From Pseudoxanthomonas sp. NC8 (GTDB taxonomy: Bacteria; Pseudomonadota; Gammaproteobacteria; Xanthomonadales; Xanthomonadaceae), in contig CP060419.1 in NCBI GenBank assembly GCA_025232375.1, forward strand, positions 1,115,001 through 1,179,000: a stretch of DNA of 64,000 nt. The letters run 5' to 3'. The notes below the pieces were generated by a model, which had not been told where the DNA came from, did no database searches, and was given only the letters and a program-made list of their open reading frames with translations. Shown here one piece after another: positions 1-64,000 of this stretch (within the stretch, counting starts at the first letter, position 1; the number at the start of each line of letters is the position of its first letter). The position numbers and the translations under genes are program-made.

Positions 1-985
1 CCTGCTTGACCAGCGCTTCCGGCAACGGCACGTAGTCGAGCTGCCGGGCCTGTGCGTCGCCGTTGGCGTAGACCCACTGGAAGAAGGTCTTGGCGTTCTT
101 GGCGCCAGCGGCGTTCTTGGGCTGCCGGTACATCAGGATGAAGTTGGTGGCGGTGATCGGTAAGGCGTTCTCGCCCGGGGCATTGGTCATGACCAGGTAG
201 AAGTCCTTGGCGTTGGCCCAGTCGGCGCTGGCGGCCGCGGCGGCGAAGGTCTCGTCGTTGGGCTGGACGAACTTGCCGGCGGCGTTCTTCAGCGAGGCAT
301 GGGCCAGCTTGTTCTGCAGCGCATACGACAGCTCGACGTAGCCGATGCCGCCCTTGATCTGCTTGACGTACGCGGCCACGCCCTCGTTGCCCTTGCCGCC
401 GATGCCGGCCGGCCACTGCACCGAAGTACCTTCACCGACCTTCTGCTTCCACTCCGGGCTGACCTTGGACAGGTAGTTGACGAAGTTGAAGGTGGTGCCC
501 GAGCCGTCGGAGCGGTGCACGACGGTGATCTTGGCGTCGGGCAGCTTCGCGCCCGGGTTCAGCGCGACGATCGCCGGGTCGTTCCACTTGGTGGTCTTGC
601 CCGGGAAGATGTTGGCCAGGGTCGCGCCGTCGAGCTTGAGCGCGCCGGGAGCAACGCCCGGCACGTTGAGGATCGGCACCACGCCGCCGATCACCGACGG
701 AAACTGGACCAGGCCGTGCTTGGCCAGTTCATCGGGCTTGAGCGGCGCGTCGGACGAGCCGAAGTCCACCGTCGCCGCCTTGATCTGGGCGATGCCGCCG
801 CCGGAGCCGATCGACTGGTAGTTGACCTTCTTGCCGGTGGCGGTGCTGTAGTCGGCCGACCACTTCGACATCACCGGGTAGATGAACGATGCGCCGGCGC
901 CGGTCACGTCGGCGGCCTGGGCGACGAAGGCGAACGAGGCGGCGAGCACGCCGGCCGCGACGCGGGTCTTGAGCGTCTGGATCAC
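1..985 (-). CDS. pstS: PstS, periplasmic phosphate-binding protein (3' end cut by window edge)
   Basis: Substrate-binding protein of the high-affinity phosphate ABC importer PstSCAB. It captures inorganic phosphate in the periplasm and delivers it to PstC/PstA. Translation from the GTG at 985 gives a clear Sec signal peptide ending in AQAA, then mature ADVTGAGASFIYPVMSKW and SIGSGGGIAQI, followed by GSSDAPL and HRSDGSGTTFNF, all hallmarks of PstS phosphate-contacting loops. About 328 codons are present in one frame and the C-terminus lies beyond base 1. A GGAG Shine-Dalgarno sits just upstream of the GTG. It follows the phosphate porin on the same strand, with a three-repeat Pho box between them, so PhoB control is very likely. 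Family assignment is secure; the GTG start is my choice, as no ATG fits the signal peptide. Confidence 0.93.
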   Translation of the reverse strand, partial: MIQTLKTRVAAGVLAASFAFVAQAADVTGAGASFIYPVMSKWSADYSTATGKKVNYQSIGSGGGIAQIKAATVDFGSSDAPLKPDELAKHGLVQFPSVIGGVVPILNVPGVAPGALKLDGATLANIFPGKTTKWNDPAIVALNPGAKLPDAKITVVHRSDGSGTTFNFVNYLSKVSPEWKQKVGEGTSVQWPAGIGGKGNEGVAAYVKQIKGGIGYVELSYALQNKLAHASLKNAAGKFVQPNDETFAAAAASADWANAKDFYLVMTNAPGENALPITATNFILMYRQPKNAAGAKNAKTFFQWVYANGDAQARQLDYVPLPEALVKQ

Positions 986-1046
986 TGGGGAGACTCCTGG
1001 GAAGGAAATTGCAGGGATACGCACGGCCGCATTGCATAACCGGGCG

Positions 1047-1075
1047 ATGACACCGGCATGTCGGTGCCGTGACAG
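1047..1075 (-). promoter_or_regulatory. Pho box (PhoB operator) in front of pstS
   Basis: Read on the minus strand there are three heptamers at exact 11-bp phasing: CTGTCAC, four bases, CCGACAT, four bases, GTGTCAT. The E. coli PhoB consensus is CTGTCA(T/C) repeated at 11 bp, so both sequence and spacing fit. It ends about 60 bases upstream of the pstS GTG, a normal operator position. Assignment rests on the motif alone. Confidence 0.7.
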
Positions 1076-1087
1076 CGGGATGACGGG

Positions 1088-1117
1088 GCCGGGAGGTCGC
1101 GCGCGGCGCCTCCCGGC
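1088..1117 (-). terminator. Inverted repeat after the porin gene, possible terminator or attenuator
   Basis: Arms GCCGGGAGG (1088-1096) and CCTCCCGGC (1109-1117) are perfect complements around a 12-base GC-rich loop. The hairpin lies just beyond the porin stop codon. No T-run follows on the minus strand, so termination would be weak; it may instead shield the porin mRNA 3' end. Confidence 0.4.
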
Positions 1118-1125
1118 GGTGCCAC

Positions 1126-2355
1126 TTACCAGTAGAACTGGGCGCGGGCTTCGATGATGTTCGGGTCGTCGTTGACCACCGCGCGCGCGCTGCTGCTGTA
1201 GCGGCTGCTGTCGACCATCACGTAGTTGACCGCGAACTTGAAGTTGGAGCGCCAGTACCAGTTCACGCCCAGCGTCCAGATGTCCTGCTTGCCGCCGAGC
1301 ACGCCGTCCACGCGCGGCGCGCCGCCCGGGGCCGACGGGGCCAGCAGGCTGCCGTCGTCGAGGTCGATGTTGTCGAAGCGCAGGCCCAGCTGCCACATGC
1401 CGCCGGCCGGCTCGTCAGGCAGGCCGGTGGTCGGCACGCCGGACTTGTAGCCCCAGCTTTCGCCGGTGATGTTCCACACGCCGCTGAGGTACCAGCCGTC
1501 GCCGCTGAAATCCTTGCTGCTGGCGCGATAGCGGCTCACGTCGGTCTTGTAGTACTCGCCCTGCACCTTGAACGGACCTGTGACCCAGAAGCTTTCCAGG
1601 CCCAGCGTGCTGACCCGGTCGGTGTCGGTCAGGTTGCCGGTATCGACCAGGCGCGTGGTGGTAAGGTCCGCGTTGGGACGCGCGCGCAGGCGCAGGGTGT
1701 CGGCGTCGGTGTCGTAGTCGACGTAGCTCAGGCCCAGGTGGAGGATGTTGCCGTTCTCGTTGATCGGCGCCCAGGTGCCGCGCGCGCCGAAGCCGCTGCC
1801 ATGGGCCAGGTTGCGGGTCAGCTCGCGGCCGAACACGCTGCCGGTGATGCTCCAGTTGTTGTCGCCCCAGCCGACCGCGCCACCGAGGCGGCGGGCCACG
1901 GCGTAGGTGTTGGTGACCGCGGCCTTGGAGATGAAGTCGTTGTTCTTGGTGCTGGACAGCTCCTCCAGGCTGTTGGGCTGCTTGTACTGGCCGAGCTGGA
2001 CGTAGGTGTTGGCGTTGCCACCGAACTTGTAGCGCGCATTGGTGTCCAGGTACTTGTTGGCCTTGGCGTCGTAGCCGAGGACCCATTCGACGTTGCCCGG
2101 GCCCTTGCCCTTGAGCACGAGTTCGGCGCGGCGCAGGTCGAATTCGCTGTCGTCACCGTCGCCGCCATTGGCGGTGGTGGTGCCGGCGTTGAGGTCCTGG
2201 ATGTCGTTGTCGAACCAGTTGCCGTCGGTATAGATAAGGCCTTCGAAGGTTACTTCGGAGCCGGCGATGACGTCGATGGCGATTTCGGCGTGCGCGGCGG
2301 GAGCGGCCATCGCGGCGAGCAGGGCGAGGCCGAGCGTGGAGCGGGAGAGTTTCAT
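1126..2355 (-). CDS. Phosphate/polyphosphate-selective porin, OprP/OprO family
   Basis: Outer-membrane beta-barrel porin for uptake of phosphate or polyphosphate anions. The intact 409-residue product has a signal peptide (MKLSRSTLGLALLAAM... cleaved after AHA), an N-terminal FDLRRAELVLKGK stretch typical of the OprP/OprO family, alternating beta-strand patterning throughout, and the C-terminal aromatic signature AQFYW read by the BAM assembly machinery. Length matches the family (about 400-440). It lies directly upstream of pstS on the same strand, so the two probably serve one phosphate-starvation response. Exact anion preference cannot be read from sequence. Confidence 0.88.
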   Translation of the reverse strand: MKLSRSTLGLALLAAMAAPAAHAEIAIDVIAGSEVTFEGLIYTDGNWFDNDIQDLNAGTTTANGGDGDDSEFDLRRAELVLKGKGPGNVEWVLGYDAKANKYLDTNARYKFGGNANTYVQLGQYKQPNSLEELSSTKNNDFISKAAVTNTYAVARRLGGAVGWGDNNWSITGSVFGRELTRNLAHGSGFGARGTWAPINENGNILHLGLSYVDYDTDADTLRLRARPNADLTTTRLVDTGNLTDTDRVSTLGLESFWVTGPFKVQGEYYKTDVSRYRASSKDFSGDGWYLSGVWNITGESWGYKSGVPTTGLPDEPAGGMWQLGLRFDNIDLDDGSLLAPSAPGGAPRVDGVLGGKQDIWTLGVNWYWRSNFKFAVNYVMVDSSRYSSSARAVVNDDPNIIEARAQFYW

Positions 2356-2400
2356 GTGGGTCTTATGGGCGGACGGGGAAGACGCCGCGCAGGCTAGGGC

Positions 2401-2424
2401 GTGAAGTTTGCGTAAATGTGACAG
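2401..2424 (-). promoter_or_regulatory. Possible degenerate Pho box upstream of the porin
   Basis: On the minus strand CTGTCAC is followed by ATTT and ACGCAAA, which keeps the 7-4-7 spacing of a Pho box. Only the first half-site matches the consensus; the second is poor. It lies 46 bases upstream of the porin ATG. Suggested mainly by context. Confidence 0.3.
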
Positions 2425-2484
2425 CGCTGACTTAATTTCCGTGGGGTGACGCGTCGATGACAGTACCGGCGCCGCTGCGCGGCC

Positions 2485-3120
2485 TCAGTCGACGGTCTTG
2501 TCCCGGTAGCGGCACAGGTCGCGGACCACGCACTGCGGGCAGTCGGGCTTGCGCGCCTTGCACACGTAACGGCCATGCAGGATCAGCCAGTGGTGGGCGT
2601 CGTGCAGGAACTCCGCCGGCACGCGCCGGAGCAGCGCGTCCTCCACCGCGCGCACGTCCTTGCCCGGGGCCAGGCCGGTACGGTTGGCGACCCGGAAGAT
2701 ATGCGTGTCCACGGCCATGGTCGGTTCGCCGAAGGCGGTGTTGAGCACCACGTTGGCGGTCTTGCGGCCCACGCCGGGCAGTGCTTCCAGTGCGTCGCGG
2801 TCATGCGGCACTTCGCCGCCATGGCGATCGACCAGGATCCGGCAGGTGGCGATCACGTTCTTCGCCTTGGCGTTGAACAGGCCGATGGTGGCGATGTGCT
2901 TCCTCAGTCCTTCCTCGCCGAGGTCGAGGATCGCCTGCGGCGTGTTGGCGAGCGGATACAGGCGCCGGGTGGCCCTGTTCACGCCGACGTCGGTGGCCTG
3001 CGCCGACAGGATCACCGCGACCAGCAGTTCGAACGGGGTCGAGTACTCGAGTTCGGTGGTCGGATGCGGATCCAGTTCGCGCAGGCGGACGAACATCTCC
3101 TGCACGTCGGCGGCCGGCAT
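2485..3120 (-). CDS. nth: Endonuclease III, base-excision repair glycosylase/AP lyase
   Basis: Removes oxidised pyrimidines (thymine glycol, 5-hydroxycytosine) and nicks the resulting abasic site. The intact 211-residue product has the helix-hairpin-helix LPGVGRKTANVVLN with the catalytic lysine, the catalytic aspartate in AVDTHIFRVANR, and a C-terminal 4Fe-4S cluster loop with cysteines spaced C-x6-C-x2-C-x5-C (CKARKPDC, CPQC, CVVRDLC). Length equals E. coli Nth (211). The upstream gene's TGA overlaps this ATG by one base (TGATG), so translation is probably coupled. Confidence 0.97.
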   Translation of the reverse strand: MPAADVQEMFVRLRELDPHPTTELEYSTPFELLVAVILSAQATDVGVNRATRRLYPLANTPQAILDLGEEGLRKHIATIGLFNAKAKNVIATCRILVDRHGGEVPHDRDALEALPGVGRKTANVVLNTAFGEPTMAVDTHIFRVANRTGLAPGKDVRAVEDALLRRVPAEFLHDAHHWLILHGRYVCKARKPDCPQCVVRDLCRYRDKTVD

Positions 3121-3596
3121 CAGGGTCGCGCGCGACGGGGTCTGCCTGCGCGGCGCGGTCTTCGCGGCGACACATTTCCGCGCGACCGCGCGGCGGTTGC
3201 GCCTTCATCCGTCCTTCCGTCCCGCGGGCGCGCGCGGGCCCGCGCCAGCGCGGCGGCGGCGGCGGCCGGCAGGCCGGGAACCGAGGCTGCGACCGGTGCT
3301 TCCGCTTCGGGGCCGGGCACGATCGATGCCTCGGCGCGCGGCGCGCGGCGCGCGGCGCGTTCGGCGGCGCGGCGCGACAGCCGTGCCTCGCGGGAGCGGT
3401 AGCGTGCACGCGCGTCCTGGGCCGTGCGCAGCTGTTCCTGGATCGCCCGGATCGGTGCGTCATCGGCGTCGTGCGTGGCCACGTAGTCCATCAGCCCGGC
3501 CTGCAGTGCGGCGTCGACGTCGCCGGACTGCAGCAGCGCGCGCAGCCGGGCACCGAGGGCGTCACGGGGAATGCCGGTGTCCGCGCGCCGGGTCAT
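3120..3596 (-). CDS. Hypothetical Ala/Arg-rich protein upstream of nth
   Basis: I do not recognise a characterised family. The 158-residue product begins MTRRADTGIPRDALGARL, continues with a helical segment containing AALQAGLMDYVATHDADD, and ends in a long Arg/Ala/Pro-rich tail with runs such as PAAAAAALARARARP. It lies between an enoyl-CoA hydratase (20-bp gap) and nth (one-base overlap), so it is probably co-transcribed. Similar short uncharacterised proteins sit before nth in related genomes, from memory. The basic tail could be affected by a sequencing indel, since its last 30 residues are unusually arginine-rich. Confidence 0.6.
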   Translation of the reverse strand: MTRRADTGIPRDALGARLRALLQSGDVDAALQAGLMDYVATHDADDAPIRAIQEQLRTAQDARARYRSREARLSRRAAERAARRAPRAEASIVPGPEAEAPVAASVPGLPAAAAAALARARARPRDGRTDEGATAARSRGNVSPRRPRRAGRPRRARP

Positions 3597-3615
3597 GGCA
3601 GGTGCGCCGGCAAGG

Positions 3616-4394
3616 TCAGCGGTTGTGGAAGCGCGGCTTGCGCTTTTCCAGAATGCGGCGGTGCCTTCGCGCATGTCTTCGCTGGCGAAGAGCAGGGCGA
3701 ACTGCGCGGTCTCGAACTGCAGGCCTTCCTCGATCGCGCATTCGCCGCCGAGCACCACGGCGTCGAGCACCCCGCGCAGGGCCAGTGGCGCCGCCGTGGC
3801 CAGCTGCGCGGCCAGTTTCATGGTTTCGGTTTCCAGTTCGGCGGCCGGCACGACCCGGTTGACCAGCCCCAGCTGCAGTGCGCGGGGGCATCGACCGGCG
3901 CCCCGAGCAGGCACAGTTCCAGCGCGGCGGCGCGGCCGGCCGGCAGGCGCAGCAGGCGCTGGGTGCCGCCGAACCCGGGGATCAGCCCCAGGTTCACTTC
4001 CGGCTGGCCCATGGGCGCTGTCGGCGGCGATGCGCAGATGGCAGGCCATCGCCAGTTGAGCCGCCGCCGGGGCGTAGCCGTTCACCATTGCGACGACGGG
4101 CTTGGGCATCCGCTCGATCCGGCGCATCAGGCGCTGGCCGAGCAGGGAGAACTCGCGGCCTTCGATCGCGGTCAGCCCATTCATCTCGGCGATGTCGGCA
4201 CCGGCCACGAACGCCTTGGGCCCGCTGCCGGTCAGGACGACGACCCGCACCCCGGGGTCGGCGGCGGCTGCGGTGAAGGCCGCGTCCAGCGCTTCCAGGG
4301 TCTGCCGGTTCAGCGCGTTCAGCTTGTCGGGGCGGTCGACCGTGAGGATGCGGACGCCGTCGGCATCGCGGCTGGCAACGGGGCTGTCCGTCAT
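3616..4394 (-). CDS. Enoyl-CoA hydratase/isomerase (crotonase family), frame broken three times
   Basis: Crotonase-fold enzyme adding water across 2-enoyl-CoA in fatty-acid or amino-acid catabolism. It starts [17 protein letters not shown] at 4394 behind AGGAG. Visible motifs are [11 protein letters not shown], the oxyanion-hole segment [29 protein letters not shown], then [14 protein letters not shown] with the family's catalytic region, and a C-terminus [10 protein letters not shown] ending at the TGA at 3616. These pieces lie in different frames, joined at about 4015, 3890 and 3650; the 3650 break is a lost C in CCTGG. Reconstructed length about 259 matches the family. I regard it as a functional gene with sequencing errors. 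Confidence 0.85.
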
Positions 4395-4562
4395 CGGGGG
4401 CTCCTGGTCGGGAAAGTGAAGGCCGCGGGCGGAACTTCCCGCCACCGGGGCGGTCGTAAAACCCGACCCGCGCTGGCGGGCCGCCAGTGCGGCGGCTATC
4501 CTAGCGCGTCCGCTACTGCCGGCACCCACCCCCGGCGCCACCCCTCCCCGGAGAAGATCTAG

Positions 4563-5269
4563 ATGAAGTTGCGTCCGATCGCTGTCGCCGTTGCGGCCCT
4601 GGCGCAGCCGGCAGTGCATTCGCCCAGGACACCACGTCCGAGAAGGGCAAGCTGAGCTATTACTTCGGCTACGACTACGGCAACAACAACCTGGCCGAAC
4701 TGCAGGGCCGCGGCGAGCAGATCGACACCGCGTCCGTGATCAAGGGCCTGCAGGATGCCCTGGCCAAGAAGCAGCCGGCGCTCACCGCCGACCAGCTCAA
4801 GCCGGCGCTGGAAGCGTTCCAGAAGCGCGAGCAAGCGCGCGCCCAGCAGGCCAAGGCGGCGTACGACAAGGCCGCGGGCGAGAACAAGACCAAGTCCGAC
4901 CAGTTCCTTGGCCGCGAACAAGGCCAAGGCCGGCGTGCAGACCCTGCCGGGCGGCGTGCAGTACCGCGTGCTGGAGACCGGCACCGGCGCCAAGCCGACC
5001 TATAGGCCAGCACCGTCCAGCTGGAAGTTTCCGGTCCGTACCCGTTCGGCCAGCGTCCGGAGCAGGCGCGTCCGGCCCAGCAGATCCCGGGCATCAAGCT
5101 GAGCGAAGTCGAGATGGCCGCCATGCGCGAAGTGCTGGCGCAGATGCCGGCCGGCTCGAAGTGGGAAGTGGCGCTGCCGCCGGAAAAGGCCTATGGCGCC
5201 GATCCGCGCACCGGCTTCCCGCCGAACGTTGCCGTGGTGTTCGAGATCAAGCTGGTCTCGGTCAAGTAA
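4563..5269 (+). CDS. FKBP-type peptidyl-prolyl cis-trans isomerase, periplasmic (FkpA/Mip type), frameshifted
   Basis: Accelerates proline isomerisation during folding of exported proteins. The pieces read as a signal peptide (MKLRPIAVAVAALA... FAQ), an N-terminal helical dimerisation segment (KLSYYFGYDYGNNNLAE, LKPALEAFQKREQARAQQ), then an FKBP domain with GVQTLPGGVQYRVLETGTG, ending PPNVAVVFEIKLVSVK. Mip/FkpA proteins share this order. Three indels break the frame: a lost C at 4602 (CCTGG), CCTTGG for CCTGG at 4916, and CTATAGG at 5000. A little of the FKBP core near 5006 may be missing, because the usual DGTVFDSS region is not visible. Confidence 0.85.
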
Positions 5270-5295
5270 TACACGCCCGTACAGCGTTATCCCTT

Positions 5296-5320
5296 CTGCG
5301 CCGGCTCCATGCCGGCGCAG
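5296..5320 (+). terminator. Rho-independent terminator after the FKBP gene
   Basis: Perfect 10-bp arms CTGCGCCGGC and GCCGGCGCAG enclose the loop TCCAT, followed by TCGTTT. It lies 27 bases after the FKBP stop codon. Confidence 0.65.
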
Positions 5321-5375
5321 TCGTTTCTGCTGGCGCGAACCGCGCTACGCTTCGCTCCAACATGTGCGCCTTCCC

Positions 5376-5597
5376 GTGCTGTCGATCCCGTTCCCGCCGA
5401 CATCTCCGCCTGCAAGCGGCGCCGCCGTGCCATCCAGCCCCTGCGTGCGGGTGTGCCGCATCGAGGCCGATGGCCTGTGCCGTGGCTGCCTGCGGACCGG
5501 CGAGGAGATCGCGCTCTGGTCGCGGCTGGACGAGCACGAGCGCCAGCAGCTGATGAAGACCGTGCTGGCCGATCGTGTGCGCGCGAAGTTCGGTTTT
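5376..5597 (+). CDS. DUF1289 small cysteine-rich domain, in frame with the following Nudix gene
   Basis: DUF1289 domains are short four-cysteine modules of unknown role. Here SSPCVRVCRIEADGLCRGC gives the CxxxC...CxxC pattern, followed by RTGEEIALWSRLDEHERQQL, a textbook DUF1289. The likely start is the GTG at 5376. No stop codon separates it from the Nudix segment: the frame runs through RAKFGF into MDRLVERERIS at 5598. DUF1289 proteins normally stop after about 60-70 residues, so either this is a true fusion or an indel near 5595 (TTTTATGG, one of the error signatures here) has removed the stop. Confidence 0.6.
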
Positions 5598-6222
5598 ATG
5601 GACCGGCTGGTCGAGCGCGAACGCATCAGCGGCGTGCTGTACCCGTTGCGGCAACCGCCGCCGGGCGACGGCTGGAACCGCTCCGAACTGGACGACCTGC
5701 TGTCGCCGGCAACCCCCGTCGCCGAAGCCGCGGTGCTGGTCGGCCTGGTGCCGCGCGCCGGCATCGGCACGCAGGTGCTGTTGACCCGCCGCACCGACGG
5801 ACTCCGCCACCATGGTGGGTAAGGTCAGTTTTCCCGGCGGCCGGGTCGAGCGCGAGGATGCCGGCGCGCTCGGCGCCGCGTTGCGCGAGAGCCACGAGGA
5901 AATCGCGCTGGAAGGGCGTAAGGTGGCGCCGCTGGGCTACCTCGATCCGTTCCTCACGGTGAGCGGGTTCCGCGTCACTCCGGTGGTGGCGGCGATCGAT
6001 CCGGACTACGTGCCGCGCCCGCATCCGGGCGAGGTGGCCGAAGTGTTCGAGGTGCCGCTCGACTTCCTGATGGCGGCCTCGCACCTGCACCATAAGGTGG
6101 AGATTGATTTCCGTGGTCGCCGCCGCAGCGTGCTCGAATACGACTGGCCCGGCCAGCGCATCTGGGGCGCAACCGCGGCGATCCTGTACAACCTGAGGCG
6201 ACGGCTGGAGGAGGGCGCATGA
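5598..6222 (+). CDS. Nudix hydrolase, CoA pyrophosphatase type (NudL/YeaB-like), one frameshift
   Basis: Hydrolyses coenzyme A or a related nucleotide diphosphate derivative to the phosphopantetheine moiety and 3',5'-ADP. After MDRLVERERISGVLYPLRQ comes VLLTRRTDGLRHHGG, then in another frame VSFPGGRVERED and ALRESHEEIAL, which together form the Nudix box with its metal-binding RE..EE. YVPRPHPGEVAEVFEVPLDFL and FRGRRRSVLEYDWPGQRIWG are typical of the CoA-pyrophosphatase branch. The break is GGGTAAGG (5817-5824) where GGCCAGG would restore HHGGQVSFPGG. Its TGA overlaps the next gene's ATG (ATGA). Confidence 0.85.
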
Positions 6223-7089
6223 GCGATCACGAGGGACCGTGGACAACGCTGGTGACGGTGCGGGCGCTGGCGGCGGCGCTGGGAGGTGACGGCGTGCGGG
6301 TGCTCGATGCCCGCGCGGTGCTGTCGGATCCGTCCGCCGGCGCAACCGCGTTCGCCGCTTCGCACGTGCCCGGCGCGGTGCACGCGGACCTGGATCGCGA
6401 CCTGTCCGACCATTCGTTGGCCGGGCAGGGCCGGCACCCGCTGCCCGGTGCCAGCGCCTTCGCCCGCCGCGTCGGCCAGTGGGGCATCGGCCCACGGCAC
6501 CAGGTCGTGGTCTACGACGCCGGCGACGGCAGCATGGCCGCCGCGCGCGCGTGGTGGCTGCTGAAGCTTCTCGGCCATGAACGCGTGGCCGTTCTCGATG
6601 GCGGGCTGGCGGCATGGCGTGCCGCTGGCCTTCCCGAAACCGATGGGGCCGATGCGCCGCCGGCGCTGGCGCCGTATCCCTCGTCCGGTTTCGATCGAGC
6701 CCGCATCGCCGGTGCCGACGAGGTGTCGGCGCGCCTGGGGCGAGGCGCCGGGCTGGCTGTTCGATGCGCGCGGTGGCGAACGCTTCCGCGGCGAGGTCGA
6801 GCCCATCGATCCGGTCGCCGGGCACGTCCCAGGCGCGCTCAACCGGCCCTTCGCGGCGAACCTGCGCGACGGGCGCTTCCGTTCCGCGGAGGAGTTGCGA
6901 GGGGAGCTTGTACCGCTGCTGCACGGCCGCCAGCCGGCCGAGGCGGTGCTGATGTGCGGTTCGGGCGTGACCGCCTGCCATCTGCTGCTGGCGATGGAAC
7001 ATGCCGGCCTGGCCGGGGCCAAGGTCTATGCCGGTTCGTGGAGCGGCTGGATTGCCGATCCGGCGCGACCGGTCGCTACCGGCATGTAG
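6219..7089 (+). CDS. sseA: Sulfurtransferase, 3-mercaptopyruvate/thiosulfate type, two rhodanese domains
   Basis: Transfers sulfane sulfur from 3-mercaptopyruvate or thiosulfate to a thiol acceptor or cyanide. The N-terminal inactive rhodanese domain includes RVLDARAVLSDPSAG and ASHVPGAVHADLDRDLSD; the C-terminal catalytic domain has LFDARGGERFRGEVEPID, HVPGALNRPF and the active-site loop CGSGVTACH, where CGSG(V/I)TA marks mercaptopyruvate sulfurtransferases. About 290 residues, as expected. A single +1 shift at about 6742 (an extra G after CCTGG) separates the domains. Start overlaps the Nudix stop, so the genes are probably co-transcribed. Confidence 0.88.
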
Positions 7090-7127
7090 CGAGACCCCAC
7101 CGGGCCCGCGGTTCCGATCCGTGCGCA

Positions 7128-7156
7128 TGCCGGAGCCGATTGACCGGGCTCCGGCA
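7128..7156 (+). terminator. Strong inverted repeat between convergent sulfurtransferase and SDR genes
   Basis: Perfect 10-bp arms TGCCGGAGCC and GGCTCCGGCA with a 9-base loop lie between two convergent genes, where a terminator serving either strand would be expected. No clear T-run follows on either side. The rest of 7090-7253 shows nothing recognisable. Confidence 0.4.
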
Positions 7157-7253
7157 CCACGCAGTACGCGCAACCGGTCGCGCCGCGACCCTGCAGTCCG
7201 CCACGCGGGCGCACGCCTGGCGCCGCACCGGGGCTGCCGTGGACGGTGGCGGC

Positions 7254-8030
7254 CTACAGCATCATTCCGCCCGATGCCTCGATCCGCTGCGCATTGATCC
7301 AGCCGGTGCCCGGCGCCAGCAGCGCGGCGACCACCGCGCCGATGTCGTCGGGCAGACCAACCCGGCCCGGGGCGGTCTGCGAGGCGATGAGGGCGTTGAC
7401 CTGGGCGTTGTCACGCACCGTGCCGCCGCCGAAGTCGGTCTCGATCGCGCCCGGTGCGAGCGTATTGACGCTGATTCCGCGCTCGCCCAGTTCCTTGGTA
7501 AGGTAGCGGGTGAGCACTTCGATCCCGCCCTTCATCGTGGCGTAGGCGGCGTAGCCGGGAAGCGCGAACCGCGCCAGTCCGCTGGACACGTTGAGGATGC
7601 GGCCGCCGTCTGCGATCAGGGGCAGCAGCGCCTGGGTGAGGAAGAACGGTCCTTTGAGGTGGATCTTCACCAGTTCGTCGAACTGTGCCTCGCTCGTCTC
7701 GGCGAAGGCGGCATGGATGCCGGTGCCGGCGTTGTTGACCAGGTGGTCGAAGCGCTCGCGGCCCCAGCCGGACAGCACCTGGCGGACCTGCGTGGCGAAG
7801 GCCGGGAAGCTGGCGCTGTCGGCCACGTCCAGGGCCAGCACGGCGGCGCGGCGGCCGAGGGCGCGGATCTGCGCGGCGGCCGCCTCCGCCGCTGCGGCCT
7901 CGCTGCGGTAGGTCAGGATCAGGTCGCTCCTGGCTGGCCAGATGCAGGGCTGCATTGCGGCCGAGTCCGCGGCTTCCGCCGGTGATGGGGCGATGGGGGC
8001 GTGGTGGGGGGACGGTGAACGCGTGCTCAT
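7254..8030 (-). CDS. Short-chain dehydrogenase/reductase (SDR), N-terminal frame damaged
   Basis: Classical SDR oxidoreductase using NAD(P)H; substrate unknown. In-frame motifs are NNAGTG (the NNAG motif), VSSGLARFALPGYAAYATMK containing the catalytic Ser and YxxxK, and VNTLAPGAIETDF. The C-terminus ends EASGGMML. The Rossmann glycine motif TGGSRGLGRNAALHLA is present but in another frame at about 7930-7990, so at least two indels lie in the first 40 codons, one at a CCAGG near 7935. About 258 residues, normal for the family. It is divergent from a LysR regulator, which probably controls it. Confidence 0.85.
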   Translation of the reverse strand: MSTRSPSPHHAPIAPSPAEAADSAAMQPCIWPARSDLILTYRSEAAAAEAAAAQIRALGRRAAVLALDVADSASFPAFATQVRQVLSGWGRERFDHLVNNAGTGIHAAFAETSEAQFDELVKIHLKGPFFLTQALLPLIADGGRILNVSSGLARFALPGYAAYATMKGGIEVLTRYLTKELGERGISVNTLAPGAIETDFGGGTVRDNAQVNALIASQTAPGRVGLPDDIGAVVAALLAPGTGWINAQRIEASGGMML

Positions 8031-8085
8031 GTCGGTGGCTCCGGTGGTGGGTGCAAGGCAGGGTATTGAGTGGCCACCAGCGGAT

Positions 8086-8109
8086 AAACTGACAAGATGT
8101 GATCAGTTT
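8086..8109. promoter_or_regulatory. Candidate LysR-type operator between SDR and LysR genes
   Basis: Perfect 7-bp inverted repeat AAACTGA / TCAGTTT with a 10-base spacer, in the 102-bp divergent intergenic region, 24 bases before the LysR start. LysR-type proteins bind dyads of this kind between their own gene and a divergent target. It is AT-rich against the background. Function inferred from position. Confidence 0.55.
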
Positions 8110-8132
8110 GTTCGCAGTATGGAGACAATCCC

Positions 8133-9049
8133 GTGGACCAGCTCGACCAGTACCGGATCTTCGTGCGCGTGGCCGAGCTGGGTGGCTTCACCCGTGCAGC
8201 GGCTGCGCTGGGCCTGCCCAAGGCCAGCGTGTCGACCGCGGTGCGGCGGCTGGAGGCGGCTCTGGGCGCGCAGCTGCTGCACAGGACCACGCGGCGGGTG
8301 CAGCTGACCCGCGAAGGCCTGCTGTTATGGAGCGTTGCCGCGACCTGCTGGGCGAGGCCGAGGAGCTGCAGGCGCTGTTCCGCGAGGAGCCGCGCCTGCT
8401 GCGCGGGCGCGTGCGGGTCGGCATGTCCGGCAGCATGGCCGCGCGGCTGGTGCTGCCGCAGCTCGGGGCATTCCTGCAGGCCCATCCGGGACTGGAGATC
8501 GAACTGGGTGCCGGCGAGCGACGGGTCGATGTCGTCCGGGAGGGCTACGACTGCGTGGTGCGGACCGGCGGGGTGGTCGACGACAGCCTTGTCGCGCGGC
8601 CGTTGGGACTGGCGGCGGTGGCCAACTGCGCCAGCCCGGACTACCTGCGCCGCCATGGCGTGCCACGCACCCCCTGGCTGACCTGGCGTCGCACCGGCTG
8701 GTGCACTACGCCGGCAGCTTCGGCGAGCCCGCCATGGGCTGGGAGTACCCGCTGCCCGACGGCAGCCATGCGACCTGGCGATGACCGGATCGGTCACGGT
8801 CGATGGTGGCGATGCCTATGTTGGCGCGGCGCTGGCCGGCCTGGGCCTGATCCAGGTGCCGCGCCCTGGGCGTGGGTCCGTTGCTGGAGGTGGGATGCCT
8901 TGGTGGAGGTACTGACCGACCTGCCGGCCGAACCGATGCCGGTCACGCTGCTGTATCCGCGGCAGCGGCATCTGCCCCGGCGCGTGCGCGAAGTGATGGA
9001 CTGGCTGGCGCGGGTGCTGTCGCCGCACCTGCAGCCGTTGCCGCGCTGA
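8133..9049 (+). CDS. LysR-family transcriptional regulator (DsdA/AaeR-type), several frameshifts
   Basis: Begins MDQLDQYRIFVRVAELGGFT RAAAALGLPK with the winged-helix motif ASVSTAVRRLEAALG and HRTTRRVQLT, diagnostic of LysR regulators. The effector domain follows: RCRDLLGEAEELQALF, RVRVGMSGSMAARLVLPQL, YDCVVRTGGVVDDSLVARPL, and finally MPVTLLYPRQRHLPRRVREV. Frames change at about 8328 (TTATGG), 8672, 8775-8785, 8862 and 8900. Length about 305 is normal. It probably regulates the divergent SDR gene through the dyad at 8086-8109. Confidence 0.85.
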
Positions 9050-9065
9050 ACGCCGCGCGTCGCGC

Positions 9066-9847
9066 TCAGCCCTTGCCGAGCCGGGACAGCAGGGCGCGCA
9101 GGCCGGCCTGCGTGTCCGGCTCGTACCAGCCGTCGACGAAGCGGTCCAGGTGCAGGTGGTCCGGATCCAGCGCCTGCACCAGGTCGGCGCGGGCCAGCGC
9201 GCGGGTCTGCAGCATCGGTGCGCGCGGCAGGCGCAGCAGGTCCTGCAGCCAGAGGGTCGCGCGCGGCACCACGTCGTCGACCGCCGCCAGTTCGTCGATA
9301 AGGCCGATCCGCAGCGCCTCTTCGGCCGGCACCATGTTCCCGGCGACCAGCAGGCGTTCGGCGCGGTGCCGGCCCACGACGCGTCGCATCAGCTGCTGTG
9401 CACCATCGGGCACGGTAAGGCCGACCTGCGTTTCGTTCATGCCGATCGCGTAGGGCTTGTGCGGGTCGGGCGAGGTCGCCATTACCCGGTAGTCGCAGCA
9501 CAGCGACAGCACGCAGCCGCCGGCGGGCGAATGCCCGGTAATGGCGGCCACCACCGGCACGCGCAGCCCGGCAAGCGTGCGGGCCGCGCCGAAGAACGAA
9601 CCCCAGGCCGCGCGCAGTGCATGCCGGTCATCGCCCAGCGACAGCAGGTACGGCACATCGAGCCCGGCGGAGAAGATGCCAGGCGCGCCCGACAGCACCA
9701 CCGCGTCGACATCGTCGGCCACGGCGGCGTCGAGGGCGCCGATCAATGCGCGGCACAGCGCGCCGTCGAGCGCATTAACCGGCGGCCGCGCTAAAGGCGC
9801 AGTTCGCGGATGCGACCGTGTTCGGAGATCTGCAGGTGCGTGCTCAT
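9066..9847 (-). CDS. Enoyl-CoA hydratase/isomerase family protein (second crotonase), one frameshift
   Basis: Crotonase-fold acyl-CoA enzyme. Starts MSTHLQISEHGRIREL at 9847, shifts frame at about 9790 (CCTTTAG in place of CCTGG; in-frame TAG created), then continues IGALDAAVADDVDAVVLSG, FSAGLDVPYLLSLGDD (oxyanion hole) and ITGHSPAGGCVLSLCCDYRV. NETQVGLTVPDGAQQLMRRV matches the second catalytic region. About 260 residues. The LDVPYLL and CCDYRVMA features resemble delta3,delta2-enoyl-CoA isomerases more than hydratases, but I cannot decide. It is convergent with the LysR gene (16-bp gap). Confidence 0.85.
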
Positions 9848-9891
9848 CGGCGGTCAGGGAAGCGCATGGCGGGTGCCGGTATCATAGGCGC

Positions 9892-10346
9892 ATGCCTATC
9901 CGATCGATCCTTCTCGCCGCGCTGCTGCTCGCGCCGTGCCTGCAGCGGCTGCGGCGACGCCCGCACCGGCCGGGTCCACCTGCATTGCGGTGCGCGATGG
10001 CTGGATCCGCATGCCGCCTGCGCCGCGGCCGATGCTTGCCGGATTCGGTCGCATCGCCAATGGCTGCGCCACCGAGCAGGTCGTGGTCGCGGCGCGCAGC
10101 CCGGGCTTCGGCGACGTGTCGCTGCACGAAACACGGATGATCGATGGTGTCAGCCGCATGCGCGGGGTCGAACGCCTGCCGGTCGCGCCGGCCGGGGAGG
10201 CCGTACTCCAGCCCGGCGGCCTCCACCTCATGCTGATGCAGCCCACGGCCGCGGTCGAGGAAGGCGGGCAGGTGGTGCTGGTGCTGGTGCTGGCCGATGG
10301 CCGGGAAGTGCCGGCGACGCTGACCGTGCGCACGAGCGCACCGTAA
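9892..10346 (+). CDS. Periplasmic copper chaperone PCu(A)C family protein
   Basis: PCu(A)C proteins carry Cu(I) in the periplasm, often for cytochrome oxidase CuA assembly or copper homeostasis. The signal peptide [17 protein letters not shown] reads in one frame; the mature part ([39 protein letters not shown]) reads in another after a lost G in CCTGG at 9942. The copper-site region [15 protein letters not shown] and [15 protein letters not shown] supplies the His/Met ligands of the family. About 150 residues, as usual. Promoter region is shared with the divergent crotonase gene. Confidence 0.8.
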
Positions 10347-10362
10347 GGCGGGCGTGGGGCGC

Positions 10363-10382
10363 GGCCGGGGCCATCCCCGGCC
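10363..10382. terminator. Bidirectional terminator-like hairpin between convergent genes
   Basis: Perfect 8-bp arms GGCCGGGG and CCCCGGCC with loop CCAT, lying between the PCu(A)C stop and the thioesterase stop. No T-tract. Confidence 0.45.
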
Positions 10383-10387
10383 CGGTC

Positions 10388-10806
10388 TCAGGTCGACGCG
10401 TTGCGGATCGCCTCGGGCAGCGGCGCGCTCCTGCCGGTCTGGGTGTCCATCCAGACCACCACGACGTTCCCGTCCGAATACAGCACCGATTCGTCCTTCT
10501 GGTCGATGATGCGATGGCCGATGGTCACGCTGCTGTTGCCCAGCCGCTCGACGAACAGTTCGACCACGACATCGTTCGGCCACACGATAGGCGCGCGGTA
10601 GTTGACGTTGGTCGCGGCCACCACCGGGGCGATGCGGTCGGTCATCGACGCGCCGGGCACGCCGAGCATCCAGCGCACGCGCGCCTCTTCCAGGTAGGAC
10701 ACATACTTGGCGTTGTTGACGTGGCCCATCGCGTCCATGTCGCGCCAGCGCACGCTCATCGGGATGCGGGCCAGCTGCCCAGGTGCGGCCTGCGCCGGGG
10801 TACTGC

Positions 10807-10810
<4 letters not shown>
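10388..10810 (-). CDS. Acyl-CoA thioesterase, hotdog fold (4HBT/YbgC family)
   Basis: Hydrolyses acyl-CoA or 4-hydroxybenzoyl-CoA-like thioesters. The intact 140-residue protein has the hotdog signature [20 protein letters not shown], with the Asp and His-Val-Asn-Asn active-site cluster, then [31 protein letters not shown] forms the central beta-sheet. Its ATG overlaps the uvrA TGA (ATGA), so it is the downstream gene of a uvrA operon. Substrate unknown. Confidence 0.9.
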
Positions 10811-13731
<2,921 letters not shown>

Positions 13732-13809
13732 CGGGCAGGGGGTCCGTTGGTGGGCTGGGGGAGGCCGGAAGACGACCAATCGATCAGCCTACCGGCCTCC
13801 CGATTTGGG

Positions 13810-13828
13810 GGCAATTGGCGCAATTGCC
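13810..13828. other. Short perfect inverted repeat in the uvrA-rplU intergenic region
   Basis: Arms GGCAATT and AATTGCC around GGCGC, about 80 bases upstream of uvrA in the 351-bp divergent gap 13732-14082. It could be an operator for uvrA. I see no LexA-type TTAG-N6-TACTA in this gap. Apart from this and the rplU promoter nothing else is recognisable there. Confidence 0.35.
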
Positions 13829-13988
13829 AGTCCGGTCGGGGCAGGCGAAGGGGGCTGGCGCGGCATTGCCGGGCGTCAGGCCGGGAAGGCCCCCGTGGCC
13901 GGAGGGTTCGCCCGGCCGGCCCCGCAAGTGGGGCTGGGTCCGAGCCTGAACGGTCCCCTCCGCGTCCGGACCCGACCGGAGTGGGTGG

Positions 13989-14018
13989 TTGCGCCTAAGC
14001 GGCTGAAATCCTTATAAT
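13989..14018 (+). promoter_or_regulatory. Sigma-70 promoter for rplU-rpmA
   Basis: TTGCGC (-35, 13989-13994), 18-base spacer, and a perfect TATAAT (-10, 14013-14018). It lies 65 bases before rplU with a GAGGA ribosome site at 14066-14070. Confidence 0.75.
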
Positions 14019-14082
14019 CCCGCTTCTGTCCGCCCTCGATGGCGGCAGCGACCACAATAACTACAGAGGAATGCCTTTGGTC

Positions 14083-14400
14083 ATGTACGCAGTTCTGGTA
14101 ACCGGCGGTAAGCAATACCGCGTGGCGCAGGGCGAAACGCTCCGCGTCGAGAAGCTCGAGGTCGATGCCGGCAGCGAGATCAAGTTCGACAACATCCTGC
14201 TGCTGGGCGACAGCGACGGGATCAAGGTCGGTGACGCCCTCTCGGGCGCGAGCGTGACCGCCAAGGTCGTGGCCCATGGCCGCGCCGACAAGATCCGCAT
14301 CATCAAGTTCCGCCGCCGCAAGCACCACATGAAGCGGCAGGGCCACCGTCAGTACTACACCGAAATCGAGATCACCGGCATTGCCGGTGGCAACAAGTAA
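14083..14400 (+). CDS. rplU: 50S ribosomal protein L21
   Basis: Large-subunit protein binding 23S rRNA with L20. The 105-residue product starts [20 protein letters not shown] and contains [20 protein letters not shown], the conserved basic L21 C-terminal part. I chose ATG 14083 over the in-frame ATG at 14071 because GAGGA abuts 14071 but lies 12 bases before 14083, and L21 proteins begin MYAV. First gene of the rplU-rpmA(-obgE) cluster; rpmA follows after 12 bases. Confidence 0.97.
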
Positions 14401-14412
14401 GGAGAAGCAGTC

Positions 14413-15909
<1,497 letters not shown>

Positions 15910-15928
15910 CGCAGGATTCCAGACAGCA

Positions 15929-15954
15929 AAAAACCCGGCCGATGCCGGGTTTTT
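15929..15954. terminator. Bidirectional terminator between obgE and rpsT
   Basis: AAAAACCCGGC / GCCGGGTTTTT, perfect 11-bp arms, loop CGAT. The A and T tracts give a U-run on both strands, fitting the convergent genes either side. Confidence 0.85.
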
Positions 15955-16007
15955 CGTTGGGACAGGTTCGCGGCAGCGGGGCCGCGAAACCTGTGCAGGC
16001 GGCCGGA

Positions 16008-16277
16008 TCAGGCGGCCTTGATCGCCTTGATGCGGGCGGTCAGGCGGCTCTTGTGGCGGGCAGCCTTGTTCTTGTGGATCAGGCCGCGCGCGCTGAAGCG
16101 ATCCAGAATCGGCTGGGCGACTGCGAAGGCCGCCTCGGCGCCCGGGGCGTCGTTGGCGTCCAGGGCCTTGAGGACCTTCTTGACGGCGGTGCGGAGCTGC
16201 GAACGCTGGGCAGCGTTGCGGGCGTTGCGCACGACCGTCTGCTTGGCGCGCTTCTTGGCGGACTTGATGTTGGCCAC
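16008..16277 (-). CDS. rpsT: 30S ribosomal protein S20
   Basis: Small-subunit assembly protein binding 16S rRNA. Reads (M)[17 protein letters not shown]... with [18 protein letters not shown] near the C-terminus; 89 residues, typical. I chose the GTG at 16277 because S20 always begins [15 protein letters not shown] lies nine bases upstream. Frame intact. Driven by the promoter at 16326-16354. Confidence 0.96.
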
Positions 16278-16325
16278 GGCGGTGGATTCCTGAAAAACTG
16301 TAGGGATGGAAAAAGCAAGCGCGAA

Positions 16326-16354
16326 AGTATGCCGGTAAAGGTCTGTCGGGTCAA
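16326..16354 (-). promoter_or_regulatory. Sigma-70 promoter for rpsT
   Basis: Minus-strand TTGACC, exactly 17 bases, CATACT. It ends about 49 bases upstream of the rpsT GTG. It faces the murJ start, so the two genes diverge here. Confidence 0.75.
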
Positions 16355-16399
16355 GGGTGGCGGGGGCGGCAAATCCCGGCTTGTCAAGGGGCGCGCCCG

Positions 16400-18019
16400 A
16401 TGAGCGGTTCCCGGCTGCTGCGCTCCAGCGCGGTCTTTTCGTCCATGACGTTCCTGTCCCGCCTGTCCGGGCTGGTCCGCGACCAGGTCTACGCCATCGT
16501 ATTTGGCGCAAACCCGGCCATGGACGTGTTCGTGGCCGCGTTCCGGATCCCGAACTTCATGCGCCGGCTCTCGGCCGAGGGTTCCTTCTCCATGGCCTTC
16601 GTGCCGGTCCTGGCCGAGTACAAGGAGAAACATGGCCACGAAGCCGTGCGCGAGCTCATTGACCGGGTTGCCGGCGCGCTGCTTGCATCGCTGCTGGTGG
16701 TCACCGCGGCTGTCCTGCTGGCCGCGCCGTGGCTGGCGCGGTTGATCGCGCCGGGCTTCGAGCCGGGCAGCGGCAAATACGCGCTGTTCGTGGAGATGCT
16801 GAGGATCACTTTTCCCTACTCCTTGTTCATTTCGTTGGCGTCGCTGGCCGGTGGCATTCTCAATACGTGGCGGCGATTCGCGGTTCCGGCACTGTCGCCT
16901 GTGCTGATGAACCTGGCGATGATCGCCGCGGCGCTTGGGCTGGCGCCGCTGATGGACGGTTCGATCAAGGCACTGGGGTGGGGGTACTCGTGGCGGGCGT
17001 GCTCCAGCTGGCGTTCCAGCTGCCGGCGCTGGCGCGGCTGGGCCTGCTGCCGCGACCACGACTGGATTTCGCCCACGCGGGGGTGCGCAGGATATTGACG
17101 TTGATGGTGCCGACCCTGTTCGGCTCCTCGGTGGTCCAGTTCAACCTGCTGTTCAACACCATGGTCGCGTCGTTCCTGGTCGGCGGCAGCATGACCTTAG
17201 CTCTACTTCAGCGATCGCCTGCTGGAATTCCCCTTGGGAATGTTTGGCGTAGCCATCGGCACGGTGATCCTGCCGCATCTGTCGAGCCGTCACGCCGCCA
17301 CCGATCCTGAGGGGTTTTCGCGCGGCCTGGACTGGGGGTTCCGCCTCTGCCTGCTGCTCGGCCTGCCTGCCTGCGCCGGCCTGATCCTGTGTGCCGAACC
17401 GCTGATGGCCACGCTGTTCCAGTACCGGGAGTTCAGCGAGCTGGACACGCGCATGGCCAGCTGGAGCCTGATTGCGCAATCGACCGCGGTGCCCGCCTTC
17501 CTGCTGGTGAAGGTGCTGGCGCCAGCGTTCTACTCGCGCAATAAGGACACGCGGACTCCGGTGCGGGCGGCCGTGGTCGCGGTGCTGGCCAACGCTGCAT
17601 GCACCGTGGGCCTGTTCGCGCTGCTGCTCCACGCCACGCCGGTAGGACGGGAAGCGCTGGAAGCGGCGGGTGGGAACTGGCGGCAGGCGCTGGCCACGAT
17701 CCATGGTGCGCATGCGTTGTTGGCCTTGGCCATCGCCATGGCCGGCTGGGTTAACGCGATCCAGCTGGCATGGCTGCTGCGACGGGCAGGGGTATACCGG
17801 CGGCAGCCCGGCTGGGGGGCCGTTATGGTGCAGCTAGGCGTGGCGACGGCCGGGCTGGTGCTGGTGGTCGTGGCGATGCGGCTGGTATGGTCGGACTGGT
17901 CGCTCTGGAACTGGTGGGAGCGTGGCTGGCGCCTGGCGGCGATGGTTGGCGGCGGGGCAGTGGTCTATACCGGATTGCTGCTGGCACTGGGCATGCGGCC
18001 CCGCGAACTTCGCGGGTGA
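16400..18019 (+). CDS. murJ: MurJ, lipid II flippase
   Basis: Moves lipid II across the inner membrane for peptidoglycan synthesis. MOP-superfamily protein with about 14 membrane helices. N-terminus [20 protein letters not shown], then [18 protein letters not shown] and [19 protein letters not shown], the strongly conserved MurJ signature. Later [19 protein letters not shown], and [18 protein letters not shown]. About 540 residues. Two frame breaks: a missing G in a G run at about 16983, and CCTTAG for CCTGG at 17195 (expected [14 protein letters not shown]). Followed by ribF, a conserved order. Confidence 0.95.
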
Positions 18020-18117
18020 GAGGGTCCGGGCGGTTCGCGCCGGCTATACTTTGGCGTTCGGCCCCGGGCCGGCGCCGCGGTGGCGCCGCAGGGCGCCCCA
18101 GCGACCATGACGAGTAG

Positions 18118-19155
18118 ATGAGCAGGCTGTTCCGTGACGTCGATGGCGGGTCCCTGTGCCCGCGCGGCAGCGTGGTCTGCATCGGCGCCTTCGACGGCCT
18201 CCACCTGGGCCACCGGGCGCTGGTGCGCCATGCGGTGGCGCGTGCGCAGGCACTGGGCGTGCCCGCGGTGGCGCTGAGTTTCGAGCCTTTGCCGCGCGAG
18301 TTCTTTGCCCGGACCAATCCGCCGCCGCGCCTGACCCTGCCGCGCGACCGGATCGGCGGGCTGTCCGTACTGGGCATCGACCATCTCGGCCTGCTGCGCT
18401 TCAACGCCGCGCTGGCGGCGATGCCGGCCGAGGACTTCGTCCGCCGCGTGCTGGCCGGACGCCCGGGGTGCGCTCGAGGTCTGGATCGGTCCGGAGTTCC
18501 GCTTCGGCCATCGTCGTGGCGGCGATCTCGGCCTGCTGCAGGCGATGGGTGCGGAGCTGGGCTTTGCCGCCGGCGAGATCGCACCGGTGCACGTCCACGA
18601 CGAGCGCGTGTCCAGCACCCGCATCCGCGAGGCGCTGGTCGCCGGCGACTTCGGCCATGCGGCGACGCTGCTCGGTCGCCCGTACGCCATTGGCGGCCGG
18701 GTGGTGCGCGGCCGCCAGCTCGGGCGCACGCTCGGGTTCCCGACCGCCAATCTGCGCTTCCCGAAGGCGCCAGCATTGTCCGGCATCTATGCGACCTGGG
18801 TGCACGGCGTCGCGCCGCGGCCGTGGCCTTCGGTGTCGAGCTTCGGTACCCGGCCCACGGTCGAGGGCGTGGAGCCGCTGCTGGAGGCGCACCTGTTCGA
18901 CTTCGCCGGCGACCTGTACGGACGCCACCTGCAGGTCGAATTCGTCGCCAAGCTGCGCGATGAAGAGAAGTTCCCGGATCTGCCGGCACTGACCGCGCAG
19001 ATGCACCGCGATGCGGCCGAGGCCCGCTGCATCCAGGGGCAAGTCCCGCGCAACAGGCGACAAGTCCTGGTGCGGGCATCGACAGTGCGAGTCCTTTGCA
19101 GAATCCCGCACATTCCCGTGCGGACTTTCCAACACCAGCCGCCGCGCGACGGTAG
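18118..19155 (+). CDS. ribF: RibF, bifunctional riboflavin kinase/FAD synthetase
   Basis: Phosphorylates riboflavin to FMN and adenylates FMN to FAD. N-terminal FAD synthetase domain: [20 protein letters not shown] nucleotidyltransferase motif. C-terminal kinase: [44 protein letters not shown] and [17 protein letters not shown]. One +1 shift at about 18470 (CCCGGGG for CCTGGG). After EAARC at about 19030 the usual stop is not in this frame; shifting at the CCAGG at 19035 gives an Ala/Ser/Pro-rich tail ending in TAG at 19155, five bases before ileS. That end is my best guess. Confidence 0.9.
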
Positions 19156-19160
19156 ACGCC

Positions 19161-22006
19161 GTGACCCAGACTACAAAGCCACTCTCCACCTGCCGGCCAC
19201 GGAATTCCCGATGCGCGGCGACCTGCCCAAGCGCGAGCCCGACACCCCTGGCCCGCTGGGAAGCCGACGGCCTGTACGCGCAGCTGCGCGCCCATGCCCA
19301 TGGCCGGCCGCTGTTCGTGTTGCACGACGGCCCCCTACGCCAACGGCGCGATCCACCTGGGCCATGCGGTCAACAAGATCCTGAAGGACATCATCGTCAA
19401 GTCCAGCAGATCTTGGCCGGCTTCGATGCGCCGTACATCCCGGGCTGGGACTGCCATGGCCTGCCGATCGAGATCGCGATCGAGAAGAAGTTCGGCAAGG
19501 TCGGGGTCAAGCTCGATGCCGCCGAGTTCCGGCAGAAGTGCCGTGAATACGCCGAGTCGCAGATCGAGGTCCAGCGCAAGGACTTCAAGCGCCTCGGCGT
19601 GATCGGCGACTGGGACAACCCGTACAAGACGCTGAACTTCCGCTTCGAGGCCGACGAGATCCGCGCGCTGGCCAAGATCTACGACAACGGCCACATCAGT
19701 CGTGGCGTCAAGCCGGTGCACTGGTGCTTCGACTGCGGCTCGGCATTGGCCGAGGCCGAGATCGAATACTGGGACAAGGTTTCCCCGGCGGTCGACGTGG
19801 CCTACGCCGCGCGCGATGCGCAGGCGGTGGGCAAGGCGTTCGGGGTCACGGTGCCGGCCGATGTCGAGGTCGCGATTCCGATCTGGACCACCACGCCGTG
19901 GACGCTGCCTGCGTCGCTGGCGATCTCGCTCGGACCGGAGCTGGAATACGGGCTGGTCGAAGGCCCGGCGCACGGCGGCAAGCGCCGCTGGCTGGTGCTG
20001 GCCGATGCGCTGGCCGAGCGCGCGCTGCAGCGCTACGGCGTGGCCGGCGTCACCGTGCATGGCCGGGTGAAGGGCGCGGCGCTGGAGAACCTGCTGTTCG
20101 CCCATCCGTTCTATGACGAGCGCGACATCCCGGCGATCCTCGGCGACCACGTGTCGGCCGACGACGGCACCGGCGCGGTACACACCGCGCCCGGCCACGG
20201 CCAGGACGACTACGTGGTCGGCAAGGCCTACGGCCTGATCGACAGGTACACCGCCGCCCAGCTCAACCCGGTCGACGGTCGCGGCGTGTACCTGCCGTCG
20301 ACCCCGCCCGCGCACGGCGTGGAACTGGCCGGCCAGCACATCTGGAAGGCCAACGACGCGATCGTCGAGGTGCTGCGCGCCAGCGGTGCGTTGCTGGCCG
20401 CGACGAAACTCGAGCACAGCTATCCGCACTGCTGGCGGCACAAGACGCCGATCGCGTTCCGCGCCACGCCGCAGTGGTTCATCTCCATGACCCAGGCCAA
20501 CCTGCGCGCCGACGCGCTGGCCGCCATCGATACGGTGAAGTGGTATCCGGAGTGGGGCAAGGCCCGCATCGCCGGCATGGTCGAGGGCCGTCCGGACTGG
20601 ACGATCTCGCGCCAGCGCACCAGGGCGTGCCGATCGCGCTGTTCGTGCACCGTGAAACCGGCGAGCCGCATCCGCGCAGCAGCGAACTGATGCGCCAGGT
20701 CGCCGACAGGGTGGAGCAGGGCGGCGTCGACGTCTGGTACACGCTGGATGCGACCGAGCTGCTGGGCGCCGAGGCGGCCGACTACGACAGGATCACCGAC
20801 ATCCTCGATGTCTGGTTCGACTCGGGCGTGACCCACGAGGGCGTGCTGCTGGAGCGTGGACTGGGCAAGCCGGCCGACCTGTACCTGGAAGGCTCCGACC
20901 AGCACCGCGGCTGGTTCCAGTCCTCGCTGCTGACCGGCGTGGCCATCGACAAGGCCGCCCCGTACCGGCAGTGCCTGACCCACGGTTTCACCGTGGACGA
21001 GCACGGCCGCAAGATGTCCAAGTCCCTCGGCAACGGCATCGAGCCGCAGGACATCATGAAGACCCTGGGCGCGGACATCCTGCGCCTGTGGATCGCCTCG
21101 GCCGACTACAGCAACGAGATGTCGCTGTCGCAGGAGATCCTCAAGCGCAATGCCGATGCCTACCGGCGCCTGCGCAACACCGCGCGCTTCCTGCTGGCCA
21201 ACCTGCACGGGTTCGATCCGGCCCGCGACCTGCGCCCGCTGGAGGACATGGTCGCGCTGGACCGGTGGATCGTGCACCGCGCCTTCGAGGTCCAGGAAAG
21301 GATCAAGGAGGCGTACGACCGCTACGACTTCGCCGCCATCGTCCAGGCACTGCTGAACTTCTGCAGCGTCGACCTGGGCTCGCTGTACCTGGACGTGACC
21401 AAGGACCGGCTGTACACGATGGGCGAGGATTCGCGCGGCCGGCGCAGCGCGCAGAGCGCGATGTACCGAATCGCCGAGGCGTTCGTGCGCTGGATCGCGC
21501 CGGTGCTGAGCTTCACCGCCGACGAACTGTGGGGCTACCTGCCCGCGTCCACGGAAAGCGGCGAGCGCGTGGGCAACGTGCTGTTCGCCACCTGGTATGA
21601 AGGCCCAGCGCCGCTGCCGGCCGGTGCCGACCTGGGTGCGGACGATTTCGAACGCCTGCTGGCCCTGCGCGAGCAGGTCGCCAAGGTGCTCGAGCCGATG
21701 CGTGCCAACGGCCAGATCGGCGCGGCGCTGGAGGCCGAGATCACGGTGACCGCCAGTGCCGATACCGCCGCGCACCTGCAGCCGCTGGCCGAGGAGTTGC
21801 GTTTCCTGTTCATCAGCGGCGACGTGGCCGTGGTACCGGCGCAGACCGACGACATCTTCGTGAGCGCGCAGCCGACGGCCAAGGCCAAATGCGTGCGCTG
21901 CTGGCACCACCGCGCCGATGTCGGCGTGGATCCGGCGCATCCGGAGCTGTGCGGCCGTTGCGTCTCCAATGTCGACGGCTCCGGCGAGGATCGCAGGTGG
22001 TTCTGA
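19161..22006 (+). CDS. ileS: Isoleucyl-tRNA synthetase
   Basis: Charges tRNA-Ile and edits valine. Starts with GTG 19161, then [25 protein letters not shown] (HIGH motif), [20 protein letters not shown], the editing domain around [14 protein letters not shown] and [19 protein letters not shown], and a C-terminal zinc knuckle [12 protein letters not shown]...CGRC. About 948 residues. Breaks cluster in the first 80 codons: lost G in CCAGG at 19169, extra C at CCTGG 19250, lost bases near 19331 and 19405. One more is at about 20630, where [17 protein letters not shown] is expected. Sits in ribF-ileS-lspA-ispH. Confidence 0.97.
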
Positions 22007-22008
22007 GC

Positions 22009-22518
22009 ATGACGACTGCGCGCCCTGGGCCCAATGCGATGCCGTGGCTGCTGCTGTCGGCGCTGATCATCGGCCTCGACCAGTGGAGCAAGGCCTGGGT
22101 GCTGTCCAGCCTGCCGGAGTACACCGCCATCCCGGTGGTCGACGGCTTCTGGAACTGGTACCGCACCTACAACACCGGCGCGGCATTCAGCTTCCTTGGC
22201 CAATGCCGGTGGCTGGCAGGCGCTGTTCTTCACCGTGCTGGCCTTCGCCATCTGCGGCCTGCTGGGCTGGTGGCTGTGGCGCACGCCGCGTGGCGACTGG
22301 CGGCAGGCGCTGCCGTACTCGCTGGTGATCGGCGGCGCGCCCTGGGCAACGTGATCGACCGGCTGGTCCATGGCCACGTCGTCGATTTCATCCAGTGGTA
22401 CTGGCGCGGGCACTATTGGCCGTCGTTCAACCTGGCCGACTCGGCGATTGTTGCAGGCGCCATCGGCATCGCCCTGTTCGGCCTGTTCGATGGCCGCAAA
22501 GGCAAGGCTGGTTCATGA
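22009..22518 (+). CDS. lspA: Lipoprotein signal peptidase (signal peptidase II)
   Basis: Membrane aspartyl protease that cleaves prolipoprotein signal peptides. [20 protein letters not shown] starts the first membrane helix; [16 protein letters not shown] is the conserved NTGAAFS box; [16 protein letters not shown] and [15 protein letters not shown] carry the two catalytic aspartates. Four membrane helices. Breaks: CCTTGG at 22194 (CCTGG expected) and a two-base insertion at the CCTGG near 22338. ATG starts two bases after the ileS stop, so coupled translation is likely. Confidence 0.95.
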
Positions 22519-22581
22519 TGGCCATGCCAGGCTTCTCGCGGCTCCTTTCCGGTTGCGGCATCGAAACGAACGGCTGATCCC

Positions 22582-23534
22582 ATGGACGTCATCCTCGCCA
22601 ATCCCCGTGGTTTCTGCGCCGGCGTCGATCGCGCGATCGAGATCGTCAAGCGCGCGATCGAGACCCTCGGCGCACCGATCTACGTGCGCCACGAGGTGGT
22701 GCACAACCGCTTCGTCGTCGACGACCTCAAGGCGCGTGGCGCGGTGTTCGTCGAGGAGCTGGACGAGGTCCCGGACAATGCCACGGTGATCTTCAGCGCC
22801 CACGGCGTGTCGCGCGCGGTGCGCGACGAAGCCGCGCGGCGCGGCCTGAAGGTGTTCGACGCGACCTGTCCGCTGGTGACCAAGGTCCACCTGGAAGTGG
22901 CGCGCCATTGCCGCGCCGGTCGCGACGTGGTCCTGATCGGCCATGCCGGACACCCGGAGGTCGAGGGCACGATGGGCCAGTGGGCCCGCGAGGGCGCGGC
23001 AGGTGCGATCCACCTTGGTCGAAGACATCGATGGCGTGGGCGCGTTGCAGGTCGGCCAGCCCGAAAATCTCGCCTACACGACCCAGACCACGCTGTCGGT
23101 GGACGACACGCGCGGCATCATCGAGGCGCTGAGGACACGTTTCCCGGCGATCCAGGGGCCACGCAACGACGACATCTGCTACGCGACGCAGAACCGCCAG
23201 GACGCGGTGCGCGAGCTGGCCGGGCGCTGTGACCTGGTGCTGGTGGTCGGTTCGCCGAACAGCTCCAATTCAAATCGCCTTGGCAGAACTGGCCCGCCGC
23301 GAGGGCGTGGAGTCCTACCTGATCGACGGAGCGCACGAGATCGATCCGGCCTGGATTGCCGGCAAGCGCCACATCGGCCTGAGCGCGGGCGCTTCGGCGC
23401 CGCAGGTGCTGGTCGACGGTGTGATCGCGCGCCTGCGCGAGCTCGGCGCCGACGGCGTGAGCGAACTGGACGGCGAGCCCGAGAACATGGTCTTCGCCCT
23501 GCCCAAGGAACTGCGCCTGCAACTGGTCGGCTGA
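22582..23534 (+). CDS. ispH: IspH, 4-hydroxy-3-methylbut-2-enyl diphosphate reductase
   Basis: Last step of the MEP isoprenoid pathway, making IPP and DMAPP with a 4Fe-4S cluster. The three cluster cysteines are in [24 protein letters not shown] and [31 protein letters not shown] and IFSAHGVS are substrate-binding segments. About 317 residues. Breaks: CCTTGG at 23013 and again at 23278, both CCTGG expected. Last gene of the ribF-ileS-lspA-ispH run, convergent with the MscS gene. Confidence 0.96.
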
Positions 23535-23570
23535 CCGCCGCTTGCCCGGCGCCGGCCGCGTCCGCGGCCA

Positions 23571-25902
23571 CTACACCATGCGGATATCGAGCTGGCGCAG
23601 CCGGCGCAGGATGTCGAACAGCAGCGCGCTGCGCGTCGTGGGGGCCTGTCGGGGCGTGGCCACGAAGCCGGTGGCGCTGAACAGCACCTGGCCCTTGTCG
23701 GAGATGCCGTCGATCAGCACCGCCGGCGCCGGAGCATCGAGGATCCCGGGATGCTCGCGGAACGCTTCCAGCAGCAACGCGCGGACCAGGTCGGCATCCG
23801 TCGCCAGCGGCATCGGCAACACGATCTTCACCAGTCCCTCGGCATTGGAATAGGTGCGGTTGCGCACCGCCTTGGTGATCAGCTCCGAGTTGGGAACCAG
23901 TACCGTGGTGCGGTCGCTGGTCTGGATTTCGGTGGCGCGGACGTTGATCCGGCGGATGTCGCCTTCGGCATCGCCGACCACCACCCAGTCGCCGACCTTG
24001 ACCGGGCGCTCGGCCAGCAGGATCAGGCCGGAGATGAAGTTCTGCACGATCGCCTGCAGGCCGAAGCCGATGCCGACCGACAGCGCGCTGGCGATCCAGG
24101 CGATCCGCTCCAGGCCAACGCCGATGGCCGCCAGCGCCATCGCCACGGCCATGACCATGGTCGCGTAGCCGAACAGGGTGACCACCGAAGCGCGCATGCC
24201 CTCGTCCATGCCCGTGGTCGGCAGGTAGCGGCGCGCCAGCCAGCGCTTGGTAAGGTGGAATACGGCACTTGCCAGCGCGAACACCATGATGGCGCGGACC
24301 ACGCTGGTCGGGCTGAGCACCAGTTGGCCGACGCTGATGCCGCGCGCCAGGCCTGCCGCCCGGTCGATCAGGTCGTCGCCGCTGGCGCCGTACGGCATGG
24401 CCAGCGCGATCAGGCCGAGCAACGCCAGCAGCGTGCGCAGCACTGCCGAGAGCACCACCGCGATCCGCTCGCCATGGCGTGGATCCAGGCCGAAGCGGTC
24501 GTTGATCCGGCGCCCGGCCACGCCCTTGGCGCCGAGCAGGGTGCAGACCAGGTCGTCGACGAAACGCATGCCGGGTATGCGGTGGTAAGGACCACGCCCG
24601 TCCACAGGACCTGGACGGCGACGAAGCCGGCCAGGGCGACGAAACCGGTCAGCAAGCCGAGGATGCAGATCGACACCGCCACCAGGCGATGCTGGTCGCC
24701 ACGTTCATCCAGGGGCGGAAATGTGGATCGGCCCGTGCCGGCGCCGGGGCTCCCTCCGCCGGCTGCGCGTCAGCCGCGCCGCGCCGGTGCAGGCGATGCA
24801 CCCGCAACAGCGCCATCAACACCACTGAAGTCGACACCAGCGCGGCGAGCGCGGTGAGCGCCACCGCCAGCGGCAGGCTGGCATTGATCAGCGTGCCCAG
24901 TTGCTGCGACAGGGAAGCGACCACGATCGCCAGCGATGTCGCCAGTGGCACCGGGCGCAGGGCGCGCGCGCCCGCGTCGGAGATCGCCGGCAGGCGCCAG
25001 GAGGGGCTGCGGACCGACAGCAGCACCCCGCCCAGCGTGGTCACGAAGGTCGCGAACACCAGGGTCCGGCTGGCCAGGTCGGCCAGCTGGACCACCGCGG
25101 CCGGCACGTTGGGCGGCAGCAGGGCCTGATGCAGCAGGCCGACGATCCACCACGCGGCCAGCGTCGACAGCAGCAGCTGGGCCATCGCCGGCGCCGAGCG
25201 CCGCAGCGGCCCGGCCGGGATGTGCTTGCCGACCAGCCGCGGCACCGTGCGCGCACCGAACCGCCCGACCACCACCGCCACCAGCAGCGCCATTGCCAGG
25301 TAGCCGGAAGGGCGCAGCGGGCCGGACTGCCAGCGTACGGAGACGGCATCTCGGGTTGCGTTCCACAGGCCGAGTACGCGCGCGCCGTCGCGCGCGCTGT
25401 TTTCGCCCAGGTCATGCCAGAAGCGCGGGTTGGGGCGGCGTGGTGCGCCTGGACAGGGTCTGGTGGAAGTTCTCCTGGCGCTTGGCCGCGATCCGCTCCA
25501 GCAGCTGGCTGCTTTCCACTGCCGCCAGCTTGGCCTGCCGCAGTTCGGCGTCGACCTCGTTGCGCTGCTGCTGCAGGTCATGGCGTTCGCGGGTGACCTC
25601 GGCAGCTTCCTGCCCCTTCCCGGCCGGGCTCTCGCCCAGTTCCGCCAGGCGCGCATCCAGGCTTTGCAGCTGGGGCGTGCGCTCGGCGATGGTCTTCTCG
25701 GCCTGCGCCTGGACCTTCTGCACCGCGTCGCGCGAGGCCAGCAGCGCGACGTCGTCCTCCTGCTCCTCCAGCTTCGCGCCGATCTGCTCGAGCTGCTGGC
25801 GCGCCCGGTCCAGCGACGGGGCCTGCGCCAGTGCCGGTAAGGCCGTCGCCAGCAACAGGAGCAGGGTAGGATGGCCCGCGGGGTCAGGGCGCGATGGTGC
25901 AT
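23571..25902 (-). CDS. DUF3772/MscS-family mechanosensitive channel protein
   Basis: Large mechanosensitive channel of the MscS/MscK type. N-terminal signal ([10 protein letters not shown]... [11 protein letters not shown]), a periplasmic coiled coil ([40 protein letters not shown]), then several membrane helices and the MscS domain: [58 protein letters not shown]. About 777 residues, matching DUF3772-containing channels. Breaks at about 25866 (CCTACC for CCTGGCC), 25436 (C run), 24693 (lost C at CCTGG) and 24578 (CCTTAC). Likely role: relief of hypo-osmotic shock. Confidence 0.9.
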
Positions 25903-25985
25903 GCGGTCGCGGCGGTGGGGCTGGGGTGGCTACGTTAGCACCCGGAAACGACAAGGCCCCGTCGAAACGGGGCCTTGCCTTGACC

Positions 25986-26061
25986 TGGTGCCGGAAACAG
26001 GAGTCGAACCTGCGACCTACGCATTACGAATGCGCCGCTCTACCAACTGAGCTATTCCGGC
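25986..26061 (-). tRNA. tRNA-Thr (anticodon CGT)
   Basis: On the minus strand: 7-bp acceptor stem GCCGGAA/TTCCGGC, D arm GCTCAGTTGGTAGAGC, anticodon loop TTCGTAA (anticodon CGT, reading ACG), T arm with GGTTCGACTCC, discriminator A and encoded CCA. 76 bases, all stems intact. Confidence 0.96.
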
Positions 26062-26204
26062 GAAGCCCGGCTGCGCTGGCGCGACCGGGGGCGGAATTCT
26101 AACGGTTCGGACGCGGGCAGGCCAGCGGCATTGGCGGTGCGCGTCTCGCCAGCGGAGACTGCCCGCGGCTAGAGTGGCGCTCCCGTCCGCCAGACCGATC
26201 AGCC

Positions 26205-27598
26205 GTGGCCAAGCCTTCCTCCAAGTCCAGCGCCCGTACCGCCTACGTCTGCGGCGAATGCGGCGCCGAGTACAGCAAGTGGCAGGGCCAGTGCGGCGAA
26301 TGCGGCGCTGGAACACGCTGTCGCAGGTGGTGCTGGAGCCGGCCGGCGCAACGGCCGGGCCGCCCTCCGCGCGCCGCAACGGCTGGGCGGGCAAGGTCGA
26401 TCCGCCGAAAGTCACCGCGCTGAAGGACGTCAGCCAGGCGGCGGAAGTGCGCGTGTCCACCGGCATCGGCGAGCTGGATCGCGTGCTCGGCGGCGGCCTG
26501 GTCGAAGGTGCGGTGGTGCTGGTCGGTGGCGATCCGGGCATCGGCAAGTCGACCCTGCTGCTGCAGGCGCTGGCGAAGATGGCCGCGCAGCTGCCCGCGC
26601 TCTACGTCACCGGCGAGGAATCGCTGGGCCAGGTCGCCGGGCGCGCGGTACGCCTGGACCTGCCGCTGGACAACCTGCAGGCACTGGCCGAGACCGGGGT
26701 CGAATCGATCCTGCAGCATGCCGCGCAGGCGCAGCCGAAGCTGATCGTGGCCGATTCGGTGCAGACCCTGTGGACCGAGTCGCTCACCGCCGCGCCCGGC
26801 TCGGTCAGCCAGGTCCGCGAGAGCGCCGCGCGCCTGGTGCGCTACGCCAAGGAGACCGGCACCGCCGTGTTTCTGGTCGGCCACGTGACCAAGGAGGGCG
26901 GCATCGCCGGTCCGCGCGTGCTCGAGCACATGGTCGACGCGGTGCTGTACTTCGAGGGCGAGAGCGGCAGCCGCTTCCGCGTGCTGCGCGCGTTCAAGAA
27001 CCGCTTCGGCGCGGTCAACGAGCTGGGCGTGTTCGCGATGGGCGACAAGGGCCTGAAGGAGGTCCCGAATCCGTCCGCCATTTTCCTGTCCGGCAGTTCG
27101 CAGCAGCCGGGCAGTTGCGTGATGGTCACCCGCGAGGGCACCCGTCCGCTGCTGGTCGAGGTGCAGGCGCTGGTCGATTCCTCGCCACTGTCCAACCCGC
27201 GCCGGGTCGCGGTCGGACTGGAGCAGAACCGCCTGGCGATGCTGCTGGCCGTGCTGCACCGGCATGGGGGCGTGGGGGTCGGCGACCAGGACGTGTTCGT
27301 CAATGTCGTCGGCGGCATCCGCGTGCAGGAGACCGCGGCCGACCTGCCGGTGCTGCTGGCGGTGCTGTCCTCGCTGCGCGACCGGCCGCTGGCCGACAAG
27401 ACCGTGGCGTTCGGCGAGGTCGGCCTGTCGGGCGAGATCCGGCCGGTGCCCAACGGCGAGGAGCGCCTGCGCGAAGCGGCCACCCATGGCTTCCGCCGCG
27501 CGATCGTGCCCAAGGCGAACGTGCCCAAGGGCGGGCGCTACAAGGACATGGAAGTGGTCGCAGTGGAGCGGCTCGCGGACGCGCTGGAGCAGGCGTGA
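26205..27598 (+). CDS. radA: RadA, DNA repair/recombination ATPase
   Basis: RecA-related branch-migration helicase. N-terminal zinc finger CGECGAEYSKWQGQCGECGA, RecA-like domain with Walker A GGDPGIGKSTLLLQ, YVTGEES, then the RadA signature KNRFG (FKNRFGAVNELGVF) and the C-terminal Lon-like domain (VGGIRVQETAADLPVLLAVL). About 464 residues. One break at 26308: a lost C in CCTGG (GAWNTLSQ expected). Start is GTG 26205 (MAKPSSK), the only one in frame with the zinc finger. Its TGA overlaps the next GTG. Confidence 0.96.
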
Positions 27599-28176
27599 AG
27601 GACGCCGTGGTCCCGCCTGCGCCGGCGTCGGCCGTGGCGCGCGCGGTGTCGCTGCTGTTGCATCCTTTCGTCGTGATCACGGGGCTGGCGCTGGCAGCGG
27701 CATGGCGGCTGGATCATCCGTCGCTGCCGCGCGTCGCCGCCGGCATGGTGGCGGTGGTCGGGATGGTCTGGATCTTCGTCTGGCGCCGCTGGCGCAGTGG
27801 TCGCTGGAGCACGGTCGATGCCTCGCGGCGGCAGGAGCGTCCGCTGCTGTACCTGCTTGCGCTGGTCTTGGCCGTTGCCTACTGGGCATGGCTGGGCGGG
27901 CGGGCGTCGCCGCTGTCCGGCGGCGTACTGGCCGCGATCGCCATGCTGTGCGTGGCCGGGTTGGCCAATCGCTGGATCAAGTTGTCGCTGCACATGGCCT
28001 GCCTGCTGTTCGCCGCCGTCGTGCTGCTTGCGTTGTGGCGGCCGGCCGGTTGCGCCTTGCTGGCTGCCTCGCCGTTGCTTGCCTGGAGCCGGTTGAGGCT
28101 GGGCCGTCACAGCCTGTGGGAGGTGCTGGGTGGCGCATTGCTGGGCGCGGTCGCGGGGTGGGCGACGCTGTCCTGA
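27595..28176 (+). CDS. PAP2-family membrane phosphatase-like protein
   Basis: Polytopic membrane protein (about 6 helices, 193 residues) related to type 2 phosphatidic acid phosphatases. Helices include SLLLHPFVVITGLALAAAW and ERPLLYLLALVLAVAYWAWL. The C-terminal half has RWIKLSLHMACLLFAAVVLL then WSRLRLGRHSLWEVLGGALL, which resembles the SxH and SRxxxxxHxxxDVxxG active-site motifs, though the Asp is Glu here. GTG start overlaps the radA stop (GTGA), so it is translationally coupled. Activity and substrate unproven. Confidence 0.7.
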   Translation: MKDAVVPPAPASAVARAVSLLLHPFVVITGLALAAAWRLDHPSLPRVAAGMVAVVGMVWIFVWRRWRSGRWSTVDASRRQERPLLYLLALVLAVAYWAWLGGRASPLSGGVLAAIAMLCVAGLANRWIKLSLHMACLLFAAVVLLALWRPAGCALLAASPLLAWSRLRLGRHSLWEVLGGALLGAVAGWATLS

Positions 28177-28193
28177 GTCCGGCGGTGCCGGAC
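28177..28193. terminator. Hairpin between convergent PAP2 and CcsA-like genes
   Basis: Perfect 7-bp arms GTCCGGC / GCCGGAC around GGT, immediately after the PAP2 stop. No T-run. Confidence 0.4.
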
Positions 28194-28210
28194 CGCGCAG
28201 CGGCTGCCTG

Positions 28211-29026
28211 TCACGACCGGCGCAGCACCAGCTCCAGCACGAACTTGCTGCCGAAGAACGCCAGCAGCAGCAGGACCATCGCCGTAAGCGTCCAGTGCAC
28301 CGCGCGGATGCCGCGCCAGCCATAGCGCCAGCGACCGAGCAGCAGGCCGCCGAACACCAGCCACGACAGCACGCTGAGCACGGTCTTGTGGAGCAGGTGC
28401 TGGGACAGCAGGTCCTGGACGAACAGCACGCCGGTGAGCAGGGTCAGGGTGAGCAGGACAAACCCGACCGCGATCGTGCGGAACAGCAGGAATTCCAGTT
28501 CGGTCAGCGGTGGCAGCATGCGCAGCCGGGCATGGAACTCGCGCCGGCGCAGGGCGCGCTCCTGGATCCACAGCATCACCGCCAGCAGCGCGGCGATGGC
28601 CAGCGTCGCGTAGGCGAGCAGGGCCAGCCAGGCATGCAGCTGCAGGCGCCAGCCGAGCACGGGCGAGGCCGCATGTCCGTGGCCGTGGTAGGCGAGCAGG
28701 AGCGCGGCGGCGAGCGGGAAGGCGATCACGCCGAGCGCGGCCATCCGCCCGCGCGCACCGACCAGCGCGGTCATCGCCGCCATGCCCAGGCCGAGCAGCG
28801 ACAGCGCCGAGAAAAAGTGCATGTCCGGCCCGCCCGGCGTCCGCCAGGCCACGCCCAGGTGGTAGGCGGCGTGCAGCGCCACGCCCGCCAGCGCCGGGAC
28901 CAGCCAGGTGCGCGATGGCGAGGACGGCTTGCCGCGCACCGCCCGGAGCAGGAGCAGGGGCGCGAGCAGATAGGCGGCAACGGCGATGAGAACGAGTGTC
29001 ACCGGGCGAGTGTCGCATACGCGCAT
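28211..29026 (-). CDS. Cytochrome c assembly (CcsA/HemX/YpjD-like) membrane protein
   Basis: Eight-helix integral membrane protein of the CcmC/CcsA superfamily, which handles haem for cytochrome c maturation; this single-gene YpjD branch is poorly characterised. Conserved residues include the helix HAWLALLAYATLAIAALLAV, MLWIQERAL, and HKTVLSVLSWLVFGGLLLGR with its conserved His, then WRYGWRG. About 271 residues, frame intact. I chose ATG 29026; GTG 29002 (VTLVLIAVAAYL) is equally plausible. Divergent from ffh, the same arrangement as ypjD-ffh in E. coli. Confidence 0.8.
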   Translation of the reverse strand: MRVCDTRPVTLVLIAVAAYLLAPLLLLRAVRGKPSSPSRTWLVPALAGVALHAAYHLGVAWRTPGGPDMHFFSALSLLGLGMAAMTALVGARGRMAALGVIAFPLAAALLLAYHGHGHAASPVLGWRLQLHAWLALLAYATLAIAALLAVMLWIQERALRRREFHARLRMLPPLTELEFLLFRTIAVGFVLLTLTLLTGVLFVQDLLSQHLLHKTVLSVLSWLVFGGLLLGRWRYGWRGIRAVHWTLTAMVLLLLAFFGSKFVLELVLRRS

Positions 29027-29111
29027 GAGTCGACGGAATGGCGATGGCGCGGCCGTGTCCCGGGCGCGATGCGCGTCGGCACGGGCCACCGGGCAAGCGG
29101 GGCAGGCGGGC

Positions 29112-29117
29112 TATAAT
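29112..29117 (+). promoter_or_regulatory. -10 element for ffh
   Basis: Perfect TATAAT 34 bases before the ffh ATG in a GC-rich setting. No convincing -35 hexamer is visible. Confidence 0.5.
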
Positions 29118-29150
29118 CGCCGGCCGTTATCCGTCTTCCGGTCTGCCCGC

Positions 29151-30535
29151 ATGTTCGAATCCCTGACCCAGCGCCTGTCCGGCACCATGGAGCGCCTGCG
29201 CGGACGCGGCCGGCTGACCGAATCAAACATCAGCGAGGCCGTGCGCGAGGTGCGCGTGGCCCTGCTCGAGGCCGACGTCGCCCTGCCGGTGGTCCAGGCC
29301 CTGATCCAGCGGATCAAGGTCCGTGCGGTCGGTAAGGAAGTGCTGAAGTCGCTGACTCCCGGTAAGGCCCTGATCAAGGTCGTGCGCGACGAGCTGACCG
29401 CGGTGATGGGTGCGCAGGCCAGTGACCTCAACCTCAACGTGCCGGCCCCGGCGATCATCCTGATGGCCGGCCTGCAGGGCGCCGGCAAGACCACCACCGT
29501 CGGCAAGCTTGCGAAGCACCTGAAGGAAAAGCGCAAGAAGAAGGTGATGGTGGTCAGCGCCGACGTCTACCGCCCGGCCGCGATCGAGCAGCTGAAGACC
29601 CTTGCCGAACAGTCCGGCGTGCTGTTCTTCCCGTCCGACGCCGGGCAGAAGCCCGAGGACATCGTCCGCGCCGCGATCGCCGATGCGCGCAAGTCTTTCG
29701 CCGACGTGCTGATCGTCGACACCGCCGGCCGCCTCGCCATCGACGAGGCGATGATGGCCGAGATCAAGGCGCTGCACGCCGCGGTCACGCCGGTCGAGAC
29801 CCTGTTCGTGGTCGACGCGATGACCGGTAAGGACGCGGCCAATACCGCCAAGGCCTTCTCCGAGGCGCTGCCGCTGACCGGCGTGGTGCTGACCAAGACC
29901 GACGGCGACGCCCGTGGTGGTGCCGCGCTGTCGGTGCGCTACATCACCGGCAAGCCGGTCAAGTTCACCGGTACCGGCGAGAAGCTCGACGGCCTGGACG
30001 TGTTCCATCCCGATCGCGTCGCTGCCCGCATCCTCGACATGGGCGACGTGCTGTCGCTGGTCGAGCAGGTCGAGCAGAACGTCGATAAGGAGAAGGCTGC
30101 CAAACTCGCCGCCAAGGTCGCCAAGGGCAAGAAGTTCGACCTCAACGACATGCGCGACCAGCTCGAGCAGATGCAGAACATGGGCGGCATTGCCGGGCTC
30201 ATCGACAAGCTGCCGGGCCAGCAGCCAGGGTGCCCGAGCACCTCAAGCAGCAGGTTTCACAGAGCCGCGAAGTGCCGCGGATGATGGCGATCATCGGCTC
30301 GATGACGCCGAAGGAGCGCCGCAATCCTGACCTGCTCAACGGCTCGCGCCGCGCCCGCATCGCGCGCGGTTCCGGCACCACGCCGGCCGACGTCAACAAG
30401 CTGCTCAAGCAGTACCAGCAGATGGAAAAGATGATGGGCAAGCTGGGCCGCGGCGGCATGAAGGGCATGATGCGCGGCCTGCAGGGCATGATGGGCGGCG
30501 GCATGGGCGGCCGCGGCGGCCTGCCGTTCCGCTGA
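29151..30535 (+). CDS. ffh: Ffh, signal recognition particle GTPase (SRP54)
   Basis: Binds 4.5S RNA and hydrophobic signal sequences, targeting ribosomes to FtsY. N domain [21 protein letters not shown]1 [19 protein letters not shown]3 DTAGRL, G4 TKTDGD, and a methionine-rich M domain ending [20 protein letters not shown]. About 460 residues. One break at about 30228 (CCAGGG context; GQQ-VPEHLK expected) lies at the junction of G and M domains. Confidence 0.97.
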
Positions 30536-30591
30536 GTCGCGCGATGAGGGCAGGCTGACGTGGTGCGCGCGTCGTTTCCCGCGGGTTCGCG

Positions 30592-31416
30592 ATGGTGAGC
30601 GCGAACGTGCCGGTCGTCCTGCTCAACGGCGCGCCCGCCGACGATCCGGCGGCGCTGCGCGCGCTGGCCCAGGTCAACTACGGCCACTTCACCTCGCTGC
30701 AGGTCCGTGGCGGTGCGGCACAAGGCTGGCCCTGCATTTCGCGCGTCTGGCCGAAGCCACGTCCGCGCTGTTCGACGCCGCTCTCGACCTTGGCCGCCGT
30801 GCGTGGGTGGATGCGCCAAGGCCGCGCGCTCCGCGGGTGGCGAAGGTTCGATGCGGGTCACGGTGTTCTCGCGCGATTTCGACCATCGGCGACCGCTGCA
30901 GCCGGTCGGAATCGACGTGCTGGTCGCCGTCTCGCCGCCGTCTCCATCGCCGCGACCGCTGCGGGTGCAGGTGCGGCCGTTCGTGCGCCCTGTGCCGCAG
31001 TTCAAGCATGTCGGTACCTTCCCGCTGTTCCATCACCGCCGGCAGGCGCTCAAGGCCGGCTACGACGATGCGCTGTTCGTTGACGGCGAAGGCGGCACCG
31101 CCCGGGTGGCCGAAGGTGCGGTCTGGAACATCGGGTTCTGGGATGGCCGGCAGGTCGTCTGGCCCGGCCCCGGCGCTGCGCGGCACCGCCGAGCGCCTGC
31201 TGCAGGCCGGGCTGGAGGCGGACGGCGTCGGGCAGGTGGTCCGTCCGGTCACGGTGGCCGAACTGGCCGGCCTGCAGGCGGCTTTTGCCAGTAATGCCAA
31301 CGGGTTGCAGCCGATCCGGGCAATCGACGGGGTCGAGTATTCCGTCGATGCCGATGCCGGCCCTGGGCGGCCTGCTGCGGTCTGCTCTCGGGCGTGCGCC
31401 GTGGGAGACGCTGTAG
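30592..31416 (+). CDS. Aminotransferase class IV family protein (PabC/IlvE fold), heavily frameshifted
   Basis: PLP-dependent class IV aminotransferase or lyase; PabC-like is possible but the role is unclear. Pieces: MVSANVPVVLLNGAPADDPA, VNYGHFTSLQVRGGAAQG, LHFARLAEATSALFDAAL, RVTVFSRDFDHRRP, VRPVPQFKHVGTFPLFHHRR, AGYDDALFVDGEGGTARVAE, GAVWNIGFWDG. The last matches the class IV E.S.N motif region. Ends LGRAPWETL at 31416. Breaks at about 30725, 30790, 30818, 31172 and 31365, mostly CCTGG/CCAGG. About 275 residues reconstructed. Confidence 0.7.
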
Positions 31417-31480
31417 TGGCGACGGCCAGCCGGGCCTTCCGGCGGGCCTGAACGCCTTGCCGGGCAATGTTCAGTCCGGG

Positions 31481-31509
31481 TTGTCCGCACCGCGCCGCTG
31501 ACCTACAAT
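31481..31509 (+). promoter_or_regulatory. Sigma-70 promoter for rpsP-rimM-trmD-rplS
   Basis: TTGTCC (31481-31486), 17-base spacer, TACAAT (31504-31509), 51 bases before rpsP. Confidence 0.75.
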
Positions 31510-31560
31510 TCGCGGCTTACCTCGCCACCCTGGCGACTGGGCAACACCGAGAAACCACCA

Positions 31561-31820
31561 TGGTCAAGATCCGTCTCACCCGCGGCGGCGCGAAGAAGCG
31601 TCCGTTCTACCACATCATCGTCACCGACTCGCGCAGCGCCCGCGACGGCCGCAACATCGAGCGCGTCGGTTACTACAACCCGGTCGCTTCCGGCAACGAT
31701 CAGCGCATCGTGCTGGACATCGCCCGCGTCGACCATTGGGTCGGCCACGGCGCCCAGCTGACCGAAAAGGTCCGCAACCTGTACAAGGAAGCGGCCAAGG
31801 CCCAGGCGACCGCCGCCTGA
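31561..31820 (+). CDS. rpsP: 30S ribosomal protein S16
   Basis: Small-subunit assembly protein. The 86-residue intact product starts [20 protein letters not shown] and continues [20 protein letters not shown], standard S16. First gene of the conserved rpsP-rimM-trmD-rplS operon. Confidence 0.98.
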
Positions 31821-31872
31821 TCCGGCCGGCCACCGGCTCGCCGGTGGCCCTGTCCGCTCCAGAACGGACTTC

Positions 31873-32403
31873 ATGAACGACGACGCGCGCTCCGCCACGC
31901 CCCGCAAGCTGATCCTGCTGGGCGCGGTGTCGGGCGCCGTCGGCGTGCGTGGCGATGTGAAGCTGCAATCCCTGGACCGAGCCGCGCGCGCAGATCTTCA
32001 GCTACCAGCCGTGGATCCTGCGTTCGGCCAATGGCGTCGAGCGCGAGGTGCAGGGCGCCCGTGGCCGCGATACCGGCAAGCATGTCGTCGCGACCCTGCC
32101 CGATATCATTGACCGCGACGCGGCCGAGGCCATGCGCGGCACCGAGATTCTGGTTCCGCGCGATGCATTGCCGCCGCCGGCCCCCGGCGAGTACTACTGG
32201 GTCGACCTGGAAGGCATGCGCGTGGTCACCGTCGAGGGCGTGGCCTGGGCGAGGTCTCGCACCTGCTGTCGACCGGCGCCAACGACGTGATGGTGGTGCG
32301 CGGCGAACGCGAGCGCATGCTGCCATTCGTCCAGCCCGACTATGTGACGTCGGTGGACTTCGAGTCCGGCACGATCACCGTCGACTGGGATCCCGAGTTC
32401 TAG
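31873..32403 (+). CDS. rimM: RimM, 16S rRNA processing/30S maturation factor
   Basis: Binds S19 and assists maturation of the 30S head. N-terminal [20 protein letters not shown], then [11 protein letters not shown], the PRC-barrel segment [20 protein letters not shown], and C-terminal [20 protein letters not shown] with VDWDPEF. About 176 residues. Breaks at about 31980 and at 32246 (lost C in [14 protein letters not shown] expected). Confidence 0.93.
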
Positions 32404-32424
32404 GAACGCGGCGTTCCTTCGCCT

Positions 32425-33180
32425 ATGCGCATCGACATCGTCAGCCTGTTTCCCGAGTTCGTCGACCAGTGCGCCGCATTCGGCGTGGTCGGTCGTGCGC
32501 GCGAGCGTGGGCTGCTGTCGTTGCACGGCTGGAACCCGCGTGACCACGCCGAGGGCAACTACCGCAAGGTGGACGACCGTACCTTCGGCGGCGGCCCCGG
32601 CATGGTGATGCTGGTAGAGCCCCTGCGCCGCTGCCTGGCGACGATGCGCGAGGCGGATCCGGTGCGTCCGCACCTGGTCTACCTGAGTCCGCAGGGGCGG
32701 CGGCTGGACCAGGCCGGGTCCGCGAACTGGCCGCATTGCCGCGGCTGGCCCTGCTGTGCGGCCGCTACGAGGGCGTGGACGAGCGCCTGGTCCGGGCCGA
32801 GGTCGACGAGGAGCTTTCGATCGGCGACTACGTCCTGTCCGGCGGCGAGCTGGCCGCGGCGGTGGTCGTGGACGCGGTCGCGCGGCTGCAGGACGGTGTC
32901 CTGAACGACGCCGGTTCAGCCGAACAGGACAGCTTCGAGGACGGCCTGCTGGACTGTCCGCACTACAGTCATCCGGTCGAACATGCCTACGGCACGGTTC
33001 CCGAGGTGCTGCGTTCCGGCAACCATGCCGCCATCGCGCGCTGGCGCCGGCAGCAAGCCCCTGGCCCGGACCCAGCAACGTCGCCCGGACCTGCTGGAAG
33101 GCCGGGCGCTGTCCAAGGCCGACCGGAAGCTGCTGGACGACTGGCTCCGGGAGCACGCCGCGGACAGTCCCGGCGGGTAG
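32425..33180 (+). CDS. trmD: TrmD, tRNA (guanine-37-N1)-methyltransferase
   Basis: SAM-dependent methylation of G37 next to the anticodon, preventing frameshifting. [57 protein letters not shown] and [20 protein letters not shown] are the SPOUT trefoil-knot motifs. Ends [10 protein letters not shown]. About 251 residues. Breaks: a lost C after CCAGG at 32716 and an extra C at CCTGG 33058. It lies between rimM and rplS, as expected. Confidence 0.96.
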
Positions 33181-33200
33181 CCCGGAGCCGACAAAGCGGC

Positions 33201-33206
33201 TACAAT
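33201..33206 (+). promoter_or_regulatory. Possible -10 element upstream of rplS
   Basis: TACAAT 130 bases before rplS, just after trmD. It could give an internal promoter with a long leader; no good -35 is visible. Confidence 0.35.
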
Positions 33207-33335
33207 GCCGGGTTCCTGCGGGCGGTTCCGCCCGGACTGGACCCCATAACAATCACGTGCGGCGCAATCCTGCGACTGCATCGGCCCGAGTTGTCGACCA
33301 CGACACGCCCACCCGAACACATTGAGTCGGTCACC

Positions 33336-33731
33336 ATGAGCAAGCTGAACAAGTCCATCGTCGCGGAATTCGAGTCCGCCCAGATCACCCGCGAACTGCC
33401 GAAGTTCAGCCAGGGCGACACCGTCGTGGTGAACGTCAAGGTGAAGGAAGGCAACCGCGAGCGCGTGCAGGCCTACGAAGGCGTGGTCATCGCGATCAAG
33501 AACGCCGGCCTGAACTCCGCGTTCACCGTGCGCAAGATCTCGCACGGCTACGGCGTCGAGCGCGTGTTCCAGAACCACAGCGCCATCATCGACTCGGTCG
33601 AAGTGAAGCGCCGCGGCAAGGTCCGCGCCGGCAAGCTGTACTACCTGCGCGGCCTGGAAGGCAAGGCTGCCCGCATCAAGGAAGACCTGGCTGCCGTGGC
33701 CAAGGCCAAGGCCGAGAAGGCCGCCGGCTGA
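33336..33731 (+). CDS. rplS: 50S ribosomal protein L19
   Basis: Large-subunit protein at the subunit interface. The intact product begins [20 protein letters not shown], with [20 protein letters not shown] and [20 protein letters not shown], typical L19, plus an Ala/Lys-rich tail ([13 protein letters not shown]). 131 residues. Followed by a strong terminator. Confidence 0.98.
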
Positions 33732-33754
33732 TCGCCGCTTCGGGATGCACCCGC

Positions 33755-33785
33755 AACGGCCGCCGAAAGGCGGCCGTTTGCTTTT
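33755..33785 (+). terminator. Rho-independent terminator after rplS
   Basis: 10-bp arms AACGGCCGCC / GGCGGCCGTT with a GAAA tetraloop, followed by TGCTTTT. Ends the rpsP operon. Confidence 0.85.
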
Positions 33786-33976
33786 CCGCGGAAGGGGATC
33801 GGGAAACGCGACGTGTCCCGTGCGTTGCGGCCGTAGTCGCGGCGACTTTCCATGGGTGGACAGCGGGTCGCGCCGGGAAACACTGGCCTGCTGCGGGTCG
33901 CCTTCACGGAGAGCCTGGATTCCGGTTTCGCCGGCATTCCGCGAGCCGGAGTGCTGGTCCTGACGGTATGGCCCGG

Positions 33977-35471
33977 TCAACGCGGCGGCTCCACTCCCGC
34001 ATCGATCGTCCCGTCCGGATCTTCCGCAGGATCGGCCACGGGTGATGGCGGTGTCGCGGGCACTTCCGCGGGGACGGCGACTTCGCGCAGCGGCGGCTTC
34101 GCGCCTTCCAGCATGTGCGCCCTGCGCCAGCCGCCCCAGCGGTAATAGGCCAGCGACATCAGCATCGCGCAGACCGAACTGACCGGGAAGCTCCACCAGA
34201 CCGCCTCGGCGCCAAGCCCAGGTTGCAGCAGTTCGGCGAAGGGCACGCGGATGCCCCACAGCGACACCACCAGGATCAGCAGTGGCGGGATAACCGCGCC
34301 GGTGGAGCGGATCACCCCGGACAGCACGAAGGTCACGCCGAAGAACAGGAACGACCACACCGAGACGTAGTTGAGGTGGCGGGCGATTTCCAGCGACTCG
34401 CTGGCCGTGGGCAGGAACAGTGCCAGTGTCCAGCGGTCGAGCAGGATCAACGGAAGGATGAGCGCGCCGGTGAGCGCGAAGTTGAAGCCGACGCCGGTCC
34501 AGGCGGTCGCCTCGACCCGGTCCCAGCGCCGCGCGCCGACGTTCTGCGCGGCCATCGACGAACACGCCGCGCCGATCGCCATCGCCGGCATCTGCACGTA
34601 GGTCCACAACTGCAGCGCCGCGCCATAGGCGGCGGCAGTGTGGGTGCCGAAGCCATTCACCATGGTCATCATCGCGAGCATCGCCAGCGAGATCAGCATC
34701 ATCTGCAGGCCCATCGGCACGCCCTTGGCCACCAGCGCGCGCAGGATCCGCAGGTCCGGCAGCAGCATCCCCGCGTCCTGGCGGCCGAGCCAGAGCACGT
34801 GCCGCTTGCGGCGCAGGTGGAACAGCAGGGCGGCCAGCGCCATAAGACTGTGACAGCAGCGTGGATAAGGCCGAGCCGGCGATGCCCAGCTCCGGCAGCG
34901 GGCCGAGGCCGAAGATCAGCAGCGGATTGAAGACGATGTCCAGGGCGACCGCGACCAGCAGGAAGCGGAACGGGGTGCGCGAATCGCCCACGCCGCGCAA
35001 CGCCGCCGACAGGAACGCGAAGGCGTACAGCGCCGGCATCGGGAAGATGACGCGCAGGTAGGCCTCGGCCAGCGGCAGCGACGCGGCCGGCGTGCCCATC
35101 CAGTGCAGCAGGTGCCGTGCCAGCCACCAGCCGGACGCGGCGATGAGCACCGAGATGCCTATGAAGAAGCTCGCGCTGGTCCCCATCACTCGGCGTGCCC
35201 GCGGCGTGTCGTGTGCGCCCATCGACTGGGCGATGAGGATGCTCGCCGCCATGCCGATGCCGAACACCGAGCCGATCAGGAAGAACATGATGTTGTTGGC
35301 GTTGGCCGCCGCGGTCAGCGCGTTTTCGCCGAGGAAGCGACCGACCCAGACCGCATTGACCGAACCGTTGAGCGACTGGGCGACGTTGCCGCCGAGGATC
35401 GGCAACGCGAACAGCAGCAGGTTGCGGCCGATGGGGCCGGTGGTGAGGTCGCGGCCGGAGCGTTGCGCCAT
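33977..35471 (-). CDS. MATE-family efflux transporter
   Basis: Twelve-helix Na+- or H+-coupled multidrug antiporter. Starts MAQRSGRDLTTGPIGRNLLL, then FALPILGGNVAQSLNGSVNA, VWVGRFLGENALTAAANANN, typical of the NorM/DinF MATE fold. The second half has GVPMGLQMMLISLAMLAMMT, GFGTHTAAAYGAALQLWTYV and AIGAACSSMAAQNVGARRWD. Hydrophilic Pro/Asp-rich C-terminal tail. About 497 residues. One break at about 34842 (CCATAA on plus, TTATGG on minus) at the centre between the two six-helix halves. Substrate unknown. Confidence 0.92.
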
Positions 35472-35531
35472 GTTGGTGTCATCCTGCAGGCAGGCGCACA
35501 CTAGCACCGGAGCGGTGTACGGAGCGCAGCG

Positions 35532-35830
35532 ATGACCGGTGGGAAACAGGTGGCAAGGCGCGCCGGTGCCGCCATCGCGCCGCCAGTGCTGGTGGTGATG
35601 CTGGCGATGGTGTCGGGCGGCTGCGCCGGCGGGCCGGGGCGACACGACGACGCCTTCGTGCGTCCGGCCGAGCGCCCGGAATGCCAGGTCGCATCGGCCA
35701 ACGAGCGTGCAGGGCAGGGACACATCGACACCTGGACTACAAGCGGTGCCACCCGGGCTCGCAGCTGGAGTGGTCTTCGGAGCGCGGCGATACGATCAAG
35801 CCGGAGTTCGCTGGCAAGCGCGATGAATGA
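35532..35830 (+). CDS. Small putative lipoprotein, one frameshift
   Basis: Not a family I recognise. N-terminus has a signal with a lipobox (LAMVSGGC, Cys about residue 31), so probably membrane-anchored. Then GRHDDAFVRPAERPECQVAS. After a frame change at the CCTGG near 35735 the alternative frame reads YKRCHPGSQLEWSSERGDTI KPEFAGKRDE and stops at 35830, a more protein-like tail than the unshifted frame. The shifted reading also gives a short overlap with the next ATG. About 98 residues. Function unknown. Confidence 0.55.
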
Positions 35831-36227
35831 GGCAATGCCCACGGCGCAGGTGCGCCTGGACGTATGGTTGTGGGCGGCGCGGTTCTTCCGTACGCGCAGC
35901 CTGGCCAAGCAGGCGGTGGAGACCGGCAAGGTCGACGTGGCCGGGCAGCGCGCCAAGTCGTCGCGCGCGATCCGCGTCGGCGAGATGCTGCAGGTCACCC
36001 GTGGCGAGGAAATGTTCGAGATCGCGGTGCGCGCGCTGAGCGACACGCGCGGGGCGGCGCCGGTGGCACAGGCGCTGTACGAGGAAACGCCCGCGTCGAA
36101 GCAGCGCCGCGAGCAGCAACGCCTGCAGCGTGGCGCAATGCGCGACGGCTACCGTCCCCCCGAACACAAGCCGGACAAGCGCGCCCGGCGCCTGATCCAG
36201 GCGCTGGGCGATATCGACGCGTCCTGA
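35823..36227 (+). CDS. hslR: Hsp15-type S4-domain RNA-binding protein
   Basis: Hsp15 binds free 50S subunits carrying peptidyl-tRNA after heat shock and helps recycle them. S4 domain: VRLDVWLWAARFFRTRSLAK, QAVETGKVDVAGQRAKSSRA, IRVGEMLQV. Basic C-terminal helix with RREQQRLQRGAMRDG and KPDKRARRLIQAL. 134 residues, as in the family. The start could be 35823 (MNEAMPTAQ) or 35835 (MPTAQ); neither has a strong ribosome site. Frame intact. Confidence 0.9.
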   Translation: MNEAMPTAQVRLDVWLWAARFFRTRSLAKQAVETGKVDVAGQRAKSSRAIRVGEMLQVTRGEEMFEIAVRALSDTRGAAPVAQALYEETPASKQRREQQRLQRGAMRDGYRPPEHKPDKRARRLIQALGDIDAS

Positions 36228-36244
36228 GCGGACGAACGGACCGG

Positions 36245-36847
36245 TCAGCGGCGCCCGCCGAACAGGCCCATGCCCAGGTTCAGCAGGTCGCCGGCATCCA
36301 GGTCGCCGTCGCCATCCTGGTCGAGCAGCCGGTCGAGCACGCCGCCGCCGGCCTGCTGCCGGACCTGGCTGTGTTCCTGCCCGAGCATCTGCCCCAGGCT
36401 GCCGGCATCGAGTCCCTGCCGCGTGCTGCGGTTGGTAGGAACGACATCACGATCGGCGCCAGCATGGCCAGCAGCTGGGTCGCCTTACCACTGCCCAGTC
36501 CGGTCGCCTGCCTGGGCCTGGGCCGCACGCGGCTGGCTGGCGCCGAGGATGTGGCCGAGGATGCCGGCGCCATCGGTCTGCCGTGAAGACGTGCCGCCGA
36601 GCACCGCGCCCAGCACGTTGCCGATGTCCATGCCGCCGCCGTGGTCGCGTTCCAGCGCGCCGAACAGCGCTTCGGCGCCCTGCGGCTGGGCGGTATTGCG
36701 TCCCAGCGCGCCGAGCAGCAACGGCAGTGCGGCGGCGACCGCATTGCCGGTCTGGGCCTTGGTCGGTGCCGAGCTGGCGCGACAGCTGCTGCAGGGGAGC
36801 GCCCTGCAGCTGGGCGAGCAGTTATGGGTGAGCAGAGGCTGGTTCAT
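36245..36847 (-). CDS. DUF937 protein with EF-hand-like C-terminus, frameshifted
   Basis: DUF937 (YidB-like) proteins are of unknown function. Pieces: MNQPLLTHN, then AAALPLLLGALGRNTAQPQG, AEALFGALERDHGGGMDIGN, VLGAVLGGTSSRQTDGAGIL, GSGKATQLLAMLAPIVMSFL, and a C-terminus RLLDQDGDGDLDAGDLLNLG, where DQDGDGDLDAGD is a near-perfect EF-hand/dockerin-type calcium loop. Ends FGGRR at 36245. Breaks at about 36823 (TTATGG), 36505 and 36425. About 200 residues. Calcium binding is inference. Confidence 0.7.
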
Positions 36848-36980
36848 GGCGGTGTCCTTTCCCGGTCGGGAAAGCCACCATACGCCGGTTTGCCGGAGGC
36901 GGAAGTTACGCGCCGCCGGGGCCTGCAAGGCATCGGGGCGTGGGGTGGCGGGTGCGGCAAAGGCGCGCTACCGCACGAAA

Positions 36981-37012
36981 GAAAAGACCCGGGCCGTCGC
37001 CGGTCCGGGTCT
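36981..37012 (-). terminator. Rho-independent terminator after katG
   Basis: Read on the minus strand: AGACCCGG / CCGGGTCT arms followed by CTTTTCTTTC. It lies just beyond the katG stop codon. Confidence 0.7.
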
Positions 37013-37020
37013 GCGGATCA

Positions 37021-40293
<3,273 letters not shown>

Positions 40294-40349
40294 TCCCTGC
40301 CGCGTGCGGTCCTCCGTCCGTGGTGGCGATGAGCGGCGCGCGGGTTGAG

Positions 40350-40685
40350 CACTCGCGCGCCAGTTCCCACCACTCAAGCGCCCGCTATTTCCATGCGCGC
40401 GCGCATGGAAAATACCCACGCGCGGGTGATTTCGATACGGCCGCGCATGGAAAACACTCGATCGCCAGTTCCAGGAACCGACGCGTGGATACTTTCCATA
40501 CGCCAGTGCATGGAAATCAGGGGCGCGCGAGTGTTTTCCATACGGCCATGCACGGAAAACACCGGCGCGCCAGTTCCAGACACTCACGCGCCAGTTCCAG
40601 ACACTCACGCGCCAGTTCCAGACACTCACGCGCCAGTTCCGAGCACTGACGCGCCAGTTCCCAACACTCACGCACCGGTTCCCGC
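40350..40685. repeat. 21/42-bp minisatellite with palindromic modules (16 units)
   Basis: The whole stretch keeps a strict 21-base period. Unit A is CACTCACGCGCCAGTTCC plus three variable bases: 40350, 40455, and a run of six at 40560, 40581, 40602, 40623, 40644 and 40665; 40581 and 40602 are identical. Unit B is a 42-bp double unit (40371, 40413, 40476, 40518) whose second half carries TTTCCAT...ATGGAAA. In the first B unit this is a perfect 24-bp palindrome (40388-40411; half-site TTTCCATGCGCG). A decayed unit follows at 40686. Because 21 is a multiple of three, several frames stay open, but none has coding character. Confidence 0.9.
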
Positions 40686-40786
40686 CACTCGCGCCCGCGG
40701 CGCCCGCCGCCAGGCGGTTCGCTGCTGACACCTGCTGTCAGCAGGCGCGGCGCACACTGCCGGCTCATTCCAGTGACGGAGCCACC

Positions 40787-41441
40787 ATGAGCAAGACGCT
40801 GACCTTCTATACCCATCCGGTGTCCCGCGCCCGCATCGCCCGCTGGATGCTGGAGGAGACCGGCCTGCCGTACGAGGAAGTGGTGCTCGACTTCGGCACC
40901 ACGATGAAGTCGCCCGACTACCTGGCGATCAACCCGATGGGCAAGGTGCCGGCGATCCGCCACGGCGACACCGTGGTCACCGAGAACGCGGCCGTGTGCG
41001 CCTACCTTGGCCGAACTGGTACCGGACAAGGGCCTTAGCGCCGCCGGCCGGTTCGCCCGAACGCGGAACGTACTACCGCTGGCTGTTCTTATGGCCGGCC
41101 CGGTGGAGGCGATGTTCACCGCGAAGCATGCCGGCGCGTTCGCCGCGCCGATGAACGCCGGCTACGGCAGCGAGGCCGACGTGCTGCGCGTGCTGGAACA
41201 GGCGGTGGACGGCCGCGAATTTTTGGTCGGCGACCGCTTCACCACCGCCGACCTGTACATGGCCGCGTTCCTCGGCTACTACATGATGATCGGCATGCTG
41301 GAGAAGCGGCCGGCGTACGTGGCCTACGAGAGCCGCCACACGCAGCGCCCGGCCGCGCTGGCCGCCAACGCGCGCGACAACGCGCTGCTGCCGGCACACC
41401 CGCACCCGTCGCAGGCCACCGCCACCACGGAAGTGGAGTGA
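40787..41441 (+). CDS. Glutathione S-transferase family protein, frameshifted
   Basis: GSH-dependent detoxification enzyme. N-terminal thioredoxin fold: [50 protein letters not shown] (the PAI and ENAAI glutathione-binding motifs). After breaks the helical C-terminal domain reads [60 protein letters not shown]. Errors: CCTTGG at 41005, CCTTAG at 41033, TTATGG at 41089. About 217 residues. GFA gene follows after 4 bases. Confidence 0.88.
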
Positions 41442-41445
41442 CGCC

Positions 41446-41850
41446 ATGGAAAAGACCTACCACGGCAGCTGCCACTGCGGCGCGGTCCGTTACCGAGCCA
41501 CCCTCGACTTGGCCGCCGGCACCGGCAAGTGCAACTGCACCTACTGCAGCAAGATCCGCAACTGGAGCGCCACGGCCAAGGACTTCGAACTGCTGCAGGG
41601 CGAAGACGCGCTCGGCGACTACGGCAAGGACTGGGGCGAGGGCAACATCCACCACCGCTTCTGCAGCCGCTGCGGGATCAACCTCTACGGGCACGGCTTC
41701 ATCGCCGAAGCCGGCGGCGCGTTCGTCTCGGTGCAGGTCAACACACTCGACGATGCCGGCATCGACGAACTGGTGTCCGGTCCGGTCCACCATGCCGATG
41801 GCCGCAACGACAACTGGATGAATCCGCCGGGCGACACGCGCGCGATGTGA
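41446..41850 (+). CDS. GFA-family (Gfa-like) zinc-binding protein
   Basis: Glutathione-dependent formaldehyde-activating (GFA) fold; most members have unproven activity. The intact 134-residue protein shows the zinc ligands [17 protein letters not shown] and [13 protein letters not shown], the complete CENP-V/GFA cysteine pattern. It overlaps functionally with the adjacent GST (thiol/aldehyde detoxification). GGAG-like ribosome site overlaps the GST stop. Confidence 0.9.
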
Positions 41851-41997
41851 GCGCGTGACAGGGTAGGAAAGGCCCGGGCGGGGTGTCCCCATCGGGAACG
41901 GACATCCTCCTCGCTTCCCGGATATGCTCCCGCCATCGTGGGGCCCGGCCGTCCGCCGCATCGGGCAGTCGCGACAAACAACCATCTCGGAGGTCAA

Positions 41998-42429
41998 GTG
42001 AAAACAACCGACTCCGTTGTCAAAATCCGTGCGCCTGCGGGCAAGGTCTGGCTGGCCCTGACCGTACCCGGACTGGTTAAGCAGTGGCAGTACGGCTCCG
42101 ATCTGCTGACGACCTGGGAGCCGGGAACCCCGATCATCTTCCGCAACGAATGGAACGGGCAGGTTTTCGAGCAGAAGGGCACCGTCCTCGAATTCGTGCC
42201 CGGATCGCGGCTGAAGTATTCGCTGTTCTTTCCGCGCCCCGGGCTGCAGGACGTTCCGGCGAACCACTTCTTCATGACCTACGAGCTGACGGAAGCCGAC
42301 GGGACCACGTCGCTTCTTGTCCGCCAGGAAGATCCGCGTGCATCGCCGGCGGATGCCGATTCCGGTGGAGGCGATGGCCCCGACGTCCTTTCGAGCCTGA
42401 AAGAACTCGTCGAGACCGGAATGCCGTGA
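41998..42429 (+). CDS. SRPBCC/AHSA1-domain protein
   Basis: START-like hydrophobic-cavity protein of the AHSA1 (activator of Hsp90 ATPase homologue 1-like) family; ligand unknown. [20 protein letters not shown] and [34 protein letters not shown] followed by [17 protein letters not shown] are typical. 143 residues, intact. GTG 41998 has a strong GGAGG six bases before it. Separate transcription unit from GFA (147-bp gap). Confidence 0.85.
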
Positions 42430-42533
42430 GTGCGGGTCGGCCGGGCGATCCCGGCCGCGTCCGGCATCGCGTCGCGCGCCAGCGGAGACCGGAGGCTGCA
42501 TCCGCCTGCGATCCGACGACCGCGATCGATCGC

Positions 42534-45138
<2,605 letters not shown>

Positions 45139-45359
45139 TGCTGCGGCGGTGGGACTGGGCTGCCGATTGTACCGGGCAGGTAGTACCGGCACGGGGCCGG
45201 ACAGGACCGCGGCCCGCTGCGGGCCGGCTGCGATCCGTGGGCCGGCCGGGGTAACCCTTGCGCGCGGGAACTGCTTCGATGCGTTTTTGTGCGCCGCGTT
45301 CAAGGCGCCCCCTCGATTGACGATACGATCGGGGACTTCCCGAACGCGCTGGAGCGCCC

Positions 45360-46559
45360 ATGTCCATCCGTCTTGCCGCTTCCCTGCTGTTCCTTGCCAT
45401 GGGCAATGCGCTCGCCGCAGGCGCCACCGACCCGCACCAGCTGGCGCGCGACGCGGTGATCGTCGATACCCACATCGACGCACCCGGCGAACTGATGGAT
45501 GCCTGGATGGATATGGGCGAAGCGGCGCCGGGTCGCGAGTTCGACTATCCGCGCGCGCGCGAAGGCGGGCTGGACGTGGCCTTCATGTCGATCTACACCT
45601 CCGCCTCGCAGGACCGGGCCGGTACCGCGCGCGAGTCCGCGCACCGGCAGATCGATGCGGTCGAGGCGATGGTCGGCCGCCACCCCGACCGTTTCGCCGT
45701 GCTCACCTCGCCGGGCGACGTCGAGCGCCCTGGGCGCGGGCGGGCACGTGCTGCTGGCGCTGGGCATGGAGAACGGCGCACCGGTGGGCGACGACCTCGC
45801 ACAGCTGCAGCGCTTCCACGCCCGCGGCGTGCGCTACATCACCCTGGCGCACAGCGAGAGCAACCGGATCAGCGATTCCTCCTACGACCCGCACCGCCAG
45901 TGGAAGGGGCTGAGCCCGTTCGGCCGCAAGGTGGTGGCCGAGATGAACCGGCTCGGGATCATGGTCGACGTCTCGCACCTGTCCGACGACGCGGTGCGAC
46001 AGGCGGTCGAGCTGAGCCGGGTGCCGGTGATCGCCAGCCATTCCGGCTTCCGCCATTTCACCCCGGGCTTCGAGCGCAACCTGAGCGACGAGCTGGCCAA
46101 GGCGATCGCGGCCCGCGGCGGCGTGGTCCAGGTCACCTTCGGCAGCGCCTTCGTCAATCCGCAGATGGCCGCCGATACCGTGGCCGAGTTCCAGGCCGAG
46201 GCAGCGCTGGATGAGCGCAATGCCGCCGCGCGCGCCGCCGGCAAGCCGGAAGAGGACGTGGCCGCGTTCAACGCCGAGTGGAAGCGCACCCATCCGCCGC
46301 GCGCCACCAGGATCGAGGCGGTGCTCGAGCAGATCGACTACGGGGTCAAGCTGGTCGGCATCGACCACATCGGCTGGGTTCGGATTTCGACGGCGTGTCC
46401 GGCAACCTGCCCGAGGGCCTGCGCAGCGTCGCCGACTATCCCAACCTGGTCGCCGGCCTGCAGAAGCGCGGTTACAGCGACGACGACATCAGGAAGATCC
46501 TCGGCGGCAACCTGCTGCGCGTGTGGACGGCGGTCGAGGCCGGCGCGCAGAAGCACTGA
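45360..46559 (+). CDS. Membrane dipeptidase (peptidase M19, renal dipeptidase family)
   Basis: Zinc dipeptidase, exported. Signal peptide [20 protein letters not shown], then [15 protein letters not shown] with the HxD zinc ligands, [58 protein letters not shown] and [11 protein letters not shown] supply further ligands; final GSDFDGV matches the family's DFDG. About 399 residues. Breaks: an extra C at CCTGG 45729 and another at about 46375. Divergent from mutS. Confidence 0.9.
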
Positions 46560-46672
46560 AAGGGCGCTCCATCGAAACGGGGGGGGCAAGCCTTGGCGCC
46601 GGGGGCTTTCGCGGGCATGCGCTGCGGCACGGTGTAATAGTCTCCGCCGGGACCGGACCGGATAGTGCCGGC

Positions 46673-47694
46673 ATGACGCACGATCACGACGCCCACGACG
46701 GGCATCCGCAAGACCACGGCGGCCATGGTCACGCCCACGACCATGGGGCGCACGGCGACGGCCATGGTCATCGCCATGGCCCGGGCGGGCACAGCCACGT
46801 GCCCAGCGAGATCCGCTTCGAACGGCCGCTGTGGTGGGCGCTGGGCCTGACCGCCACGGTCCTTGGTGGTGGAAGTGGCCGGCGCATGGCTGACCAACAG
46901 CCTGGCGCTGCTGTCCGACGCGGCGCACATGGCGACCGATACGCTCGCCCTTGGCCATCGCGCTGGTGGCGGTGCGGCTGTCCAGGCGCCCACCCGATGC
47001 GCGCCGCACCTATGGCTACGCCCGCTTCGAGGCGCTCGGTGCGCTGGCCAACGGCATGCTGCTGTTCGTGCTGGCCGGCTACATCCTGTGGGAGGCCTTG
47101 GCAGCGTTTCCGCGCGCCGCTGCCGGTGGCCAGCCTCGGCATGCTCGGCGTGGCCGTGGTCGGGCTGGTCTGCAATCTGGCGGCGATGCGCCTGCTGCAT
47201 GCCGGCAGCGGCCAGAGCCTGAACCTCAAGGGCGCCTACCTGGAAGTGTGGAGCGACATGCTCGGCTCGCTGGCCGTGATCATCGCCGCACTGGTGATCC
47301 GCTGGACCGGCTGGCTCCGGGTCGATCCGTTGCTGGCGGTGCTGATCGGCCTGTGGGTGCTGCCGCGGACCTGGTTGCTGGTGCGCGAAGCGCTCAACGT
47401 GCTGATGGAAGGCGTGCCGCCCGGCATGGACATCACCTCGGTGCGCGCCGACCTGCAGGCGCAGCCGGGGGTGGTGGACGTGCATGACCTGCATGTGTGG
47501 GCGCTGGCGTCGCGGACGCCGGCGATGACCGCCCACGTCGTGGTCGCCGGGTAAGGCCGAAGCCGCCACGGTGCGGCGTGGACTCGTGGCGATGTTGCAC
47601 CGCAACCACGGCATTGCCCACGTGACCCTGCAGATGGAGCAGGCAGGCGACGAACATTGCCCCGGTGGCGCCTGCGGTGCCGGTCATCCCTGAG
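46673..47694 (+). CDS. Cation diffusion facilitator (Zn2+/Co2+/Cd2+ exporter)
   Basis: Six-helix metal/H+ antiporter. N-terminus is extremely His-rich (MTHDHDAHDGHPQDHGGHGH and onward, about 16 His in 40 residues), a metal-sensing or buffering tail seen in ZitB/CzcD types. Helices carry NSLALLSDAAHMATDTLA, whose HxxxD pattern is the transport site, then YLEVWSDMLGSLAVIIAALV with the partner HxxxD/WSDM site, and C-terminal DITSVRADLQAQPGVVDVHD. Ends CPGGACGAGHP. Breaks: CCTTGG at 46861 and 46949, about 47100, GGGTAAGG at 47549. About 338 residues. Confidence 0.9.
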
Positions 47695-47878
47695 GCCCGG
47701 TCATTCCATCCCCAAAGCGGGGGTGCCGTATCGCCGCAACGCAAAATGCGGTAATTGTGAAGCCGGTTTAACGTCGGACATGGATACCGTCCCGGATGGA
47801 CGTATCCATGCCCGGACGGAAAGGCCCAGCAGCACACGACGACGCATCCGCCATCACTAAAACCCTGGGGAGGGATTC

Positions 47879-50427
47879 ATGGCCTGCGCAACCCTGAAAC
47901 ACACCGGACTGGCGATCGCTGTGGTCGCCGCGATCGCGGGCATGTCGGCGGTACCCGCCGCGCGCGCGCAACAGCCGACCGCCACGCCGACCACCCGGGA
48001 CGAAGAGCCGGTCACGCTGTCGACCATGGTCGTGACTGCACAGAAGCGCGAACAGGCACTGCAGGAAGTACCGATCACGGTGAACGTGCTCAGCGAACAG
48101 CTGCTGCAGGACACCGGCGTACGCGACATCAAGGACATGCAGGTGCTGGTGCCCGGCCTGACCGTGACCAGCACGCAGAGTGCGGCCCAGACCGTGGCCC
48201 GCATCCGCGGCATCGGCACGGTCGGCGACAATGCCGGCCTATAGGTCGTCGGTCGGCATCGTCATCGATGGCGTGTACCGCCCGCGCAACAGCGTCGGCT
48301 TTACCGACCTGGGCGAGCTGGAACGGATCGAGGTGCTGAAGGGACCGCAGGGCACGGTGTTCGGGAAAAACACATCGGCCGGCGTGATCAACGTGGTCAC
48401 CCGCCGCCCCAGCTACACCCAGAGTGCCGAAGGCGAAGTCACCGTCGGCAACTACGGCGCACTGGGCCTGGCCGGCGCGTACAACGATGCGCTCGGCGAG
48501 CACAGTGCGATGCGCATCTACGCCGCGCTGCGCACCCGCGACGGTGTCGACGACGTGCGCACCGGCGGTGGCCCGCGCACGGAAACCGACGACGGCGACC
48601 AGAACATGCAGACCCTGCGCGGTCAGCTGCTGTGGGAACCGGCCGAATCGGTGCAGGTCAACTTCGCCGCCGACTACACCAGCCGCGAGGAAAACTGCTG
48701 CGTTACCGTCACCACCGTGCGCGGTCCGACCGCGGCGATCCTCAACGCACTCACCCCCGGTGGCGAGGCGGTGATCCCGGTGGCCGATCCGGACCGGCGG
48801 CTGGCCTACAGCAATCGAAGCACCGAGCAGGACATCAAGGACAAGGGCTTCCAGGCGCAGGTGGACTGGACCACGCCCTGGGCCAACGAGGCGGTGCTGA
48901 CCTCGATCACCGCCTGGCGCGACTGGCAGGCGATCAACGGCCTGGACTTCGACTACAGCGCCGCCGACGTGCTCTACCGCGCGCCGGACGAGGACGAGTC
49001 GCTGACCGCGTTCGAGACCTTCAAGGAGTTCCGCCTCACCGGATCGAGCGAGACCATCGACTGGATGGTCGGCCTGTTCTATTCGGACGAGGACCTGGAC
49101 CGCAACGAGACCTACCGCTACGGCCGCGCCTACGAGCCATACCTGTCGACCGCGCTGATCGGCCAGATCAACCCGGCGCTGGCGTTGCGCCCGGATGCAC
49201 CTCTGTTCCTGTCGCAGGCCACCGGCAGGCCGTTCGGCACGCTGTTCCCGGGCCTTAGCCACGCTCGACACCTACAAGCAGAACGCGGAAAGCACGGCGC
49301 TCTTCACCAACAACACCTGGCACGCCACCGACGCGTTCGACGTGACCTGGGCCTGCGCTACACCCGCGAGAAGAAGACGCTGGAATCGGACTACACCAAT
49401 CCCAACGGCAGCCTGGCCTGCGCCTCGTACTTCCTGCCCAACGGCCAGGTGAACCCGGCGGCGTTGCAGCGCATCGGTGCGGCGCTGGTCTCGCGGGGTG
49501 TGCCAGCGGCGGCGGTGCCGACCATCGCCCCGCAGGTCATCGGCTTCACCTGCCTGCCCTGGGCGAACGTGGCCCACAACGGTCGCTCGACCGACCAGGA
49601 ACGCGATGAGAAGGAGTGGTCGGGCACGCTGAAGCTGGCCTACAACTTCAGCCAGGACGTGATGGCCTACGCGTCGTACGCGCGCGGTTACAAGGCCGGT
49701 GGCTTCAACCTGGACCGCGTGCAGTCCTCGAACGGCCTGTCCAGCGGCACGGGGGGCATCATCCCGGTGAACGACACCTCCTTCCCGGGCGAGTTCGTCG
49801 ACAGCTACGAGCTCGGCACCAAGACCACGTGGGCCGACGGCAACCTGCTGCTCAACGCGGCGCTGTTCTACCAGGAGTACACGGACTTCCAGCTCAACAG
49901 CTTTATGGGCACCAGCTTCGTGGTCCGTTCGATCCCGGAGGTGACCTCCAAGGGCGTGGATGCCGAACTGCTGTGGAACACCGGCATCGATGGCCTGTCG
50001 ATGCAGGCCGGCGTGGTCTATGCCGACACGCAGTACGGCGATGACCTCCTGCCCGACGCCGGTATGGTGCTGCTGCCCGGCAGCCAGATGAGCTTCGCGC
50101 CGAAGTGGTCGACCAATGCGAACCTGACCTACGAGTGGGACATCGGCGGCAGCCTTGGTCCGCTTCAACATCGGCGCCAAGTACATGTCCGAGTACAACA
50201 CCGGCTCGATGGACCCACAGAAGCTGCAGGACGCCTACACCCTGCTCAATGCGCGCATCGGCATCGGCGACCGGAACCAGCGCTGGTCGCTCGAGCTGTG
50301 GGGCCAGAACCTCGGCGACGAGACCTACAAGCAGGTCGGTATCGACGCGCCGATCCAGACCGGCTCGTGGAACGCCTTCCTCGGCGCGCCGCGTCTGTAC
50401 GGCATGACCCTGCGCGTGCGCTACTGA
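47879..50427 (+). CDS. TonB-dependent outer-membrane receptor
   Basis: Energised outer-membrane uptake channel; ligand unknown. Signal peptide (MACATLKHTGLAIAVVAAIA ... ARAQQ), TonB box-like TLSTMVVTAQKREQ, plug domain VPITVNVLSEQLLQDTGVRD, RIRGIGTVGDNAG, LERIEVLKGPQGTVFGKNTS, then a 22-strand barrel with MAYASYARGYKAGGFN and C-terminal RLYGMTLRVRY. About 849 residues. Breaks: CCTATAG at 48238 (stop in plug), about 49255, about 49350, CCTTGG at 50154. SD GGGGAGGG before ATG. Stands alone between CDF and CinA genes, so no substrate context. Confidence 0.93.
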
Positions 50428-50450
50428 CCGCATCCACGGATCGAGGGACG

Positions 50451-50474
50451 AGGGCCGCTTCGGCGGCCCTTGTT
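50451..50474 (+). terminator. Rho-independent terminator after the TonB receptor
   Basis: 8-bp arms AGGGCCGC / GCGGCCCT with a TTCG tetraloop, then TGTTGTTT. Confidence 0.8.
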
Positions 50475-50508
50475 GTTTGGGGAATTAGCGTCTGTGGATT
50501 GGCTGGGG

Positions 50509-50606
50509 CGCCGGTTGCGGATGCCCCTGGAGGCGAATGTCCCCGGCGGCGGCCCTTGGCCTCCGCCTCCTCCTTTATTTCGCCTCAGGGGCATCCGCAA
50601 CCGGCG
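50509..50606. repeat. Long inverted repeat (28-bp arms), possible structured RNA
   Basis: Arm 1 (50509-50537) and arm 2 (50579-50606) are inverted copies of 28 bases; the only difference is one extra G in arm 1, inside a CCTGG. Arms begin CGCCGGTTGCGGATGCCCCT. The 41-base loop is rich in G/C and carries TCCTTTATT. Such a stem would be very stable as RNA. It lies in the 418-bp gap 50428-50845. A shorter hairpin (CCTGCG / CGCAGG) follows at 50609-50630. No protein-like frame crosses it. Confidence 0.85.
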
Positions 50607-50845
50607 TTCCTGCGTGGCTATGACCGCAGGAGCCCGTGCTGCATGGACGCGAGGTTGCTGGGAATCGCGTTGCCGTGGCCGGTACCGACGATGTCGGGGA
50701 CAGTCGTGGGCAAGTCCTGAAGGCCGTCGCCGAACTGGTCCGTTGGTCCCGGATACGGGGATCAGGCAGGAGGTCGGCTCGGTGGCGCGGGCAGACAGCC
50801 GCTGGCGTTTGAGCTAAAACGTCGGCATCCCCCGCCGTGCCGACC

Positions 50846-51343
50846 ATGACGATCCTTTCCGATGCGCAGCTGCGCGACCACGCCCTCACTTTGGGCGAAC
50901 GGCTGCGCGCGGCCCGCGAGCACCTGGTCACTGCCGAAAGCTGCACCGGTGGCTGGATCGCCAAGTGCCTGACCGACATCGCCGGCTCCTCGGACTGGTT
51001 CGACTGCGGCATGGTTGTGTACAGCTACGAGGCCAAGCAGGCGCTGCTCGGCGTGCGTCCGCAGACGCTGGAGGAGCATGGCGCGGTCAGCCGCGAGACC
51101 GCGATGGAGATGGTCTCCGGTGCGCTGGTCCATTCCGGCGCCAGCATCTCGGTGGCAGTGACCGGTATCGCCGGACCCGGCGGCGGCAGCCCGGACAAGC
51201 CGGTGGGCACGGTGTGGATCGCCTGGAAGCGGCGCGGCGGTTACGCGCGCGCTGAAGTCTTCCACTTCTATGGCGACCGCGAGGCCGTGCGCCGGCAGAC
51301 CGTTGGTAAGGCCTTGGCCGGGATCGCGGAGCTGCTGGCGTGA
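50846..51343 (+). CDS. pncC: CinA C-terminal family nicotinamide-nucleotide amidohydrolase (PncC)
   Basis: Deamidates nicotinamide mononucleotide to nicotinate mononucleotide in NAD recycling. The intact protein has AREHLVTAESCTGGWIAKCL (catalytic Ser in ESCTGG), TDIAGSSDWFDCGMVVYSYE, SGASISVAVTGIAGPGGGSP and KPVGTVWIAW. About 165 residues, the stand-alone CinA C-domain size. Start is ATG 50846; GTG 50837 in frame is possible. It lies 37 bases before ubiB. Confidence 0.92.
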   Translation: MTILSDAQLRDHALTLGERLRAAREHLVTAESCTGGWIAKCLTDIAGSSDWFDCGMVVYSYEAKQALLGVRPQTLEEHGAVSRETAMEMVSGALVHSGASISVAVTGIAGPGGGSPDKPVGTVWIAWKRRGGYARAEVFHFYGDREAVRRQTVGKALAGIAELLA

Positions 51344-51380
51344 GCGCTGCCACCGACGGCCCGACGGGGAGGACGACCTG

Positions 51381-53064
51381 ATGTGGGAGACGCTGGGCAC
51401 CGTCCGCGACCTGGGCCGGTTGCAGCAGATCGCCTCGGTGCTGGTCGGCTACGGCTTCGGCGACATGGTCCGCCGCATCGGCCTAGCCGGCGCGCTGGAG
51501 CGCGCCGGTCGCCTGCTCCACTGGCAGGACCCGCAGGCGATGGCGCACATGGCGCCACCGGAGCGGGTGCGCCGCGCGCTGGAAGACCTCGGCCCGACCT
51601 TCGTCAAGCTAGGCTAAGGTGCTGGCCACGCGCGTGGACCTGCTGCCACCGGAGTGGATCGCCGAGCTTGGCAAGCTGCAGAACGCGGTGCCGGCGCTGC
51701 CGTTCGCGCAGGTGCGGGCGCAGCTGGTCGAGGACCTGGGCGAGGAACCCGAAGCGCTATTCGCGCGACTCGACGAGATACCGCTGGCCGCGGCCTCGCT
51801 GGCGCAGACCCACCGCGCCTGGCTCGCCGACGGCACGCCGGTGGTGCTGAAGATCCGCCGCCCCGGCATCCGCGACACGGTCGAGTCCGACCTGCGCCTG
51901 CTGGCGCGGCTGGCCGAGATCGTCGAGGCGCAGGCCCCGGACCTGCACCGCTACCGCCCTCGCGAGGTGGTGCACGAGTTCACCCTGTCGTTGCGGCGCG
52001 AGCTGGACTTCGCCGCCGAATGCCGCAACGCCGAGCGCATCGCGGCCAATTTCGCCGGCCACGAAGAGATCGTGGTGCCGCGCGTGCACTGGCAGTGGAC
52101 CAGCGAGCGGCTCAACGTGCAGGACTTCGTCGCCGGCATTCCCGGTCCGGACCTTGGCCGCCGTCGACGCGGCGGGCCGGACCGCAAGCGCCTGGCCGAG
52201 GTCGGCGCCAGCATCGTGCTGAAGATGGTGCTGGAGGACGGCTTCTTCCACGCCGACCCCCATCCCGGGAACATCTTCTACCTGGCCGGCAACCGTGTCG
52301 CGGTGATCGACTTCGGCATGGTCGGGCGGGTGTCCGAACAGCGTCGTTTCCAGATCGTGCAGATGCTGCACGGCCTGGTCGAACGCGAGGCCGCGGCGGT
52401 CGGCGACGTGCTGCTGGAATGGGGCGAGGGCGGCACCGGGCCAGACGAGTCGCGGCTGCAGGCCGACATCGGCGCCTTCGTCGACCAGTACCGCGGCGTG
52501 CCGCTGAAGGACCTGCGGATGGGCCAGATGCTCATCGACGTCACCACGATCCTGCGCAACCACGGCCTGAGCCTGCCGCCGGACCTGGCGCTGATGGTCA
52601 AGGCGTTCCTGACCCTGGAGGGTTTCGGTCGCCAGCTCGATCCGGACTTCGACATGGCCGGGGCCGCGCGGCCCTATCTGGAGCGGGTGATGCTCGCGCA
52701 CTGGTCGCCGCGCGCGCTGTTGCGCCGGGGCCGCCGTGGGCTTTTCGATGCGATCGAGCTTGCCGGCGACATGCCGCGCGAACTGCGCCGGCTGCTTCGC
52801 GCCGCACGCCGCGGTCGCCTGAACATGCAGATCGAGGTGACCTCGCTGAAGGCGTTCGGCGAGCAGGTCGATCGCGCCGCCAACCGGCTGACCATGGGCG
52901 TGGTCACCGCGGCGCTGGTGATCGGTTCGTCGATCGTGATGAATGCGGCCGGCGGCGGCGTGTCCAGCCGCTGGCTGCTGGCGCTGGGCGTGGCCGGCTT
53001 CGTCGGCGCCGCGCTGATCGGAATGTGGATCCTGCTGTCGATCTGGCGCAGCGGGCGGCGCTGA
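51381..53064 (+). CDS. UbiB/AarF-type atypical kinase (ABC1 family)
   Basis: ABC1 kinase-like ATPase needed for ubiquinone synthesis in the UbiB branch; an AarF paralogue is possible. Family motifs: the KxGQ box LGPTFVKLGQVLATR, VLKIRRPGI (nucleotide loop), RRELDFAAECRNAERIAANF, DGFFHADPHPGNIFYL and VIDFGMVGRV. Two C-terminal membrane helices (VVTAALVIGSSIVMNAAG, WLLALGVAGFVGAALIGMWI) fit UbiB topology. About 561 residues. Breaks: CTAAGG at 51614 (CCAGG), CCTTGG at 52152, and about 52180. GGGGAGGA ribosome site. Confidence 0.88.
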
Positions 53065-53116
53065 GGGCGCTTCCGCCTTGCCTGCGTGCGTAGGGCAAGG
53101 CTCGCCCCGCTCCCTG

Positions 53117-53325
53117 CTACTCCTCCGGTCGATACTCCAGCAAATCCCCGGCTGGCACTCCAACGCCTTGCAGATCGCCTCCAGCGTGCCGAAGCGCACG
53201 CCCTTGACGTGCCCCTGCTTGAGCAGCGAGAGGTTGGTCTCGCTGATGCCGATCGCGTCGGTAAGGTCCTTCGACTTCATCTTGCGCCGCGCCAGCATCA
53301 CGTCGAGGTTGACGATGATGGGCAT
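53117..53325 (-). CDS. Small XRE/Cro-type HTH regulator, partner of DUF2975 gene
   Basis: About 68 residues: MPIIVNLDVMLARRKMKSKD LTDAIGISETNLSLLKQGHV, KGVRFGTLEAICKALECQPG, then DLLEYRPEE in another frame; a missing G in a G run at about 53147 causes the shift. The helix-turn-helix is clear (LTDAIGISETNLSLLK). Small regulators of this YozG type nearly always follow a DUF2975 membrane protein, as here (TGATG overlap), suggesting a membrane-protein/regulator pair. Confidence 0.85.
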
Positions 53326-53870
53326 CAGACGATGGCCCTGACGTCATCGGCCGCGTCGGTGGTAAGGCGCATCAGGTGGGCGACGCTGTACAGGCACAGA
53401 CAGGCGATCAGGAACAGGTAGGCCCGATCGAACTCGATGCTGAAGGTCCCGCGCGTCTGGTCGACCATGATCGCCATGCCTTCCAGCAGTCGCGCCGCTG
53501 TGCTGAAGGCCGCGTACAGCAGGAGCGAATGCGCGAGCCATCGAAACGCGTCGGCAACCGGCCTGCTCAAGGCTTCATTGCGGTAGAGCTGCTTTCCAAG
53601 TTGCCGGAGGGCCAGCAGTGGGATCAGCTGCGCAGCTGTCCACAGCGCGGCTGAAGTACTCAGGAGTTGCTTTCCGAGGGCGTGCATGCCGACCAGTTGT
53701 TTCCATTCCAATCCCGGCCCGAACCTCCAGCCCGACCATTGCGGGTCCCAGTCCGGAACCCACGGCATGAACGTCAGCAGCGCACCAAAGACCGCGACCC
53801 CTGTCAGGCCCAGCGAGGCAAGCGACATCAGGTGGTAGCCGTGGCGGCGAATCTTGTACGAGACATCCAT
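53325..53870 (-). CDS. DUF2975 membrane protein
   Basis: Intact 181-residue protein with four membrane helices: MSLASLGLTGVAVFGALLTF, STSAALWTAAQLIPLLALRQ, FRWLAHSLLLYAAFSTAARL and AYLFLIACLCLYSVAHLMRL. DUF2975 proteins have no known activity. Translationally coupled to the XRE regulator. Its upstream region is AT-rich and shares a divergent gap with lexA; TTTAC (53895-53899) and GTAAA (53912-53916) form a dyad, and TTACGAA recurs 21 bases apart, both candidate sites for the XRE protein. Confidence 0.8.
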   Translation of the reverse strand: MDVSYKIRRHGYHLMSLASLGLTGVAVFGALLTFMPWVPDWDPQWSGWRFGPGLEWKQLVGMHALGKQLLSTSAALWTAAQLIPLLALRQLGKQLYRNEALSRPVADAFRWLAHSLLLYAAFSTAARLLEGMAIMVDQTRGTFSIEFDRAYLFLIACLCLYSVAHLMRLTTDAADDVRAIV

Positions 53871-53952
53871 GTCTATACCTCCTCCGTTTTGTTGTTTACG
53901 AATTACATAAAGTAAATTACGAAATTGTCAATTGCTTGCGTTGCGGCCGTTG

Positions 53953-53971
53953 TTAGTAGTATTACTACTAA
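53953..53971. promoter_or_regulatory. LexA box (SOS operator) of lexA
   Basis: Perfect odd-centred palindrome TTAGTAGTATTACTACTAA, ending two bases before the lexA ATG. It fits the TTAG-N6-TACTA LexA target described for Xylella and Xanthomonas. It overlaps where a Shine-Dalgarno would be, so LexA binding blocks the start region directly. Confidence 0.9.
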
Positions 53972-53973
53972 CC

Positions 53974-54630
53974 ATGGACCTGACAGACACCCAGCACGCC
54001 ATCCTTGCCCTGATCGCCGAGCGCATCGACGCCGAGGGCATGCCGCCTTCGCAGACCGAGATCGCCCGAGCCTTGGGCTTCAAGGGCGTACGCGCGGCGC
54101 AGTACCACCTGGAGGCGCTGGAGGCGGCCGGGGCGATCGAACGCCTGCCGGGTCGGGCCCGTGGCATTCGCCTGAAGGTCGCGCCGAAGGCGCCGCAGGC
54201 CGAGCTGGCGTTGCCGCCGGCCGGCAATGACGACGACGCGCTGCGCCTGCCGGTGCTCGGCCGGGTCGCGGCCGGCATGCCCATCGGCGCCGACGTGCCG
54301 ACCGGCATGGCCGAAAGCTTCGTGGTCCTGGACCGTGTGCTGTTCTCGCCCTCGCCTGACTACCTGCTCAAGGTGCAGGGCGACTCGATGCGCGACGAGG
54401 GCATCTTCGACGGCGACCTGATCGGGGTGCACCGGACGCGCGAGGCGCGCTCGGGCCAGATCGTGGTGGCGCGGGTGGACGAGGAGATCACGGTCAAGCT
54501 GTTGAAGATCGGCAAGGACCGGATCCGCCTGCTGCCGCGCAATCCCGACTACGCGCCGATCGAGGTGCTGCCGGACCAGGACTTCGCCATCGAGGGCCTG
54601 TACTGCGGCCTGGTCAGGCCGAACCGCTGA
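53974..54630 (+). CDS. lexA: LexA, SOS repressor
   Basis: Self-cleaving repressor of the SOS regulon. MDLTDTQHAILALIAERIDA with HTH PPSQTEIARALGFKGVRAAQ YHLEALEAAGAIERLPGRAR. Cleavage site Ala-Gly in GRVAAGMPIGADVP; catalytic Ser in QGDSMRDEGIFDGD and Lys in VDEEITVKLLKIG. 218 residues, intact. ATG 53974 is preferred over the upstream in-frame start at 53932, since LexA proteins of this group begin MDLT. Autoregulated through the box at 53953-53971. No Shine-Dalgarno is visible, so this may be a leaderless or weakly initiated mRNA. Confidence 0.97.
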   Translation: MDLTDTQHAILALIAERIDAEGMPPSQTEIARALGFKGVRAAQYHLEALEAAGAIERLPGRARGIRLKVAPKAPQAELALPPAGNDDDALRLPVLGRVAAGMPIGADVPTGMAESFVVLDRVLFSPSPDYLLKVQGDSMRDEGIFDGDLIGVHRTREARSGQIVVARVDEEITVKLLKIGKDRIRLLPRNPDYAPIEVLPDQDFAIEGLYCGLVRPNR

Positions 54631-54804
54631 TGGCGTTTCCCCGCCTTCCGTCGCGGCGTTTTCCGACCTCCGGCGACACCGCATGGCGATGGGCCGGTCG
54701 TGCTGTCGCGACTATTTTCTGAATCCACCGCCCGCTGTCGCAGCCTGTGCGACCGGGCCACCCCAGACTTCGCAACACACCACTGACACCCGAGGACACC
54801 CCAG

Positions 54805-55844
<1,040 letters not shown>

Positions 55845-55988
55845 GTACATGGGGTCCTGGCTCTGCCCGGGACCGATCGCTATCCCGTTCCCCGCCGGAA
55901 TGCTGTCAGTGGCGTGACGGTGGGGAACGGGGCCTTGAAGGCCAGGGAGGGCAGGCGCCATGGATGGCGCACATCTTCCAGCGGACCG

Positions 55989-56521
55989 ATGACTGACGAT
56001 TCAGGACCATGACGGCGCAGGCAGTCCGGTCGGACTGCACGGGCCGGCCGGACCGGCGCGCCGCCGCAAGCGCCCGGAACCGACCCCGGTGCAGCGTGCG
56101 CTGGGACTGCTGGTCCGGCGCGAGCACTCGCGCAAGGAACTGAGCCGCAAGCTGGTGGCGCGCGGGGTCGAGGCCGACGAGGCGCGTGCCGCGATCGAGC
56201 GCCTTGGCCGGCGAGGGCTGGCAGGACGACACCCGCTTCGCCGAATCGCTGGTCCGCAGCCGTGCCGCCTCCGGTTACGGGCCGCTCTATGTGCGTGCCG
56301 AGCTGTCGACCCACGGCTTGCCGGGTGAGGCGATTGCGGCCGCCCTGGAGGGCTTCGAAGGCGACTGGACCGCCAATGCCCGCGACCTGGTCCGGCGCCG
56401 GTTCGGTCCGGCAGGGCCCGCCGACCTGGCCCAGCGGCGCAAAGCGGCCGACCTGCTCGCCAGGCGCGGGTTCGATGGCGACAGCATCCGCGCTGCGACC
56501 CGCTGGGACCCGGACGAGTAG
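55989..56521 (+). CDS. recX: RecX, regulator of RecA filaments
   Basis: Inhibits or trims RecA filaments. The recognisable body: [42 protein letters not shown], then [34 protein letters not shown] and [20 protein letters not shown]: three-helix RecX repeats. Errors: CCTTGG at 56202 and a shift near 56007. The start is uncertain; ATG 55989 (MTDDSG) needs the 56007 correction, otherwise only non-ATG starts are available. Downstream of recA, as in most relatives. Confidence 0.9.
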
Positions 56522-56706
56522 GGCGCCGGCCTTTCCCGCCCTGGTCGGGAGGGCCGCCCCCGCCGGATCGCCAGCCATGGCGTGCCCGGGCGGCGCGCAG
56601 GCGTCCGGAGGCGCCCGCTCTGCTACCCTTTGCGGCTCCAGATTCCCGTCCCGCCGGGCCGCCGAGGCGCGTTCCCGGCCCGGACCCGTCCGCCAGCCGA
56701 AGCCAG

Positions 56707-59359
<2,653 letters not shown>

Positions 59360-59530
59360 CCGCGCGGCATCCGCCGGCCCCGCGAACCGGGCGGAACTTG
59401 CCCCCTGCTGGCGGGGGCAGTACGATCCCGTGCTGTTCAAACATTTAGTACGCCGCTGTGTGGACACGCGAGGCCTCCCTTCGGAGGTCCGCGGGCCGGC
59501 GAAGGCATGCCGGCGCCATGGAGATAGACA

Positions 59531-59739
59531 ATGCTGATTCTGACCCGCCGCGTAGGCGAAACCCTGATGATTGGTGATTCGATCACCGTTACCGTGCTTG
59601 GGGTGAAGGGCAACTATAGGTGCGTATCGGCATCACCGCGCCCAAGGACGTGGCGGTGCACCGCGAGGAGATCTACCAGCGGATCCAGCGCGGAGAGAGC
59701 CCCGGGGCCACGGCTGACGAGGGCGATCCGGCGGCCTGA
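59531..59739 (+). CDS. csrA: CsrA/RsmA, post-transcriptional regulator
   Basis: Homodimeric RNA-binding protein that blocks or exposes ribosome sites at GGA motifs; controls carbon storage, motility and virulence traits. [28 protein letters not shown], then (after a shift) [26 protein letters not shown]. One break: CTATAGG at 59614 (CCAGG expected). About 69 residues with a Pro/Ala/Asp tail. GGAG lies 8 bases before ATG. Between alaS and tRNA-Ser as in many gammaproteobacteria. Confidence 0.96.
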
Positions 59740-59820
59740 GCAGAAAAGGGTTTGCCGCGAAACGCCCCAGACGGTATCCTTCCGCGTCTCGCGAGCGCAG
59801 CAGCGCGGTGCGGGTCCAAC

Positions 59821-59913
59821 GGAGTGATGCCCGAGAGGCCGAAGGGGCTCCCCTGCTAAGGGAGTATAGGGTCAAAAGCTCTATCGAGGGTTCGAATCCC
59901 TCTCACTCCGCCA
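59821..59913 (+). tRNA. tRNA-Ser (anticodon GCT)
   Basis: 93 bases with acceptor GGAGTGA/TCACTCC, D arm, anticodon stem CTCCC/GGGAG with loop CTGCTAA (anticodon GCT, reads AGC/AGT), a long class II variable arm, T arm GGTTCGAATCC, discriminator G, encoded CCA. A terminator follows. Confidence 0.96.
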
Positions 59914-59920
59914 GTTGTGA

Positions 59921-59946
59921 AAAAGCCCCCGATCGGGGGCTTTTTT
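59921..59946 (+). terminator. Rho-independent terminator after tRNA-Ser
   Basis: AAAAGCCCCC / GGGGGCTTTT arms, loop GATC, then TT. Self-complementary, so it works on both strands. Confidence 0.85.
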
Positions 59947-60041
59947 GTATCCGCGGTCGACTGGAGCCGGTATGTCCCGGCGCGTCCCAGGGCCGTCGCG
60001 CGCCGGCCGTGGCCCGGTACCTGACCGCCTGCTTCCCGGGC

Positions 60042-61277
60042 TCAACGCCAGGCGCTTCCCATCTGGATGATGATGGTTCTGTCTTCGGGCCCCCAGGCGT
60101 AGTCGGCGCCCACGTACAGGCCGATCCGGCGCGCGATCTGGTAGCGCACGCCAACGCCCTTGCTGACCGCGGTGTAGGCCTCGTCGAAGCTGGCGCGCGT
60201 GCCCCACGCACGCCCCGCGCCGATGAAGCCGATCCCGGCCCAGCGCGGAGTGACGTTCCAGCGCAGTTCGGATTCGAGCACGACGGTGCTGTCGTCCCTG
60301 GTAGCGCGCGGAAGCGATTCCGCGAAGGTCGATGAAGGGCAGCCGGTAGAACGGCACGTCGCCCGCGGCGTGGCGCAGGTCAGCGCGCCCGCCCAGGACC
60401 AGCTTCGATCCGAGCGGCCAATAGCCATAGCCGTAGGTGCGCCAGGTCTGGAAGGTGAGATCACTGCCGATCGCGGGCAGGTAGGCGTTGCCCTGCGCCA
60501 GCACGAAATAGCCGCGTGAAGGCGTAAACGGATTGTCGCGGCTGTCGTATTCAGGCTCAGGCCCACGCCGGAATTGACCTGCTGGAAGTCGCGGTCGTCG
60601 AACAGCGGTCGTTGTGCGCCGTCCTGCAGCCGGGGGTCGAGGTCGGTGTAGACCCACTGCGCCGACACGAACAGCTCCCGGTCGCCGACCCGGCGCGAGA
60701 CCTGCTGGAGGGAGCCCAGTCCGGTGAGGTTGACCGCCACGCGCGTCTCCGGCTGCAGCGGGCCGCTGGTGTAGAAGTCGATGTTGAAGTCCGCATCGGC
60801 CACGCCGCCCTTGTATCGCCAGGTGTCGTCGCGGAAATGGAGGATGCCGCCGCCACCATAGGCCTTGCTGCCGTTCTCGGTTTTCATGACCAGGGCGCCG
60901 AAAAGGTTCGGCGCGATCATCTGCGTGCTGCCGTCCGCCTTGGTCCGCGTCGTGGCACTGCCTTCCGGGCGCTGGAAGAACGCGAAGAAAATGCCGCCGC
61001 CATAGCCCAGCGCAGGATCGGTGATGACGATCGGTACCGGCAGGAATCCGTGATGGTCGAGCAGCCAGTTCGACATGTCGATGCTGCCGTCCTCGCTGTC
61101 GCGGAACATGCTGCCCTTGGCCGCGGTGGCAGTCGCTTCCGGCGGGGTATCGGTCGTCCCTGCCGGCGATGCCATCGCACCCGGGCCGGCGTTGGCTGCC
61201 AGCGGCAGGAACAGCGCCAGGAGCAGCCGCCTCGCCGGCTCGCTCCTGCCGCTCGAATGCGCGTGGTCAGCTTTCAT
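60042..61277 (-). CDS. Omp85/BamA-superfamily outer-membrane barrel without visible POTRA domains
   Basis: 16-stranded surface-antigen-type barrel (bacterial surface antigen D15 domain). N-terminal signal (KADHAHSSGRSEPARRLLLA LFLPLAANA), then DSEDGSIDMSNWLLDHHGFL PVPIVITDPALGYGGG. Strands such as GGGILHFRDDTWRYKGG, FTPSRGYFVLAQGNAYLPAI (the Omp85 lid-loop region), and C-terminal YQIARRIGLYVGADYAWGPE DRTIIIQMGSAWR. About 412 residues, too short for POTRA repeats. Breaks: a lost G in CCTGG at 60548 and another near 60305. Upstream partner is a large secreted protein on the same strand. Confidence 0.8.
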   Translation of the reverse strand: MKADHAHSSGRSEPARRLLLALFLPLAANAGPGAMASPAGTTDTPPEATATAAKGSMFRDSEDGSIDMSNWLLDHHGFLPVPIVITDPALGYGGGIFFAFFQRPEGSATTRTKADGSTQMIAPNLFGALVMKTENGSKAYGGGGILHFRDDTWRYKGGVADADFNIDFYTSGPLQPETRVAVNLTGLGSLQQVSRRVGDRELFVSAQWVYTDLDPRLQDGAQRPLFDDRDFQQVNSGVGLSLNTTAATIRLRLHAAISCWRRATPTCPRSAVISPSRPGAPTAMAIGRSDRSWSWAGALTCATPRATCRSTGCPSSTFAESLPRATRDDSTVVLESELRWNVTPRWAGIGFIGAGRAWGTRASFDEAYTAVSKGVGVRYQIARRIGLYVGADYAWGPEDRTIIIQMGSAWR

Positions 61278-61401
61278 TTCCAGGTCCGTCGGTATGGCCG
61301 TGCCCGGATGCGCAAGGGAGCGGCCGGCACGCGTGTGCGGGTGCTCGCCGGCCCCTCTACCCACGGCGCGGCTCACGGTGTGGATCCGGTGGTCACGGGC
61401 G

Positions 61402-63850
61402 TCAGCGCCGGAATCCGCCGCCGCCCCGCATGGGCCGCGAGAACCCGCCGGCCGGGCGCTGGAAGCCGCCGGCCGGCCGGGACGCGCCACCGCTGCCACG
61501 CTGGTAAGCGCCCTCGCGTGCGCTGCGGTCGCGGTACAGTTCGTTGCGGGTCTGGCCATCGATGTTGCGGTTGTGCGGCTCGGGGCGCTCGACCGGTTTC
61601 CATTCGCCGTCCTGGTAGTGGTAGACGTTGCCGTCCTTGCCGGCATAGATGCTGTCGTTGATGTTGACCACGCCGCCGCGGTTGACTTCGCCGGTCTCGG
61701 AGTTGTAGCGGTAGCCGCCGGCGCCGCTGACGTCGACCTTGCTGCCGTCGCTGTTGATCGCACCGGCGCCAGCGGCGCCGTCCGGTCCCCTGACCTTGCC
61801 GCCGGCCATCTCGGTCACCCGTCCGGTCTCGGTGTTCACAACCGTGCGCGTGCCTCCGGCGACGCCCTGGCCGGTGTAGGGGTTGTAGGCCGCGCCCCCG
61901 GTTCCGCCGACCACGCGCCCGGTCTGCGGGTTGTAACGCGCTCCCTGCGCCGCGGCGCTGGTGGTGCCGGTGTAGACATTGGTGTTGACGAAGCCGCGGC
62001 CGACGCCACGGCCGCCGGTGCGTTCGTTGTAGTAGCCGCCGCGGAAGCCGCGGCCGACGTTGCCGGTATACGGATTGGCCCAGGCTCCCCCGGTGCCGCT
62101 GATCGCCACGTTGCCCCACTGGCCGTAGACGTTCCATGCCGCCGCACCGCCCCACCAGCCGCCCGGATAGCCCCACCACGGGCCCCACCACGGGGTGGGG
62201 GTAGTAGCCCCAGCCGAAGCCGAAGCTCCATCCGGCCCACGAACTCCAGCCGAAGTACACGCCCATGCCATAGGTGGCGGGGCATCCGTACCAGTAGTCG
62301 TAGACCTAGGGGGTTGCACGCATAGCCGGTGCCGTAGACGACCACGCCGCTGTTGACCACCGTGCCGTAGTAGCCGGGTGTGTAGCCGACGTGGACCTCG
62401 TCGCCGTCGCTGCCGTAGATCCGCACGTAGGTCACGTAATGCAAGGGCGAGCTGGTCGGGATCGAGTAGATCTCGGCCGGCACGCTGCTGGCCACCGTCC
62501 GGGGGCCGGTGGCCGATGGCGCGGTGAACCAGACGCCCTTGTCCACCGCATAGAACCCCCCGGCATGCCTGGATCACCGGCACCGCCGTGTTGAGCGCGT
62601 ACTGCAGCGTGGTCCCGGCGATCGCGTCGAACCGGGGCTCGCCGTCGTACTGGATCTGCAGGCGGGCCTCGTTGCGGTTCACGGTCGCCGTCTGCGGGAT
62701 GCTGTTGGCGATCAGCGATTCGAAGGCCTCGGGCGTGCCGGCGATCGACAATAAGGACGCTGCCCATCGGGTTGTCCGCGGGGATCCTGGCGAAGTCGGC
62801 CGGCAGCTTGTCCGGCGCGACGTACTGCCACGGCCCCTTGCTCGACGTCGCGGTGAACCAGCGCCCGGACACCAGTACATACCAGGCGTTGTCCTTGGCG
62901 CCGCTGATAAGGACGTCGGCGCCGGTGTTGGCGATGTAGCTCAGGGTGGTGCCGGGAATCGGCGTGAACTGCGGATCGCCATCGATAACGATCAGCTCGG
63001 TCGGCCCGGTCCGCAGCACGACCTCGGGGAACTTGCCCGCCGCCAGCGCCTTCTTCACGGTGTCCGGCGGATCGTCCAGCGTATCGATATAAGGTGCTGC
63101 CCGACCAGCTGGTCGGCGACCCCCTGCAGCGACTTGTCCACGGTCCGGGTCGCAGCCCCAGGGGTCCGCTGAGCGCGGCCGCGCTGGCCCACTGCCCGGC
63201 AACGCGCGTGTAGTAGCGCCCCTCGTGCTGGAGCAGCAGCGAGCGACTGTTGATGATCCGCTGCACGCCGGGCGTGCCCGTCGGCTTCAGCTTCGGCGTG
63301 CCGTCGTAAGGACCAGCAGTGCAGGCCCGAATGCGAACAGGATTTCCGGTGGTTCGTTCCTCACCGGCAACGAGGGCACCTTGAGGTCGGCGCGACCGAC
63401 CACCAGGGCGGCTTCGAGCTGGTCCAGGTCGATGGTGAAGGTCGAGCCGTCGCGGACGACGCTTCGCGCCATCTTCAGGTAACCGTCCTGCCGGTCCATC
63501 GCGGTCGGAAAGCTCGCGCGTTCGAAGGCGACATCGCGCAGCAGTACTTCGCGCGCCTCCTTGTCCACTTCGGTGGCGGCGCTGAACCAGACCACGCCGT
63601 AATCGAGGTTGTCGACCGGCTTGCCATCCGGTCCGGTTTCGGTGCCGCTTTTCACCGACATCGCGAACCGGCCCTTGAGCCGGTCGCCTTCCCAGCTGTC
63701 CATCTGCGGCTGGTAGACGGTGAAGGGGGTGTCGGACGAGACGTACTGGCGGGGGAAGGGCCGGGCATCGATCGCCGTCGGCGCCGCTGCAGACAGGTGC
63801 AACGGGAGCGACAGCAGGAGCGTGGCCAGCAGCAACGACACAATGCGCAT
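61402..63850 (-). CDS. Large secreted modular protein (carbohydrate-binding V/XII-like), heavily frameshifted
   Basis: Resembles proteins annotated as carbohydrate-binding family V/XII in xanthomonads; no function is known. Signal peptide MRIVSLLLATLLLSLPLHLS AAA, then an N-terminal domain, and repeated modules of the pattern GRYY..V.G.W..A.S..GPW...: HEGRYYTRVAGQW, NAWYVLVSGRWFTATSSKGP W, VWFTAPSATGP. PADFARIPADNPMGSVL and PAEIYSIPTSSPLHYV recur between them. Then a Gly/Tyr/Asn-rich repeat tail (NPYTGNVGRGFRGGYYNERT, YNPQTGRVVGG, YNPYTGQGVAGG) and a basic end FSRPMRGGGGFRR. About 816 residues in several frames. Confidence 0.7.
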
Positions 63851-64000
63851 AAGAATTTCCTCATGAGGCGTGTTGAATGCGCGGGTGGCACGCGCCGGCT
63901 GCTCGTGGTGACGATTCCGCCAACTCATCACCGGCACGCGGACATTTTGCGCTTGCGCGGTCGTGAAGCGAGGACGTCGAGCATTGGTCCTTCGGCTTAT

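Follow-up and report, generated by a model that had tools for sequence, protein, structure and literature searches.

The frameshifts that disrupt genes throughout a 64,000-nt stretch of the Pseudoxanthomonas sp. NC8 genome (the window) are almost certainly sequencing mistakes piled up at the pentamer CCWGG. Errors at CCWGG stand far above those at CCSGG, they are spread through the sampled genome, and the genome carries a restriction-modification gene set. Very probably, the frameshifts arose as consensus errors of long-read (most likely nanopore) sequencing where CCWGG is methylated, the mark being most likely 5-methylcytosine (5mC) made by the C5 methyltransferase of that set. A sequence-only reading of the window had proposed consensus error over 5mC at CCWGG; our results support this explanation with one change, a restriction-modification enzyme in place of Dcm.

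The window is part of a 3.54-Mb genome assembled in a single contig, with an estimated completeness of 57%. The genome (G000) shares its genus with Pseudoxanthomonas daejeonensis and P. kaohsiungensis, and frame-breaking changes were identified by comparison with five relatives. In the collection searched, which keeps one genome per species, this assembly represents its species.

Broken genes in the window

The names given to five broken genes by the sequence-only reading (uvrA, mutS, ileS, recA and alaS) were confirmed, and each gene needs two or three reading frames to cover its intact homologue in relative G002. The reported hit in csrA also held: position 59614 lies within a gene that is csrA in relatives and shows a frame-breaking length difference. 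The features are as follows.

10810..13731, minus strand: uvrA; two frames against a 979-aa G002 ORF; the NCBIfam UvrA model exceeds its cut-off on ORF 11158-13779, with the profile matched only to position 746 of 943
18156..22003, plus strand: ileS region (family with an N-acetyltransferase domain, NF040702); ORFs 19011-20687 and 20474-22003; two frames needed to cover a 1299-aa G002 ORF
37069..39281, minus strand: catalase/peroxidase HPI gene, split in three; three ORFs match NCBIfam TIGR00198; three frames
42537..45138, minus strand: mutS; NCBIfam MutS on two ORFs; three frames
54805..55841, plus strand: recA; NCBIfam TIGR02012 positions 1-136, 137-184 and 185-321 on three ORFs; three frames
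56262..59534, plus strand: alaS; NCBIfam TIGR00344 on three ORFs; three frames
59614..59620, plus strand: altered CCWGG site within the gene that relatives have as csrA; length differs from 5/5 relatives, CCWGG present in four; csrA named on the G008 homologue

An 846-aa ORF at 48180-50720 was considered as AlaS and rejected, as it encodes a TonB-dependent receptor.

To count broken genes, reference ORFs were selected by conservation from three relatives. More than one frame was needed in the window for 21 of the 30 G002 ORFs, as against 6/153 in four relatives; the corresponding figures were 18/29 versus 12/238 for G012 ORFs and 14/18 versus 9/109 for G008 ORFs. Selection of ORFs by length alone had given 18/22 in the window versus 8/41, 6/28, 4/29 and 3/22 in relatives. 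That count was discarded because antisense ORFs had been picked at uvrA and at the catalase gene; with conservation as the criterion, the figures fell for the window and for the controls alike.

Position of the errors

Recurrence of indels at CCWGG, the central observation of the sequence-only reading, was confirmed: among 61 frameshift clusters supported in comparison with the five relatives, 45 had CCWGG within ~6 bases in a supporting relative. Only 12.3% of random aligned positions (1859/15133) were as close to this motif (binomial p 2.7e-28).

The list of individual positions fared less evenly. It held 34 coordinates, of which all except 60548 could be aligned to at least two relatives, and a 24-base stretch was compared at each. 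A frame-breaking length difference from most aligned relatives was found at 32 of the 33 alignable coordinates (there was none at 9942), while most aligned relatives had CCWGG within the stretch at only 22; at the other 11 most relatives lack CCWGG, so that this comparison does not support them as CCWGG sites. The string placed at 4916 actually stands at 4906, and the stretch compared was therefore 10 bases off. Nor is every quoted string an error: the window contains 42 copies of CCTTGG, and the relatives have 4.6-7.3 per 10 kb. The whole error-rich stretch and three example sites are given below.

4563..60560, no strand assigned: error-rich stretch with frame-breaking length changes and CC-to-TA type substitutions at CCWGG, which were also found in both flanks and at ten distant sampled places
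22194..22199, plus strand: altered CCWGG site with a length change; length differs from 5/5 relatives, CCWGG in the stretch of four
44668..44673, plus strand: mutS; CCWGG site altered to the TAAGG type and changed in length; CCWGG in 5/5 relatives
51614..51619, plus strand: altered CCWGG site of TAAGG type with a length change; CCWGG in 5/5 relatives

Sites of conserved pentamers were counted in multiple alignments, over the alignable part of 264 kb. Length changes of any kind affected 74 of 594 conserved CCWGG sites in G000, 69 of them breaking the frame, versus 1/752 in the five relatives treated by the same method (for frameshifts likewise 1/752). At CCSGG the number of frameshifts in G000 was low but not nil (6/225 sites); relatives had fewer, with one length change in 298 sites. 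The sequence-only reading had suggested setting indels at CCWGG against those at other pentamers. When pentamers with 40 or more sites were ranked, CCWGG came top for indel fraction (0.125, followed by 0.077) and second for changes of any kind. An earlier scan based on pairwise alignments, where CCWGG came fourth for indel fraction (of 86 sites, 28 had substitutions and 8 a length change), suffered from blurred gap placement and was replaced by the multiple alignments.

Errors other than those at CCWGG exist too, because 16 of the 61 supported clusters had no CCWGG nearby in a supporting relative and because pentamers away from CCWGG changed length at ~5 times the relatives' rate (218/59943 in G000 versus 56/79414 summed over five relatives).

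The signature was also seen without alignment. CCWGG density in G000 was 0.60 of the relatives' mean, the lowest ratio among 32 palindrome classes (the relatives range from 67 to 87 per 10 kb), and CCSGG density was 1.01 of the relatives' mean. The commonest wrong reading, TAAGG, was tenfold enriched overall (375 observed versus 37 expected); it occurred 7-28 times per 20 kb in 20 out of 20 further G000 stretches (400 kb), as compared with 0-5 times in 20 stretches of two relatives. Both the window and the further 400 kb sampled showed depletion of CCWGG and excess of TAAGG. It is CCWGG that the errors track, and not CCSGG. Plain substitutions (CCAGG read as TAAGG), absent from the sequence-only reading, are present as well; continuation of the pattern beyond the window lay outside its view.

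The restriction-modification locus

The sequence-only reading had predicted a cytosine-C5 methyltransferase, and a search of the genome found one locus, with three PF00145 matches within 1.3 kb. It lies outside the window (G000:C1:2,517,370-2,520,330, approximately) and carries, in this order, vsr, the C5 methyltransferase and an endonuclease of the MvaI/BcnI family. The endonuclease matches PF15515 (1.5e-62, 212 bits versus a cut-off of 25) ~0.6 kb downstream of the last methyltransferase match. The vsr gene matches PF03852 (36 bits versus a cut-off of 27); its TIGR00632 score of 82.7 is below the cut-off of 97.85 and comes from one piece of a split gene. Both vsr and the methyltransferase gene are split in the assembly, and we take them to be intact. 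In a base-by-base comparison of the locus with G006, only four of 24 length differences were near CCWGG or a miscalled form of it, at 71% identity, which is too distant to place gaps well.

Among solved structures, R.MvaI alone matched the endonuclease at E <= 0.001 (E 1.8e-5). R.MvaI cuts CCWGG. It is classed as a neoschizomer of EcoRII in a review (PMC4081073), which describes BcnI, of the same family, as cutting CCSGG.

The 'Dcm-like methyltransferase' of the sequence-only reading stands as a C5 methyltransferase but not as a member of the Dcm clade. A 133-aa N-terminal piece scored 34.8 bits against the Dcm subfamily model NF007772 (cut-off 710), a score limited by its length, and the intact G006 homologue and E. 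coli Dcm share only 27% identity, across 270 of 472 aa. Nor is the enzyme an orphan, as a partner endonuclease adjoins it. Since the methyltransferase falls outside the Dcm clade and sits in a restriction-modification set, the CCWGG mark comes most likely from a restriction-modification enzyme rather than from Dcm. As in E. coli, a C5 methyltransferase lies beside a Vsr gene, with CCWGG specificity indicated here by the error map; unlike in E. coli, a restriction endonuclease is present. Homology does not give the specificity of an enzyme so far from Dcm; the error map points to CCWGG as its probable target.

The C5 methyltransferase is directly upstream of the MvaI/BcnI-family endonuclease also in G006 and on two plasmids, one from Phaeobacter gallaeciensis and one from Alisedimentitalea scapharcae. 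A difference is that vsr lies upstream in G000 and G006, whereas the gene tables for the two plasmid stretches, which are incomplete, do not list it. Both G006 and G002 carry the endonuclease, the methyltransferase and vsr. Length changes at CCWGG were nevertheless seen at only 1/170 sites in G006 and 0/185 in G002; possession of such a system does not by itself damage the sites.

Origin of the errors

Under the preferred explanation, the assembly would have been made from long reads, most likely nanopore, without short-read correction, and the CCWGG cytosines would carry a methyl group on which the basecaller was not trained. This group is most likely 5mC, placed by the genome's own C5 methyltransferase, which is part of the restriction-modification set formed by vsr, the methyltransferase and the MvaI/BcnI-family endonuclease.

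A different mark at CCWGG, such as N4-methylcytosine or another modification, could give similar consensus errors, as sequence reveals their positions and not the chemistry. M.MvaI, the partner of R.MvaI (the endonuclease's single solved relative), is an N4 enzyme. Still, PF01555 (N6/N4 methylase), the only N4 family searched, had no match in the genome, and the gene directly upstream of the endonuclease encodes a C5 methyltransferase, as in G006 and on the two plasmids; we regard another mark as improbable.

Three further explanations were tested and rejected as not fitting. Selection by the cell's own restriction system could have made CCWGG truly rare, in agreement with its depletion and the presence of the endonuclease; however, of the five relatives it is G006, with a homologous gene set, in which CCWGG is densest (87 per 10 kb), and neither the frameshifts nor the TAAGG excess would be accounted for, which leaves this option very doubtful. 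Real mutation by 5mC deamination, in a strain with failing very-short-patch repair, might be invoked given the C5 methyltransferase, the Vsr gene and the broken appearance of mutS and vsr in the assembly. Deamination, though, yields no indels, its products CTWGG/CCWAG were found at 9/594 sites versus 4/752 in relatives (TAAGG-type changes, 52 versus 0; frameshifts, 69 versus 1), and a cell with both ileS and alaS broken would not be viable, so that we consider it extremely unlikely. Genuine decay of genes, or programmed frameshifting, in an unusual genome has the low completeness in its favor and is the least credible of all: the genome size is within the 2.3-4.5 Mb of same-genus relatives, long blocks align at 73-96% identity, and the breaks gather on one pentamer where the five relatives have almost none.

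Consensus error at methylated CCWGG is an artefact of a known type; since nanopore consensus errors at Dcm sites have been published (PMC6591954), the present genome is a further case. That 2019 report gives, for Klebsiella pneumoniae and then-current ONT basecallers, about 0.4% error with ~70% of consensus errors in Dcm motifs. The errors are likewise centred on CCAGG/CCTGG (45/61 clusters here) and would here too come from a basecaller untrained on the mark; the cases differ in bacterial order, and here the candidate enzyme is in a restriction-modification set outside the Dcm clade and the platform is a presumed one. Low-quality Listeria assemblies in the Modpolish study (PMC10687267) similarly had errors on lineage-specific pentamers pointing to a resident modification system, with GCAGC (GCWGC) and GCTGG as motifs in place of CCWGG; whole-genome amplification markedly improved those genomes, which ties the errors to modification. 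Among the matches listed for literature on Pseudoxanthomonas methylomes and frameshifted nanopore genomes of the genus, judged by title and start of abstract, none dealt with this strain.

The finding serves chiefly to caution against taking this genome at face value, and it gives a clue to how its DNA is marked. Claims of gene loss, pseudogenes, evolution rate or CCWGG depletion based on the assembly would be false. Reduced CCWGG, increased TAAGG, unchanged CCSGG and low completeness in one contig could together make a cheap alignment-free test for unpolished long-read genomes. The miscall signature also suggests which site the resident methyltransferase recognizes. It seems somewhat more likely than not that CCWGG is the target of a non-Dcm clade of C5 methyltransferases, accompanied by MvaI/BcnI-family endonucleases (in Pseudoxanthomonas with Vsr) and occurring on plasmids of Rhodobacterales as well, and that the specificity of this clade may be read from the miscalls in a public assembly without signal data.

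CCWGG frameshifts in NC8 and in five relatives

The genome of Pseudoxanthomonas sp. NC8 is a single contig of 3,541,173 bases with an estimated completeness of 57%. In aligned blocks longer than 400 bases the window (contig positions 1115001-1179000) is 73–96% identical to five comparison genomes: the same-genus relatives P. daejeonensis (G002) and P. kaohsiungensis (G008), G006, which we take to be P. suwonensis 11-1, G003 and G012.

A scan of the window, independent of the coordinates proposed by the sequence-only reading, gave 408 frame-breaking clusters with any support; in 61 of them the support came from two or more relatives and from two thirds of those covering the place. For 45 of the 61, a supporting relative had CCWGG no more than about 6 bases away, versus 1859 of 15133 random aligned positions (the stretch taken for a cluster is slightly longer, since bases over which the gap could be placed are counted in). 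The 34 proposed coordinates were also compared with the relatives in multiple alignments; all except 60548 could be aligned. Length differed frame-breakingly from most aligned relatives at 32 of these 33, the indel claimed at 9942 not being upheld, and the coordinate 4916 should read 4906. The assignment to CCWGG held less widely, for most relatives carry the pentamer at 22 of the 33 but not at the others.

For controls, the relatives took the place of NC8 one after another in an identical site test. When at least three other genomes had to be unanimous (84 segments of 400 bases from the window), length changes were found at 11 of 83 CCWGG sites in NC8 and at none of the 72 to 79 sites in each relative. 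A wider test (264-kb region, at least two unanimous relatives, 826 segments of 200 bases) yielded 594 testable sites in NC8: 289 intact, 231 substituted and 74 length-changed, with the frame broken in 69 of the 74. The relatives together had 752 sites, one frameshift and 137 substitutions; the NC8 substitution rate is thus about twice theirs, and many of its substitutions are ordinary divergence. At the control pentamer CCSGG there were six frameshifts in 225 NC8 sites and one length change in 298 sites of the relatives. The clustering of errors at CCWGG is real and strongly non-random.

Pentamers away from CCWGG changed length in 218 of 59943 cases in NC8 and 56 of 79414 in the relatives, an excess indicating that the NC8 sequence has other errors as well. 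Supported two-base losses at window positions 19332 and 57300 share a GC-rich context, GGCCC followed by CC, which may be a second consensus-error context independent of CCWGG.

Altered readings and motif density

In the CCAGG orientation, the most frequent altered reading in NC8 was TAAGG (36 of 594 sites), followed by CCAGC (35), CGAGG (24), GCAGG (18) and CCACG (18). The latter four, also the top altered readings of the relatives, are at least partly ordinary divergence. TAAGG-type readings totaled 52 in NC8 and zero in the relatives. Deamination of 5-methylcytosine was rejected as the cause: its products, CTAGG and CCAAG, are few in comparison (9 of 594 sites versus 4 of 752 in the relatives), and deamination does not make frameshifts. 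The TAAGG reading was commonest after G (26 of 199 sites) and absent after T (0 of 139), a context effect such as would be expected of a signal-based reader.

Motif densities, which need no alignment, were counted in 464 kb of NC8 (the window, the adjoining 200 kb and 200 kb from ten places across the genome). CCWGG occurs 45.2 times per 10 kb in NC8 and 67.4–87.1 times in the relatives; for CCSGG the figures are 60.6 and 53.9–63.2. Of the 32 classes of palindrome centered on W or S, CCWGG had the lowest ratio of NC8 to relatives (0.60); the second lowest, TAWTA (0.61), is a very rare word lying inside the relatives' range. GGSCC (0.85) and GGWCC (0.89) were mildly rarer in NC8 than in each relative. 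TAAGG/CCTTA was observed 375 times against 37 expected, with 7 to 28 occurrences in each of 20 further 20-kb stretches of NC8 and 0 to 5 in each of 20 stretches from G012 and G006.

A candidate source of the mark

The sequence-only reading had attributed the errors to 5-methylcytosine and predicted a Dcm-like methyltransferase. NC8 indeed has one PF00145 locus, and no PF01555 match was found in its genome. The locus and its neighbors are:

~2517369-2517744, Vsr (very-short-patch repair endonuclease) pieces in two frames, adjoining the methyltransferase
2517855-2519093, cytosine-C5 methyltransferase (PF00145, three matches)
2519658-2520332, MvaI/BcnI endonuclease domain (PF15515, E 1.5e-62), adjoining the methyltransferase

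R.MvaI was the only solved structure matching the endonuclease at E ≤ 0.001. According to PMC4081073, MvaI is a neoschizomer of EcoRII and BcnI cuts CCSGG. The methyltransferase is not Dcm (27% identity to the E. coli enzyme over 270 aa, for the intact G006 homolog). The prediction of a C5 enzyme stands, with the enzyme being part of an MvaI/BcnI-type set. G006 carries vsr, methyltransferase and endonuclease in the same order, in open frames. Among 4550 records matching its methyltransferase, the two best-ranked plasmid homologs (58.2 and 56.5% identity) are from Rhodobacterales (Phaeobacter gallaeciensis and Alisedimentitalea scapharcae). In both, an MvaI/BcnI endonuclease follows immediately downstream, which suggests a mobile system.

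The methyltransferase of P. daejeonensis is of another kind, 49.7% identical to E. coli Dcm. There (G002:C31:348001-358000) a different MvaI/BcnI-family endonuclease lies beside this Dcm homolog and a Vsr (50%); within the genus, this endonuclease family is thus paired with methyltransferases of two kinds.

Despite having endonuclease, methyltransferase and vsr, neither G006 (1 of 170) nor G002 (0 of 185; probably a short-read assembly, given the NODE_ and coverage tag in its contig name) has an excess of broken CCWGG. The damage is thus tied to the NC8 assembly, not to possession of the system. The sequence-only interpretation, consensus error over 5-methylcytosine, is supported, but with the Dcm-like enzyme replaced as the likely source by the C5 methyltransferase of this MvaI/BcnI-type restriction-modification set.

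Broken genes and the NC8 assembly

Open reading frames of at least 150 aa were picked by conservation and counted as broken if more than one frame was needed. G002 frames were broken in 21 of the 30 covered by the window, and in 2/51 (G012), 0/39 (G006), 2/33 (G008) and 2/30 (G003) of controls. For G012 frames the window had 18/29 broken versus 6/119, 4/51, 1/33 and 1/35 in relatives; for G008 frames, 14/18 versus 4/28, 1/24, 4/31 and 0/26. The genes uvrA, mutS, ileS, recA and alaS, said earlier to be hit, are split, as is a catalase/peroxidase gene (all named by NCBIfam); csrA was correctly included, as 59614 falls within the gene corresponding to csrA of G008. Relatives hold unbroken copies of the split genes, and lexA is a single unbroken piece. 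The best NCBIfam match of ileS (window 19011-22003) is NF040702, a family whose members carry an extra N-acetyltransferase domain.

Errors of this kind are already known, so novelty is small. PMC10687267 describes assemblies in which the damage sits at pentamers specific to a lineage and which became much better after whole-genome amplification; methylation-induced basecalling errors are treated in PMC12016153, whose reference list includes a 2024 paper finding modifications from strand-specific mismatches. Among the literature matches listed there was no report on this strain or on a CCWGG mark in Pseudoxanthomonas, a weak negative with most subscription papers outside the search.

At the relatives' density of ~75 per 10 kb, ~26,000 CCWGG sites would be expected genome-wide. 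With ~40% missing and ~12% frame-broken, there would be ~3,000 frameshifts, which would explain the low completeness. The practical warning about the NC8 assembly is real.
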